This document shows positions 1 to 64,000 of a DNA stretch of 64,000 bases, in pieces. Position 1 is the stretch's first letter; each line of letters opens with the position of its first letter. The DNA is taken from positions 124,001 through 188,000 of the forward strand of contig NC_018386.1 in NCBI RefSeq assembly GCF_000208865.1, in the 5' to 3' direction. The stretch comes from Neospora caninum Liverpool (lineage: Eukaryota > Apicomplexa > Conoidasida > Eucoccidiorida > Sarcocystidae). The notes beneath the pieces are model-generated. The model was not told the DNA's origin, searched no databases, and saw nothing but the letters and a program-made list of their open reading frames with translations. Position numbers and translations under genes: made by a program.

Positions 1-159
1 CTATAGAGAGGTGCCGATGCTTGGGCCAGAACGAGGCTTCTCTCTCTGTCTCTCTCTTTATTTATATATATATATATATCGACGAACAAATTGATGTGTG
101 TTTCTGTAGAGAGGTGCCGATGCTTGGGCCAGAACGAGGCTTCTCTCTCTGTCCCTTTC

Positions 160-192
<33 letters not shown>

Positions 193-340
193 CGACGAAC
201 AAATTGATGTGTGTTTCTATAGAGAGGTGCCGATGCTTGGGCCAGAACGAGGCTTCTCTCTCTGTCTCTCTCTTTATATATATATATATATAAATATATA
301 TAAATATATATAAATATATATAAATATATATAAATATTTA
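1..340. repeat. Three-copy minisatellite with TA tracts
   Basis: A unit of about 103-113 bp occurs three times in tandem, starting near 1, 104 and 217. Each unit has a conserved part beginning with a GAGGTGCCGATGC word, a CT-rich stretch and a variable TA run. The third copy decays into repeated TATATATAAA units. The copies differ mainly in TA number. The repeat lies in an intron upstream of the first visible exon of the large GCC2/GCC3 gene; the YIYI-like peptides it encodes are not genes. Confidence 0.85.
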
Positions 341-445
341 TCACTGCGTATATACTTCTGTTCGTCTTCAGCTGGAGATGCATCCGCGCGCGCGGACGTT
401 CGTATGGAGAGAAAAGCTTTTGCCTGTCTCTCCTCTCGTTTTTAG

Positions 446-3400
446 GAGTGAACGCTGCGGTGGAGTGCCCGGCTGGAACTGTGGGGTCGGGGACACAAGG
501 CCCCCATGTCTCAGCGTGCCTCGAGTGTCCTCCCGGCTCGTACTGTGAAGCCTCCGGCCTGTAAGTTGTCCCTATCTTGTCTGCGGCGTCCTTCGTCCAC
601 TGTCCCTTCCTTTCACGAAGGCACGGCGCCCGATCAGAGAAAAGGGGGGAATCGCAGGATCCAGTCCGAGCACGCGCGGACTGCCTCGATGTGACGGAAA
701 CCGTCCGATTTTCGATTCGGTCGTTCTTTCCTTGCCTTGCGCTCAATTCATTTCCTTTCTGTCCGCGTGGGCGAAGGGGTTCCGTCTGTCGGCTTCAGCA
801 CAGCACGCCAGAATCCCCCACAAAAACAAATCTGTGGATTCATGCCGAGCGGTTTTCGGTGGTCAATCGATTTTTGGTTGTAGCAGTGGGTTGCGTCTCT
901 AACGTAGGTTACCGAGTGTGGACACACATCACATGATGACTGTCGGTCTAGAAGTTGACAGGCGTGCATACTTCTCAGCTGTGAACGTTACGATTGCTAG
1001 TCCTAAACCCCCACAAAACGGAGGCAAGACTCAGTCGTTCCAGAGAGGAGATTCAGAAGCATCGTCGTCTCGCGTCGTCGGTGGCTTCTCTCTCCACGGG
1101 CGTTTTTCCCGCTTCATTCGTTTCCTGCTCCCGTCACTGTTCTCGACTCCCCTCCCTTTCCATGTGTTTTTCCGCCGCTTCTTTCCGCCTGGTTCCCGAA
1201 CCCTCATTCTGTCGCTCCTCGAACCCTCATCGTTTCCGTGAAGCGTTTTTTTGTGTTTCTTTCCTCCTCGCCGCGACCTCGCGCCTGTCTCCTCAGAGCT
1301 GCGCCGACGAACGCGTGCCCCGAAGGCACATACTGCCCAGGCGGGGTTGTCTCCGAGAGCGACGCGACTGCCTGTCCAGAAGGCTTCTACTGTCCTGCCG
1401 GCAGCGCCGTCCCTTTCGCGTGTAAACAAGGCCAGTACTGCGAAGGCCCGAGCCTCGCGCAGCCCACAGGGGGATGCAAACCCGCAACGTATTGCCCGGT
1501 CGGGACGACCGCGGCGGCAGGCGTCGCGTGCCCCAGAGGCAGCTACTGTCCGGGGGACACGGACCCTCTTCCCTGTCCCCCGGGGACGTACGGCGACGCA
1601 GAAAGTCTCAGCGCCGAGGACCAGTGCACACCCTGTCCCGCTGGATCGTAAGTTCGAACGGAGGAAACGACGAGGCGGTGGATGGGCAGAAAACGTTCGC
1701 GGACTCCGCGAGAGAAGGACACACACTCTTCAGCACTGCCGCTGCTTTTGGGACTTTGACGCGTCCGCCTCGACGTGTGGGGGCGGGCGACACTTCCAAG
1801 CACATGTAAGGGAACGACTTGGCATCCTTCGCGCTGGCCTCTCGGAGCTGCTCCGGGGAGTAGATCCATATCGCTCGAATAGATAAGGGCGCATGCATGC
1901 ACCCGTGCAGAAAGAAAGATGTGCATGAGGTTGTGGACGTGGACGTGTCTTGCCGAACCCCAACGGGTTTCCTGAAATCTCTTCCCCATTTCACAACGCG
2001 GATCTGCTGGGACTTCGTGACGGTCAGGCTGAACGCTTCGACGGGAGACCTCGTGTCCAAAGTCGCGCCCGGAGCAAGGACGTGGCCTTCACACACACAT
2101 CTACGTAGAGAGCGATTTGCATGTTCTCCAGATACTCCCCACGTCTCTCGAAACGCGTTCTGTCACCAGCTTGCGCGTAGTGCAGAGCCGCCCTCACTGC
2201 GTCCCGCTTCAGAAGACAGCAGCTCTGTTTTCCGTGTCTCTCGCAGATACTGCTCGTCGCCAGGACTTGTGGAGCCCAGCGGGCTTTGCGCCGGGGGGTA
2301 CTTTTGCGCAGAAGGGACAGCTGACGCGCGCCCCGCTAACGGACTCTGTCCCCCCGGGCACAAGTGTCCCCCGGGTGCGGAAGGCCCCCAGGCGTGCCCG
2401 ATCAACGCGTGGCAGCCGCTGCACGGGCAAACCGAATGTCAGCCGTGCCCGGCAGGATTTCTCTGCGAAAATCACGGGGCGCGGCCGTGTGACGAGGTAG
2501 GTGGACCCTCGGCGCGAAACGCAGCTGCCTGGACGAGCGCGAACCGACTGAACGAACACCGAGGCGTGTGGCGGCCACCCGGTGGAGTGGCCCCGCTCTC
2601 CCGCGATGGCCCGCCGGACGCGCTGTCGCACGGTCAGTCACTCCATCAGAGCTCTGACGAAGAGAGTCTGCCGGGTTCCACGACAGTTTAGGGCCGCGTG
2701 CACCGGCGCGCTTCGGTTCGCGGGGAAGAGAGGGGTGGTTCGAACTGTCCCTGGAGCGACCGCTCGGTGTCTCTATCGTTCGTTGTCACTTTGAAACGTT
2801 TCGCGCGCGCCTCTCTCACGCCTTCTCCGTGTTCCGACATTCACTCTCTCTATATATCGCTCTATGCACATGCAAATGTAAACTTATGCAATGTATTCAT
2901 GCGTGCGCAAACGTGGCCGCTACGCACAGCTGTGCGCTTGTATCTGTAGCATCCTGCACGCTTAGGAGCGCAGCGTGGCGCCTTCGTGGGATCTCGAGAG
3001 GCGCAGTGGAAACGCCCCTGCGTCGCCCGTCGTCGCGTTGTCTCCGGTGGAGGCCTGGGCTCCCTACTGCCTTGTTTATCCCTGCTCTCGCGTCTCCAGT
3101 GCATGCCTCCGCCGTCCCAGTTCCCGCGCGTTGCGCCTGCATGCGTTTCCAGGGCAGCTACTGCGACGGGGTGGACGGGACGAAGAAAGACTGTCCAGTC
3201 GGCACGTACCAGCCGTTGCCTGGGCAGACCTCGGAGGCGAGCTGTCTTCCCTGCAAGCCTGGATATGTCTGCGACACGTCGCCGCTGGAGCGCCCCACAA
3301 AAAAGTGCCCCGGAGGCTCGTACTGCGGCGGCGCGTCGCAGAAGAAGTGCCCAGCAGGTTTCTACTGCCCCGAAGGAACCGAGCGACCGTTCGCCTGCTC

Positions 3401-3828
3401 GCCTGGGCACTACTGCGAAGGCGACGGTCTCGAGCGCCCCACAGGCCGCTGCGCCGCGGGGCACTACTGCGCGCGAGGAGCGACGGAGCGGCGTCCAACG
3501 GGCGCTCTCGACATCGAGTACTGTTTCACCGCTCTAACTTCCGGGGACTGCCCAGCTGGCTACTACTGTCCGGAAGGCGTCGCCTTCCCTGTCAGATGTC
3601 CACCGGGTAAACAGAGGCAAGCGAGGAGGTCGCGACGAGAACGCGCGCCGCCCCCCCATTCCCAAAATACGCAGCCAGTCGCTCGCCTGCAAACAGATAT
3701 ACCTATGCACATGCACGTCTACTGACAACGTCAATCTTCATAGCTACACATGCAGATACATATTCATCTATATATATATATATATATATACATAGATAGA
3801 TAGATAGATAGATACATACATACATACA

Positions 3829-3860
<32 letters not shown>

Positions 3861-5552
3861 GGTTTGGGCGGAGAGAGATGTAGTTGCCTTCATCAGACGC
3901 GCCTATGAAGGCCCGTGCATCCATGAGAAGCATGTGAGGGCAGGCGGGGCGACTCGTGGCTGGCGTGCGGAGGCGACAGACCGCGCAGGGGTCCGTTTTT
4001 TCTTCACTCTCGGATATTTTCGTTCACCTCCTCAGCCGCCTCGCGCGCATCCCGTCTCGTGAGGGGACCGTTTTTCCTGCTCACGGCGAAGGGGTTTTCG
4101 GCCCCTCAACGGAGAGGCTGTCGCGCCCTGGATTTCCCGCAGGTACCTTTTCGAACGCGCCTGGCCGAGGCGCGCTTTCCGACTGCCAGTCGTGCACGGC
4201 GGGATCCTACTGCGGGGGCTTCGCTCTCACGGCGGTCACTGGGCCGTGCCTAGCTGGCTTCTACTGCCCTGGCGGCCAGCGAGTAAGCGAGAGAGAAGGG
4301 GAAAGAGGCGCTGGACTGCGGCGCACCTGAGGCCGCGCGCGGAGGCGGCGAGCCATTCCTCTACGCAGCTGGCGAATCCCGTTGCGCGGCGCGCCTTGCT
4401 GGGGCACTCCAGACCGAAGCTCTCGTTTTTCTCGCTCTGTCTTGTCTGTGTTGCTGCGCCTGCTCACTTTTTTTCAGACGCCCTATGAGCTCCCCTGTCC
4501 TAAAGGCAGCATGTGTCCAGCAGGCTCCGCAGATGCAACCGAGTGCCCCGAAGGGTGAGACGCGCACTGCGTTGGTCCTTCGCATTTTGTCCAGCGAGTC
4601 CTTGTCCTTACAGTCGTCCGTTTCTTCTCCGTCCTCCTCCCGGTAAAGCTAGTCAAGGCACGGCTACTGCAAGTCGACCATCTCCGGATCCCCGTCGGAG
4701 GTATTTGGTGCTTTCTCAACTCACCTGAGGAAGCGTATTCGCGAGCCAGCAGGGGATGCATCGCTTCTGCAAGTGCACTGTATGAGCGGCTCTGTTAAAG
4801 GCGTGCCCCCACTGAAGAAGCTCTCACTGACTACGCTGACAGTCTCGGATTCTGCGTTTCCTTCAGACAGTACCAACCCGCAGAAGGCAAATCCAAATGC
4901 CTCCCTTGCATTGAAGGTATGCATGCACACCTACGCCCGAGCGCGCCTGACCAGCGATGGGCGCGTTCTCCCTGCAGAGACGAGCACATGAAAAAAGAGC
5001 TGGGTGCGCGTAGGTACACAGATACGAGAGCGAGAAACAATGAAATGGAGGTCGTAGCAGCAAAGCAAGCAGCAAGATATACATACCCGGATGCACCGAG
5101 ACGCCCGCGTATCTATCTGTGTGTGTGTGTCTATATTATGTGTATACTTCTTCGTGACCATGAAAAGATTAGGAGGAGCGTGGAGCTGTATGACGCACGT
5201 CTCGATAGAGCTCAGGGCATTCCATGTCTCTTGTCCACAGACTCCGCGGCAGCACAGCCTCTGCGAAATCACGAGGATCTCCGTTGTTCAAGTCTGCGCG
5301 TGTTTGCGCGTTTCTCCGCTTCAGGTTTCAGGTGCCCTCGAGGCAGCTACGAAGTCCAGTCTTGTGCCGCTGGCCATTTCTGCGCCGACGGCGTCACCGT
5401 CAAGTGCCCCGTCGGCACGCACAGCGCCTCGACGGGAATTTGGAAATCCTCTCAGTGCCGGCCCTGGTGAGTGCGGGGGAAACAAGGCAAAGGAAAAAAG
5501 AGGAAACGAAGGCTGTGCACATGTGACGCCATACAAACGAGTATATACATAC

Positions 5553-5592
<40 letters not shown>

Positions 5593-5677
5593 ATGTATAT
5601 GTATATGTATGTGTATGTGTATGTATATGTATGTGTATGTGTATGTATGTATGCGTAGCGGTGCAGAAAGACATACG

Positions 5678-5708
<31 letters not shown>

Positions 5709-8700
5709 TTCTGAGTGTGTGAAACACGAGAGACACGCCGATCGCGTAGAGTGTCACGTCAGCGGGAGAACGAAAAGCGATGTGCGAGTGCAGACAAGCA
5801 TGCGAGTAGGAACAGGGTCGAGATCGTCTGCCTCTGCAAGCCCGTTCTTTGACTGGCATTCCTTCAGAGCTCAGCGGTCTCACCTTTTGGCTGCCGACGC
5901 CTGCCGGGAAACGTGTCCCCCACGCGCGCGCGAAAAGCGGGAGTGGAACCCCAGCTGGAAGGGCCAACACACATCGGAAAATTGCCTCTGTCGCTTCCCC
6001 ACCTTTCTTTCCCTGTGCCGTTGCGTCAGTCCCCCAGGGAAAGTATGCTCCGCGGACGGGGCTGCGAACGCCGACGCCGCCACGGACTGCCCCGCGGGAC
6101 ACTACTGCCGCCTGGGCGCCTCGACAACCCCCGCCCAAGACCCCACAACCTGCGGGCGAGATCCCACGTCCTGTCTTCCCGGGGCCAAGTGCCCGGCAGG
6201 GTACTACTGCCCCGCCGGGAGTGCGGGGCCGATCCCCTGTCCCCAAGGGACCACGGGATCGCCAGAGGGTTCCACGTCCAAGACGCAGTGCATGAAGTGT
6301 CCCGCAGGCCGCTACTGCAGCGGTGGTGGTGCCTCGGGAGAGTGCGACGCCGGGTTCTTCTGCGTCGCGGGGAGCACGGCGGCGAGGCCGCGTAACGGCC
6401 TGTGCCCCGTGGGAAAGTACTGCGCCCGCGGCTCCGCGGCTGGAACCGACTGTTCGCCGGGGACCTACGCCGACGTCGAGGGCCTCGCGGAGTGCCGCCA
6501 GTGCCCCGCTGGCTTCGTGTGCTCGGGGACAGGCCTGGCCTCGGGGACAGGCGAGCCGTGCCCCGCGGGTCACTTTTGCGTGGAGGGGACACACACTCCC
6601 GCCAAGTGCCCCGTGGGAACCTTCTCGGCCTCGACGCACGCGACAGACGCGTCTTGGTGCCAGCTTTGTCCGCCGGGTCACTTTTGCGACACTGAGGGGC
6701 TCCGAGCTCCTGCCGGCGACTGCCAAGCTGGGTATTTTTGTCTCCAAGGCGCGAGCCAGGCGGACCCGCCGACGCCAGACCCCCCGGGGGCGAATGGGGA
6801 GTGCCCCGTCGGGTTCTACTGCCCCGCGCGCTCCTCGGCGCCCAAGGCGTGCCCGCCGGGAACCTTCAGCGCGACGCCAAAGGCCACGCGGGCCGAGGAC
6901 TGTCAGGAGTGTCCAGAGGGTCAGTTCTGCGGGGTGTATGCGTTGCCGGCCCCGGAGGGCATCTGCGACGACGGGTTCTTCTGCGGGGCTGGGCAGATCT
7001 CTCGCCGACCCCTCGGGACAGGGACAGCTGGCCTCTGTCCGGCTGGCCACGCCTGCAGCGGCGGGGCGAAGGCCCCGTGTCCAGAGCACTCCTACATGGA
7101 CGAGCAGGGGGCGGCGCTCTGCAAGAGTTGCCCCGCGGGGCACTTTTGCGAGGCGCAAGCGCGCGCCCCGCACAGATGCCCCGCGACCTTCTTCTGCGAG
7201 ACGGGGAAGGGGAAGAAGACGTGTCCAGACGGGACGTACTCCGATGCGACGGGTCTCGCGGCTTCGTCCGACTGTCTCGAGTGCCCCACCACGAAGTTCT
7301 GTGCTCACGGAAAGATCCAGGCTTCCTGTAGCGCAGGCTTCATCTGCGTGCTCGGGGTGGGACCGACGGGCGCGCCGGCAGGCGCCTCATCCGACGGCGC
7401 TCCGCCCCATCACGCCGTGCAGCTCGGCGAACCTTGTCCCCGCGGGGCCTACTGCCCCGCGGGGACCGACGCGCCCCTCCGGTGCCCTCCAGGGACCACC
7501 ACGGCCTCCACGGGCGCCGCCTCCGTCGCGGACTGCGTCGGGTGCAAAGCGGGCTTTTACTGCGCGACGGTCAACACTGCGGCGACGGCGTGTCCTCGAG
7601 GCTACTACTGTCCGGCGGAGTCCCGTGAGCCGCGCCCGTGTCCCGAAGGCACGTACAACCCCAACGCCTACGCCGAGTCCGTGGCCAGCTGCATGCAGTG
7701 CGACGCCGGATTCCTCTGCCCCGAAGGCAGCGACAAGCAACGAACCGCCTGTCCCCTCGGGTTCTACTGCGAAGGCGGCAGTGCCCCCAAGGTGGCCTGC
7801 CCGGAAGGGACTTACGGGAAAACCACGGGAACGTCGAAGGAGGAGGACGCCTGTGGAACGTGTCCGGCCGGTGGGCACAAAAAGGACTGACCCGAGGAGA
7901 GAGCTGTCCACAATGCACAGATCTGTTCACGCACTCCTGTTTCTTTCCCACACACAACGCATCGGCACATCACCCTTCCCATGCGGACACATATCCATAT
8001 ATCCATATATACCTATAGGTATGCATATACGTAAGCATATATGTATGCATATACGTATATGCATATATGCATACATATATGCATGCATATATGTGTATAT
8101 AGGTATGCGAATAATGCCGTAGGTCACTACATCTAGGTCCGGACACATGTCACGTGTTCGGCGCAGGTCAATGGGGAGAAGACACTCGAGCATGCGCCGG
8201 ACGTTGTGTCCTGACCAGGAGGGTCTCGTGGCCTCCAAGTTCAGAACTGGCCAGTGTCCTCAACTGCAACTCTTGCCGCCACTCAGTGTGCAGAGACAGT
8301 CTCGTGCGACTCGACGTGCACTGTGCGCTGAACGGGCACGCCTGTATATACACCTGTGCAGACGTACGGATCGGTGTCGGTGTTGCACGCGTCGCCGAGT
8401 CGCCTGTTCACTGCAGTGTTTTTTTTAGCGGACTGGCGTTTGGTGTGTGTTTGCAGGTTATTACTGTCCGGGCGCGGACCACCCGTACGAGCCGTGCCCC
8501 GCAGGAAAATTCTGCACTTCGAATTCGCCCGCGCCCTTGGCCTGCACTCCCGGTTTCTACTGTCCCGGGGCCACCAGCGCGCCGGTCGTCTGTCCCCTAG
8601 GTTTCTACTGTCCTCCGGAGACTGCTCTTCCCCTCGAGTGCCCCGATGGGTCTCTCTGCCCCCGAGGCGCTGCGCAGCCTCAGGCCTGTCCGGCGGGGAC

Positions 8701-11700
8701 GCGCTCTCGGGGCCCTCAGGCGTGCGCGGCAATCCCCACAGTCGACGGCTGCTGCGAAGCTTGTCCCGCGGTAAGGCGCTCAAACTGCGGCCAAAACGAC
8801 CGATCCCAGAGGGCGTGGGGGGAGGGGGAAACGCGGGAGTGCACCAATGGGCCATACGCGCTGTCGTAAATAGGCACGCAGATGTGAACGGTAAAAAGAC
8901 GCGTAGGTGCGCTCTCTTGATCGACGCACCCGTATCTGGAAGCTCTGTAAAATCGCAGCTGCGCCGTGGCTTGTGTGCGTGCGTGTGCGTGCGTGTGTGT
9001 GCGTGCGTGTGCGTGCGTGTGTGTGCGTGTGTGTGCTTGAGCACGGGCGAGTCACCTTTCACGTCGGTCTCTCATGGGGCCCGAACGCCACTCGGCTTCG
9101 TGTCTCCCACGAATCTTTCCGACCGGGGTGGTGGTTGGGTTGTGGCGTCGTGTCGCGTTCACCCGGTCGCGTTCTTGGCCACACTTTTCCGCTCCACTCA
9201 ACATCTTCGTTCCGTGCAGTCTCGACTGTCTCGCAGGTCCGTGCCTCCCCCTGCGCTCTGCGCTCTCTCTTGCCTTGTCCATGGCTGCATCCTGCGCGCT
9301 TCTCTCCTTTGCTCGTTTCGGCCTCTTGCCCACACTCTCCGCTGTGCATCACGCTTCGCCCCCGCTGTCGTTCTGCCGCGTCCTCGCGCCCTGTGTCTCC
9401 TAGGGAACCTTTTCTTCCGGGGCAGGCTCGGTCGAGTGCCAGCCGTGTGCCGCGGGGTTCGTCTGCACGGGCGGGGCTGCGACGCCCGAGCCGACGGACC
9501 GGGTGCACGGCTACATCTGTCCCCGCGGGGCGTTCTGCCCCGCGGGGGCTCTCGCCCCAGTCCCCTGTCCCGCGGGACGCTTCAACGCAGAGGAAGGCGC
9601 CGAAGACGCACAGACGGGCTGCCTGCCCTGCCCCGCGGGAACCTTCTCCGACGCGCTTGGCGCGACCGCGTGCTCGACCTGCGGGGGTACGTCCACCTCG
9701 CTGGAGGGTCAGCAGACGTGCGAGTGCGTCGGCGTCGGCCGCACCTTCCAGAAGGAAGACGGCACCTGCGTGTGTCGGAACTTTTACGAGTTTTACAGCT
9801 CCACGCGACTCGCGCCGGGCGACGAGAGCGCGGACTCGGCGCTGGACTGCCAACCTGTCGCGCAGCCCAGATGCGAAAGCGCCTCCAGCGCGAAGAACCC
9901 GCGACTCGCCAGAGACGCCGGGAGTCGCCTCCTGCGAGCTGCGGACGGCGCGTGTGTCGCGCCCGAGACGATCTGCGAGACTCAGTGCGGCGACGTGGGC
10001 GGCATCTTCTTGGCCCACGTGGGCATGTGTCAGTGCCTCTCTGTGCGGGACGCGGGACAGAAACCGTGCGACCGGGCATGCAGGTGAGCCTCGGAAGGCG
10101 GAAAACCTAGCACACACCGGGGAGACACAACACGAGGGACGAAGCGCGAGGGGAAAGCCCACAGCGGACACCGAGAGAAAAAACACACGGGAAGGCTTGG
10201 CACCACGGTCTGGGCTCGAATGGAAAGGTGGAGGGCCGACCGAGATGGGCACAGGCCGTCGAGATGAGAACGTTGCGCGAGCTTTGGATGCAGCTAAGAT
10301 ACTTGATCGCCTCGGTGGCGTGGAATTCGACAGAATCCCTGTCTCGTCACTCTTCCTCCATGTTCACAAAAATCTGTATCGAAAGTGCCTCTCTACCGAA
10401 CTCTCTATATGTAACTATGTGCATGCAGTTTTCGTCTCGTCTTTGTGCCTTTTCTCGAGGGACACAGACGCGCCAGCCGTCTGCCCCCAACAGGCGTTCA
10501 CTGTGTAGGTGACCGAACCTTCCTATTTGCTCCGCCACAATCACCTGTGCATCTGTAGATGCTCGTGTGCAGATGGGCCTCTATGCATTTTCGTATGCCT
10601 ATCCTTTTTGCACGAACCGAAAAGTATGTAGGAGTCTCTTTTTGTACATGTACGTACATTTCTATCCCTTTTTCCACCTGCGTCTCTCTGGCGTTGTGCG
10701 TTTGCGTCAGGAGTCGAGTGGCGACGTTGGTGCTCGAAGGGGACGCCTTTGCGTGCAAGCTCCCTGCCTCAGAAGCGACGCAAAAGAAATCCGTGCAGTC
10801 GCTGATTGACAACAGCCTGTTGAAGGGGTCAGTTGCATGCGGCAGCGACATGGAGACGCTGGATGGGCAGCCGCACGTCTGTCGCACGTCGTTTTACCTG
10901 CTCAATTCGACAGGCGTGTTCGGGACTGTCGGAGTTCCGGCAGGTACGAAAGCAAGGCAGGCCTCCGTCCACTCTTTGTGTTCAAGGCCTGCGTGAGAAC
11001 AGCGCCTCACGAGTCGACGGTGCCACGAGGCCGGGAAGCTCGGCCGCGATGGGAGTTGCCCAGCCACGCAGTCGCAAGGGGAAGGCACGAACCAGTCCAG
11101 AAAACGCACGAGAAACGCCTGCCACGCCCGGCGCACGCCTATCCATATGCGCCCAGATAAGTCCTAAAGGCGCGCCTACGTGGGCACCGACAGCGGCGCG
11201 CAAATACGCATATCCCTATAGCTACACATCCAGAGACAACCAAGTTCCTTCTGACTGCAGTACACCACCACCCCTCTGGACGGCTATACAAAGGTATAGG
11301 TGCTCGCGTAGTCGTCCGCACATCTGTTTTGCTTCCTATCTGTTCCAGATCTTGGGATGATGCTTTAGCGTCCTCGCACTGTGAACACCACGTTTTCGTA
11401 GGTTTCCAGAAGCTTTTGGCGACAGATCCGCAGGGCTCTGCGTCGGAGGGAACGTCGGACTCGCGAGCCGGCGTGGCGCATGCAGACGCCGCGGCTCCAA
11501 ACGACGCCGCTGGACCCAAAGCGCGGTGTCCTGCCCCCGCTCCCGGCGCGTCTCCCCTTGTGGACCGCCGGAGAAACGCCTGCGCGGCGGAGACGCTGCC
11601 AGCGTCGTCGGAGCTGGAAACTGAGCTGTATGGTCAGGACAGCAGCAACGAAATGGCCGTGATTCGCAACCCCACACAGTGTCTCCAAAAAGGAGACACC

Positions 11701-14700
11701 ATCATTTGGATGATTGCTGGGGCGTTTCCCGTCTATCTCCGCAATTCGCTTCTCAACACAGCGGCCGGCTTCGACGCGAGTCCGTATCTGAATGTGCAAG
11801 GCGACCTCGCGTACGAGGGAACCGACGCAAAGCCGCCTGTAACGGTAAGGAGCGAAAGCGTTCGACAGCGCAGGTTCGCGATCGGTTCGTTGTCGCGTTA
11901 CTCGCGAAGGCACCTGTTTGGACGACGCGGCAACGATGAAGGCGTGGGGAAAGGCAGGCTCCCCTTCAGGAATCGACGACATGGCGGTCCCAGGAGGCGC
12001 AAAAGTGTCTGTGTTAACACACAGGACGACCCGCATGTTGCCGCGCACCTTTCGGCACCAAAGTTCACGGGGAGATGTTTCGCGTGGCTTGGTTCCGACC
12101 CAGACCAATGCCCAAAAATCCTGCACTGCGTTCCATCCTTCACTTCATGGAAATACGTGTGCATCAATAGGAATAATGACTGTTTACCTGCATACATATA
12201 CATGTGTATATGGGTATAGGGTGTTCACGTGCATGGGTGTATATATATCCGGATATATGCTAAATGCGTATTATTAGGTATGTGGCGCTGACGTGGCTAG
12301 ACACGTGTTTATATAGCGTTCATCTGTGACTCTATACGCATCTGATGCATGCATATCTACTCTTGTGTTTTGATGTGTCTCCATATTCGTCTGTTCTTTT
12401 GTGCTTACTCGACTTTCGCCCACTCACAAATTCCCATTCGAGTTTCTGTGTTTCGCTGTTTCGCGCTTGCCAGTATTTTGCATTTTCCTTCACCGTTCCC
12501 GGACAGTATGTGTTTGCGACAAACGTGAGCGACGCCCACCAAGCGATCTTTCGCGTCCTCGACGAGGGTGTCTCCTGCGACGAAGATGCAAGGTAAGGAG
12601 AAGCTACGTGGGCATGCACGCGCCTTAGAGGCGATGCTGCGTCTGTTCCGGTTTCAGAAGTTCAACGCTCGACTGTAGGACAGAACGCGTTGACGGTTCC
12701 TTCTCCCTCCAGTGGGTAGGCGGGAGACTGGACCTCTTGGGTCCTCCCTTGCGCGTGGCCTTTGCAGCACGAAAGTCCTGACCCAGCTCCCAGACGCGGC
12801 GTTTTGTTGCTCTCCTCCCCAGTGCTCTCCTTGCTGGCGTGATGGCTTTCTCGTCGCCGCTGTTGCACTGTCTGTCCCGAGATTGCGCCCCGGTGCCCTC
12901 GTGCTGGATGTTTCCCTCTCTGCGCCGTTCTCACACGCTCTGGGGCGCTCACGTCTTTCTCACACGCTCTGGGGCGCTCACGTCTTTCCCCCCCACACGT
13001 GGCTTCTTGGCAGCCCTCTCTCTCTCGCCCGCTGCCCGGCGCAGGTTTCCCCTCCCCACCGAGTTCTCCTCCCTGGCTGCGGCGGGAGTCCAGATGCGCG
13101 CCGACGTTCTCCTCGAGCCCGAGTTGGCGACTGTAGAACTGCTCTTTCTCGGCGCTCTGGGAATTCTGTGGGCGTTCGTGCTCATCGTGTCTTGGCTGCG
13201 GAAGCAGCGGTTCCAGAAGGAGCAAGCGACCGGGGTCTCCGAGAACCGTCGAGCCCGCAGCCCCGCCCACGCGTTCGGCGTGCATGCGGTCGCGCACCAG
13301 ACGCGAACGGAAATCGAAAATTTACTCAGTCACGTCATCGAGTCTGGAAAGGACGTCGACGCTCTCGCGAGGGTCACGCGCCTCTCTCCGGAGGAACTGG
13401 AAGGTTTCTTGGCCGCCTACCAGGCACCAGGCGAAGCGTCAAACGCTCCCACGAACCCCGTCGATCTGCGGAGGTTCGAGGCAGCCTACACCCAACTCGC
13501 CCGCGCACACGTCACTCTCGGAAAGTACTTCCGACAGAGGAAGTGGGACGCGGCCCAGCTCGGCGTCGAGCAGCTGAAGACACTCGACGGCCTCCAAAAC
13601 TTCGTCGCGCCAATCATCCGGAAAGTCGACTGGAAACTCGACGTACGGAAACGCCCCTCCAAACCCTGCACGATGCACCACACACAGACAGGAAAACCCG
13701 AATTCCTCGCATTTGTGCCTACCGGCATACATACATACATACATACATACATGCATACGTACATACATACATACGTACATACATACATACATACGTACAT
13801 ACATACCTACGTACATACATACCTACGTACATACATACGTACATGCGTGTACACGGAAGAGAAGAAATATGCATGTATACGTTTTGCTACTTGGCGTAGT
13901 GGTTCCGGCTCGGTGTCCCTCGTTTAGCGCAGCATGCAAACGGATGAGGGAGGAACCACGATGCTTGACCCTTGTGGTCTCAGCCTCTCAACCAACCACA
14001 GTGCATGGATGGGGCGGCGCGCACAGAGATCTCTGCACTCTTTGGCTTCCAACGCGTATGACCTGTACGCCATCCCACCTGTAAATAAGCTAAATATGTG
14101 CGTATGTATAGAGATACAGCTATACGTGTGTGCATATATTTGTGTACGCGGCGAAGATGGAGACGCGAGTCTGCGTTTCTGTTTCGGCGTTCGCGCAGGA
14201 GAGCAGCGCGCTTCAGAAGACGATCTTGGCGATGACGAAGGCCTGCGAGAGACTGGTGGACGAGTTACGAGCGCCTCACGCCTTCTTCGGTGCTGGGTCT
14301 CTGGACGAGTCTTCCGCCGCGTCGCCTCGTCTTGAGCGGTTCAGTCTCCCTGCAGTTTCGTCTTCTCTGGAGAAAGGTGGAAAGAAGGCAGTGCTCTTGA
14401 CTCTGGCGGAAGAGGTGTCCACTGTGGTGTGCATGACCCGTGGCGAGAGCCAGGCGCTGCCCGTTTTGGCGCAGTATTTGGACGTCTTGCGTGAGGGCCT
14501 TGACGACCAGGACGCGACCCCGTTCGCCTCGTCTGCGCTTTCGAGCTTCGTCCAGAGCTCGGCGGGCAGCCTGGAAGGAGCTCTGGAGAAGGTTCTGCAA
14601 CACCAAGAGCGCGGCATGGGTCTCGAAGACCAGCTCGCCCACAGGCCGTTCGCCGACGCCGTCGGCCGTGCACGCGTTTCCGACAGGTGTGAGCGCGAAC

Positions 14701-16889
14701 TCGTCACCCGTCTCCTGGACGCTGTCGAAGATCTTCTCGCAAGTGCAGTGCAGCAGCTGACTGCGCCGGACGAACCGCGGGGAACGCAGCGCGTCTCGTG
14801 CGTCCGGGAACGCGAAGGCGGCGACGGACGAGACTCCGCAGAGCGCGTGCTCGCGGGGGCGGAGCGCCCGGGTGAAGACGAGGGAGCGCCAGAAGAGGCA
14901 GGAAACGGCGGCGGAGAGAAGAAGCGCGAAAAGAAAACAAGGCTGGTCCCTGGAGCTGGCGGCGGAAGTGCACGCACCTCGGCCGACCCCGTGGCTGCCC
15001 TACAGGATGCAATTCGTACGTCGCTTCCGAGATCTGCGAACCCGCAAAAGAAGAAGCTGCGAGGAACGCGAAACGTGACGGAGGCTCGCAGAGAGGCATC
15101 CACGAACCAGTGCGGCTCGCCAGGAGGCCGAGCAGAAAACACCGCGAACGCAGCAGCTGCGCGGTCGCCGTCCTGCCGCAGTAACCTGTGCATTTCTGCA
15201 TGAATCGACCGGTCTCGAGTCACGTCTGTAGACATGTGCATCTGTGCAGAGCCTCTCCTGCAGCGACCTTTATTTAGGCTCAGCAAGTCTTCGTGCGAGT
15301 TTGCGTCGTCGCGCAGACGGAGTGGACGCGCCGCTCGCGCCTTTGCCTGTCATTTCTGCTTGCGGGCTTCTCCAGAGACTCTCTGTAACCGGCATTTCGA
15401 CGAACTTAGTCGAACGCTGTCGGCGCATCAACAAGCCTACTCAGCTGCGTTGGACAAGCGGGAGTCGGCGAAAATGCACCAGACTGAAGAACGACAGAAT
15501 ATTGAGAAGTTGCTCCTCTCCCAGTTCCTTCAGTTCTTCAAGGCGACCGAGACGCAGAGAATCGCGCAGTTCTACGAGGTAAAGTCTCGAAGCGGTTTCC
15601 AACCGTCTTCGCGCCTGCAATCCAGCCCTCCGCCTCCCACTCCGCCCGTCTCGACTCCGCACTAGCCGCCGTCCTGTGCACTCCCTTCCGCCTCGAAACG
15701 GACCCTGTCTACGTAAATGTGCAGCTGTTAACATCCACATCTTTGTCCAACAAACTATTCACATACTGCACATATATCTATATATATATAGATATAGATA
15801 TATAGATGTATAGGTGTGTAGATGTAGATATGGATATAGATATGCGGGGGGAAACGTTTATTGGCGTGTGGCTTCGCCCTCGTCTGCTCTTTGTCGTGTT
15901 TCTCCGTCAGCGCCTGGAAACCTCTCGCATTTCCAAGCTGCGAGAAGGTCTGAGGGAGGAGCTGTACGAACTGGAGCGGTCGCGAAGGAGAGAAGATTGG
16001 GCGCCCTCGGACTTCGAGGAAAAGAAGAAGAAGGCCTTGCAGCGGTTCGAGGCGCGCGTCAAAGCAGGAACGGAGGAACTCAAGAGGGACAAAGACAGTC
16101 TACTTGTGGCTACACTGGACGCGATCGACAGCCAGCAGGAAAAGCGGTAAGCAGATCCTCGCTAAACGAAACGCCAGTCGCAGGAAGCAAACGAAAGCAC
16201 CAGACGAAAAGCGAGCGATGGAGACATTAGGCGCACTCGAAACGCGAGAGAAAAACACGTCCGTCGACCCATCCTGAACGCAGATACACCTCAACCGTGT
16301 CGCGGCCCGCCAGCGCAAAGCGGAATGTGAAGCCTCGACACTGGAGGTGTTTTAGAAGGCTGAAGACGCTCGCCGAACGCCGAAACCTCATCCGAGATGG
16401 AGACGCCAGAACGCCGCTGCCCACGTTGTGGCTTTTTAAACTATTTCGTCTCTCGTCGGCGGCATGCAGCGACGTCCTGGCTTGCCACTCCTCTCTCGCC
16501 TTTGTCCACTCAGAAACGCGGCTCTTGAAGCCCTGCATGCAGCGGAAATCGCTTTGGTCAAGGCGAAGGCCGCGAACGCGAGAGAGCTCGCAGACAAAAT
16601 ATTTGAGCAGCAGGAGGAGAGAGTCCAAAAAGACCTTGAAGGACGTCGAGCGAGGTTTCTGCTCGTCGCCCAAAACATCGGCCGCCTCCATGACAGGTGA
16701 GAACTCGAAGTGTCTGTTTCCTCACCTTTCGATGAACCGTTCCACAAAGACGTCGCCATATCTCTAGGCACACCTGCCGAGATAGAGCGGCACATGCAGC
16801 TCTAGTGCATGCATCTCGCTCCGCATATAACTACATATATATATATATATATGTAGATGTATGTAGATGTATGTATACGTACATATATA

Positions 16890-16927
<38 letters not shown>

Positions 16928-19900
16928 TGGCTTCGTAGAAGACGTGTGAGCATTGGAGGCGTGTGAAGTCTCAGATGTTTGTCGCGTGGGGTCTCTCGCT
17001 GGCCAGCAGTTCTGGGCTTTGCCCTGCGCCGCGTTTCTGCGTTTTTCTTTTGCAGGATTGTCGGAGGGGAAGTCGTCCCAACAGCGCATCTGGTGAGCGC
17101 GCGAGCAGGCGCGAAGCCGCTGCTCGGCCGACCTCCGCGCGCTGAGAAGTCGCGGGCGCCTTGCACATCCGTTCTCATTTCCTGTGAGTGTGGACGCCCT
17201 CTCGCTGCTTTCCGCTCCAGGCTGACTCTATAGAAGATGCTTCGGGAGCGCTGGAAGACCTGCGTCGCGGCCAAGACAACGAGCGACGCGCGTGGCTTTC
17301 TGCGCAGCGCGACACGCGAGACGCGATTTTGAAGAGGCGAAAAGAAGCCATCCAGGCCAAGGCCACAGACCTGAAGAGCGTCACGCGGCAGTACACAGTG
17401 CAGGAAACCGGCTTATATGCGGAGCTCTTCAGCCAAGAAGAAGACGCGCTGCTGCCCTACGGGGCGCGGGCGACTGCAGAGAGAGTCGACGCCGTGTTCG
17501 CCACGCAGCTGAGGCAACACCAGAAAGCCTACCGCGCCGTCTTTGAGGAGGCCGACGACTTCCCGCTCGCGGCGGGAGGGTCGGCGGGCGAAGCTAGCGA
17601 GGCAGTGCAGAAGGCGAAGGCACACCGACTGCGACTTGAGGAGGCAGACCGGCAGCGTTTCGACCTCAAGGAAGAAGAGAAGGAGAAACAAATCCAGGCG
17701 ATCGAGGCGCGACTCGCTGAGATTCGCGATAACCGCAACGAAGCTCTCAGGTGTATCGCCGATCTGGAAGTTGAAGTCACCGAACGGTACCTCATCAAAG
17801 TGCGTGGAAGCGAACAAGAGCTTTTCTTCGGATACACCAAAGAGAGAGAACGAGCGCGTGTTGTCAGGCGTCTCTAGACTTGCGTGTGTCGACCCATCCT
17901 CTGTGGGGCTCGGGACCTCTGTACATCCGCCTGCGCTCCTCACCGTTTCGTCCCTCTCGTCTTCTTCGCGCTCGACGTCTCCGGCACTCTCCACCTTGCA
18001 TGCGTTCTTGAAAAGGCAGGCGCCTGCACAGATACACCTTGCAGCCAAGGAGACCAGGGCGAAGACAGCCTCGTGGAGACACTTCTGCAAACCACTCAGC
18101 AGATGCAAAACGTGAAGGCTAAGCACTCAGGACGGTATACACGTATATGCTACATATACACGTGCACGTGTGAGGCTCTGTTGACTCGTGGAGACACACG
18201 ACCATATCCACATTTAAGAGCAGAAAAATTCGCACACCCAGCTGCATCGATATGTGTGCTGCTGAACATGGACAGCCCTATTTATGGGTAGCCCTATACA
18301 TGGATAGAGTCGTATACATGGATAGAGTCATACGTGGGTAGCCCTATACATGGGTAGAGTCGTATGCACGCGTATGCGTAAAGGCAGCTGAAGATCTTTC
18401 CGGCAAGGCTCGTGTTCCAGCGTAGTCTAGCTCTGGCGTTTTCGTTCGCGTCTCGGACGGTTGTGCCTCTCCACTTGGTTTGCAGGCCTCCGACGGTTCT
18501 GGGAGGCTCATGGAGGATGAGGCTTTCGAAGATTCTGCGACCATCGCAGCAGAAGCCAAGCGTCTCAGCCAGTGAGAAACCGTTCTCGCCTTTTGCGCCA
18601 CGTCGTCGGGGCATCTTTGCAGCTTTCTGCGCATTTCCACGATATGCGCGTTCTTGGTCTCCCCGCCTAGACGTCTAGCGCCTACCACATACCTGGTCGC
18701 GCTAAGAGATGCACTGGCTGCAAGTGGAAAGCGGCGTCTGTTGATGCTTGCAAAGGACTGACTCCCTTTCAATAGACACCCGCGTATCGAGTCCGCAGCC
18801 AGAGTGTGTTGAGCGCGCTCCTTCTGGACAGTGCTTCGCCAAGAGCGAGCGAACCCGCTGCTGCGTCCACTCGGGAGGAAGGAGTTCGAGCCTGCGCGTT
18901 TTCAGCAGTGTCCTCGCATATGGATACGCACCTGGAGAGAGGCCGATGTGCGGCACTATACTCTCAGGGTAGCGGGTTTCTGTATCTCTCTCTGTGTAGG
19001 GGTATATAAACGAGAAGAAATGATGTATTTTTTCTCTAGGTTCGGGCTGAAGGCGCCTGGGGAACGCTTGTCTCGGAAAAGGCGCTTTTTGTTTTCAGGC
19101 TGCAAAAGAACATTTTAGAGTTCGCCAAGAAGCAGCTGGTCGCCGCGCGGAATGCAGGAAAACCGCGAGGAAAAAACTCCCATCTGCCTCCGTTAGGCGG
19201 CTGGGCCAAGGAGGCCAAGCGGCTGCTTCAAATCGCGGACGAAGACCGCCAGGAGATTCGGGTTCGTTTCGGGCTTCCGACAACCACGCGCCTTTCGAAA
19301 GGTTTCTCTGGCTCTAAGGAGGCGGAAAACACACTTTTCGCGCGTTCGAGGGTTTGTCGTCTGTGTAGAAAACGACTGTGGCAGTATTGCCGTCTCCCGT
19401 GTCTCGCTGGATACGTTCGAGGGCGTGGCTATACCTCCCGTGAGGGAGGGGCGTGATCCCTCCTCACTTTCGTCCACTGTCGTTCATCTCCTTGTCGTTT
19501 CCTGCTTGCCAGGTGAGCCCCGTCTGCTGCGTGGCTCCCTGCGAGTCGCCTTCTTCGTTTCCCATCTCGGCATCGTCTTGGGGCGGCTCTGGACGGGAAC
19601 AGGCATTGGGAGTCTCTCGCGGCGCGCAGAACTCTGCCTCTCCACGTTCTTTTCCTGGTTGCATGCGCTTTTCTTTCGTGATTGACTTCCTCGTCCCCTG
19701 TCTCCTTTTCTTCTTCTGCGTCACTGGCTTCCTTCAGGCAGACTACGAGAAGAAATTGAAGCAGCGAAGCCGCGCCGAGAACAGCGCCGCCTCGACTGCT
19801 CCGTCGCCGACTGCTTGGGGCTCCGAGGACACTGACAAAATTGTGAATGCCCTCCTGCTCAAAATCCGTGAAAAGCGCCAAGAAGTCCGCAATTCCCTCT

Positions 19901-22900
19901 TCTTCCTAGACGACATTGTCGACGTGATTTGCGATGCCAAGCTGTCAACAAGTGAAAGTGTGCAGATCGACGCCCTATATGACAGGGCGACACGCGAAGT
20001 AGAAGAAGAATTCGAAAGGTAATACTCCGTCTAAAAAGCAGGGGTCTATGGACTCAACTGTGTCTGCACATCTGTATCTACAGATCTGCGTAACTTTACG
20101 CACATTATGCATGTATATCTGCGTATATGTACACACATTTATGTACACATACCTCCAGATGCATCCTCGGTTGCTGGAACGCCCCGCGCGTGTCTGCGCC
20201 GAGTTCGTCCAAGAGCCGCAGGGCGCACTGTGTTGTCGTAAGCATGGAAGGCCATGTCGCTTCCGATACACGCGGAAATACGTAGGACTCTGTGCATGCA
20301 CGTTTGTGCCACAGTGTCTCTGGGTGGGAATGTGGTGTAGCCTTCCCGCGTTTCTCCTCCCCGTTGGGGTGCGGTTTCCAGAGAGATGAAGCAGCTGCAA
20401 GAGGAGTTCGAATCCGACGCGCGACGGCTCGAGGCTGAGCTGGCCGAGGAGCGGTCGCGCATTGGACGAACGGAGGAGATGGAGCGGAGCCGGCTGGAAG
20501 TCGAGCGGCGACTCAAGAAGGCGACAGCGACTTCTGATGAGGAGATAGAGGCCGTCCGGCGCGACTTCGACGAGAGAATTGACAGGGTTCAGAGGGAGTT
20601 TGAGAGCGAGAGAGAGGCGCAAGAGCGGGCCTTCCAGGAGAAACTGGCGCGGCGGCGAGAACTGTTCAACAGACGGAAACAGAAGCTCGCCGAGAAGGCG
20701 CAGGCAGAAGAAGCGCGGGTTCAAGAAGATCGCCGGAGAAAAAAGACCGTGGCCGAGAGACAGAGAAGCGAAGCGACCTTCGAGTGCCTCCTCGACGAAG
20801 CGAGGTCGCATCCGACCAGCGACACGATAGAGCAGTACGCTTCCTGCACTCCGCAGATCCCTATGAACACGTAGAGGCATTCCTGTAAAGAGCTCGTGAC
20901 GACTCCAGAACGCGTCGACCTCTGTGAAGATACGTGGCCGCGAGACGCGCGCCTCCTTGCGATTCGTGCGTGCCCGAGTCGCTGCATGCAGAGGCGTGCT
21001 TCGGCGATATGCCCCGCTCTCGAGAGTCGGAGCCTCTCCGCACCTGTTCGTTCACAGCCGCTTTCAACCGGTCTTCGACTGACCTAGACTGTTGTCCTCC
21101 TGCCCTCGTACCGTCTCTCCTCGCTCGGTACAAGTCACTGCTCTCGCTCCCCAGCGGTTCCTCGTTGGGTTCTCTTCTCTCTCCTCTCTCTCTCTGCGGT
21201 TGCCCCTCGCTATCGGCCACCGAGAGCGCGCTTCAACTCGAGACGCTCTTCGTTCGCGTCTGCGCACTTTTTTCCTATCGTCTTTCCTCTGTTCGCCTGC
21301 GCTCCTCCTTGACTTGTCTCTCTCTTCCAAAGGCTGCACAAATTCATGGCCGCGCAACTCAGCGAGGCCGTCAACGCCACGGTGTTGCAACAACTCTCAG
21401 AGAAATCTTCGCGACTCACGGCGGTGGCCGCGGAGATGCGCAGCAAACATGCAGACGAACGCAGTGCGACGGAGGCGAAGCTCGACCGGTAGGCGGCGCA
21501 CCCGCCGCACCTGTCCCAAATCGGGGAGGTTGGAGGCGCGCGCTCTTCAGTTTCCCTGGTCCTGCGCGGTCCCACCCTGTCTGGTTTTCGCCTTCTGCAT
21601 CGGCCGCAGCCCGGTTTGCGGTCTCTCGAGCGCTCTAGAGAGAATTCCTTTTCCCTACGTCGGAAGGCGCTGCGTTGGCGGAGTTCGATTCACGGGAGGG
21701 GCGCAGAGAGCGTAACTGAGGAGGAACGGCAACTAAGCCGGCTCGGCCAAGCATTTTGAATTGGATGGTCTTGGCGCGTCACTCCCTTCGTCTGCATGCT
21801 GTGCTCTGGCCCGTGTGTCGCCTCCTGTCCTCTGCCTTTCTAGCCAAATCGCCGCTGCGGAGAAGATGGCCTCGGCGTCCGACGCGAGCTCCCCGCACCT
21901 TTTGGAAGAAATCGAGGACCTGAAGCGGATGAAGGAAGAGAAGCTGCGCGAACTGGACGCGACTTTCAAGCTCAAAGTCGACTCGGCCTTGCAGATCGAG
22001 CGCCTTGCCATTGAACCAGTGCAAGCAGAGCGCGTCTTCGCCCTTCAACAAGAACACCTAAAAAACATCGTCAAGGTCCTCAGCGAGTTCGTCGCCCTAG
22101 GCGAGGAGACAGCTGTGGGCTTGACCCAGCAGGCTAAGCAGGTCAGCGCGTGTGCCGTGGAGCGACAGCAGCGAAGCAGCCAAGCGAGACTCTCGGGGGG
22201 GGGCCGCCGGCTCACGAAACGAAGCGAGACGGAAAGGCGAAAACCGATTCACGGCGGCTGGAAAAAGTCCGAGAGGCGCGCGTGGCCAACACGGAATCTC
22301 GGACGCCTTGAGGTCTTTCTGACGCGCGTGGAACGGATCTCCGCAGATCGGGGGTCGGGGTGGGACGCGAAGAAAGTGAGAACTTGAGTTGCCATAGCAA
22401 GCAACAGAGGGAAGACCCGTTTTTTGTGCCCAGCGCCGAGAAGGGAAGTGTGTTTCAAAAACAAGGGGCGTCTAGCCGGGAAGTGTCAGCCTCTAAAAAC
22501 ATAACCTGGAGCACGGTTCCGATTGCGGCGCACATGCGCGCGGCGAGCTCTCCCACGTTTGAGCGCGTGCGCGTCTCGGGTGAGGTCATGCTTTTTTGTT
22601 CGCGGCGGTTTCTTTCGTTTTTGCTGGGCAGGCTCAGACGCGCATCGAGCTGGAAAGAGCGCGGATGAAAGAAATTGCCGGCATGAAGGTTCTGGACCTG
22701 GACAAGATCTTAAAGGAGAAAGAAGCCGAGCTGAAGAAGCAAATGGAGGCGAACATCGCGGCGTTGCGGGAAAAGTTGAAGGCGCAACAGGAGCGAGAAG
22801 AACAGCTGCAGAGAGAGGCGCACGAAGCGGAAATGAAGAAGCGGAAGGAGGAACAACGCGCTCGACAGCTGAAACAGCTGCGGCGCATGATCAACTGCGC

Positions 22901-25007
22901 AAAGGCAGACGACCCAGAGGCTGCCGATGACATCTTCAAAAAGTACCAGGATGACGCAGAGCGCCTCGAGGCTGCACTGGCGAAGGAGCGAGCGAGACAG
23001 CACATGATTCTGCAGTCGCAGCTTCACCAAAAGGTCAACAGAAAGGAATTGCAGCTCAGACAAGAAGGCGAGGTAGGAGCCGAGACGGACCCGTTCGAGG
23101 CGGCATCTGGCCATGCGCCTTGCATGCTGCTACAGAGCGCTCAGGTCTTTCCACGGCATACCTGCACATCTCTGCATGCGCCTGCATCTAGGCACACGCA
23201 TGCATCTGCGGCTGCACTCGGTTTCACTCGTACACTGAGCGGGGTAAGTGTTTGGGGAAACGAGTGTAGATATACGTCAACGAGTGCCGACGGAACCGCT
23301 CTGCCGCAGACGGCGTGCCCGCGAGTGCTTCGACAAGTCGATAGCTTAGAGACACGTGGAGGGAATCCATGCGTTCGCGCAGTTAGAAAAGGTTTTTGTG
23401 GGTCGTACGGCGCCTCTGAAGCCTGGTGCCTGCCTCGCGCAGGGTCAGATGTCGGAGGAGCGGGCGCGTCTGAAGAAGACGAGGGACTTGGCGGCAGTGA
23501 CACAAGAGACGGGCGACGCGGCCACGGACGCGGAAGAACTCGACGAACAGGAAATGTGGAAGTATTTCTTCACGGTTCGGGTGGCTGAAGAAGTGGCTAA
23601 GAAGGCGAAAAGGATTCAGGAACTCTTGCGCGCCGCTCTTAGACAGCTCACCTCTGGCCCGCCGAAAGAGGAAGGTACTGCGCAACCGCCACCAAACGTC
23701 CACGGAAGGTAGACCAGGTTTCTCAGTGTGTATGACGACGAAACCAATCGATCGCCAAAGTGATATACACGAGCGGGTCTTCCGTATACAAATATACTAC
23801 TCCTGCGCTGAGCGAACAGCCACACTGAAAGGACACAGAGGAAGAGATCTCCGCGACACGATCTCAATCGGACTCAAGGCCACACATGAGTGACAACGTA
23901 AATACAGGTTTGCCTGCATGCGGTGTGGAGACGGAAGAACAGCGACGGCTTTGCATGACTAAACGTATGGGTGCTTGCTCAACCAAGCTCTATCCGCGCG
24001 TGCGCGCACAGATGCGTGCCTGAAGAGGGAGCAGCCGATCTAGATACGCGGAACGGGATTTGCAGCGCCTGACTGCCTGGCCCCAGGAATGGGTATGGCA
24101 TCGCACAGGTGTCTCTCCTTATACAAACACGCGTACATTCTGGATATAAACGTGCTCTCTTTTGCTCGACGTTCAGTGTACATCCAAGGTCTATTTGATT
24201 GCTCTGCATGTTTTTGCTTCCCGTGTATCCATTGGTTTGTGGGGTTTTGGGTTCTCTCCTTCCTTTGTGTCGCTCCCTCGCAACCGCCGGCGATCGTGCA
24301 GGTGAAGAGGTCAAAGCCTTCGCCACTCCGGAGAGTATCGAAAACCTACTTGACAAGGTGAGGCGCCTCCGCCTGTTGCTCTTTTTTCTGATTCCTCTCT
24401 CTAAGTGTAGGTTGCATGAATACGACGAAGTTTGTGTAAACGGGCGCGTGTACGCGAAGATACATCTATCAGCCACATGAGGTCCCCGTGTGTATCTACG
24501 GTATATAAGTATCGAGGAAGAAGACGGTGTCTGGATTCGGTTTCGTACCGACATATGCCGGAGCAGCCGTTGCGTGTAAGATTCAGAGCCTCAGTCCCCC
24601 ATCCGCGTCGTGCATTATCCACAGGGGCACGGGACACTCATAGAGCTGTACGGACACTCTTACCCGGTTTGCTTCTCGCTACACCAAGCTGGGCTTTTCC
24701 AGGAACCGTTTCCCACTGGTTTGTTCATCTGAGGATCTCTGACAAGGTTCCCGTTCGGCTGAATGTTCTCCCGGGTGCGCAGCCTCTAAACTCGCCTTAG
24801 GGCTTCATAGTGCGGCGGTCTAGCTGCCCGGTGTTGCGTACGCGCATCTGAAGCGGTACCCGGCGTACATTGAGCGAGTGAAATCTGAAATGCATGTGTA
24901 GTGTTTTTTTTTTGCTGACTGTGGACCACGTTGTGTGGTTGTCTGTACAGCTTTCGAGATTGACGGAGGCACTCGTAGTCCCCGAGGACGACGAGGACGA
25001 GGAGTGA
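446..25007 (+). CDS. Giant GCC2/GCC3 cysteine-module membrane protein with coiled-coil tail (5' partial)
   Basis: I read one spliced gene of at least 32 exons (10,103 coding nt, about 3,367 codons), open on the left: the first exon (446-560) enters in phase after an intron acceptor and no start codon is visible. The order is about 1,470 residues of CPxG-xxxC modules (GCC2/GCC3, now called ephrin-receptor-like), about 260 residues of other ectodomain, one transmembrane helix, then a long charged coiled coil ending in an acidic PEDDEDEE-stop. All junctions keep frame under GT-AG rules. Two are ambiguous: the exon ending at 17750 or 17799, and the donor at 20804 or 20834. It is likely a surface or secretory-organelle type I membrane protein with a large cytosolic scaffold. 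Coccidian CRMP proteins share the cysteine modules but, as I recall, are multi-pass, so I do not equate them. Function is unknown. Confidence 0.88.
3769..3860. repeat. Compound TA / TAGA / CATA microsatellite
   Basis: A TA run is followed by about five TAGA units and then about thirteen CATA units. It lies in the intron between exons 3153-3606 and 4143-4282 of the GCC2/GCC3 gene. Confidence 0.95.
5541..5706. repeat. TA and TGTA microsatellites
   Basis: Two TA runs flank a TGTA/TATG-rich stretch in the intron between exons 5325-5466 and 6030-7870. Confidence 0.95.
7989..8107. repeat. Degenerate ATATGCATAC-rich stretch
   Basis: Imperfect alternation of CATATA, ATATGCATAC and TATGCATATACG words in the intron following the long exon 6030-7870. 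Self-complementary ATGCAT words recur. Confidence 0.8.
8972..9036. repeat. GTGCGT microsatellite
   Basis: Alternating GTGC/GTGT units lie in the intron between exons 8457-8770 and 9404-10083. This is a potential Z-DNA-type purine-pyrimidine alternation. Confidence 0.9.
10711..12592 (+). other. Juxtamembrane ectodomain with a cupredoxin-like segment (exons 12-14)
   Basis: Exons 10711-10943, 11402-11844 and 12474-12592. The first encodes an unrecognised cysteine-containing domain. The other two give a pattern typical of cupredoxin folds: a strand ending in KGDTIIWMIAG, a variable middle, then YFAFSFTVPGQYVF and a final strand IFRVLDEG. Cupredoxins typically show GD-x-V-x-W and F-T-F-x-x-PG-x-Y-x-F. 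The usual copper ligands (late Cys, His, Met) are absent, so it would be a non-copper structural domain. The fold is inferred from pattern only. Confidence 0.5.
12928..12986. repeat. 29-bp tandem duplication
   Basis: Two adjacent near-identical 29-bp copies of a TTCTCACACGCTCTGG-type unit. They lie in the intron just before the transmembrane exon, in pyrimidine-rich sequence upstream of its acceptor. Confidence 0.85.
13045..13642 (+). other. Transmembrane exon (exon 15)
   Basis: The exon begins extracellular, crosses the membrane with a hydrophobic run of about 22 residues (LLFLGALGILWAFVLIVSWL) and ends it with the stop-transfer charges RKQR. It then enters a cytosolic segment rich in acidic and basic residues. 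With cysteine modules upstream and coiled coil downstream, type I topology is the natural reading. The donor at 13643 is GTACGG. The exon ends in phase 0. Confidence 0.8.
13726..13844. repeat. CATA/CGTA microsatellite
   Basis: CATACATA units interrupted by CGTA and CCTA, directly after the transmembrane exon, in the following intron. Confidence 0.95.
15772..15843. repeat. TATA/GATA-rich microsatellite
   Basis: Short TA and GATATA runs in the intron between exons 15376-15578 and 15911-16146. Confidence 0.85.
16833..16924. repeat. TA microsatellite
   Basis: Two TA runs separated by ATGTAGATGT words, in the intron before the 37-nt exon 17056-17092. Confidence 0.95.
18286..18365. repeat. 50-bp repeat with TACATGGATAGAGT sub-units
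   Basis: A block starting GGGTAGCCCTATACA recurs 50 bp later, and within it an 18-bp TACATGGATAGAGTCGTA-type word is repeated. It is intronic, between exons 18045-18111 and 18486-18571. Confidence 0.8.
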
Positions 25008-27050
25008 TGTTTTGCGCCTTTCACTGCAGCAGCAGCAGCATCGCTGTACCCGAAAACGTACTAAGCTTCGATGATCCATTCAGCTGTGCATTGTCAAAAG
25101 TCTCGGTTATGACTAACATACTGTCTTTAAAAACTGCTGATTCTCTGTCGCATGGGCCCAACGGGCTTCTTGATCCAAATGGAGCTTCCCTTGTCATCTC
25201 TGGATTTATCTAGCTATGGACGCTGCTCGTGTTTCGTGGAAACCCCTTGCCTGGACGGGACAATCAGGGACCTGAACACCAAGCCATACTCGGAAATGGA
25301 TTTGTCCTACACATGTTATTTTTTCGGTTACACACTTCCTGGACAAAAGAGCGACTCGTACGCATCCGCTCCCCGGTATCTGCCTACTGGCAGTGTGTAC
25401 CATTTGTCGGCGTATTATCTGAGCCTATAGAACGCTTGCCAGTCTACACCTCTGGTAGCCAGGGGAGAGGGCGGTCGTTAGAACACGACTGGGCAAGCTG
25501 TGAAATGCACTGCCGGCCAGAGGCTACTGGAACACGGCTGCTGCGGAGTGCACCGTAGCGCGAGTTGGTGTTCCACAGACACTAGAATCGGAGAAGAGAC
25601 GTAGGCAGAAGTCATCGTAGTCCTGCATCGGTGATGCATGTTCCGGCTTCTCGGCGAGGCTACTTGGTTGGCCCTCCGGACTAACTTCTTGGGAAACTTC
25701 CTGTCCGCCGAAGAAAAAGTATCCAGGATGCACGGCTTCTGCGTGCTTCGCTTGCCTGCTTACGAGGTTTTGATCCTGTTGGGGCAAGGGTATTTTTTGC
25801 GACAGCATGTGCTTCTTACGGAGTCGCAAAGATCAAGACATGCATCTGCGCTCGCGAGTCGCCGTGCATGCCAGTGACCCGAGCAAGCACTTTCACACTC
25901 TCGCAGTTCAGGGTTTACGACGGGTTCATAACGGCGAAAAAGAGGTTTCCTCGCTCGATTCAAGGCAGTGTGCTACAGACGTGTCATCTACGCAATCCCT
26001 GCCTATAAGCGTGGGAAATAGAATTGGTGCTGGTTTCTTGAGACAGCACGTCAGACCGGGGCTCTGGGGAGCTAATCTGGGTACATTCTTCTTTGTTTGT
26101 GAAGCTGGACGGGAAAGTTCCACGGAAAGCCTCCGGACCTGGAACTTTGTGGGTCCACTTTTCGGGACATCAGAAGTTGCCACAAGTGTCTCGTTCTTTG
26201 TCCACCACGTGCTTTTTGCCACAGAGCAGGTCGGATTCCTGTTCACTGAATCTCCGGGTGGTCTGCTAGCCGTGTGGACTAGCTCTCTCGCAGCATGTGG
26301 CGGGAGTCGGAGCAATGTCTTGAAGGCCCCGGTCAAAAACTGAGTGGTCTACGGAATCCCCCATTCTTCCTCTTGAGAAAAAGCGCCTTGAAAGCGAAAA
26401 AATAGGAGGGCCCATTCGCTTGTGAGGGAGACCTAAAGTGTCACCCCAGCCAGTTTTTTTCTCCTGCTCCGGTGCCATGCAACTGCGATTGACAGCGGCC
26501 GGGGAGCGGATCTCCGACTTCGTGCGCGCGATGGTTAGTTTCGCTTGAACATCCGCGTCGCTCCGCTGCCCAATCAGCCGCCTTCTTTGCTGAAAAAAAA
26601 TTCAGAAACTTCAAGCTCAAAGCGTGTCCAAATTCTCTTCGGCACGTGACGCACTCGCCATTTTGGGCGGTGGAAAGGTCCCGTAGAGTCGCTTCTTCCC
26701 GAGTGACTGCAGGTGACAGACAGTCGGTTCGGTCGATGCGGCAGTGCAGAGAAGAATGCAGTTGGCCATGCAGTTTCCCTTGCGCTTTGTGTGAGCCATT
26801 TCAACTGAGCGAGGAACCTTGAGAAGGCTGGGACGGAACTGTTTACTCGAAAGAAAGTCAACCTGCAGACGGGAACACGTCGGTGGGCGAAGGCTCACGC
26901 TTTGCCGCTGTTCAGCGTGCGGGCCCCGGGTGCCTGAAATGTGGTCCAACGTCGATTCGAAATGCCAGCTTCTTCGATATTGAGGCTGAAACGACGGAAC
27001 GTTTTCGAGAGCTACCCTTGCTAAAACTGCAGCTCGTGAATTAAGTCAGA
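25008..27050. other. Intergenic region between the GCC2/GCC3 gene and the PP2C gene
   Basis: Two kilobases should hold the 3' UTR of the upstream gene and the promoter and 5' UTR of the phosphatase. A 178-codon ATG-initiated frame (25807-26343, +) is open but matches no family I know and has no clear splice context. I treat it as unproven. A TGCATGC word lies at 25865-25871. No repeat or RNA gene seen. Confidence 0.5.
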
Positions 27051-29538
27051 ATGCAGCGGGAACCAGCGTCTCCGTGCTGCTGCGGCTGCCCGCTGGCGAG
27101 AGAGACAGAATTTTACCAAAATGCGGATTCTAAAGCGCTCCCTCGCTTGTACTTCTACGCCTGCGGCAAATCCAGGCAGCACCCTCTCAAGGGTGGTCCA
27201 TTAAAGACCACCAATGCAGACGCCTTCCTCATCGATCGCCAAGTAAGCGTCTCGCCGTTTCCGCAACCTCAAGGCTCACCTGGGAGCAGCAGAACAGCGC
27301 AGCTTAGACCTGGGCAGCAAGTGACGTATTTTCGTGGGTACAGAATGTCCCTTAGTCCATGCGCAGTTGACCTCCGCCCCTTAGAGCCAAGTTGACCCGA
27401 AACAGGAAATACACACCGAGAGGTTCTCCAGAATAACTCCGCTATTGAGCACTGGTTGGCCTTTGCCTGCCCGCAACGCACACGAAACAGTTTTTCAGTC
27501 TGGGCATGACTTTCCCGGGCTACACCTGTGATTGTCATCGTGTTTTCATTGCTTTTCAGACACGTGCTTCTCGTGAAGCGTTCTAGCCTGTTTTAGTGTG
27601 CACTTCGGCGACACGTCCTCCGCAATGAAGCCACATAACTGGAAGGGTGCTCCCCTGTCGGATCTCCTTAGAAGGCAGAGGCTGTCACCACGCGGTGCTT
27701 TGTCGGCGTGTTTCGTGGGACGGGATCCGCTTTACCCCGTCTTATGACACATTTTGACAGATGGAAAAATCGACTGTGTCGTGTCCCTTTTCCAGGTCCT
27801 CGGTATTGCCGATGGTGTCAGCTCGGTTGAGGCCGAAGGCTTCGATCCTTCCCGCCTCCCCGTTGAGCTCCTCACGGAGTGTTCCATAGAGTGTCGCGCT
27901 CGCCAGCAGTGCTCCTCTGTGTACGATGCAGAATCAGAGAACCTGTGGACAGAGTGGGACGTGAAAGAGTTCAGTCCTCAGGAATATCCTCTCCACATCC
28001 TTTCTCGGGCACACGCATCGTGTTCAAGTTGGGGTGCCACAACCTGTGTTCTCACGATACTCGACCAGAGCTACTTGTGGACAGTGAACATTGGAGATAG
28101 TCAGGCGCTCGTTCTGCGACGAACGAGTATTCCTCCGCGGACAGTTCCGGTGGATCAATACAGGGACCACGAATTGTGTTACAGCTCGCGAAGCAGAATT
28201 GGAGATCTGTCTCTCTGTGGAGGATACCAGGTAATTCATAGAGTCACACCGCAGCAACACTTTTTTAACTGCCCTTTTCAACTAACGCGTATGCCTGATT
28301 TGGACTGCTCCTTCGGGGAAGTTCTACGGCGGACTGCGGATTCTGCGGACGTCTCTGGGCATGAAGTTGAGGCTGGGGATATTATCATTATGGGAAGTGA
28401 CGGATTGTTTGACAACCTCTTCGACGAGGATATCTTGCACGTCGTGAACAAGCTGTGTTGGGGAGCAAGTAAACCAGGCGAACCACCATCGACTGACCCA
28501 CATGTCGTCGCGGAAAAGCTCCTGGAGGTATGGTACATGAGCGAGCGAATTCTTTTTGACAACGTGGAAAGCAATTCAGGTGGTGTCTGTGCAGCAGTTG
28601 TTCTCTAATCTTTACGTGTTCTGTTCATCCTGCCAACCTGTGGAAAAAGATGTTGCATACACCAGGCAGCGTCCACGTGCAAAATGCGCAGGTGACCTCG
28701 AGGTTAAGTGACCCCTGTGTTTCGCTTTGGCCTCACAGAACGGTGGCGTCCTTCACTTCAGTGCGACACCAAGACTTTCTCGACGGTCACGGCTCGTGCG
28801 CGTTTTGAGATTCCAGCTGAAGTTTCTGTCCATTTTTGTGCGTGTCTTTGTGTGTACCAGATGGCGATGATTGCAGCCAATGGGTGTTCCGACTCGGAGA
28901 AAGCGTATTTGACTCCCTATGCCGAAGGGGCGTTCCTTGAGTTGGGAAAGCGGCTGTACGGAGGAAAGCCCGATGACATTACGGCTGTCGTTGGCTACAT
29001 TATTGATCGCGAAGCGCGATCCAGAGGGAAAGTGGGGGATTCTAACAGAACTGGAGCCGTGAAGATGATCGAACGGGATCAAGTTGGAGCGCAAGACACA
29101 TTTCCCCACGGAAGCATGGATCCGATTGGGGAGTTGGCTGCTGAGGAAGTTGCGAGTCATATGCCGAATGGTCCTTCGCTGAAATTCTACGCGAACCCAG
29201 TTCACCAACAGGGCATTGGTGTTGGTGACGCAGATTCAAAAACCGAAGGGTTCATCAACAAAGCGAACAGCAGTAGATCTGCCTTGCTGTCTTGTCAACG
29301 GTCGCAAGGCCAATCTTTGCTACCAGCGCCCACAAAGCGAGTTGACCATCCACCTTTAAATGAGACGCACACGTCGTTAAAGCCCAAATTGGATATGCAA
29401 TATGCATCTCTTGCTGCTGCTGTAGCGTCGTCCAGACGAAGCTTTCCACCGGGCGTAGGACGGGGAGCATTGCCAGCAGCCCCTGCGTGGGTTGCTTCGG
29501 TCCACTCGGTGCCTGCTGCGTTCGGCTCGAAAGTTTGA
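27051..29538 (+). CDS. PP2C-type protein phosphatase (PTC7-like)
   Basis: Three exons (27051-27242, 27796-28527, 28861-29538) join in phase 0 to give 533 residues. This is a metal-dependent Ser/Thr phosphatase of the PPM family. PP2C motifs run in order: ADAF near residue 52, GIADGVSS at 67-74 (metal-binding Asp), GDSQALVLR from 164, GSDGLFDN at 264-271 and GGKPDDITAVVGYI from 342. GxADGV followed by GFDPS resembles PTC7/PPTC7, which act in mitochondria in yeast and animals. The canonical GEDA in the first motif reads NADA here; the Asp is kept. The last 170 residues are Ser-rich, low complexity and probably disordered. An in-frame TAA at 27042 supports the start, though an upstream exon via the AG at 27048-27049 is possible. 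No clear targeting peptide is seen. Confidence 0.87.
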
Positions 29539-30125
29539 GACACCCTGTTACAAACGGTCCCGGAACATTGTCACTGTGAACAGACCGTTTGTAGGAAAGC
29601 CTGTCGTTTTACACCTTCCATCTCAATTGCTCTGCATATCAGTCCCATCGGATGTTGGCGGGCATAACACCCTGGTGTGACAAGATGGTGTGGGGAGCGA
29701 TGGGCCAGATACCTGCACTCTCGCGTACAGGTCCGGGGTGTGGACTAAATTTGTTTTTTTTTCTGGTTTCTTCGAACATCGGAGGTCCTTTAACAGTTTG
29801 ATGGAGTTCATTCGTCTCCTCGCTGGCCGGGCATTCCGTGCTTCAAGCAGGTGGTAGAAGAATAAACGATAATCGCCCTTTAGCTAGCACGACCTCACGC
29901 TGAGTTTGCTCGCCTTTGGAGCCTCAGAGTCTGTCGACCTGACTTCGTTTTAGAAAGGTTCACGACCCTGTGCTCACGGTCATTTCATGAGGAATGGCAA
30001 TGCCTTACAGAATCGTCATGGTCCCGGGCTGATTGCCCGGCTTAAGTGTGTTTTGGTTACATCCAGATGGCCAGGCAGAGTACAACAATTTGTGTCTACT
30101 ATATTCGGTAGGGTCAGCTCGTCTA
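29539..30125. other. Convergent 3' spacer, PP2C / delta-tubulin
   Basis: A 587-bp tail-to-tail spacer that must contain both 3' UTRs. No repeat, ORF of note or RNA gene seen. Confidence 0.7.
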
Positions 30126-33100
30126 TCAAAGCATCTCGTACGCCTGAACAATCTCTTCGAGTCTTTCTATCGATGCCTGAATTTCGGACCGGGGAAGTCC
30201 GTGTCTCTCATAATGGTGAGTGTAGGCGTTGCACGCCATCATCGCTTTCGCTTTCCGCAACCCTCTGCATCACAGGAGATACACAATGAAAAACTCGATC
30301 CAAGTGAGCACCTGGCCATTTGCTTTGGAACATTCCAACGTCTTCAGGGTGGCTGAGAGGGATGGCAAAAGAACTTTGCCGAGCTACAAACATCGGTAGC
30401 GACTTTGTCTCTTACGTAAGGTGGTCCATGGAATAGCCAACGGCAATCGCCAAATGAGCAAGCCAGGAGAGGACTTTGTTTGTCATCCCAAGTTGTAAAT
30501 GCAGATCATGCATGAATGGTAAGCTGTGTTATCCAGGCGTATATCTGTGACTCGTCGCACTTCTAGAATGAGCGGCCGGAGTGTTTGTGTTGGTATAACA
30601 CATTTCCATAATCCTTGTGGGAGTCTCAAAAATTAGAGACACACTGCTTTGCGAAACCAGCACTTTTCCACGAAGCTTTACACCACCTCACTTACTCACG
30701 CAGCGCTACTAAAGGCGTCTGGCAGTTTGAGACCAGGCTCACGCTCCTTTGCCTCGTGCCACCGTAGCCGCCAAGTCTCTCTCGGATAACCTGCGCAAGA
30801 TACACAGTGATGTGACGTCCTCAGGGAAGAGCGGCCGACCCCTGATGTGGTGAGCTTTTCTTCCTGTATGCGCTCATTCAAGCAAATGATGCGCTCATTC
30901 AAGCAACCGATGCGCTCCTTCAAGCAACCGAGCACATCTCTTTGCTCACCCCAGTTGGTGGTGTCTTCTTTCCTCCCAAACTCCTTCTAACCACGCTGCC
31001 TCTAGCCGATGCAAGGGTCACTACGACAAACAGTTGCACACTTCACCTTCTCATCTGATTCTGCAGCCCTCCAGCTCCGCTTGCTCCAGTTGCCGTTTCT
31101 CGGCTTTCCAAATTTCCAAGAGAGGTCGCTACTAAGCGACACTCTGGTGTGAGCATAACGTCAGCTAGGGTGTCGTGCGTATAGTTGCGCTCGACAGAAC
31201 TGCAGGTTTCTGCAGGAACTGCCTAGTTACTGAACCACTGTACAAGCGTGTCCACAAAAGGATGCATCTGCCAATACAGCCAGCTTGTCTCAACCATTCC
31301 AGCTTCAGCAAGGAACTAGCTCCCCCATCCGGCAGTCGAGGCGACCCAGATATGACCGGAGTGAGTTTTGCGCAAAGGTCCACGTTTCAGCATCCGCTGA
31401 GAAGGGCATCGCACGCTATGTGCAAGCGCCGAACCTTCCCGGCGTGTCAAACGGGAGCCTGTAGTCATTTGCGGGAGAGCGTCACGCGGATCCAGCGAAC
31501 GGTTGTTCTGGCCATCCTTACCCGTATCGGCACCGTGTCCTCCTTCCAGACCCGCACGGCTGCGTCAAGCTGTTCTTCGGGCCAGAACCGCTCTTCTGTT
31601 TCCGCAGTCTCAATGTCTCTCCCTCGCACGATTGCCCAGATCCCTACTGTCCGATTGGAGCCACTCCGTCGTTCTCCAGTCCTTGGGACAGTGTCGGTTT
31701 TCGGAATTCCAGATGTGACGCCTTCGTCGCGCCCGTATGTCCTTGCGTCTCCAGACGGGTTAGAACGGGGTCCACGGGGAGTCTTGTTTCGCCCTCCCTC
31801 AGAGTAAGGTGTGTGCGGCAGGGCCAACTTCCCAGTCCAGTCCGTGGACGACCTATACAGTTTGCCTTGCTTGGTTGGCGGCGACACAGCGCTGCCACGA
31901 TTGGGAAGTCGCTCAGAACCCACCGCAGCGCCGTTTCGTATGCGTCCGTCGCTGGCTCCAGAAGAGGCAGGGATCGTGGGGGTGCTTCGAGAGAACTGGC
32001 GGAGCACTTGCTTGAACAAAGCAGCGTATGAGTCGCCGCCGAAAGGACTATCGTGCTGGCAAGAAGACGAGAGGAATCCCCGTAGACTCTCGAAACTGTG
32101 GGCATTGGAAGCCGGAGTGGAAACGGGCATCGGGTTATGGAAAACAGTTAGAAGTTTATAGGCTGGCTGGCTGCAGAGGTCTCGCACGACAAAAGATAGT
32201 GGACTGGCTCCTAACGGGAGAGGTGCGCTCTCGTGGGTCGCGAAGCTACTGGGAGTCCCAGGTGAGACTGAAAGATTGCATGATGGGGTCTGCCGTCCGC
32301 TAGACGTTGCTTCTGCTCCACGACACCGCATGGATTGTCCTCTACGGTGGCTAGGTTGGAGCCTCAGCCGCCTTTGAAGGCATCCGGGTGCTTCCTGAGT
32401 AACCCACGAATGGTGAGGAAGCAGCGTGGCAGACGCAACTGCTGCGGAAATTGCACGGTTCAGGTCATCAAAAGACGGCCCCCCGCAGGTGGTACCTGGG
32501 CCTCTGCAGAGCTCCTCCAGACGCGCGTTTTCAGTGAGTACCATACCATCCCTGTAAGCGAACACCTCACAGAAACCAAAAAGCAACAGATGCAGCAAAC
32601 GCCTCACGCTCTGCCCGGGCGGTCTCCTCTCCATTGCTACACGCCGTTAAGCCCTTCCTCTCCATCTACTAAAGAGGTCCCTCAGGTCGGTACAAAGCGG
32701 CATAGCAGCAGGACGTCGTGACCGACCGGGGAGGCCTTGCCGCTGATGACATCGCGATTTCCGGTGCCTAGATAAGAGATGCCCGGACAGCTGGGGAGCT
32801 TCAGTTTTATGATGTCAAACCCACAACGTTTTGGAGGTACACATGTTCGCGAAATGCGTCAGTCAGTGGAGGCTCACCCGCCGGTAAAGGTGTAGTGCTA
32901 TCGAAAAAACGACCGCAGCGTACGGTGGAGAGTTAGCTGAGCAAATGCTGTTTTCTTTAGCCTCCCGAGAGGCACAATGGCTACGAGTTTAACGCCGTTT
33001 TTCGTTTCCGGGCAAAAGGGGAAACGGAATTTGCCGTGTGGATGAGCTGTCAGTGAAGCGAACGGTTGATTCTACTTCTCTCGAACCCGTCATGAAGACT

Positions 33101-34409
33101 GACATGAAAGAGTAGGCATGAGCGAGAGAGAGTGCCGTATTGTAGCTCTGGACAGAGAGCTCGCCCGACGTAAAAGGCCAGACCGCGAGATTGACCGTCG
33201 AAGTCGAACCCAAAAGATCGTGGCAAAGAGCGTTCATGAAGGCCCCGAGTCCCGACCCGGTTCCGCCTGCATGATAGAAGAACATGGTAAGACGCGGAGC
33301 CCGAGTCTCTTCCCAGTCTGTGACGAGTCATGAACCTTCATGCAACACTTCTTTTTCAGGCATAAGCCGACGGATGCGAAAGTGGATGCACACCGGAATC
33401 ACGAAACAGTCACCCTAGCTGACAACCCAGTTGTGGTGTCGCGATACAACTTGGCCCCAGTGAAAACGTCTTTTCTAGGCTCGTCCGGGTTGCCCGGCTT
33501 GTGAAGAGCGACAACTCAGAGTCTTCGCAGGACGGCGTGGTCTTTGCGGCTTCCCCCGGGGCTGTGTGCTAGCGAGAACACTTTCAGTCGATGCTCAGTA
33601 GACGACGAGAAAAGAATGATCTGTCTGACGCTCCGCGAGGTTTCCTCGTTTCTATTTCCCTTGTCAGCTCGCGCCCACCCTAGCACCTCCAGGCTGTTGT
33701 CTCACAGCGAAACTGCCAAACCCCACTCACCAGCAAGACTGTGGATGAGAAGGACAGACGACAGACTCTCGGCCTTTTCCAGTTCACGCTGAAGGGCTTC
33801 CGCAATGGCCTCTTCGCGGCGCGGGCCTTCACGCAGATACCCTACCGCCCAGTTGTTGCCGCACCCTGCAGCGCGAGCCCCGTAGACAGCGTTCCGTTTG
33901 CTGTACTGCCAGCGGAAATGCGTGCCGAAAGCTGACTTGTGAAGGTTTCGCGAGGCAGCGAAAGTGCGATTGGACGAAAAGAGGCTAGAATGTGCTTTCC
34001 TGTCTCTTGTGTGGGTGGAGTAAGGCGCTCCGGAGAGACACACGTCGAGAACGCCCGGTTCACTATCGATGAGGATACAGCGGGCGATTGCTGGTGCAGA
34101 GGACCACTGCGGAGAGAGGCGCCCCGAGTCTTGGGGGCTCCACGCGTCGTGGGCGACTGCCGCAGGATCCTCTCTTTTTCTGTGGAGTGATGTGAACGGG
34201 GATATTCCGGAAGAATCAAAAAACGAACCCGGAGCAGAGGCCACGACCTGGCGCGCCTCAGAATCACGGAAATATATATCGGCCAGTTTCCTGGCCCGTG
34301 CTTCGTCGCGGACACTCTGAGCGATCGAGATCTCTTCGGCAAGGCGAGAGAAAAGGGCCCCACCAAGCTGGTTGCCGCATTGGCCAAGCTGGACAGCGAC
34401 GACCGCCAT
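30126..34409 (-). CDS. TUBD1: Delta-tubulin
   Basis: A tubulin-superfamily GTPase of centrioles and basal bodies. Exons, 5' to 3': 34409-33731, 33266-33104, 32551-31522, probably 30790-30743, and 30264-30126. The protein starts MAVVAVQLGQCGNQLGG, the delta-type N-terminus. A GCGNNWAVGY segment follows, then the nucleotide loop AGGTGSGLGAF formed across the first splice, WPFTSGELSVQSYN, ENARLEELC and an RGRDIETAE block. The C-terminal exon reads ACNAYTHHYERHGL and ends AYEML-stop, matching the family's last helices. It is about 680 residues against about 450 in human, through a roughly 30-residue insert in exon 1 and Ser/Arg-rich inserts in exon 3. The junction 31522 to 30264 is not fully resolved: exon 30790-30743 fits the downstream phase but not the upstream one, so another short exon may be missing. 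An ATG 57 nt upstream (34466) is an alternative start. Confidence 0.85.
30868..30930. repeat. 21-bp tandem repeat, three copies
   Basis: Three copies of ATGCGCTCATTCAAGCAA-type units at 30868, 30889 and 30910 with few mismatches. They lie in a delta-tubulin intron. The unit length is a multiple of three, so every frame reads as a peptide repeat, but I find no coding support. Confidence 0.85.
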
Positions 34410-36800
34410 TGTTGGCCTGGACGGCGACGCATCTACAGACCAGAAACTCCGCGATGCTACTGTCATGCAACTCCCTGGGAGACTCCAGAGATCGGGTCCG
34501 GCGCTGCGCTATGCAGATTTTTCGCGACGGTTCCAAGGCGATCGCACCGCATGACGCCAAATCTGGGAAATGAACCGCTATGTGCCAGGAAGCCCGGACG
34601 GCGGTGCCGCAACGGTGCTCCGTCGCTGTTATGATACTCGCGAAAGCGCTGGAACAGCTTGGTTCTCCAGGGAAAGCCTCACGCGACAGAATGAGAAAAC
34701 AGGCAGCAGGCGGAGATCGGAATGCGTCCGTTGGAGGGACGAGAAGGGGACTCAGCCTTCGGCCGCCGAGGTCACCTCTCGGCTGTTGCCTCCCGCGTGA
34801 GCGGTGGGGGGGAGCAAGACCCGGACTTTTGACTGGCTTCAACTTTCACTTCCAAGGCTTCACTTTTGACGGGGCTCTCCAAGTAAAACAAAAAGTGCTC
34901 ATGCATGTTTTCTCCCAGCGCATGTGCATATACGGCCGAGTCCCCAGTCGCCTTACACACACACTCTCGACCCGACACTCCCACGGCCGGAGAAATGTAA
35001 GGGCGCGACGCACTGCAATTGACCAGAGTTGGCTACGACCCTTTCTCTCTTAGGTGGGGTGAGTGAACATTTCTAGCAGACCCTCTGCGGGGCACAAGGG
35101 CTAAAAAGGAAAGTTTACTAGGTTTTAGTTGTCAAGATCGACCGTGGGGATTTACCTCGCACTTGTCTTGTGTGGCCAATGCAGGCGATGATGAGTGAGT
35201 GTTGCGTAAGGTGCGGGCCGGTGAGGTGAGAGTGGCATCGTTGTTGTTCACCACTTTTCAGACCCCATTCCATTTTATCGTACCTAGCGCACTCTGCGGG
35301 TATTAGCCTTTAACATTCACGGGAACCCTTTATTTCCTGGCGTAGGTCTGAAGTTCCATGCAGGTGAGAGGAGGCTCAGGACCGGCCACAAGACACACGA
35401 AACGCGCACCTCTGCGCGGAACTCCGAGCAGGTCGGAGACACCATCGGCCGGTGAATTTGGAGGGAACCGGAAACTTTGGCAGGATGCAGATGAAAAACC
35501 TGTGCTTAATCATGACGCGGAGCTGAGTCCGGGGCATGTTTGTAAGCGATAGGCCTCCATTCCTCTTTTCCCCTTTGTAACTACGGGCCCTCGCCTCGAT
35601 GCCTCGTCTTCGGGGGAAGTAGCACCCACACTCTCTGGTCAACACATCTTTGCAGAGGGGATCTTGCCGCAAGGCGCGTCGTGCTTTCACACTAACGGCA
35701 GCTTTCACATATATTTACGCTAAACTCTGATGCCTGTCTCGAATGGGACTACGTGCGAGGGTTGTTTCCCCGATGGTTCGCCGCGTGAATAGCAGCCCAT
35801 CTAAACGAACGAACCGTCTTGCTTACTAACACTGGTGCCCAGTGCAGGGAGTGGTCGAAAAGCGAAGCAGCTTTGAAATTGATGTTGCAATGAACGTAGA
35901 GAAGAGTTTAGACTTTCTGTGTCCACTTAGCTCTTTCGAGTATGCCACTGATGTCCCTTTGTCTTCGCCTGAGCGCGTAGCAGCTTGGTTGCAGATTCGC
36001 GGTTCAACTCACGTGCGAAGGCTCACGAGCAGGGCTTCAGATATGGAGCTGGGTTCACATAGGAAGCGGACACTCAAATGCATCTTCTTTTCTCTGGAAT
36101 GTTAGAGAGCACTGTTCTTGCCAGGGAGGAGTCAGGCAGTTTCATGGTCACGGAAGATTGGCCGACGTCCAGTGAAATTCGGAATCAACTGCTTTGGTGC
36201 ACTTTTTGAACACTTGACGGCGTGCACATACGTACATGGAAGATCTACTCAACTGCGGGGGACGGATGTTCCTTCGACATCGAAAAAGGGTCTTCCGCCT
36301 TCAGAATCTTTTCGAGGATACGAGGTGCGCTTCGACCCTCAACAGACAAAGCAAAAATGTTGCATGCGCGTTGTCCAGGCATGAACGCAGCTTTTTCTTG
36401 CAGGCCTGGTCAAGCAAAACCACTCACTTCCTTAGGTTGCGCCGAGGAACCCAGAGCAGCTGCTAAAACGAAAGTCCGCAGTTTCTGCTGCTCGTACATC
36501 GGTAGAACGCCCAGTCTTGAAAAGAACGTTTGGTAGCGCAGCAGTTGACACAGAGTCGACTCTCCCTAGGTTGACGAATTCCGGATGCTCAGTTTTTCCA
36601 GAGGCCAGATATTTCCTCCTGTTGTCGCTAAAAGGTTCACTTTCTCCCCTTGGACATTCGGTACGGTTCGAGATATCCGAACCTGGCTCCAGCTTCACCA
36701 GAAACAGAACAGATTTGTGTGCACTTGCTTCCAAGGCTCAGCAATGTATCCTAATGCTGTCTTGAAACAGTAGCCTCTCTCTGCCCAGGGGATCGGCAAA
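34410..36800. other. Head-to-head intergenic region, delta-tubulin / ROP pseudokinase
   Basis: A 2.4-kb region that should carry two divergent promoters. An ATGCATG word lies near 34902 and TGCATGC at 36361. Only short open frames occur and none is recognisable. No repeat array or RNA gene seen. Confidence 0.6.
36361..36367. promoter_or_regulatory. TGCATGC word upstream of the ROP pseudokinase
   Basis: TGCATGC lies 434 bp before the start codon. This word is a reported cis-element in Toxoplasma promoters and an ApiAP2-type target. It also occurs in introns of this window, so position is the only specific support. Confidence 0.3.
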
Positions 36801-38666
36801 ATGCACAAGTTAACGCGAAGACTCTCGCTGTGTGTGTTTCTGGCAACTGTCGTTCTGGCGAGTGCCATGATAGCGGCGCTGGGCGACGATGCGGAGCCGC
36901 CTGCTTTGGAGCCTCCGACTTTCGAGGGCGCGGAGGCGACCGCAAATCCTCGGAGAGGAGAGATGACGTCGTTAGAAAGAGATGGAACGCTGTCGCTGGA
37001 GACAGAAGTGAAACTGCCGGCGGAAGGACGGTCTCCGCCCTCCACATACGACTTTTCTTCTGCCTCTTCCGCCTTTCAAAAGTGGGCAAGCGACATGGGA
37101 GCACCTAGAAAGAAAGTGCGAGACCTGCTGGTCGTGAAGGGAGAGAGAGAAGGAAAAGGGGCCCGAAGGGGGGAGGGCAATGCAACCGACGAGATTGCAG
37201 CAGACGAAGGGAATGAGATAGAAGAGGTGATTCTCCCCCCGCTCTCGAAATTTCTCGAGAACGAACACTACACTGCGGTAGCCCAGGTTCTCAATGGCAT
37301 GCAAGACAGATACGAGCACTACCTCAGCGCGACTGTGTTGGAAGAGACTCGGGCGTTCCTTGACAAGGTGAAAGACCTCCGGAGCTCCCACATCGAACGG
37401 TTTAACAAAGTCGTCGGCAGCAATCAATTTGCGTACCTTCGTCCCCTACGGTACTCTCGACTGCCACGCCCTACTAGAGAGGAGTTGCGCGGTCTGTACC
37501 CTGAGCACAACGCAGTGGCTGAGCAGCACTGGCAAAATGCGTGGGGAAACCACTTCGCGTCGGGAGAAGTTGTGAAAATCAAGAGACTCAACATGATCAA
37601 CTACGGCTTCGCAAGCGCCACGTACGCCGTCAAGCGCGTTTTCCCGTACAAACTCGACCCCGACGATCGCCAGTCACGGACCCTTGATCACGACGGAGCC
37701 CTCAAGGTGTTTCTTGTGAAGCGAAATCGAATTGAAACGGAACTCGCCGAAGAACTCCTCCTCCACCAGACACGCGCCTGGCGCTTCTTCCCTCCCGAAC
37801 GAGCAGAGCAACTGGCCGCAACGGAAGGCCTCCTGATTCCTGTGTCTCTGGTCAAGCTCGTGGACGACGACGAGGAGATCAGCCGGACGGAAGATAGGAT
37901 CGACGACCTGTTGGGACCCAAGGGGGACGTCCTCAATGCTTTCCTCCTCTACCCGCGTTCCTACGCATGCAGCCTCAAATTCTTCCTCATCTCTTGGGGA
38001 CGAACCGACCTCTTAATCAAGACAGCACCCATGAAAGCGATGATCTCCATCAGCATTCAAATGGTCTACGCGGTCGCGTCGCTCCACAGCTACGGCTTAG
38101 TGCACGGACACATTCGGCCGAGCAGCTTCGTCATGACGGCAGACGGCAAGGTCTTGTTGACAGATTTCCACACGACCGTCGAAGAAGGCTCCAAGCTTAG
38201 CTGCTTCCACAAAACCGTTCCATCAGATGCAGACTTAAACTCGTCTCCTGAGGAGCTGGAATGCACACATCACGGTCCAGGCCAGGAGTTCGAGGCGTCC
38301 TTCGCCTTGGACGCTTGGCGTCTCGGAGTGAGTCTGTACAAACTCTGGTGTCGGGAATCCTGGCGTGAACCAAAAGCAGACGAGCCGTGGGCAGAGCATC
38401 TGAGCACGAGGCAAGTCGCCTTTCTCAAAGCCCAGAAGCGCGGTCGCACCACGCGCTCGCGCCTGGACCTCGAACACTGCAGAACGGACACGCCCTCCTT
38501 CATTCTTCGCCTCATCCAGCAATTCCTTGAACCTAACCCAGATGCCCGCCTCACGCCTACCGATGCTGTCAAGGGAACCGGACTCTTTCGGCACATGGAG
38601 AGGAGGATGCAAGTCGTCCACGAGATTCGCGAGACCATGATGCGGCAGCGCAGCGCCGAGCTCTAG
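36801..38666 (+). CDS. Rhoptry kinase-family (ROP) predicted pseudokinase
   Basis: A single exon of 621 residues, typical of ROP kinases among otherwise intron-rich genes. Residues 1-27 form a signal peptide (LCVFLATVVLASAMIAA), implying entry to the secretory route and rhoptries. A Glu/Lys-rich region of about 200 residues precedes the kinase fold (about 250-610). The glycine loop is degenerate (NYGFASATY), and the beta-3 lysine is kept (ALKVF, K302). The catalytic loop is HGHIRPSS instead of HRDLKPEN, so the catalytic Asp and metal-binding Asn are both lost (H437, S442). The DFG motif is DFH (455-457). Helix F keeps DAWRLGV. ROP family members act in the host cell or on the vacuole membrane; several are pseudokinases that scaffold or modulate partners. 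I infer that this one is inactive. I cannot assign a ROP number. Confidence 0.85.
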   Translation: MHKLTRRLSLCVFLATVVLASAMIAALGDDAEPPALEPPTFEGAEATANPRRGEMTSLERDGTLSLETEVKLPAEGRSPPSTYDFSSASSAFQKWASDMGAPRKKVRDLLVVKGEREGKGARRGEGNATDEIAADEGNEIEEVILPPLSKFLENEHYTAVAQVLNGMQDRYEHYLSATVLEETRAFLDKVKDLRSSHIERFNKVVGSNQFAYLRPLRYSRLPRPTREELRGLYPEHNAVAEQHWQNAWGNHFASGEVVKIKRLNMINYGFASATYAVKRVFPYKLDPDDRQSRTLDHDGALKVFLVKRNRIETELAEELLLHQTRAWRFFPPERAEQLAATEGLLIPVSLVKLVDDDEEISRTEDRIDDLLGPKGDVLNAFLLYPRSYACSLKFFLISWGRTDLLIKTAPMKAMISISIQMVYAVASLHSYGLVHGHIRPSSFVMTADGKVLLTDFHTTVEEGSKLSCFHKTVPSDADLNSSPEELECTHHGPGQEFEASFALDAWRLGVSLYKLWCRESWREPKADEPWAEHLSTRQVAFLKAQKRGRTTRSRLDLEHCRTDTPSFILRLIQQFLEPNPDARLTPTDAVKGTGLFRHMERRMQVVHEIRETMMRQRSAEL

Positions 38667-38711
38667 CACAGAGCGCCGAGCTCTAGCACAGAGCGCCGAG
38701 CTCTAGCACAG
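38652..38711. repeat. 20-bp triplication over the ROP stop codon
   Basis: Three perfect tandem copies of AGCGCCGAGCTCTAGCACAG. The first contains the last codons and the TAG stop (38664-38666). Copies two and three lie in the 3' UTR, out of frame with the first. Confidence 0.95.
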
Positions 38712-41004
38712 CGATACGGAAACCACCACAAAACCGCACTCGCGGATACAGACTCGGCGTCTCGTGCAGAGCAGCGGAATACTTCCAAATCTTGTCCAGC
38801 TACGGCAAAAAAAAATAAATTCATAACCGGCGTGTTTCGCCCTTGAATGCCGCAGCACAACCAAGCCTTGGCAGAGGACTTGATCGTCTGGGCCGCATAC
38901 GTTGCTACCCCAGCGCTCAATTATGTCTAGTTTTTCTTTCCCATTTTCAAGGCTCTGCACACCGCAAGCGAAGTAGCGTGTTGTTCCTCGGCAACCGACA
39001 TCTATATATATATATATATATATATACATACATGTCTGCAGGTCGTGAGATACGGGGAGGTACAGAAGTCGTAGAAGGAGGGGCGGATTGACCGTTTGTT
39101 TTTCCCGAGTGACCGGATCGTGACACAGCAGGCAGCTGACAGGACGCCGCCGGGATGATGTTTTTCCGCTTTGGCACGGGTACGATTCCGCTACACCATG
39201 TACCGTGGACGATGCCTCTACGCTTTTGACGTGGAAAATGTCTTTTTCCCCCAAACAAACAGCTTGTCGTTTCGGAAGATTGTCAGTAGGCGTGAGTGTC
39301 AACTCAACCGTTTTTCCTTCGTGCACTCACCAGGGGAAAAAGGAACAGAGCTCCCAGCAACCCTCAAAACACTGCTGCGCTGCGTGCAATTCTGCTGGGC
39401 AGATCAATCACTACAACGCAGTTACGAAGCGTCACTGCTTCAGGCGGTTGAGACGCACGTTCAGACCTTGATCAGCCGGAAGCGGAATCTGAAAGTGCGA
39501 CACGCAACTCGGTGCCTTTTTCGCGCCCGGGGTTCTGTGCATTTGAACTGCATTCTTCTGCAGTGTGATTGCCCGTGACAACAAATTAACTGCAGTGTAA
39601 GCAGCTGCGATTCTCTCAACGATCTGCAGACCGGCACTCTTCCAGGCTCTGTTGCTCATGGACACACATGTGCTACGAATAGACAGCAGCCGATGCATCA
39701 TCCCATACGCGATGGCGCCTAAACATCACCTGGACGCATGTAGATTACCTGTGACTGTGATCCGGCCCGCTCCCGACGGCAAGTCGCAAAGCAAGGCAAC
39801 GCTCCGGATGAACCAGAAAACAGAAAAGTACGGAGAACACGGCGCATTACGTAAGATATTCTCGAAGCCATTTACAATTCTACATCTGCACATTGTGTCG
39901 AAGCAGGGTGGATAACGATGCACGTTACATTCTATCTCTAAATTAGATAGCGGTCTGAGGTTCGCTGGGGGTAAATTCGTGTTCCGTGGTTGCCTGATGG
40001 CCACCTTCTCGCGAATCCGTTCTCATACTCCGTGCGACACGACGAATCTACGTGAAACTTGCAGGTTGAAATTCTCAAGTGGCTGTAGACAGTGTGTTCC
40101 AAGAGGAGCGTAGGCGCGTAGGCTCTGTGCACTTTCTGCTACGCGCATCGACATTCAAATTCCTAGCAAGATCAGAGGGTTCGCCAGAAAACCGGACGCT
40201 CTAGTCTTTGTCTATGGGAAAGCACGAAGCCATGCTGGCCTCCATGATTCAACAGCAGGCTATAATCCCACGTTCTTGTGTGCGCGCACAACTCACACTT
40301 GGGACAGGAGCCATCCGCTCCTGTGCAGAAATTGTTTCTCTCGGCACGACAAACTCACAGAATCCTAGATCGTTTCCGTGCAGGTGGTTGTCAATGCAAG
40401 GACTCCCATTTTTTAATGTGCAGCAGGGAGTATAGCTTTAGTTGTTATCTGATTTCTGTTGCATTGCACGCCGTTGCGGTCTGTGTACCCAGTGCGTGCA
40501 CCGTCTGTACAAATACAAATAATCCTAGTCAGCCAAGCGTTCTTTATATTTGTCTCACCGAGGCTGCGTACGTCAACACGAACTGCCTCGCATCCCCTAA
40601 AAATATACGCACCTCTTTGTAGTTGTCTCTTGCACATGCCCGCGAGCCTACAAAACATGTCGCTGCGAGAAGAGGAGAGCCAGGGACTTGGCTCACTTGA
40701 CTCCGACATTTCCTGCTTTACAAAGCACCCCACCTCGAGTTCCCCATTTGCCTTTCGTGAAAGGGACACGCCATTGAGGCGGGGGACCTCTTAACTGCCT
40801 CTACCGCTCTTTGTCTTTCATTCCGGGAGACAGACTAACGGCACGTTACACCCTGACGGCGCCAGCAAGGCTTCTCGTCCTCTGACTCGCCCCTCTCCGG
40901 CCGCTGCCTTGTAGACCGCGTTTTCTTGCCCTCCTTGTTGGGAACAACACGAAACACGTATTCATCGCTTCACAATCTCAAACGCACACCAACTTGAAAA
41001 CGCA
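38712..41004. other. Convergent 3' spacer, ROP pseudokinase / AIFM3-like gene
   Basis: About 2.3 kb between two gene ends. It contains a TA run near 39003-39027. A 135-codon frame (39171-39578, +) and others are open but show no family signature. No RNA gene seen. Confidence 0.6.
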
Positions 41005-43643
41005 TCAAACCAGTCGCTTGACAGTCTTGGTGGCCGCCGCCTCCTGCAGGCGACACAGGGAGACACACGAGAGAGACCAGATGAGACCCGCACGACGGCC
41101 CAGGTTCACGTTTCAGGAGCGACGCGCGCAGGAAAAGGCAGCCTGACCGTACGCCCCCGTGCCAGGACACCCACCGACGCCGCCTGCATGCACCGTGAAG
41201 AACACGGTTGCCGCGCGGACACAGCACACACAACGTGCGCCGCTGGGACAATCTCTTACCTTGGCCAGCGCCACAACATCTTGGGAGTTCTTCAGACCTT
41301 GACGCAACTCTCGTGCGCCGCTGGGACAATCTCTTACCTTGGCCAGCGCCACAACATCTTGGGAGTTCTTCAGACCTTGACGCAACTCTCCGGGCGACGG
41401 CATCAAATTCTGCTCGAGAAGCTCCACCGCCGCCACGGCGACCGGATCGCGAGCCATCGTGCACACGGCTGTGACCTGGAAGAACGAAAAAGTGGAAGTG
41501 GGGAGACGTCGATCCGCGCACGCCCGCGAAGGAGGCAAAGCGTCGAAACACTGAAGATCGCCGCAGTGCGCCTCTCGCGCAGTGGCGAAATCGCGACCGC
41601 TCGTTTGCAAACGGTGGCGCGATGTCAAACACCAGAGGGAGGACGAACAGGGCGACTCGACACGGAGCGTCTCAAAAACACGGGGCGGACTAGGAAGGAG
41701 CGAACAGTGTGAACAGGAACCTTACGCCAAACGACAGAAAGAAGTGAAGAAATGCGCCCCAACTCTCCACAGTCCCGGCCAGGTCACCCGCCAACCCACG
41801 ACGAAGGCGATTGCACCCGCCGCAGATATAAAAAAGGTGAGGCCCGCGAGAGAGGACACGGGACGAGGAGACGGAGACACGAATATGGCGAGAAGATTAA
41901 GACGCCAGGGAGAGACGGAGGAAAGAGAAAAGGGGAATAGGAGCAAAGAAGAAACGCGTGTGTTCCCCTGTCTTACGCGGTCATCCTTGACATAGTAGGC
42001 AACAAACTCTTGCTTGTCAATGTCGCCCTCGACAATAACCTCTTCGAAGCCGCTGCCGACCCATCCTGCAAATCTGTCCAGAAGCGAAGCGCAAAAAAGA
42101 ACACCGCCAAAGCCAGTGCAAAACGTAGCAACCTAAAGAGGACACAAAACGCTTGAAAGCATCAAGCGACGCACGCGACACACGAAACACGGCTCCTCGA
42201 CGAATGAAGAAAAAGTCGACAAATGAGGCGCATCCATCCTTCTCCCCTCCAGATTGTACTCAGCACAAAAACGTGCCGGGGAACGCGGGAAGCGGCCTCC
42301 CTAACGCTTCGCGAGAGGTCGGCCCTCAAGCGGTTTGCAGTTTCGTTGCTTCCCTCGCGAAAGGACGTGTGAACTGGTTTGCTCACCGCATCGCTTTCCC
42401 AAAAATCATCGTCCAGAAGAAGGGAATCTGCGTGAATGGCACGTGTCGACCGAGCATGTTGAGAGCCGCGACTCGCCCCTGCTGCATCGCCACAGCCCAG
42501 TGCTCCACACGGATCTCCTCGCCTGCGGAGAAACATTCGACGGCAGAAAGAAGGGACTGCCGGGAGAAAAGGTCCACCCAGCACTCGCCGCTTGAGACAA
42601 GACGGGAAACCGGCGCCGCGAGGACAAGCGCGAAACGCGCCGGAAGAAGGCCTCCCTGGCCGCTGCGCGGCACCGCAAGAGCCGCGAGGCGTTTCTGCCC
42701 AAAAATGCGAAAAATGGAGCCCAAGTGCGAGAGGTGAAGAGGGTCCTCGCCCCGCCGTCGAGATCGCGTCGCAAAGGTAAGCGAGATTCAAAACGAACAT
42801 CATGATATTCACTTTGGTAGTCTAGGTAAGAGAAGCTGGCGACGTGCAGGCGTTGCAGGACGCCACGCGTACGGTGGGGCGAATACGACGGAGCCCAGAC
42901 GGAAGCACGCGGGGGTGCACTACGAAAGCACAGGGCACAGACGACTAACGGTTGCCGCGGAAAAGACCACGAGAGTGAGAAAGCCGAGCTCCAAATGTGT
43001 TCGGCAGGGCACACACGAACGGAAGGACGAAGCGAAACTACGGAGGCGACGCGCGAACACGCAGACGGCCGGTCTCCAAGAGAGCATCCCGGGCGAGGAA
43101 AAGACCTTACCCGTCTTCACATATGGGTACGTGGCAATGTCACCGGCCACGTAGACATCCGGGTTGGAAGGAAGTCTGCACACATCAACGCAAAGCATCT
43201 TCACAACAAACATGCAAGATGCAATCTCTCTACGCCCGTCCTCAGTCCATACATTTATACCCATATTTATACATGCATATACATGTATACATACCCACAT
43301 GTATATATATATATATATATATTGCGGTATACGCACATCGCTAAACACATGCGTGAGTGTTTAAGTAGATGTGTATAGAGAGATAAATATGTATGAATAT
43401 ATCTAGAGGACAAAACCGCATGCAGAGTGGTAATAGACCGCTCCACACAGTTACCACCTCCGCGAGCAGACCACCGCTCAAGTACGCAAAAGAAATTTGC
43501 AGATGCCTCACCACCCCCGTGGAACTATTCTTTGAACGCATGAACGTCTTCAGCGTGGCGAGCTGCTCATGCGAAAGATGGCAAATCGCACGCTTCTTCA
43601 ACCCAGAATCACAAACCCGTACACCTGGAAACGCACCGCGTCC

Positions 43644-43687
<44 letters not shown>

Positions 43688-46600
43688 TGTATGTATATAC
43701 GTATACTTTTATATTTATATATGCGTGTATATTTGGATGTGTGTATATACGATTATGTCATTTAGATAGCAGTAAATGTTTGTGGAAGTGTGGATGTGCA
43801 GTTCCTTACCTGAGAAGCGGGTCGGTGACGATTGACCCGTCGCGGGCGAGAGCGAAGTCTGCCTGGTTCGCGAGGAACTTCGTGGCAGGGACTGAGCCGA
43901 TTCCCACGAGGACGATGTCTGCTTGGATGATTTCCCCGGAGGCGAGCTCGACACCAGTGACGCGGTTGCGGGTCGACCTGGAGAGGAAAAGACAAGCCGT
44001 GACGCAACGCCGGTGGACTGCGACAGAGAAGACTGCGGCACAAAACGGGACGGAGATTGCAAGCACGGAGCAGTTGTCAAGCGACCGGAGACGAACCGAG
44101 AACGAAGCACCTGTCGCGACGCGGGCGCGAGCGTCGAGAGACGCGATAACCCTCTCGCCTCTTTCTCCTCAGGGGCGACGTGCGCTCTCGCGGCGTCAGT
44201 CCTCGCCGTGTTCGCCAAAAGAGCGATCCGTTTCGTGTGGGCATGCGATGCGCGTCGAACCACGTGTTTTTTGTGTCTTGTTCCATCTTTTACACGTCAG
44301 TTGTCTTCTCTTCGAGCTCCGGTCCACGTAGGATACGCACAGATGTGTGAACTGAAATCTGCTTTCAGGTCTCCATACCAGCCGGTTGTTTGTTCTCTTC
44401 CTCCCTCCACTGCTCCGTCTTCTTGTTTGAAGACCAGGCGCGTGCCCCACTCGGCTTTTCGTCTTCATCATTTGCGTTTTCCTTTTGTGGGCCTTGCACT
44501 GTGTGTGTTTTGGCCTTTCTGGTTGGTCCTTTTCACCTGGCTACCTTTCAGGGGGAGACAAGGCACCTACGTGAAACCTGTCACTTTGCTGTGCGGGTAG
44601 TAACGCACGCCTTTGCCGGTGATCAACTGCTTGATGCTTTCGCCTACGCGATGTCCCAAGATCCTCTCGAAAGGGACGCTCTCCTGAACAGAGGAAACAG
44701 CAAGAAAATGCGCCAGGGAAATCACAGATCAACGCGAAGCCGTTGCTCGAAAACACACACGGGGAGCAAGCAACAGTTGTCTTCTCGGCGTTCGCCGCCT
44801 GCATGCGACAGCCCACCCCCAGACAAAAAAACACTCGCTCGCTCTCTTCCCGGCATCACAGCCGCTTGCATTGTTCCTCCGCTTCTCTTCTTTTCCCTCG
44901 TTCAGTTCCTTCTCTTCTTCCTTCTCTTCCTTTCCTCTCATTCTCCTCTCTTTCTCTTCTCTCTTCTTGCTTTCCTCTCATTCTCCTCTCTTTCTCTTCT
45001 CTCTTCTTGCTTTCCTCTCATTCTCCTCTCTTTCTCTTCTCTCTTCTTGCTTTCCTCTCATTCTCCTCTCTTTCTCTTCTCTCTTCTTGCTTTCCTCTCA
45101 TTCTCCTCTCTTTCTCTTCTCTCTTCTTGCTTTCCTCTCATTCTCCTCTCTTTCTCTTCTCTCTTCTTGCTTTCCTCTCATTCTCCTCTCTTTCTCCTCT
45201 TTCTTCTTCTTCTTCTCTTTCTCCTCTTTCTTCTTCTCCTTCTCTTTCTCCTCTCTCTTTCTTCTTCTCTTTCTCCTCTCTCTTTCTTCTTCTCCTCTCT
45301 CTTTCTTCTTCTCCTCTCTCTTTCTTCTTCTCTTTCTTCCTCTCTTTCTCTTCTCTCTTTTCTCTTTCTTTGCTCTCACCTGGCCGATGACTGTGACATT
45401 TTTGCAGCCGCGTCGCTGGAAGGCGGAGGCGAGTTCGACGCCGACAAAGGAGGAACCGATGATGGCTACTCGAGGGTTCGAGTTGAAGCGGCTGTTTTCC
45501 TCCAGGAACTTCCCGAGTTCCTGAAGATCGTTCACGTCCCGCACCGTGAAGATGCCACGGGCGGTCCCGTTCGGCAGCCCCGACAGGCGACGCGTCTCGC
45601 TTCCAGTGCAGAGAAGAAGCTGCGCGCCAGGAGACAAAACGAGTTGCGCGACGACGTCGAAAACAAAGGGAAAAAGAGAACCCATTTCGTCACACACAAA
45701 CCAAACGCCCTCGCCTGCGGGCTTCATTTCCTCCTCTACGGTACACAAAGACACTGGAGTCGAGAGATCTACAACTGCAACCCATATACCGCAGTACCTA
45801 CAAAGGTGCACGCATGCCCTTCATACAAATACATACATATACATGTGTATGTATATATACGTAGATGCATGTATGTATGTATGGCTATTTTTTCTCTGGA
45901 TCTCTGTCGATGTGTAGATTTTTATAGATCTGCATTGGGCGATATAGACCTGAATGAGCGGAGGAAAGCGTCTCGATGTACGATGAATTTGCAATACTTC
46001 CTCGGATGCCTCTTACTTTATCGAAGTTCACATCTGCCGCGCCTCCCTCGAGGCGGACGGTCTTTTTCTTCAAGTCGACACCGACGGCGCGAGAGTTGAG
46101 GAGCACCTGAACGTCCAGCTCCTCCTGAAGAGTCTGCAGAGGGCGAAGAAGAACTGGAGAAAAAAGACAAGAAAGCGAAGCAGAGATCCTTTGCATGCTG
46201 CGAAGCAACCAAGAGGTGCTCAGAGAAGAAAGGGAAGAACGACGCGCAGGAAACGCGTGGCGGTCTGCCGGAGCGGATGCAAAGGGATAACCGAGAGGGA
46301 ATGGAAACGGAGGCGGAGACGTCTGTAACAGCAAAGAAGAAAGAGAAGACGAGGTGAGGCGAGGAAACGAACGCTGACTTACTATTGTCAACTTTCGCGT
46401 TGAGATTCTTCGTCAGCACCGGGCGGTCGTAGGGAGGGACCGACTCCTCGCAAATCATGACAATGCGGCCTAAAAAAAAGACAAAAAGAGACCCAGCACG
46501 CGAGAATCAATCATGAATGCAGGTAGCCACGCTCATGCAAATATGCAAATACAGGCCGAGATCCATTAGGTGAGCGAGGCCGGGGGTGAGCGAGGCCGAG

Positions 46601-48491
46601 GGAGTGTAGAGTCGGGTAGGCCGCCTAAGCTTTGTGTGAAGGGAGTTGTAAAGCGATGTGGAAAAGGAAATCCCTTACCGTCGAAGCCTTCCGCGCGGAG
46701 AGTCTCAGCAGCTGTCGCCGCCGCTGCCCCGCCTCCGAGGAGAACGAACGTCTCCGTTTTTTTCCCTTTTTTCTCCTTCGCGTACACCCCCTTCGCCCGT
46801 ACGGTCACCTCGTCGGGGATCTGCGCGACGACACGTCCGTTCTTGACTTCGATGGCGTACGTTGGAATTGCGCTGAGCGCGGGCCCTAGACGAAGGAGAA
46901 AAGACAGAAAAAAAGGAAAAAAAGAGGATCAGAACAGGGAGGGCATGCAGGAGCTGTAGCGGGGGCCGCCGTCTCGCGACCGTCGTTCACTTGAACAGAC
47001 CATTCAAAAAGGGAAGCGCGGAGGGGGGGGGGGGGGGAGGAAAGGAAGGGGAAAGGCGGGAAGACAGCAAAGGTGGAGTGAGAGAAAAAGAATGAGAGAA
47101 GCGACAGAAAGCGAGGGACAAAGACACAGTGAGAGAGATCCAGAGAGAGAGGAGAAAGAACCCCAGAGAGGCATGGAAAGAGAGAGAAACGGGGAGGGAA
47201 AGAGAGAGAAAAGGAGAGAGAAACGGGGAGGGAAAGGGAGAGAAAAAGAAGAGAGAAACGGGGAGGGAAAGAGAGACGGAAATAGAGATATAGAGAGAAA
47301 GGAGACAACCAGAGAGAGAAGAAGAGAAAGGGAGGGAGAAAGAGCGAGGAGATAGAGAGAACGAGGTAAACAGTGAGAAAGATAAAGGTAGAGGACTGAC
47401 AGTGAGTGGCTGAGCTCACCGTTCACACATTTTCCAGTTTCAAGGTCGAACTCGGCATCGTGGAACGGGCACGTGACGGTTCGCTTCGCCGTGACGATAC
47501 CTGGGCCGAACCGGAGAAAAGAGAAAAGAAGATGGAAAGATAGGAAGGCACCTGGAAAAACGAATCACCCGTAGATCACCGACACGCGGGAGAAAGAAGT
47601 GCCGCAGGAAACCGAGAAGAGGGAGAGGAAAGCGAGGAGGGAGAGAATACGGGAGCGATACCGAAGCGACGGCGGCCTCAGCAGAAAAAGGAAAAGAAAA
47701 GGACGAGAAGATGGAAAAGAAAGGAACGAGAAAAGGACAGGCGAGAACGCGAAACCGTACCTTTCACGAGAGATGCGCTGTAGTGGCTGCAGCTTGCTCC
47801 AGTGCAGTAGAAAGTGCCGTCGGCAGTTCGTGAGAGAAGAACTTTGTCTTTTCCTGAGGCGGCGAAGAGCACAGGACGGAAAAAGCAGAAGAGATAGCGG
47901 CAAGCAGCGCGGCTGCCTCCTCCCCGATATGTCGCTTGCAGTGGAGTTCCTGGCGAGGAGGAAAAGCCTTCAACCGGCACCACCAGGCTCTCCCCTGCTG
48001 CACGCGGTCTTCCTGTCGCTCTCTGCTCCCTTCTGGCCAGCGCGCGCCTCCGGTTTCCACCCTCTCTTCCCTCCGGTCCCTCCCTGTCTCTCCACCTTCT
48101 TCTGTCCGCCTCTCGTTCTCCTACCGCCGTTCACGGCGACCTCGTAGAGTCCGCCTTTCTCGAAGTCTTCGACTGCTCCGAGGTCGACGGCCTTCCCTTT
48201 TGGTTTCTCTGCGCAGGCAACTGCCCGCGGAGCGTTTCCGAACGCTCGGGCGAGGCGCTTGTCGGCGCGCTGATAGCTGTCGGAGAAGAAGACGACGGAG
48301 GAGACACCCGCAGCGAGGGCCGCCCAGAGGCGGATTCGCGAAGACGCGTCGAAGGATTTCTCGTCCGCCGCCTGCTTGGCAGCGAGAACGCCTGGGGACA
48401 CGCACGCGGCGCGAGCAGGCTCGGACGGCGAAGAAAGAAAGAGAGTTCTCTGGGCGAGGCGCCGCCACGCCTGTTCAGGGACGCGAACCAT
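41005..48491 (-). CDS. AIFM3-like Rieske / pyridine nucleotide-disulfide oxidoreductase
   Basis: Fourteen exons, 655 residues: 48491-48125, 47853-47761, 47500-47420, 46885-46679, 46469-46383, 46153-46017, 45619-45380, 44683-44571, 43977-43810, 43175-43111, 42522-42387, 42073-41977, 41475-41338, 41043-41005. Phases agree at every junction. A hydrophobic anchor sits at 54-70. The Rieske [2Fe-2S] motif is complete: C144-S-H146, 17 residues, C164-P-F-H167. Then come the FAD Rossmann loop LLGGGAAAATAAE, LLLCTGSETRR, the NAD loop IIGSSFVGVELA, VYVAGD and a C-terminal FFWTMIFGKAMR block. This is the human AIFM3 order and about its length (605). It should move electrons between NAD(P)H, FAD and the cluster, probably membrane-anchored in an organelle such as the mitochondrion; the substrate is unknown. 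An in-frame GTG 63 nt upstream is not a credible start. Exon 13 has a duplicated donor. Confidence 0.9.
41234..41389. repeat. 78-bp tandem duplication spanning an exon-intron boundary
   Basis: Two perfect 78-bp copies at 41234-41311 and 41312-41389. Each carries the end of coding exon 13 of the AIFM3-like gene plus its GTAAGAG donor (minus strand). The donors fall at 41337 and 41259. As 78 is 26 codons, use of the distal donor adds 26 residues in frame. Confidence 0.95.
43646..43688. repeat. TA microsatellite
   Basis: A pure TA run followed by TATGTA words in the intron between exons 43977-43810 and 43175-43111 of the AIFM3-like gene. A shorter TA run lies at 43302-43322 in the same intron. 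Confidence 0.9.
44931..45370. repeat. 40-bp minisatellite plus CT-rich tail
   Basis: Six perfect 40-bp copies (44931-45170) of a unit starting TTTCCTCTCATTCTCC, a partial seventh, then TCTTCT/CTTTCT microsatellite to 45370. On the coding strand of the AIFM3-like gene this is a purine-rich intron next to the donor at 45379. The plus-strand Leu/Phe/Ser open frame through it is an artefact. Confidence 0.95.
47023..47395. repeat. G-run and GA-rich tract
   Basis: A run of about 15 G (47023-47037) followed by some 350 bp of AGAGAGGGA-type sequence with repeated AACGGGGAGGGAAAG words. It is intronic in the AIFM3-like gene, where the transcript strand is pyrimidine-rich. Confidence 0.9.
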
Positions 48492-49886
48492 GTTGGGGAA
48501 CACGGAGGAAAGGCGAGACGCAGGGGGAAAGAGGAAAAGAGAAAGAGGATTCACGGCTCAGTCTTTGTAACGTTCAAGGAAGGCGACAGCCAACGGAGCA
48601 GGGTGCATGCGCGTCGGACTTTTTTCTGCGCTTGCGGGTTGGAACGAGCGGAGCGATGGAGCACGCAAAGTGAGAAAGGAAAGTGAGTTTCCTCTTTCTG
48701 AGCTGAGGAAAAAAGGAACCCGGACGAGCTCCTTTCGGAGGGAAACGCGCTCTCGCTCTCGCGATCTCGCGATCTCTCGACTTGTGCATATACACACATG
48801 CGACGCGCGCGCGCGCAATGCCGACTGCTCGAAGGGAGAGAGACACCCGAAATGAGGAGAGAGGTCTCGCCGGCGGGGGTTCCAGCCTTTGGCGAAAAGT
48901 GGTCAAACGCGTTTCCGACGCTTCCGGAAGCCGACACAAGAACATCTGGAGACAGTTTCCGTGAGAAGTTCAGACGGGAGATCTTCTCTTGCTCGCCCGT
49001 GGACGCGCCGTGCAGGTTCCAGCTCGGAAAGAGAACGCACGCGAGTGCGCCTTGTCTCTCTCGTGGGCTGCAGCCGCCGAAGAGTCCGCGGCGGACAGCT
49101 TCTCTTGTTCTCGCTGAGGCAGAGCCTGTAAAAGACGCTCCTAAGGACACACACACTCCAGGCAGAAAAAGGGAGAACGGAAAAACCGAGAGAAATCGAG
49201 AGAAACCGAGAGAAAGCGCGAAAAAGCGCGAGAGGCGATTGTGTCTGGAATAGTTGGCGGCGCCTCGTTCACGCCTTCGTGTCGAGACGAGCGTTCGCCC
49301 GCAGTCGTCGAACATCGGTGATATATTTTGCGAGGCCGAGCTCCGCTGCTCTCGGCGTCGGCGTTGTCTTGTTCTCACTTGCATGCGCGCGCGTTTGCGG
49401 CGGCGCCTGACAAGACAGAATCGACGGTTTCTTCTTTCTCTTCGTCGTGGAACCACGGAGATTCTTTCCTTCTCCACTCTGGGGTCAATTCCCGCTTCTC
49501 TTTCCTCTCCCTCCAGTCGCTTCTCCGTCGTTCCGGGTCGCCTGTGTCTCTCCGGGAGTCTCCTGAGGACGCCTCTGTCTCCTCTCTTTTCTCTCTCCTT
49601 CCCACTTCTCTCTCTCTTTGCCTTACTCTCTTTTCTTAAACCCCCATCTCTCTCCTTGCCTCTCTCTTTTCTCATGTCTCTCTCTCCTCGCTTCCTTTCC
49701 ACCTTCATCTGTGTCTTCTCCGGAGGCTTCGCCTGTCACACTGTCCCAAAGACGATGTAGAGGAACAGAGTTGCTGGCCGTGGAGGCCGTATTCCGACAG
49801 ACTCTGATGTCTTCTCTTGGTTACGCTCACATATTCTCTCTCTCTGCTTTTGTGTGTACTCTCGTTCTGCTCCATGGACACCCGAC
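48492..49886. other. Head-to-head promoter region, AIFM3-like / release factor
   Basis: A 1.4-kb region between two divergent start codons. TGCATGC occurs at 48604-48610 (113 bp before the AIFM3-like ATG) and at 49380-49386. A CG alternation lies near 48805. Long CT-rich stretches (49440-49860) precede the release-factor start. No gene recognised. Confidence 0.55.
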
Positions 49887-52800
49887 ATGGGGCGTTCCTC
49901 TGTCGTGTGTCTCTCTCTCCTGCGTCTGTGCTTCTTGTCCCTCTCATTTCTCTTCTTCGCTTCCTCCCCCTGCGCAGACGGGGCGTCCTTCATTTCTCCT
50001 TCTTCTCTTCCGAGCAGGCGCGCGTTTGCCTTTCCTTCCTCGTCTCCTTTTTCTCTCTCTTCGCTCTCTCTCTTCCCGTCCCCGTCCGCTCCCCTCGCGA
50101 CTTCTCGCCGCTTCTCTGCGAACTCGACCGTCTCCGCTCCATCCCTCGCCTTTGCTGGCCTCGCCCACACCATGTCTCTCTCGGCGCCTTCGCCATGGAG
50201 ACAGGAAAGGCTCCACTGCGTCATGGATCCGTCTATCCCGTCTCACTCTTCGCGCGGTGCCCTCTGTTCTCCCTCTCCCCCCGTCGCGGCTTCGCGCTCC
50301 CCGTATCAGAGACTGTCTTGCTCTACTTCTTCTCGTTCTCCTTCTCGTTCTCCTCTTTTCTGTTCATCCCTCGCTTTTTCTCGCTCCTCGGCTCTGTATC
50401 CCTCTCGCTCCTCCTCTCCCTCTCCTTCTTCTCTTTCCTCTTCTCTCTCACCCTTCTCCTTTGCGGATTGGGTTCGACGGCAGGCGGGGCGACGGCGATG
50501 GACGTCCTGTCGCGCGTCTGAGAGGAGAGAAGAGACGGCGGAGAGGAGAGACGGGAAGCGCCGAGTCGTCTCGAGTGTCTCTTCCGCGTCAGAGTTTTTT
50601 CTCCTTTCCAGCCTGAGGGAACTTCGCGCCGCTGCAGCCGGTCTCGTCGCCGGTGCGTCAGCTTGCCCCGAGGAATCCAACCCTCCAGGCGACGCCGTAG
50701 ACTCGCCGTCCTCTTCGGCGTTTTGGAGCAAGCAGGGACGACGAGCGCCTCGAGGGTCCGTGCCGAAGAACGTGATTTCTTTGTGTCAGCAGCTCGGCGT
50801 GTGGGAAGAAGAGAGAGACAACCTGACCCAGCTGGAGGCGGAGCTCAGGGCTGTGGAGACAGCCAGAGGGAGAGGCGAAGACTCGTCAAAAAGTGACAGT
50901 CCGAGAGAACAGCGGTGCGCGCGAGAGATAGAAGAAGAGGGAGAAGCCGAGCACGCGCGCAGTGGACAACATGGAGAAAGAGGAGAGGTGAACGGGGACG
51001 AAGGCCGAGGCGGCGAAAAAGAAAGGAAGGAGAGATCCAGGGAGGGCGGCAGAGAGAGAGAACGCAGCGAGGAGGAAGAACTGATTCTTTTGTTGCAGCA
51101 GGAACGCGAAGAGGCGCAAGACAGGCTAAGAGCTGTTGAAGAAGCGATCGAGGTGCGAGAGAGGAAATGAGGGTTCCTTTTCCACTTTGAACGGGCGCGG
51201 GATTCCATTCATTAGGAAAAACAGGTGGGAACTCGAGACACCATCGCGCCTACCGCTTCGAAACCGTTTTCACCCTCTCTGTTCTCGACCTTTTGCCACG
51301 GTGTCCGTCTTGTCCGTTTTTTTCGCAAGTGAAAACTCGCCCCTGTCCCTCTCGACGCACGAGCAGGGGAAACTGAGGCGGGACAAAACGGCAGGGCATT
51401 TCTGCGGGGCCGGTTTTCTTTCGGGTGGATTCCGCGTCGCCGTTTCCACGTTTTTGACGACGCGCTCTCTCTTCGCCTGTCGCAGAAAGTGGCGCTGATG
51501 CCAGAGGAAGAGAACAAAAACGCGAATGTGGCGATCGTGGAGATCCGCCCCGCCGCAGGGGGCGAAGAGGCTCAGCTCTGGGCGACAGATCTCGCCGAGG
51601 TGAGAGAATCGCGGGAACAAAGAGAGAAGGGACCTGGACTTCACTCAAGATCTCTTGTTTCGCCTCCATTTCTCTTCTCCCGCCTCTCCTTTCCTACCTT
51701 CCAAGTTCGTGTGCACACACCGTCTCTTCACCTAGACTTCTGAATCTCGTACAGAAGGGCAGACACAGATACTTGTACGGAGAGCGACACGATATAAAAC
51801 AGTATAAATGTATGAATATGTGAGCGTACACGTATATGGGCGAATATATGAACAGAATCACACACATATATACATACGTGTATGCATGCGCACATACATA
51901 CATGCATGCATACATACATACATGCATATGTAGATATAATTGTGTGTCGGATAGAAAATGGGAATCTTAAAGGGTCATGTGTGTATGCATGCATACGTAT
52001 GTATATCTGTATGCATGCAGCTTTTCGTGGTTGTTGGCTGCGCCTGTTTTCTTTCTTTTCGCGTCTTATATTTGGATGTGGCGCGAACCCTTCGTCCTGT
52101 TTTCGCGGCGCTGGCGCCTCCCCCACCCTCGTTTTCTGGCGTTTCTCTTTCTCTCTCTTGCGAGATGTACACGCGTTTTTTCGAGCTCCAGAAGACTTGG
52201 AGGTTCGCTCAACTCCAGCTGGCGGGGCCGAACGCGGGCTCCAAATCTCCCGCTTTGCAGCGGCGAGACGACGCGGCGCCTGCGCGGCGCAAATCGCGTG
52301 CAGGCTCTTCTCGGCCAACCTCGAAGGAAGAAGAACGGAACGCCGTCTCTGGCGCTCTCGGCGGCGTCACCTGCATTGCCTTCCGAGTCGAGGGCCCCGG
52401 GGTGTACAGACAGCTGCTGAAGGAGAGCGGCGTGCACCGTGTTCAGCGAGTGCCTCGCACTGAAACTCAGGTACACGGCGGAAGGGCGTTTCGAGTCTGC
52501 GCTGCTTGCGTCGTTTGCAAAAAGCGAGAAGACACCCCGTTTCTGGTTCACTTCGTGGCTCAACACGCCTGCACGGGAGGCTCCTCGCGCGCTCCGTCTG
52601 TGACTCCGCAGCGCACGCGTTCGAGAAGGGAATCGCGGCAAAAGTGCGCCGTGGACCAGAGTTCCAGAACAGAGCCTCTGTGACACGCGGAAGGAATTCC
52701 GAAACCTCTCCGAGAGTCTTCGTCTTCCCATTCCGCTTTCCTTTCTCGCGCTGTCGCCTTCTTCACAGGGTCGGATTCACACTTCCACGGCAACTGTCGC

Positions 52801-54616
52801 GATCGTCGCTGAGCACGTACGGACGTCTCTCTCGCCCCAGTTTTGGTTTTCTCCGCAGGCGCAAACTCGTCGAATTTGCACGCAAACGCCTGCTTCGACA
52901 TGTCTTGTCCAGTTTCCGTGCTCTTCCAACCCTCGGTCTGCCTTCTCGACTCGCCTTCTCGTGTCTCTCTTTGGAGCCTCTCCGCCTGTCGCCGTTTCCC
53001 CCTCGTGTCTCGCACTGTCCCTGCTGTCTCTTCGTGTCTCCAGGTGGAAAACCCTTTCCGGCGTTTGCCGCACTTTGGTCGTTGCTCGCGTTCTCTCCGT
53101 CAGCTCCTCGCGCGCGTGTGTGTCTGTGACTCCGTTTTCGTTTCCGTTTTTCAAAGCGGTGCCGGTTTGATGCGTTCTTCTCCGCCTCGTCTCTGCGCGC
53201 CCGTCGCCTGCCGTGCCTCCCACGCCGCGCGCGTCTTCCGTGTCGATCGTTCTTCTTAGAACTTCCAAGGCGTGGCGCTCGACGAAGCAGACCTCGTTAT
53301 TCGCACGGCCCGCTCGTCAGGCTGCGGCGGCCAGAACGTCAACAAGGTAGGACGTTTTTGCCTCCCCGGAGACGCATGAATTTTTCTCCGCAAACAAGGC
53401 GGTGTCCGATCTCCCCGGGGCATTCTCGCCCCGTCGGCTGCGTGTGTGTGTGTGTCTCTTGGGGAGAATGCACGGTTCTCATCCAAGATATATATTTATC
53501 TCTCGCAGGTTCGGTCTCCTGGAGCTGCAGACCCTCTCTCGGGCACGCCGGCGCCTGAGGACGGAGGCCGCAGAGTGTGCGGGAGGATTCTGAGATCTAC
53601 CTCTCTCCTCGTCCAGGTGTTATTTCACAGGTGTTTTTTTTCCGGCGCCGTTTCGCCGCTTTTTTGGCCGCTCGAATCGCTCGTCACGCGAGACCGGTGA
53701 CGGAAAGGGAGAGAGAAGTCGGAAGACGCCCCGGGAGGCTTCAAGTCTCTTTCCTAGCCTTGCTGTGCGTTCGGTCTCTGTCCCTCAGGTCGAAACCGCC
53801 GTCGATCTCCTGCATGCGCCGACCGGAATTCGCATCTTTTGTCAGCAGGAGCGGACCCAGGCCGCAAACAAAAAGGTGCGTCCCCTGGCGCAGCAGCCAC
53901 GCGCGACTCCAAACGCGAAACGAGAGGACACCGGAGAGGAGATGGAGAGAGAAGCAGGCAGAGAAGGGAAGCAAAAGGAGAAAAGTAGGGACAGCGGTTT
54001 GAGGCGATCGCGGAGCCACACAGACGGAGTCAGAGGAGACACATGTGTGCTTCTTTTGGGGCCTGCAGGCTGCGAAGGAAATTCTGCTGAAGAAGTTGGC
54101 CGCTCGCCACGAAGAGGAAGTCGTCCAGCAAATGCGAGAAGAACGGCGAGAGCAGGTGCGTTTCCATTTCCGAGTTTCCTTCTCTTTCTCCTTTTCGGTC
54201 TCCTTTCTTCGTCTGCTTTTTGTGTGTGTCTTCTCTTGCATTCTCTGCCTCTTTTCCCACACGACACCCGTCTCTCAGCTAGAAGACTGCGCGGAACCCT
54301 ACGGATCCTTGGCTGGGCATGCGTCTCTCAGTGCGCGTCGCGCTCTCTCTGAACGCGTTTCCACTGTGTTTCTTCCCTCCAGGTCTGCTCGGGCCTGAGA
54401 AGTGAGCGCGTGCGCACCTACAACTTTCGAGACGGACGCGTGAACGAGCATCGCCTGACCGGCGGCGAAGGCCTCTTCGCCTTGAAGCCGATCCTCGAGG
54501 GGCAATTGCATGCGCTGCATGCGCGGCTGGATCGGCAAGAAGCCGAGCAGCGTGTGCGGCAGATGGTCGCGGAACTCAAGGCCAAGGAAGCGAGCACGCG
54601 CAAGGACGGGAGGTGA
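49887..54616 (+). CDS. Organellar class I peptide chain release factor, RF1 type
   Basis: It recognises stop codons and triggers peptidyl-tRNA hydrolysis on an organelle ribosome. Eight exons, 742 residues: 49887-51152, 51486-51599, 52165-52470, 52769-52816, 53260-53346, 53789-53875, 54069-54155 and 54383-54616, all phase 0. RF1 landmarks: [24 protein letters not shown], the codon-reading tripeptide PRT at 557-559 (the PxT class of RF1, for UAA/UAG), [11 protein letters not shown], the catalytic GGQ at 601-603 in [11 protein letters not shown], and [15 protein letters not shown]. The first 330 residues have no RF1 counterpart. The leader from M at 49887 is signal-peptide-like ([17 protein letters not shown]) followed by Ser/Arg-rich sequence, as in bipartite apicoplast leaders; mitochondrial import is the alternative. 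A Glu/Arg-rich linker lies at about 330-420. The frame upstream of 49887 opens with GTG only. Confidence 0.88.
51800..52018. repeat. CATA / TGCATG microsatellite region
   Basis: CATACATA, ACATGCATGC and TATGTATA words are interspersed in the intron between exons 51486-51599 and 52165-52470 of the release-factor gene. Confidence 0.85.
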
Positions 54617-55302
54617 CGAAACGAAAGCGCGACAAGTCTCAGCTCAGGCAGCCCGCGGAGGGCCCCCCGCCGGAAAACGCGAGAGGCAGGCATCGCGCAA
54701 AACAGAGGAAGCCAGTCAGCGAAGATCCAGAAGGATCCGCGCAAAGCATAGCAAAGACAGAAGAGAAACGAGAGAGAGGCGCAACGAGAGAGCCGCTGTG
54801 CGTGGACGCACCCTGACAGCGAAAACGTTTTCACGCCTGCGAGCAGTAGCAGAGCGTAGTCGGTTTTTCAAAACAGAGACACCGAGAACCCCTCAGCCAC
54901 ACATCGTCGCAGGACGCCGTCCCGTCGGCTGGGCTTAATCGCCTGCGATGGAGAGGTGTTCTCCCTTGCATCGTTCTGTGTCCCCGCTCGTTTCACGGCC
55001 CATGTACTTGTCCGTAGGTCGCGGTCTACACGTCAGCCGCGCTCTACGTCTAAAACGCTTGCGCGCGGCAACAGACAAAAAAACGAACAAAAGTGTGTTT
55101 GTGGCAGCGACACGCCCGCTGCGACTCGTCGCCGCTCGCGACCAGCGGCGCACCCAAACGCTGCGTTGGACTCGGTTTCCGAAGGCCCTTCCCCCCCCCT
55201 CGCGTGTTTCGCGCTACTCGGTCTTTTCTGCCTTCTTGCCACGGAGTCCAGACGACCGATTTGCGGGAGTTTCTTTCGCGTTGCCGTTTTTTCGGCGCGC
55301 TT
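54617..55302. other. Convergent 3' spacer, release factor / isoleucyl-tRNA synthetase
   Basis: A 686-bp region holding both 3' UTRs. No repeat or RNA gene noted. Confidence 0.7.
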
Positions 55303-58300
55303 TTACCGGCGAAGGAAGAGAATCGTCAGAGGCTTGCCGCCGACTTCGAGAGTCTCGCGGCAAACCGTCTCTGGGCTTTCGACGCCGTTCACCTCGCCCA
55401 CCGGGCTTCCCAGATGCAGCTCGCGGCGTAGGCACGCACAAATGTACGCAGATTCTTCTTGCAACAGAGCGTGGAACTCCGAATCTTCGCTGAATGCATG
55501 CATCTTCACGTCGTCCGTTTGGTTCAGATTGTGCTGGAAAGAAGGACCATCCACACAGCCACAGAGGCGCACGCGCACTCATGCATCTCGACGCTTTGCA
55601 TATACAGCAGGGCTAGAGCACCGAAGCGAGCGTTGAAACGGAAAGACCGGAGAAGGTGACCGCGAAACCTAGATGTCACCATCCAGGACTGCTCAAGTCG
55701 AGAGAGTTGCGAAAGGAGAAAAATAAGCAGAGCACGGATAGACAACTGTCTACCGATTCCTCTGACCTCATACATCTCCATATAGCGAAAGCGGTCGACA
55801 CATGCAACTATCGAGAGGTATACTTACATCTATGGAGACGGTGGATGTACATCCAGTCATGTGTAGGTCTACACGAAATCATATATATACATACATATAT
55901 ATAATCGGCTGTTGTGTCTGTCGCCACAACTCTCACCTGCTTTCTGAGTTTCTGCACGCGGTTCGCCACCTGGAGACAGCAGAGAGAGAGACGAGCAGGT
56001 TTACGACGGGTTCGTTCGCATTTCGCGCGGGAGGAGCCGCTTCAGCCTTTCCGCTGCGAAGCGAAGCGCTGCATGCAGCAGCACGAGAGCACTGAAAGGC
56101 AGCGCGGAACCGCAGGGGAGACGAAAAGCCCAGGCGAAGTAAAGCAGAAAGAGGGACAGCGAGGAGGCAAAAGGGGACTGACAAAAAAAAGGCCATCCTC
56201 CAGGGAGAAGACCGAAGCGACCACGCATCGGGGCGAAAGCGCAAGAAGAGGAAGGAAAGGCGCAAACAGGCAAGAGGCCGAGGCGAAACGAGACAGAGAG
56301 TAACAACACCGAGAAGAACGCCGACACCAAGGGGAAAGGCGCGCGTGGCCGAAAGATGAGAAACAACAGGAGGCGAGCGGGAAAGCACACAAGCTGCTGA
56401 ACGTTACCTCGCGCGCCAAGGCTTTCCGCTGGAGGGAATCGTCGGGCGTGAAGTCCATGACGACGACCACGGAACTGAAAACACGCGGCAGAGAAGAGCG
56501 CAGGCAGCGCCGAAAGCGTCAAATATCGCTACCAATTTGCCCACGGAAAACGCCTCTCGCAACGCGAAACGCGCATTTTCACGCAACAGCAAAAGATGGC
56601 GACGCGTCACCAAGTGCCGCCCCTGCACGTGAGCACAGAGCGCGCCTCCTCAATTTTCTCTCTCTTTTTCTCTCTCGTGTCTCAAGCAGCATTTGCTTTG
56701 CTCGCGGAGCCTGCGAGAGAGGACGGTCGTGTGTGTCATGTTCCTTTTTCGTTTGCTCGACGTCTCTTCGTCTCACTTGTCACCCTCAACCACAAGGTTA
56801 GGATCCGCCTTTTCCCCGGTTTTCAGGGTCCGGTGGAGCGTCAAGTCGTCCGGGCCGAGCACGTGTTTGCCGTCGAGAACTTCCAGAGTCGCCGTTTCTT
56901 CGAACTTCTCCAACTCCGCATGCGAGAGATTCCTCACGGCTTCCTGGACCGCGCGCATGTCTTTGCCGAGGCGCGCCCCCAGGTTCTTGAAGTTGGGCGT
57001 CGCTGATAGCTGAATGCCGCTCTTGTCGCTGCTCACGTCCAAGTCGATGACGTTCAACTCTTCCTGCGCACGCGAACAGAACGCAGAGACCGGAAGAAAA
57101 CGTAAGGGCCAGGAACGGCTAGCCGCGACTCACGCACACAACGGTTTCAGGTGTAGACGAACGCGAAAGCGAGAATTCCTCTCTCGCGGCACACGCGCCG
57201 AGAACTAGCCGATGTGTGGGAGAACCTGCAGGCGCACAAACCCCCGACTCGGACTTTAGGACTGCCCGTCCCAACGCCTTTCCGCCCCAGAACGAACCTC
57301 CGACAGATCGCCACGCGAGAGCCTCCCATCGTAAACTTCCTCACGCAGGCAACTTTGTCCAGACTACACACACGCGTCGCCTCGGGAAATGAAGGAAACA
57401 CTTTCCCGGATTTCCACATGCATGCGCCCCACACGCAAACAGCAGGCGAAGCGGCGACTCCAGGCAAAGGTTGGTTTGTTTTCGGCGGGCGAATTACAGT
57501 CTGCGACGCATCGCGCATCTGTCTAGGGAGCGCCCGAAGCGTCGAGGTCCCAACGCACACCTATAATGGAGGGAGATATTCATACCCGCATACACGTGCA
57601 TGCATATGCGGTCATTCGCACGTTTGCGTTACCAGTCTTGTTCCTTCGTGTATAAACGATACGATAGAGGTCGTCTCGTGTATCTCTCTCCCATTCATCT
57701 GTTTTCTGCGTACCTTGACGTAGGCCTCGAGTTCGCGGATGTCGTTGATGTATTCAGGATCGGCGTGGAAAACGGTGAGGCATCGCACAGGCGTCTTCAC
57801 AGGCACGCGCTGTCGCTCACGCATAACGCGTCCGAGGTTGATGACTGCATGCGAAAGAAGAAAAAACGAGGCGGGAGACTGAGAGCAGCGAGAGTCGAGC
57901 ACACGGGCCAAAAACGAGAAACGCGCTGGACGAAGACGGACAAACGGCGTCAGACGAATCCTTTTCTGCCGTCTGGGTCTGTCCTGACTTGCCGCGTGCG
58001 TGAACTGTACGCTATTTGGAGCCTTCTGGAAGCGCCGCGTCCCGCCGAGAATTCCCTGGATCCGCGCTCTCGCGGGAAAGAGCAGACTCGACACTGCCTC
58101 GCGAGATCGCAGCCTGCGGCGGTCCGTTTGCCCGCGCGCTCGTTCGCTTCCGTCTGCTTCCTCGGTACGTGTGTCTGCACGGGTCTCGTGCAGGAGCGAA
58201 AGCCTTTACCTGTCTGCATGCGACCCATCTGCCGCTCAATGGTGCTGTCCAGCACGTCTTCGGCCGCCTCCGGGATCATGAGGAAATGCACACTTTCCGC

Positions 58301-59397
58301 GAGCAGAGGATGGCCTTCACGCAGAGCGCGCTTCAGGTTTTGATACAGAAGCTCCGACATGAACGGCGTCAGCGGTCCCTGAAGCAAACATCCATCGCGC
58401 AGATCTGCATGCGTGTTTGTGTGGACGGCACGCCCTGACGCGCGAGGCGACACAGCCACGCATGCTTGAGACCAGTGACGGAAGTAGGCATGCATGCAGC
58501 ACAGAACGGAAGCACTCACGGCCGCGACCGGCCGCGACCGTGGCACATAGACCCAAATATATATACATGCACATATCCACCCTTTTACAGATGGACAGGG
58601 AAAGGAAAACGCGGCACACGCTGGCGGGACGCTCGGTTTCCTTCCGGCGTCCAACTGCTGCCGCTTTGAGAAGACGAGACAGAGACGTGTCTGTCTATTA
58701 TCATGAACGAGAAGCGAATGGAGCCCGAACTGACTGGGGGCTTTGACCTGAGAGCCCCGTCGGCTTACCATGCACAAGACGGTGGTCAAGAGAACGTCAA
58801 ACAGAGTTTGCAGGGACGTCGCGGCTTCTTCTTCGCCCATGGTCCCGCGCATGCGGTCGCGGTTCAGGCGCACGTACCTACAAAGGCAACCGGGCCGGCA
58901 AATGGGAATGAGAGAAGGAAACGCGCGACAGGAAACGGCGAAACGGATCGAGACGCCGTGTGACAGTGTCGAAGGCGCAAGAGTCGTCCTCTTTCACGGC
59001 GAAAGCGGCGCTCACCAGTTGGTTAGTTGATCCAGGAAATGCAGCAGCCGCGGGACAACCGTGTACAGTCGATACGCCTGCATTTCTTGGTGGAAGAACT
59101 GAAGGGGAAAACACAAAAGAAGCCAGTCCAAAAAAGAGGTAAAGTGGAGTCGCCGAAGGACGTCCTCTCGGGTCCGACTCAACAGATTGAGAAGTAGACT
59201 GGAAATTGCGGGTGCCTCGAGACACGCGGGCGGGGGCGGATCCCACCACAGAGAAAAAGTCGCGCAGCCACGAATCCATCCCACCCACATCCATGTCGAT
59301 CCTCCCCACCGATTCGCCATTGATTTGAGCGACTACAAATCGGTGTGTGTCGTACCACGTATTTCTCGGCATCTGAATCGCCGTGCCCCCACAAATA

Positions 59398-59435
<38 letters not shown>

Positions 59436-62400
59436 TACATACCCCATATATATATATATATATATTCATATATATATATATATATATATATTCATATATA
59501 TATATATATATGAATATATATATATATGAATATGCACGTATCTCTGCGGGGCCAGACAGGTGTAAGAGGCGTGTCGGGAAGGTGCTTGGTCTCATAGGTG
59601 GAGCGGCATCTTCTTACCTTCACCAGAGATTGCGTGGACGAGACGATCCACCGGTCCATGCTGTTGCCCCTGGCAATGAGGGCCGAAACTTTGCACGGTT
59701 CGAACTTCCGGCCAGACGTTTCGTAGCGAATCACTTCTTGAACGAGGAACCTGGCGCGGAGCAAAAACCGACAGTCGCGAAAAAAGGCGCGTGGAGACCC
59801 GCGGACAGGCGAAGGGCCAGGCGGTCGCGAATGCGGAGCGCGACGAGAAATCGCACAAACAGCTCCTGACATACTGGGCAGACGCGTCAGTACGCGCGTC
59901 TTTTTGACGACTGCTCACGAGAACCCCCGCCGACTCGCGAGAGGTCCACACCCTCCACAGGAAGCCTGCCGGCGCATGCGCTGGCTCCAAGGCCTCCACA
60001 CAATTGCGGGGACACATGGGTCACGCGCGGCCGGGCGCAGGCTGTTCAAACCTTCGTACCTGCACGCATGGTACCACGGCAGAAAGACGTCCTTGACGAC
60101 GTCCTTCACACCCTCGATTCGGAAACGCAGCGCCTCCGCTTTCACCACGGGGGAGTTGACGAGGTAGACGCGCAAGGCGTCCGCTCCATGGGCGTGGACC
60201 ACCTCGGTTGGGTCCGGGTAGTTCCTCAGGCGCTTGCTCATTTTTCGCCCATCTGCCGCGAGCACGAGGCCTGCATATAAACGAAGCATGCGGACGGAAG
60301 ACGGCCGAAAACGTGGCATCGGCTGCCTCTGCACGAAGGTTCTCCCCGCGAGCGAAGTTGTTTAGGAGGGCGCGGGCGGCCCCAAAAACACTTGGCGTCT
60401 TCCAGGGAGGCTCTCACGGCAACTCTACGACCCCCGAGAGTTCTCCTCCTCGCTCTCTCTTTTCCTGACCGCGGCGCTGGCCTCTCTCGTCTGAGTGGGT
60501 GTCGCGCTCGCGGGGCTTCTACGCGGCGTTTTTTAAAGGTGAAAAAGGCTGAGAGTTGCTGGCCGTGCTGCCATCGCCAGGCGGCCTTCTGCCCGTTCCC
60601 CGCGCGACGCGCGCCTCCGGCCGGTGTGTCTTCTCACCGTTGACAATGAGATTCTTGAAAGGTGGGCGGTCAAACAGCGCTGTGCTGATCACCATGAGGG
60701 TGTAGAACCATCCGCGCGTTTGGTCCAGACCCTCGGCAATGAAGTCCGCGGGGAATCCTTTTTGAAACTGCAGACAGGGTTAACACAGCCGAGACGCTCA
60801 AACTCCCTCGAGTTCACGCTTGGTCCCGTTTGTTTTTTCCCTTGCCTTTCTTTTCTGCAGTCGCTCGGCTTCCTCCCGAGGGCTTCGCGCCGCCTTCCTC
60901 CTCTGCCCGTGGGCTGTCTCGGCCGATTCCGTCCTTTTCAGTTTCCTGTTTCTGCGATACTTTGAACTTCCCTCGCTCAGCATGAGGCTGCAAACGCGAA
61001 GCGCGACTTGAGAGACATTTCCAACCGTCACACTTCTTCCGAGGTCTTCACTTCCCTGACCCTCCGTCCCCCCCCCCCCCCCGCCCGGTGTCGCGCCCGC
61101 TTTCTGTCGCTCTCCGGTCGTCGTCAAAAATCCTCCCGGATCTCGGCCTCGCCTTCCAATCCGTTACTGTCTCGTCTGTCACTCTCGGGTTAGTCGCCGT
61201 GGCAAGCGCCGTGTTTCTGCCGCTCGCTTCCCTTCGCGCGTCTGCGCCCGCGCGTCGCTCTCAACTTCCTGGCTTCCATCCCGCCCCGAGGCGTCTCCAT
61301 TACCATTTCCGCATTTTCAAAGGGATAGTGAATCTGGCCGTAGGGCATGGATCCGCTCTCGAACCAGCAGTCGAACACCTGCGGCACAAGCAGACAGAGA
61401 GGGTGAATTTGAACGCCACAGACTCCACGTGGTCTCGCAAAGCTCATCTGACGGGAAAACCAAACAGGCGGCGGCACGCGCTGCGGCCTACCTCCGGAAC
61501 GCGTTTCAACGGCGGGTATGTGTCCCCTCGTGGGTCGGGGATCATGATGTCGTCGATGAAGTGCCGGTGGATATCGGTTAGCTTCTTATCTGTGTACTTC
61601 TGCAGCTCTTCGAGGCTCCCTGAAGCGGCAACATGGAAGCAGGTTGAATCGCCAAACGAAACGCATGCAGCCAAAGCACGCAGTGATAAACTGGACAACG
61701 ACAGGCCGAGGACGAACCCGTCGCGGCGCCCTGAACATTGCCGATCTCCGCGCGCGCCGCCTCCCGCCAGCTTGCTCCCCGGTGCGGCCGAACTCCTCGC
61801 CCAGCCTAGGTTCACTAGGTTCACCGCTCTCACCAGACTCGCGCCTCGACGTTTTGTGTCCTCCGGCTTTTCCCGTCTCCCCGTTGTCTCCAATCCCTCC
61901 ACGAGAGCGCCATCCGTCTGTTTCCGCGCCTCCGCCTTCTTGCGGCACGCCTCCTCCCGCACGCCTCCTCACGCACGCCTCCTCCCGCACGCCTCACGTG
62001 GACGTTCCTCGGAGCAGCCAGGGCAGACGGTTTCTCTTCTTCTCTCCCCGCACAGCCCGCGTTCCGCTGCGTGTCCGTTCTGGCGCCTCACCGATGCAGA
62101 CGATTTGGGAGAAGTCTTCGCTCGTCCAGAGCGGGATCGGCGTTCCCCAGAATCGGTTTCTCGAGACGCACCAGTCGCGCGCTTCCGCCAACCAGTTCTT
62201 GAAGCGTTTCTCCTTGACGAAGGCGGGTACCCAGTAGGTCTGTTCGTTCGCCTCGACGAGCCGCTCGCGCAGGTGCTCGACGCGGACGAACCACGAAGGC
62301 ACTGCGCGGTAGATCAGCGGCGTGTCGCTGCGCCAGCAGTGGGGGTAGGCGTGGACGCAGTCCGCGTTCACCACGAGGCGATCGGCCGCCTTCAAAAGCT

Positions 62401-63891
62401 TCTTCACCACTTTATCCGCCTCCTTTATGTACAGCCCACTCAACTCGGGTCCGACCTCCGCCGTCATCGCGCCGTTGTCGTCGACCGGGCACGGAAGCGG
62501 ACCGCCCTGCACAACGACGCTGCATGCGCACGGGACAACGGGGGGAGCCCGCGTTTTGGGGGCCGAGACCGAGGAAAAACCAAGAAGTGACGCCGCGTCG
62601 ACGCGCGGCGAGCGCCACACGATGAAGCACAGGCGCACCGGAAACGCCCCTGACGACCGCGAGACCGACGGAGACGGAGGGGAGACGGGCGAAGGTCCGT
62701 GGGAGAAAAACGCGGAAACAAACGCGGCGAAAACAGGCAACGGGCAAGGGAACGGAGAACAGGTTTCCAGCCGAGAAAGGCAAAACTTTACAAGGCGAAA
62801 GAGAACGAAACGGCGGCAGGAAAAACGCCGCGGGTGCAGAAACCCGCAAAATCCGCGTTACAGAGAAGGCCACAGTTTCGGGTCTCCAACTCCTCTCCGC
62901 ATGCACACCGTCTGCTGCGTTTCGGGTTTCGCTTCTTTGTCTCCTGACGAGCGCTCCCGCTTCCTCGCTCGCTTTCGCAGCCGGCGAAACGAGGCAAAAG
63001 AGACGGCTAGCGCGAGACGAGAAAAACAGACGTACCCTTGCTCCAGGCACACTCGGAAATCGTCCTCGCCAAACGCAGGCGCGCAGTGGACGACGCCAGT
63101 ACCTGCAGGAACAAAGGAGCACATAGAGCGGGACGCCACCCAATAACGACCGTGACGAAACAAGAGCAGAGACCACGGCGATGGGCAGAAAAGAAGAGAA
63201 TCGCGGGGGGAGTCAACGAAAAGGAACCATCGCGTGAGACGAAAACTGGCCGCCGACGGCCCTTCCTGTTTCGTCTGTTGCTGTTTGGTCCTCTCCCGTA
63301 GTTTCTTTCGTTCCTTCCTGCGGATGGGCCTTTTCCTGGATTCGCCGCTGCGTGTCATTCGCCGGACTGGGACGGCGGAAACGCACCTGAATCGTCAGAA
63401 ACGTAGGCGTCCGCGACGACGCGGAACGCGGTGTCTCGGAAGGTGACGTTTTCATCTTCGCGAGAGTCCTTGCTGAAGAAGTCGAAGAGCGGTTTGTATT
63501 TCTTGCCTAGAAACGCAAAATCAGACGGGAGAGGTCCGCGCCTATAGTGAGCTTCTCATCTCGGTCGCGTCGGGTGTCTCCCCTTCTCGTCCATTCCCTC
63601 TCACTGCACTTCTCGTGTCCACATGGGTTCTCTCTTCTTCGACTTCGCTCTTTCTGCCGCCCGTCGCCCCGCCCCGCCCCGTCTCTCTGCACGTCCCTCT
63701 TGATTCGCCTCCTTGCCGTCGCTTTTTCTGTCTCCTCCGGTGAGCACCACCGTTGCGTCGCGCCTCTCGCCGCGCGTCTTCTCTCTTTCCCGTGCGTTTC
63801 CGCGGGGCCTTCGACGGAGCGACGCACCTTTCAACGCCGCGCCGGGGAAGCGGTCGACGACCTCGAAGTCCGTCGCGATGTCCATCTTCAG
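55303..63891 (-). CDS. IARS1: Isoleucyl-tRNA synthetase, eukaryotic cytosolic type (5' partial)
   Basis: A class I synthetase charging tRNA-Ile, with editing. Seventeen exons are visible, 821 residues; the gene runs off the right edge and about 260 N-terminal residues (with the HIGH motif) lie outside. Exons: 63891-63828, 63506-63387, 63102-63036, 62519-62092, 61619-61492, 61378-61304, 60767-60638, 60270-60060, 59750-59618, 59098-59016, 58877-58769, 58378-58210, 57844-57714, 57063-56777, 56474-56408, 55969-55937 and 55533-55303. Landmarks: [14 protein letters not shown] and [11 protein letters not shown] (editing domain), [34 protein letters not shown] (KMSKS loop), GADALRVYL and [11 protein letters not shown]. 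They match human IARS1 closely. The C-terminus stops at LFLRR-TAA, without the extra repeats that animal enzymes add. Phases agree throughout. Confidence 0.93.
59403..59533. repeat. TA microsatellite with TTCATA interruptions
   Basis: Four TA runs are separated by TTCATA or TGAATA, in the intron between exons 59750-59618 and 59098-59016 of the isoleucyl-tRNA synthetase gene. The inverted TTCATA/TGAATA pair could form a hairpin. Confidence 0.95.
61945..61998. repeat. 14-bp tandem repeat, about four copies
   Basis: GCACGCCTCCTCCC units at 61945, 61959, 61973 and a partial one at 61987, in the intron between exons 62519-62092 and 61619-61492. Confidence 0.9.
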
Positions 63892-64000
63892 CTGCGAAAA
63901 AAACGCAAGGGAAAGGCGGCGCAGAACCTGCGGAAAGGCGCGCAGGCGCTTTGGAGGCCGCGACACAGGCCCCGCCACGAGGAGGCCCGAGGAGAGAGTA

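What the first reader, a model, noticed from the sequence alone, without database searches (positions are those of the whole stretch)
446..25007. Receptor-like giant: cysteine-module ectodomain, one membrane span, very long coiled-coil tail
Seen: dozens of CPxG modules, one transmembrane run followed by RKQR, then about 1,400 residues of heptad-rich sequence in a single phase-consistent reading of 32 exons. Known: GCC2/GCC3 modules occur in ephrin receptors and in apicomplexan CRMP invasion proteins. Inference: an ectodomain sensor or adhesin physically coupled to a cytosolic scaffold. I know of no described protein with this layout, and it is the best candidate here for an undescribed system.
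Basis: partly seen in the sequence, partly recalled or inferred. Interest (0 to 1): 0.75.

Follow-up and report, generated by a model that had tools for sequence, protein, structure and literature searches.

The report
Giant surface protein, coiled-coil tail
A parasite gene encodes one very large surface protein with a long cysteine-bead outer part, one membrane crossing and a long helical inner tail; it belongs to an old and almost unstudied eukaryotic protein kind, mentioned briefly in print, whose job is still unknown.

Summary
The window lies in a 57.5-Mb, 14-contig genome, and an identical 5,075-residue protein is filed for Neospora caninum Liverpool. It maps to 51 exons, 31 of them at window 446-25007; 50 of 50 junctions are exact GT-AG. 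The gene runs about 16 kb further left. Layout: 99 CPxG motifs outside, a juxtamembrane domain, one strong membrane span, a 1,575-residue helical tail.

It is not a CRMP (those have 9 spans). The genome has at least four genes of this layout. Toxoplasma and Besnoitia have orthologues.

The layout is in print: Woo et al. 2015 describe it in one passage as the 'CAST multi-domain protein' family, coccidians included.

Not found in print (few searches): the juxtamembrane domain is a predicted copper-less cupredoxin with no curated Pfam or NCBIfam family; a profile built on 57 of 120 retrieved giant proteins finds it in 88 of them, from metamonads, Bodo, oomycetes, a ciliate and animals; many relatives, not the coccidian ones, end in a predicted inactive zincin.

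Best guess: a transmembrane linker or receptor coupling outside contact to the cortex. Function untested.

The parts
446..25007 (+). 3' part of one gene: exons 21-51 of the 51-exon public model (N. caninum Liverpool 'GCC2 and GCC3 domain-containing protein', 5,075 aa); 20 more exons lie left of the window
446..9700 (+). ectodomain: arrays of CPxG / GCC2-GCC3 (Ephrin_rec_like) modules, exons 21-31
   Evidence: 62 CPxG motifs in the window part; PF07699 over its cut-off in exon 6030-7872 (54.2 bits, 6 stretches) and in exon 9404-10084 (24.9 bits)
9700..10945 (+). conserved Cys-rich juxtamembrane linker (EGF-like Cys pairs, GxxRxFQ..GxCxC motif) shared with relatives across eukaryotes
   Evidence: alignment of 23 members, one of them (P0117) only in part
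11644..12593 (+). juxtamembrane domain, predicted copper-less cupredoxin, split over exons 11404-11844 and 12474-12593 (intron 11845-12473)
13130..13195 (+). the single strong transmembrane span, followed by LRKQRF
   Evidence: Kyte-Doolittle 2.55; helix 142-186 of the model
13196..25004 (+). cytosolic tail, 1,575 residues in exons 35-51, amphipathic helical / coiled-coil in parts
   Evidence: periodicity; 60% identical to T. gondii P0123 and 51% to Besnoitia P0124 over about 1,500 residues
24951..25007 (+). last exon, acidic C-terminus LSRLTEALVVPEDDEDEE and stop
   Evidence: Besnoitia P0124 ends LSRLTEALVVPEDDEEEN

Best explanation
The gene encodes one giant type I membrane protein of the 'CAST multi-domain' kind, one of at least four in this genome. 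Shown by sequence: a long stalk of small disulphide-rich modules, a conserved membrane-proximal domain, one strong span, and a 1,575-residue helical tail. Inferred: the stalk, which may carry a beta-propeller far from the membrane, is the recognition or adhesive part; the domain at the membrane (predicted cupredoxin fold without the copper ligands, hence a binding or force-passing element and not a redox centre) hands ligand binding or tension to the span; the helical tail self-associates and anchors or clusters the protein on the cell cortex or cytoskeleton. So it would work as a transmembrane linker or contact receptor used at particular life stages. Anatomy about 0.95 likely; this mechanism about 0.4.
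For: Single gene: public 5,075-aa protein, 51 exons, 50 of 50 GT-AG junctions. Conserved coupling: T. gondii P0122 (Cys modules, domain, span, start of tail) and P0123 (domain, span, whole tail); Besnoitia P0124 (Cys modules to the end of the tail, one stretch of the domain missing in its public model). Paralogues C2:345-394k, C12:4305-4343k and C4:1158-1200k with Cys modules, domain (best HMM E 5e-18, 3e-18, 3e-12) and tail exons that look helical by eye. Family: domain HMM in 88 of 120 proteins (57 of the 88, the window's own included, had gone into building it); Cys 8-11% before the domain end or span, and at most 3.2% after it in 87 of 88. Cupredoxin fold; invariant C21 and C110 as a candidate disulphide; no conserved copper ligands. 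Same layout in print without a function.
Confidence: 0.5

Rival explanations
1. A CRMP-like invasion protein: sits at the apical surface, senses the host cell and triggers organelle discharge.
For: Shares Ephrin_rec_like modules with CRMPs; the genome's CRMP-like loci on C9 and C6 were hit by the same module model. CRMPa/b act in rhoptry secretion (PMC9815656 and PMC9670195, passages).
Against: One strong span, not 9. Named relatives include many free-living protists and animals that invade no host cell. Family reported absent from Plasmodium, Cryptosporidium, Theileria and Babesia.
Confidence: 0.12
2. A flagellum or basal-body protein, used in coccidia by the flagellated male gamete.
For: This is not a survey.
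Against: Woo et al. report the family absent from Tetrahymena, Paramecium and Plasmodium, all of which have cilia or flagellated gametes (recalled). The terms searched in an oomycete flagellar gene paper and a zoospore membrane proteome did not show it (text terms only, no sequence comparison).
Confidence: 0.15
3. A surface or wall-linking protein of a slow or environmental stage (tissue cyst, sporozoite or oocyst), tying the cortex to a wall or matrix.
For: Woo et al. report the family from coccidians and not from four other apicomplexan genera; coccidians make such walls (recalled). TGME49_207875, annotated with the same name, had a mean FPKM of 0 in acute and was detected in chronic mouse infection (PMC4177681, section 7).
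Against: TGME49_207875 may be the orthologue of the C2:345-394k paralogue and not of this gene: the window carries a tubulin/FtsZ-type ORF at 33705-34508, and the same table lists TGME49_207600 as tubulin/FtsZ, 275 ID units away (that ID numbers follow gene order is recalled). Expression of the window's gene was not available. Relatives without walls have the layout too.
Confidence: 0.18
4. Two neighbouring genes, one Cys-rich and one coiled-coil, wrongly joined by gene prediction.
For: No transcript was examined. T. gondii public models are split, one running into an intron (P0122, P0123), so automatic models here are not reliable.
Against: The exon 13045-13642 itself holds the end of the ectodomain, the span and the first 150 residues or so of the tail; the same order recurs in three genera, four paralogues and distant relatives.
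Confidence: 0.03

Closest known systems
'CAST multi-domain protein' family (Woo et al. 2015, eLife 4:e06974, Appendix 5)
   Same: Cys-rich extracellular domains, one membrane span, predicted coiled-coil cytoplasmic part; coccidians listed as holders; a ciliate row so named here (P0090, Stylonychia) carries the same juxtamembrane domain
   Different: The section read names no juxtamembrane domain or propeller, no holder beyond Oxytricha, stramenopiles, choanoflagellates, chromerids and coccidians, and no coccidian gene
Apicomplexan CRMPs (TgCRMPa/b, PCRMP1-4)
   Same: Ephrin_rec_like / GCC2-GCC3 modules; large coccidian proteins
   Different: T. gondii CRMPs have 9 spans and a core with EGF-like domains; this has one strong span and a 1,575-residue helical tail
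Eph receptors and ephrins
   Same: Eph receptors carry the same small Cys module; ephrins are cupredoxin folds without copper (PMC6993872, passages)
   Different: No ligand-binding, kinase or SAM domain found in the exons scanned or in the precomputed domains of P0002; ephrins were not among the rows shown for the model
Vertebrate proteins filed as zonadhesin-like or SCO-spondin-like (e.g. P0073 Gallus, P0058 Anolis, P0056 Onychostoma)
   Same: Cys-module array, same juxtamembrane domain, one span after it
   Different: Tails about 300-800 residues; those looked at (P0073, P0056, P0110) carry the C-terminal zincin-like domain that the coccidian tail lacks

Membership tests
CAST multi-domain protein kind (Woo et al. 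2015) | Cys-rich extracellular domains | tested here: met
   99 CPxG motifs; PF07699 over cut-off
CAST multi-domain protein kind (Woo et al. 2015) | single transmembrane domain | tested here: met
   one strong span at P0002 3481-3499; one marginal stretch (1.76) in the ectodomain
CAST multi-domain protein kind (Woo et al. 2015) | predicted coiled-coil cytoplasmic part | tested here: met
   helical periodicity reached by 0 of 200 shuffles, heptad windows 10% against 2%; no dedicated coiled-coil predictor was run
CAST multi-domain protein kind (Woo et al. 2015) | homology to a protein so named | tested here: met
   juxtamembrane domain of P0090 (Stylonychia 'cast multi-domain protein') found by phmmer with the window protein's segment, E 2e-14; the tails do not align
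CRMP | multi-span (9 TM) core | tested here: not met
   one strong span; 9 spans per PMC9815656
CRMP | Cys-rich repeat modules | tested here: met
CRMP | complex with MIC15/TSP1 and role in rhoptry secretion | not testable with these tools
   needs tagging and gene removal
Eph receptor | ephrin-binding, tyrosine kinase and SAM domains | tested here: not met
   Pfam on 20 of the 51 exons found Ephrin_rec_like and only sub-threshold matches besides; the precomputed Pfam list of the whole P0002 holds PF07699 alone
Cupredoxin fold | cupredoxin beta-sandwich | tested here: met
Cupredoxin, type-1 copper protein | His/Cys/His/Met copper ligands | tested here: not met
   the place judged equivalent to plastocyanin Cys84 is Asp in 69 of the roughly 90 rows with a letter; Cys is not among its six commonest letters and is in 3 rows at the next place; no conserved His or Met follows (equivalence set by eye from recalled plastocyanin numbering)
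Zincin-like C-terminal domain of the relatives | the domain itself in the tail | tested here: not met
   HMM: no hit in P0002, P0123 or P0124, E 6.8 in P0122; best E 0.096 in paralogue frames and 0.72 in window frames

The most novel reading that the evidence does not exclude
A single receptor or linker system that goes back to the last common eukaryotic ancestor: a Cys-bead stalk, a copper-less cupredoxin at the membrane, one span, a coiled-coil rod and, in most lineages, a dead zincin at the far end of the rod. It is present in metamonads, Discoba, stramenopiles, alveolates and animals, is misnamed in vertebrates, and has been re-tooled in coccidia by loss of the zincin and expansion to four genes. 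The cupredoxin would be the element that passes ligand binding or tension across the membrane.
Probability: 0.35. Interest if true: 0.8.

Novelty: new member of a known kind. Interest (0 to 1): 0.5.

Why it matters
The layout is in print, but as far as I saw only as a remark; no function for any member was found in my searches. Placing the coccidian gene in that kind, defining a shared membrane-proximal domain with no curated Pfam or NCBIfam family, and seeing the same domain in metamonads, Bodo, oomycetes, a ciliate, placozoans and vertebrates turns a curiosity into a family that can be tested in tractable organisms. It also warns that some vertebrate copies are misnamed as zonadhesin or SCO-spondin, and that 'GCC2 and GCC3 domain-containing' in coccidia mixes two different layouts (CRMPs with many spans, and this one).

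Tried and rejected
CRMP membership was rejected on the number of spans. A two-gene artefact was rejected on the shared exon and on conservation. Protein search 2 was set too wide: it included Cys modules, so its 398 hits are mostly module matches; only 120 are listed and 1,202 candidates were scored, hence no census of the family. The domain was then sought inside those 120; 32 of the 120 have no hit, and no other negative control was run for the domain profile. Searches found no full-length Toxoplasma orthologue; search 3, at shorter length, found the split models. My own exon finder invents tiny exons and runs through gene ends, so only its strong exons are used. No convincing signal peptide start was found in the 6.4 kb upstream that I scanned: one weak candidate at -19798. 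Copper binding was rejected. A ciliary role was not excluded but is weakened by reported absences. Three weak own-genome matches to the domain exon (C14, C10, C8; E 0.07-0.54) were not followed, so 'four genes' is a lower bound. Paper searches for the layout or the gene under other names gave nothing on function (on a bare number, was useless); the decisive paper came. Absence of ephrins from the rows shown for the cupredoxin model proves nothing. A comparison of the window's tail with paralogue frames gave no hits. Rfam gave no match in the window.

Full report
What is there. The window is bases 124001-188000 of contig C2 of a 57.5-Mb, 14-contig genome. A search with one exon returned a single protein, P0002, 100% identical, filed in UniRef and nr as 'GCC2 and GCC3 domain-containing protein', 5,075 aa, Neospora caninum Liverpool. 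P0002 maps onto the DNA as 51 exons; exons 21-51 lie at 446-25007, exons 1-20 to the left, from about -15788. All 50 junctions are GT-AG and in phase. Its public start codon lies inside a Cys module and has no signal peptide, while several relatives begin with a hydrophobic leader; the 5' end is probably incomplete.

Anatomy. The ectodomain holds 99 CPxG motifs (62 in the window part) against 3.6 in shuffles, and Pfam finds Ephrin_rec_like in it. Left of the window an exon at -9331 to -8711 reads like a beta-propeller of the BNR/sortilin kind; this is my reading by eye and Pfam found nothing. Between the last modules and the membrane lies a conserved Cys-rich linker and then a domain of about 100 residues. 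One strong span follows, then LRKQRF and a tail of 1,575 residues with helical periodicity (2.72 against 1.00 +/- 0.15 at 3.6 residues).

Relatives. With the window protein's own segment phmmer found the domain at domain E < 1e-4 in 57 of 120 proteins (itself included); a profile of those found it in 88 of the same 120. The 120 are the listed part of 398 hits, drawn by their Cys modules. Named holders include Bodo, Chilomastix, Kipferlia, Aphanomyces, Plasmopara, Stylonychia, Trichoplax, Hydra, amphioxus, tunicates, oyster, and fish, frogs, lizards, alligator and birds; two rows bear the tag Nk52 (recalled as Chromosphaera). Cys is 8-11% before the span and at most 3.2% after it in 87 of 88; the exception, P0081, has only 27 residues after the domain. 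Span oddities: P0081 and P0031 show none where expected, P0086 shows several hydrophobic stretches, and P0054, P0099, P0079, P0047 and others show a second one near the domain or in the tail. Most protist and invertebrate tails run from about 1,000 to 3,650 residues, but Plasmopara has 750, P0113 645, Elysia P0031 718 and several unnamed rows 130-450; vertebrate tails run from about 300 to 800. A quick tree of 51 rows groups the two metamonads, Bodo with environmental rows, the two oomycetes, and Stylonychia with P0113; animals fall in two groups, each with one Nk52 row, as if duplicated early; the coccidian pair sits on a long branch (2.24), and 17 of 48 inner branches are open. This fits old, mostly vertical descent but does not prove it.

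Own genome. Protein and module searches and exon finding show three more loci with Cys modules, the domain, a span and tail exons that look helical by eye: C2:345-394k, C12:4305-4343k and C4:1158-1200k (best domain HMM E 5e-18, 3e-18, 3e-12). C9:1770-1784k and C6:597-609k carry modules and, by eye, several hydrophobic stretches, and look like CRMPs (spans not counted). The window's tail shows no phmmer match to paralogue frames.

What is in print. Woo et al. 2015 (PMC4501334; [quoted passage not shown] The layout is therefore known. I found no function (searches; open-licence papers only). PMC4177681 (section 7, part 1) lists TGME49_207875, of the same annotation, as detected in chronic and at mean FPKM 0 in acute infection; gene order suggests that it may be the C2:345-394k orthologue and not this gene.

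Mechanism. The anatomy argues for a transmembrane linker or contact receptor: many small modules for reach, a non-metal beta domain at the membrane, a rod inside. What it binds, and when it is made, is unknown. A CRMP-like invasion role is unlikely, a ciliary role is weakened by reported absences, and a wall- or stage-specific surface role is possible.

Verdict. Real, single, correctly seen, but not an undescribed layout. New here, as far as searched: the membership, the paralogues, the predicted cupredoxin, the wide spread and the dead zincin of relatives.

Noticed in passing
window 33705-34508 (-): ORF with a tubulin GTPase-domain match (PF00091, 2e-13); best PDB matches are beta- and gamma-tubulins over about 60-70 residues, so it is divergent or a single exon.
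   Followed up: partly
window 36774-38663 (+): ORF with the PF14531 'Kinase-like' domain (2.4e-19) and a weaker Pkinase match; the rhoptry-kinase resemblance is recalled, not tested.
   Followed up: no
window 27748-28605 (+): ORF with a PP2C phosphatase match (1.1e-5).
   Followed up: no
window 44925-45359: Minisatellite: 11 copies of a 40-base pyrimidine-rich unit; GC and AT skew switch sign strongly between 44-46 and 46-48 kb.
   Followed up: no
window 41234-41390: Perfect 78-base tandem duplication (2 copies, 100%).
   Followed up: no
L011:669-1289 (window -9331 to -8711): Exon of the same gene that reads by eye like a BNR/sortilin-type beta-propeller inserted in the Cys modules; the C2 paralogue has NHL-like exons at C2:362.3-363.0k.
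   Followed up: partly
C-terminal tails of 69 of 91 relatives, e.g. P0020, P0070, P0033: Conserved cytosolic domain with no Pfam family found for the three segments scanned, a predicted zincin fold and no catalytic glutamate; not found in coccidia.
   Followed up: partly
P0073, P0058, P0056 and other vertebrate rows: Names 'zonadhesin' and 'SCO-spondin' are given to proteins that carry Cys modules, the juxtamembrane domain and one span after it.
   Followed up: no
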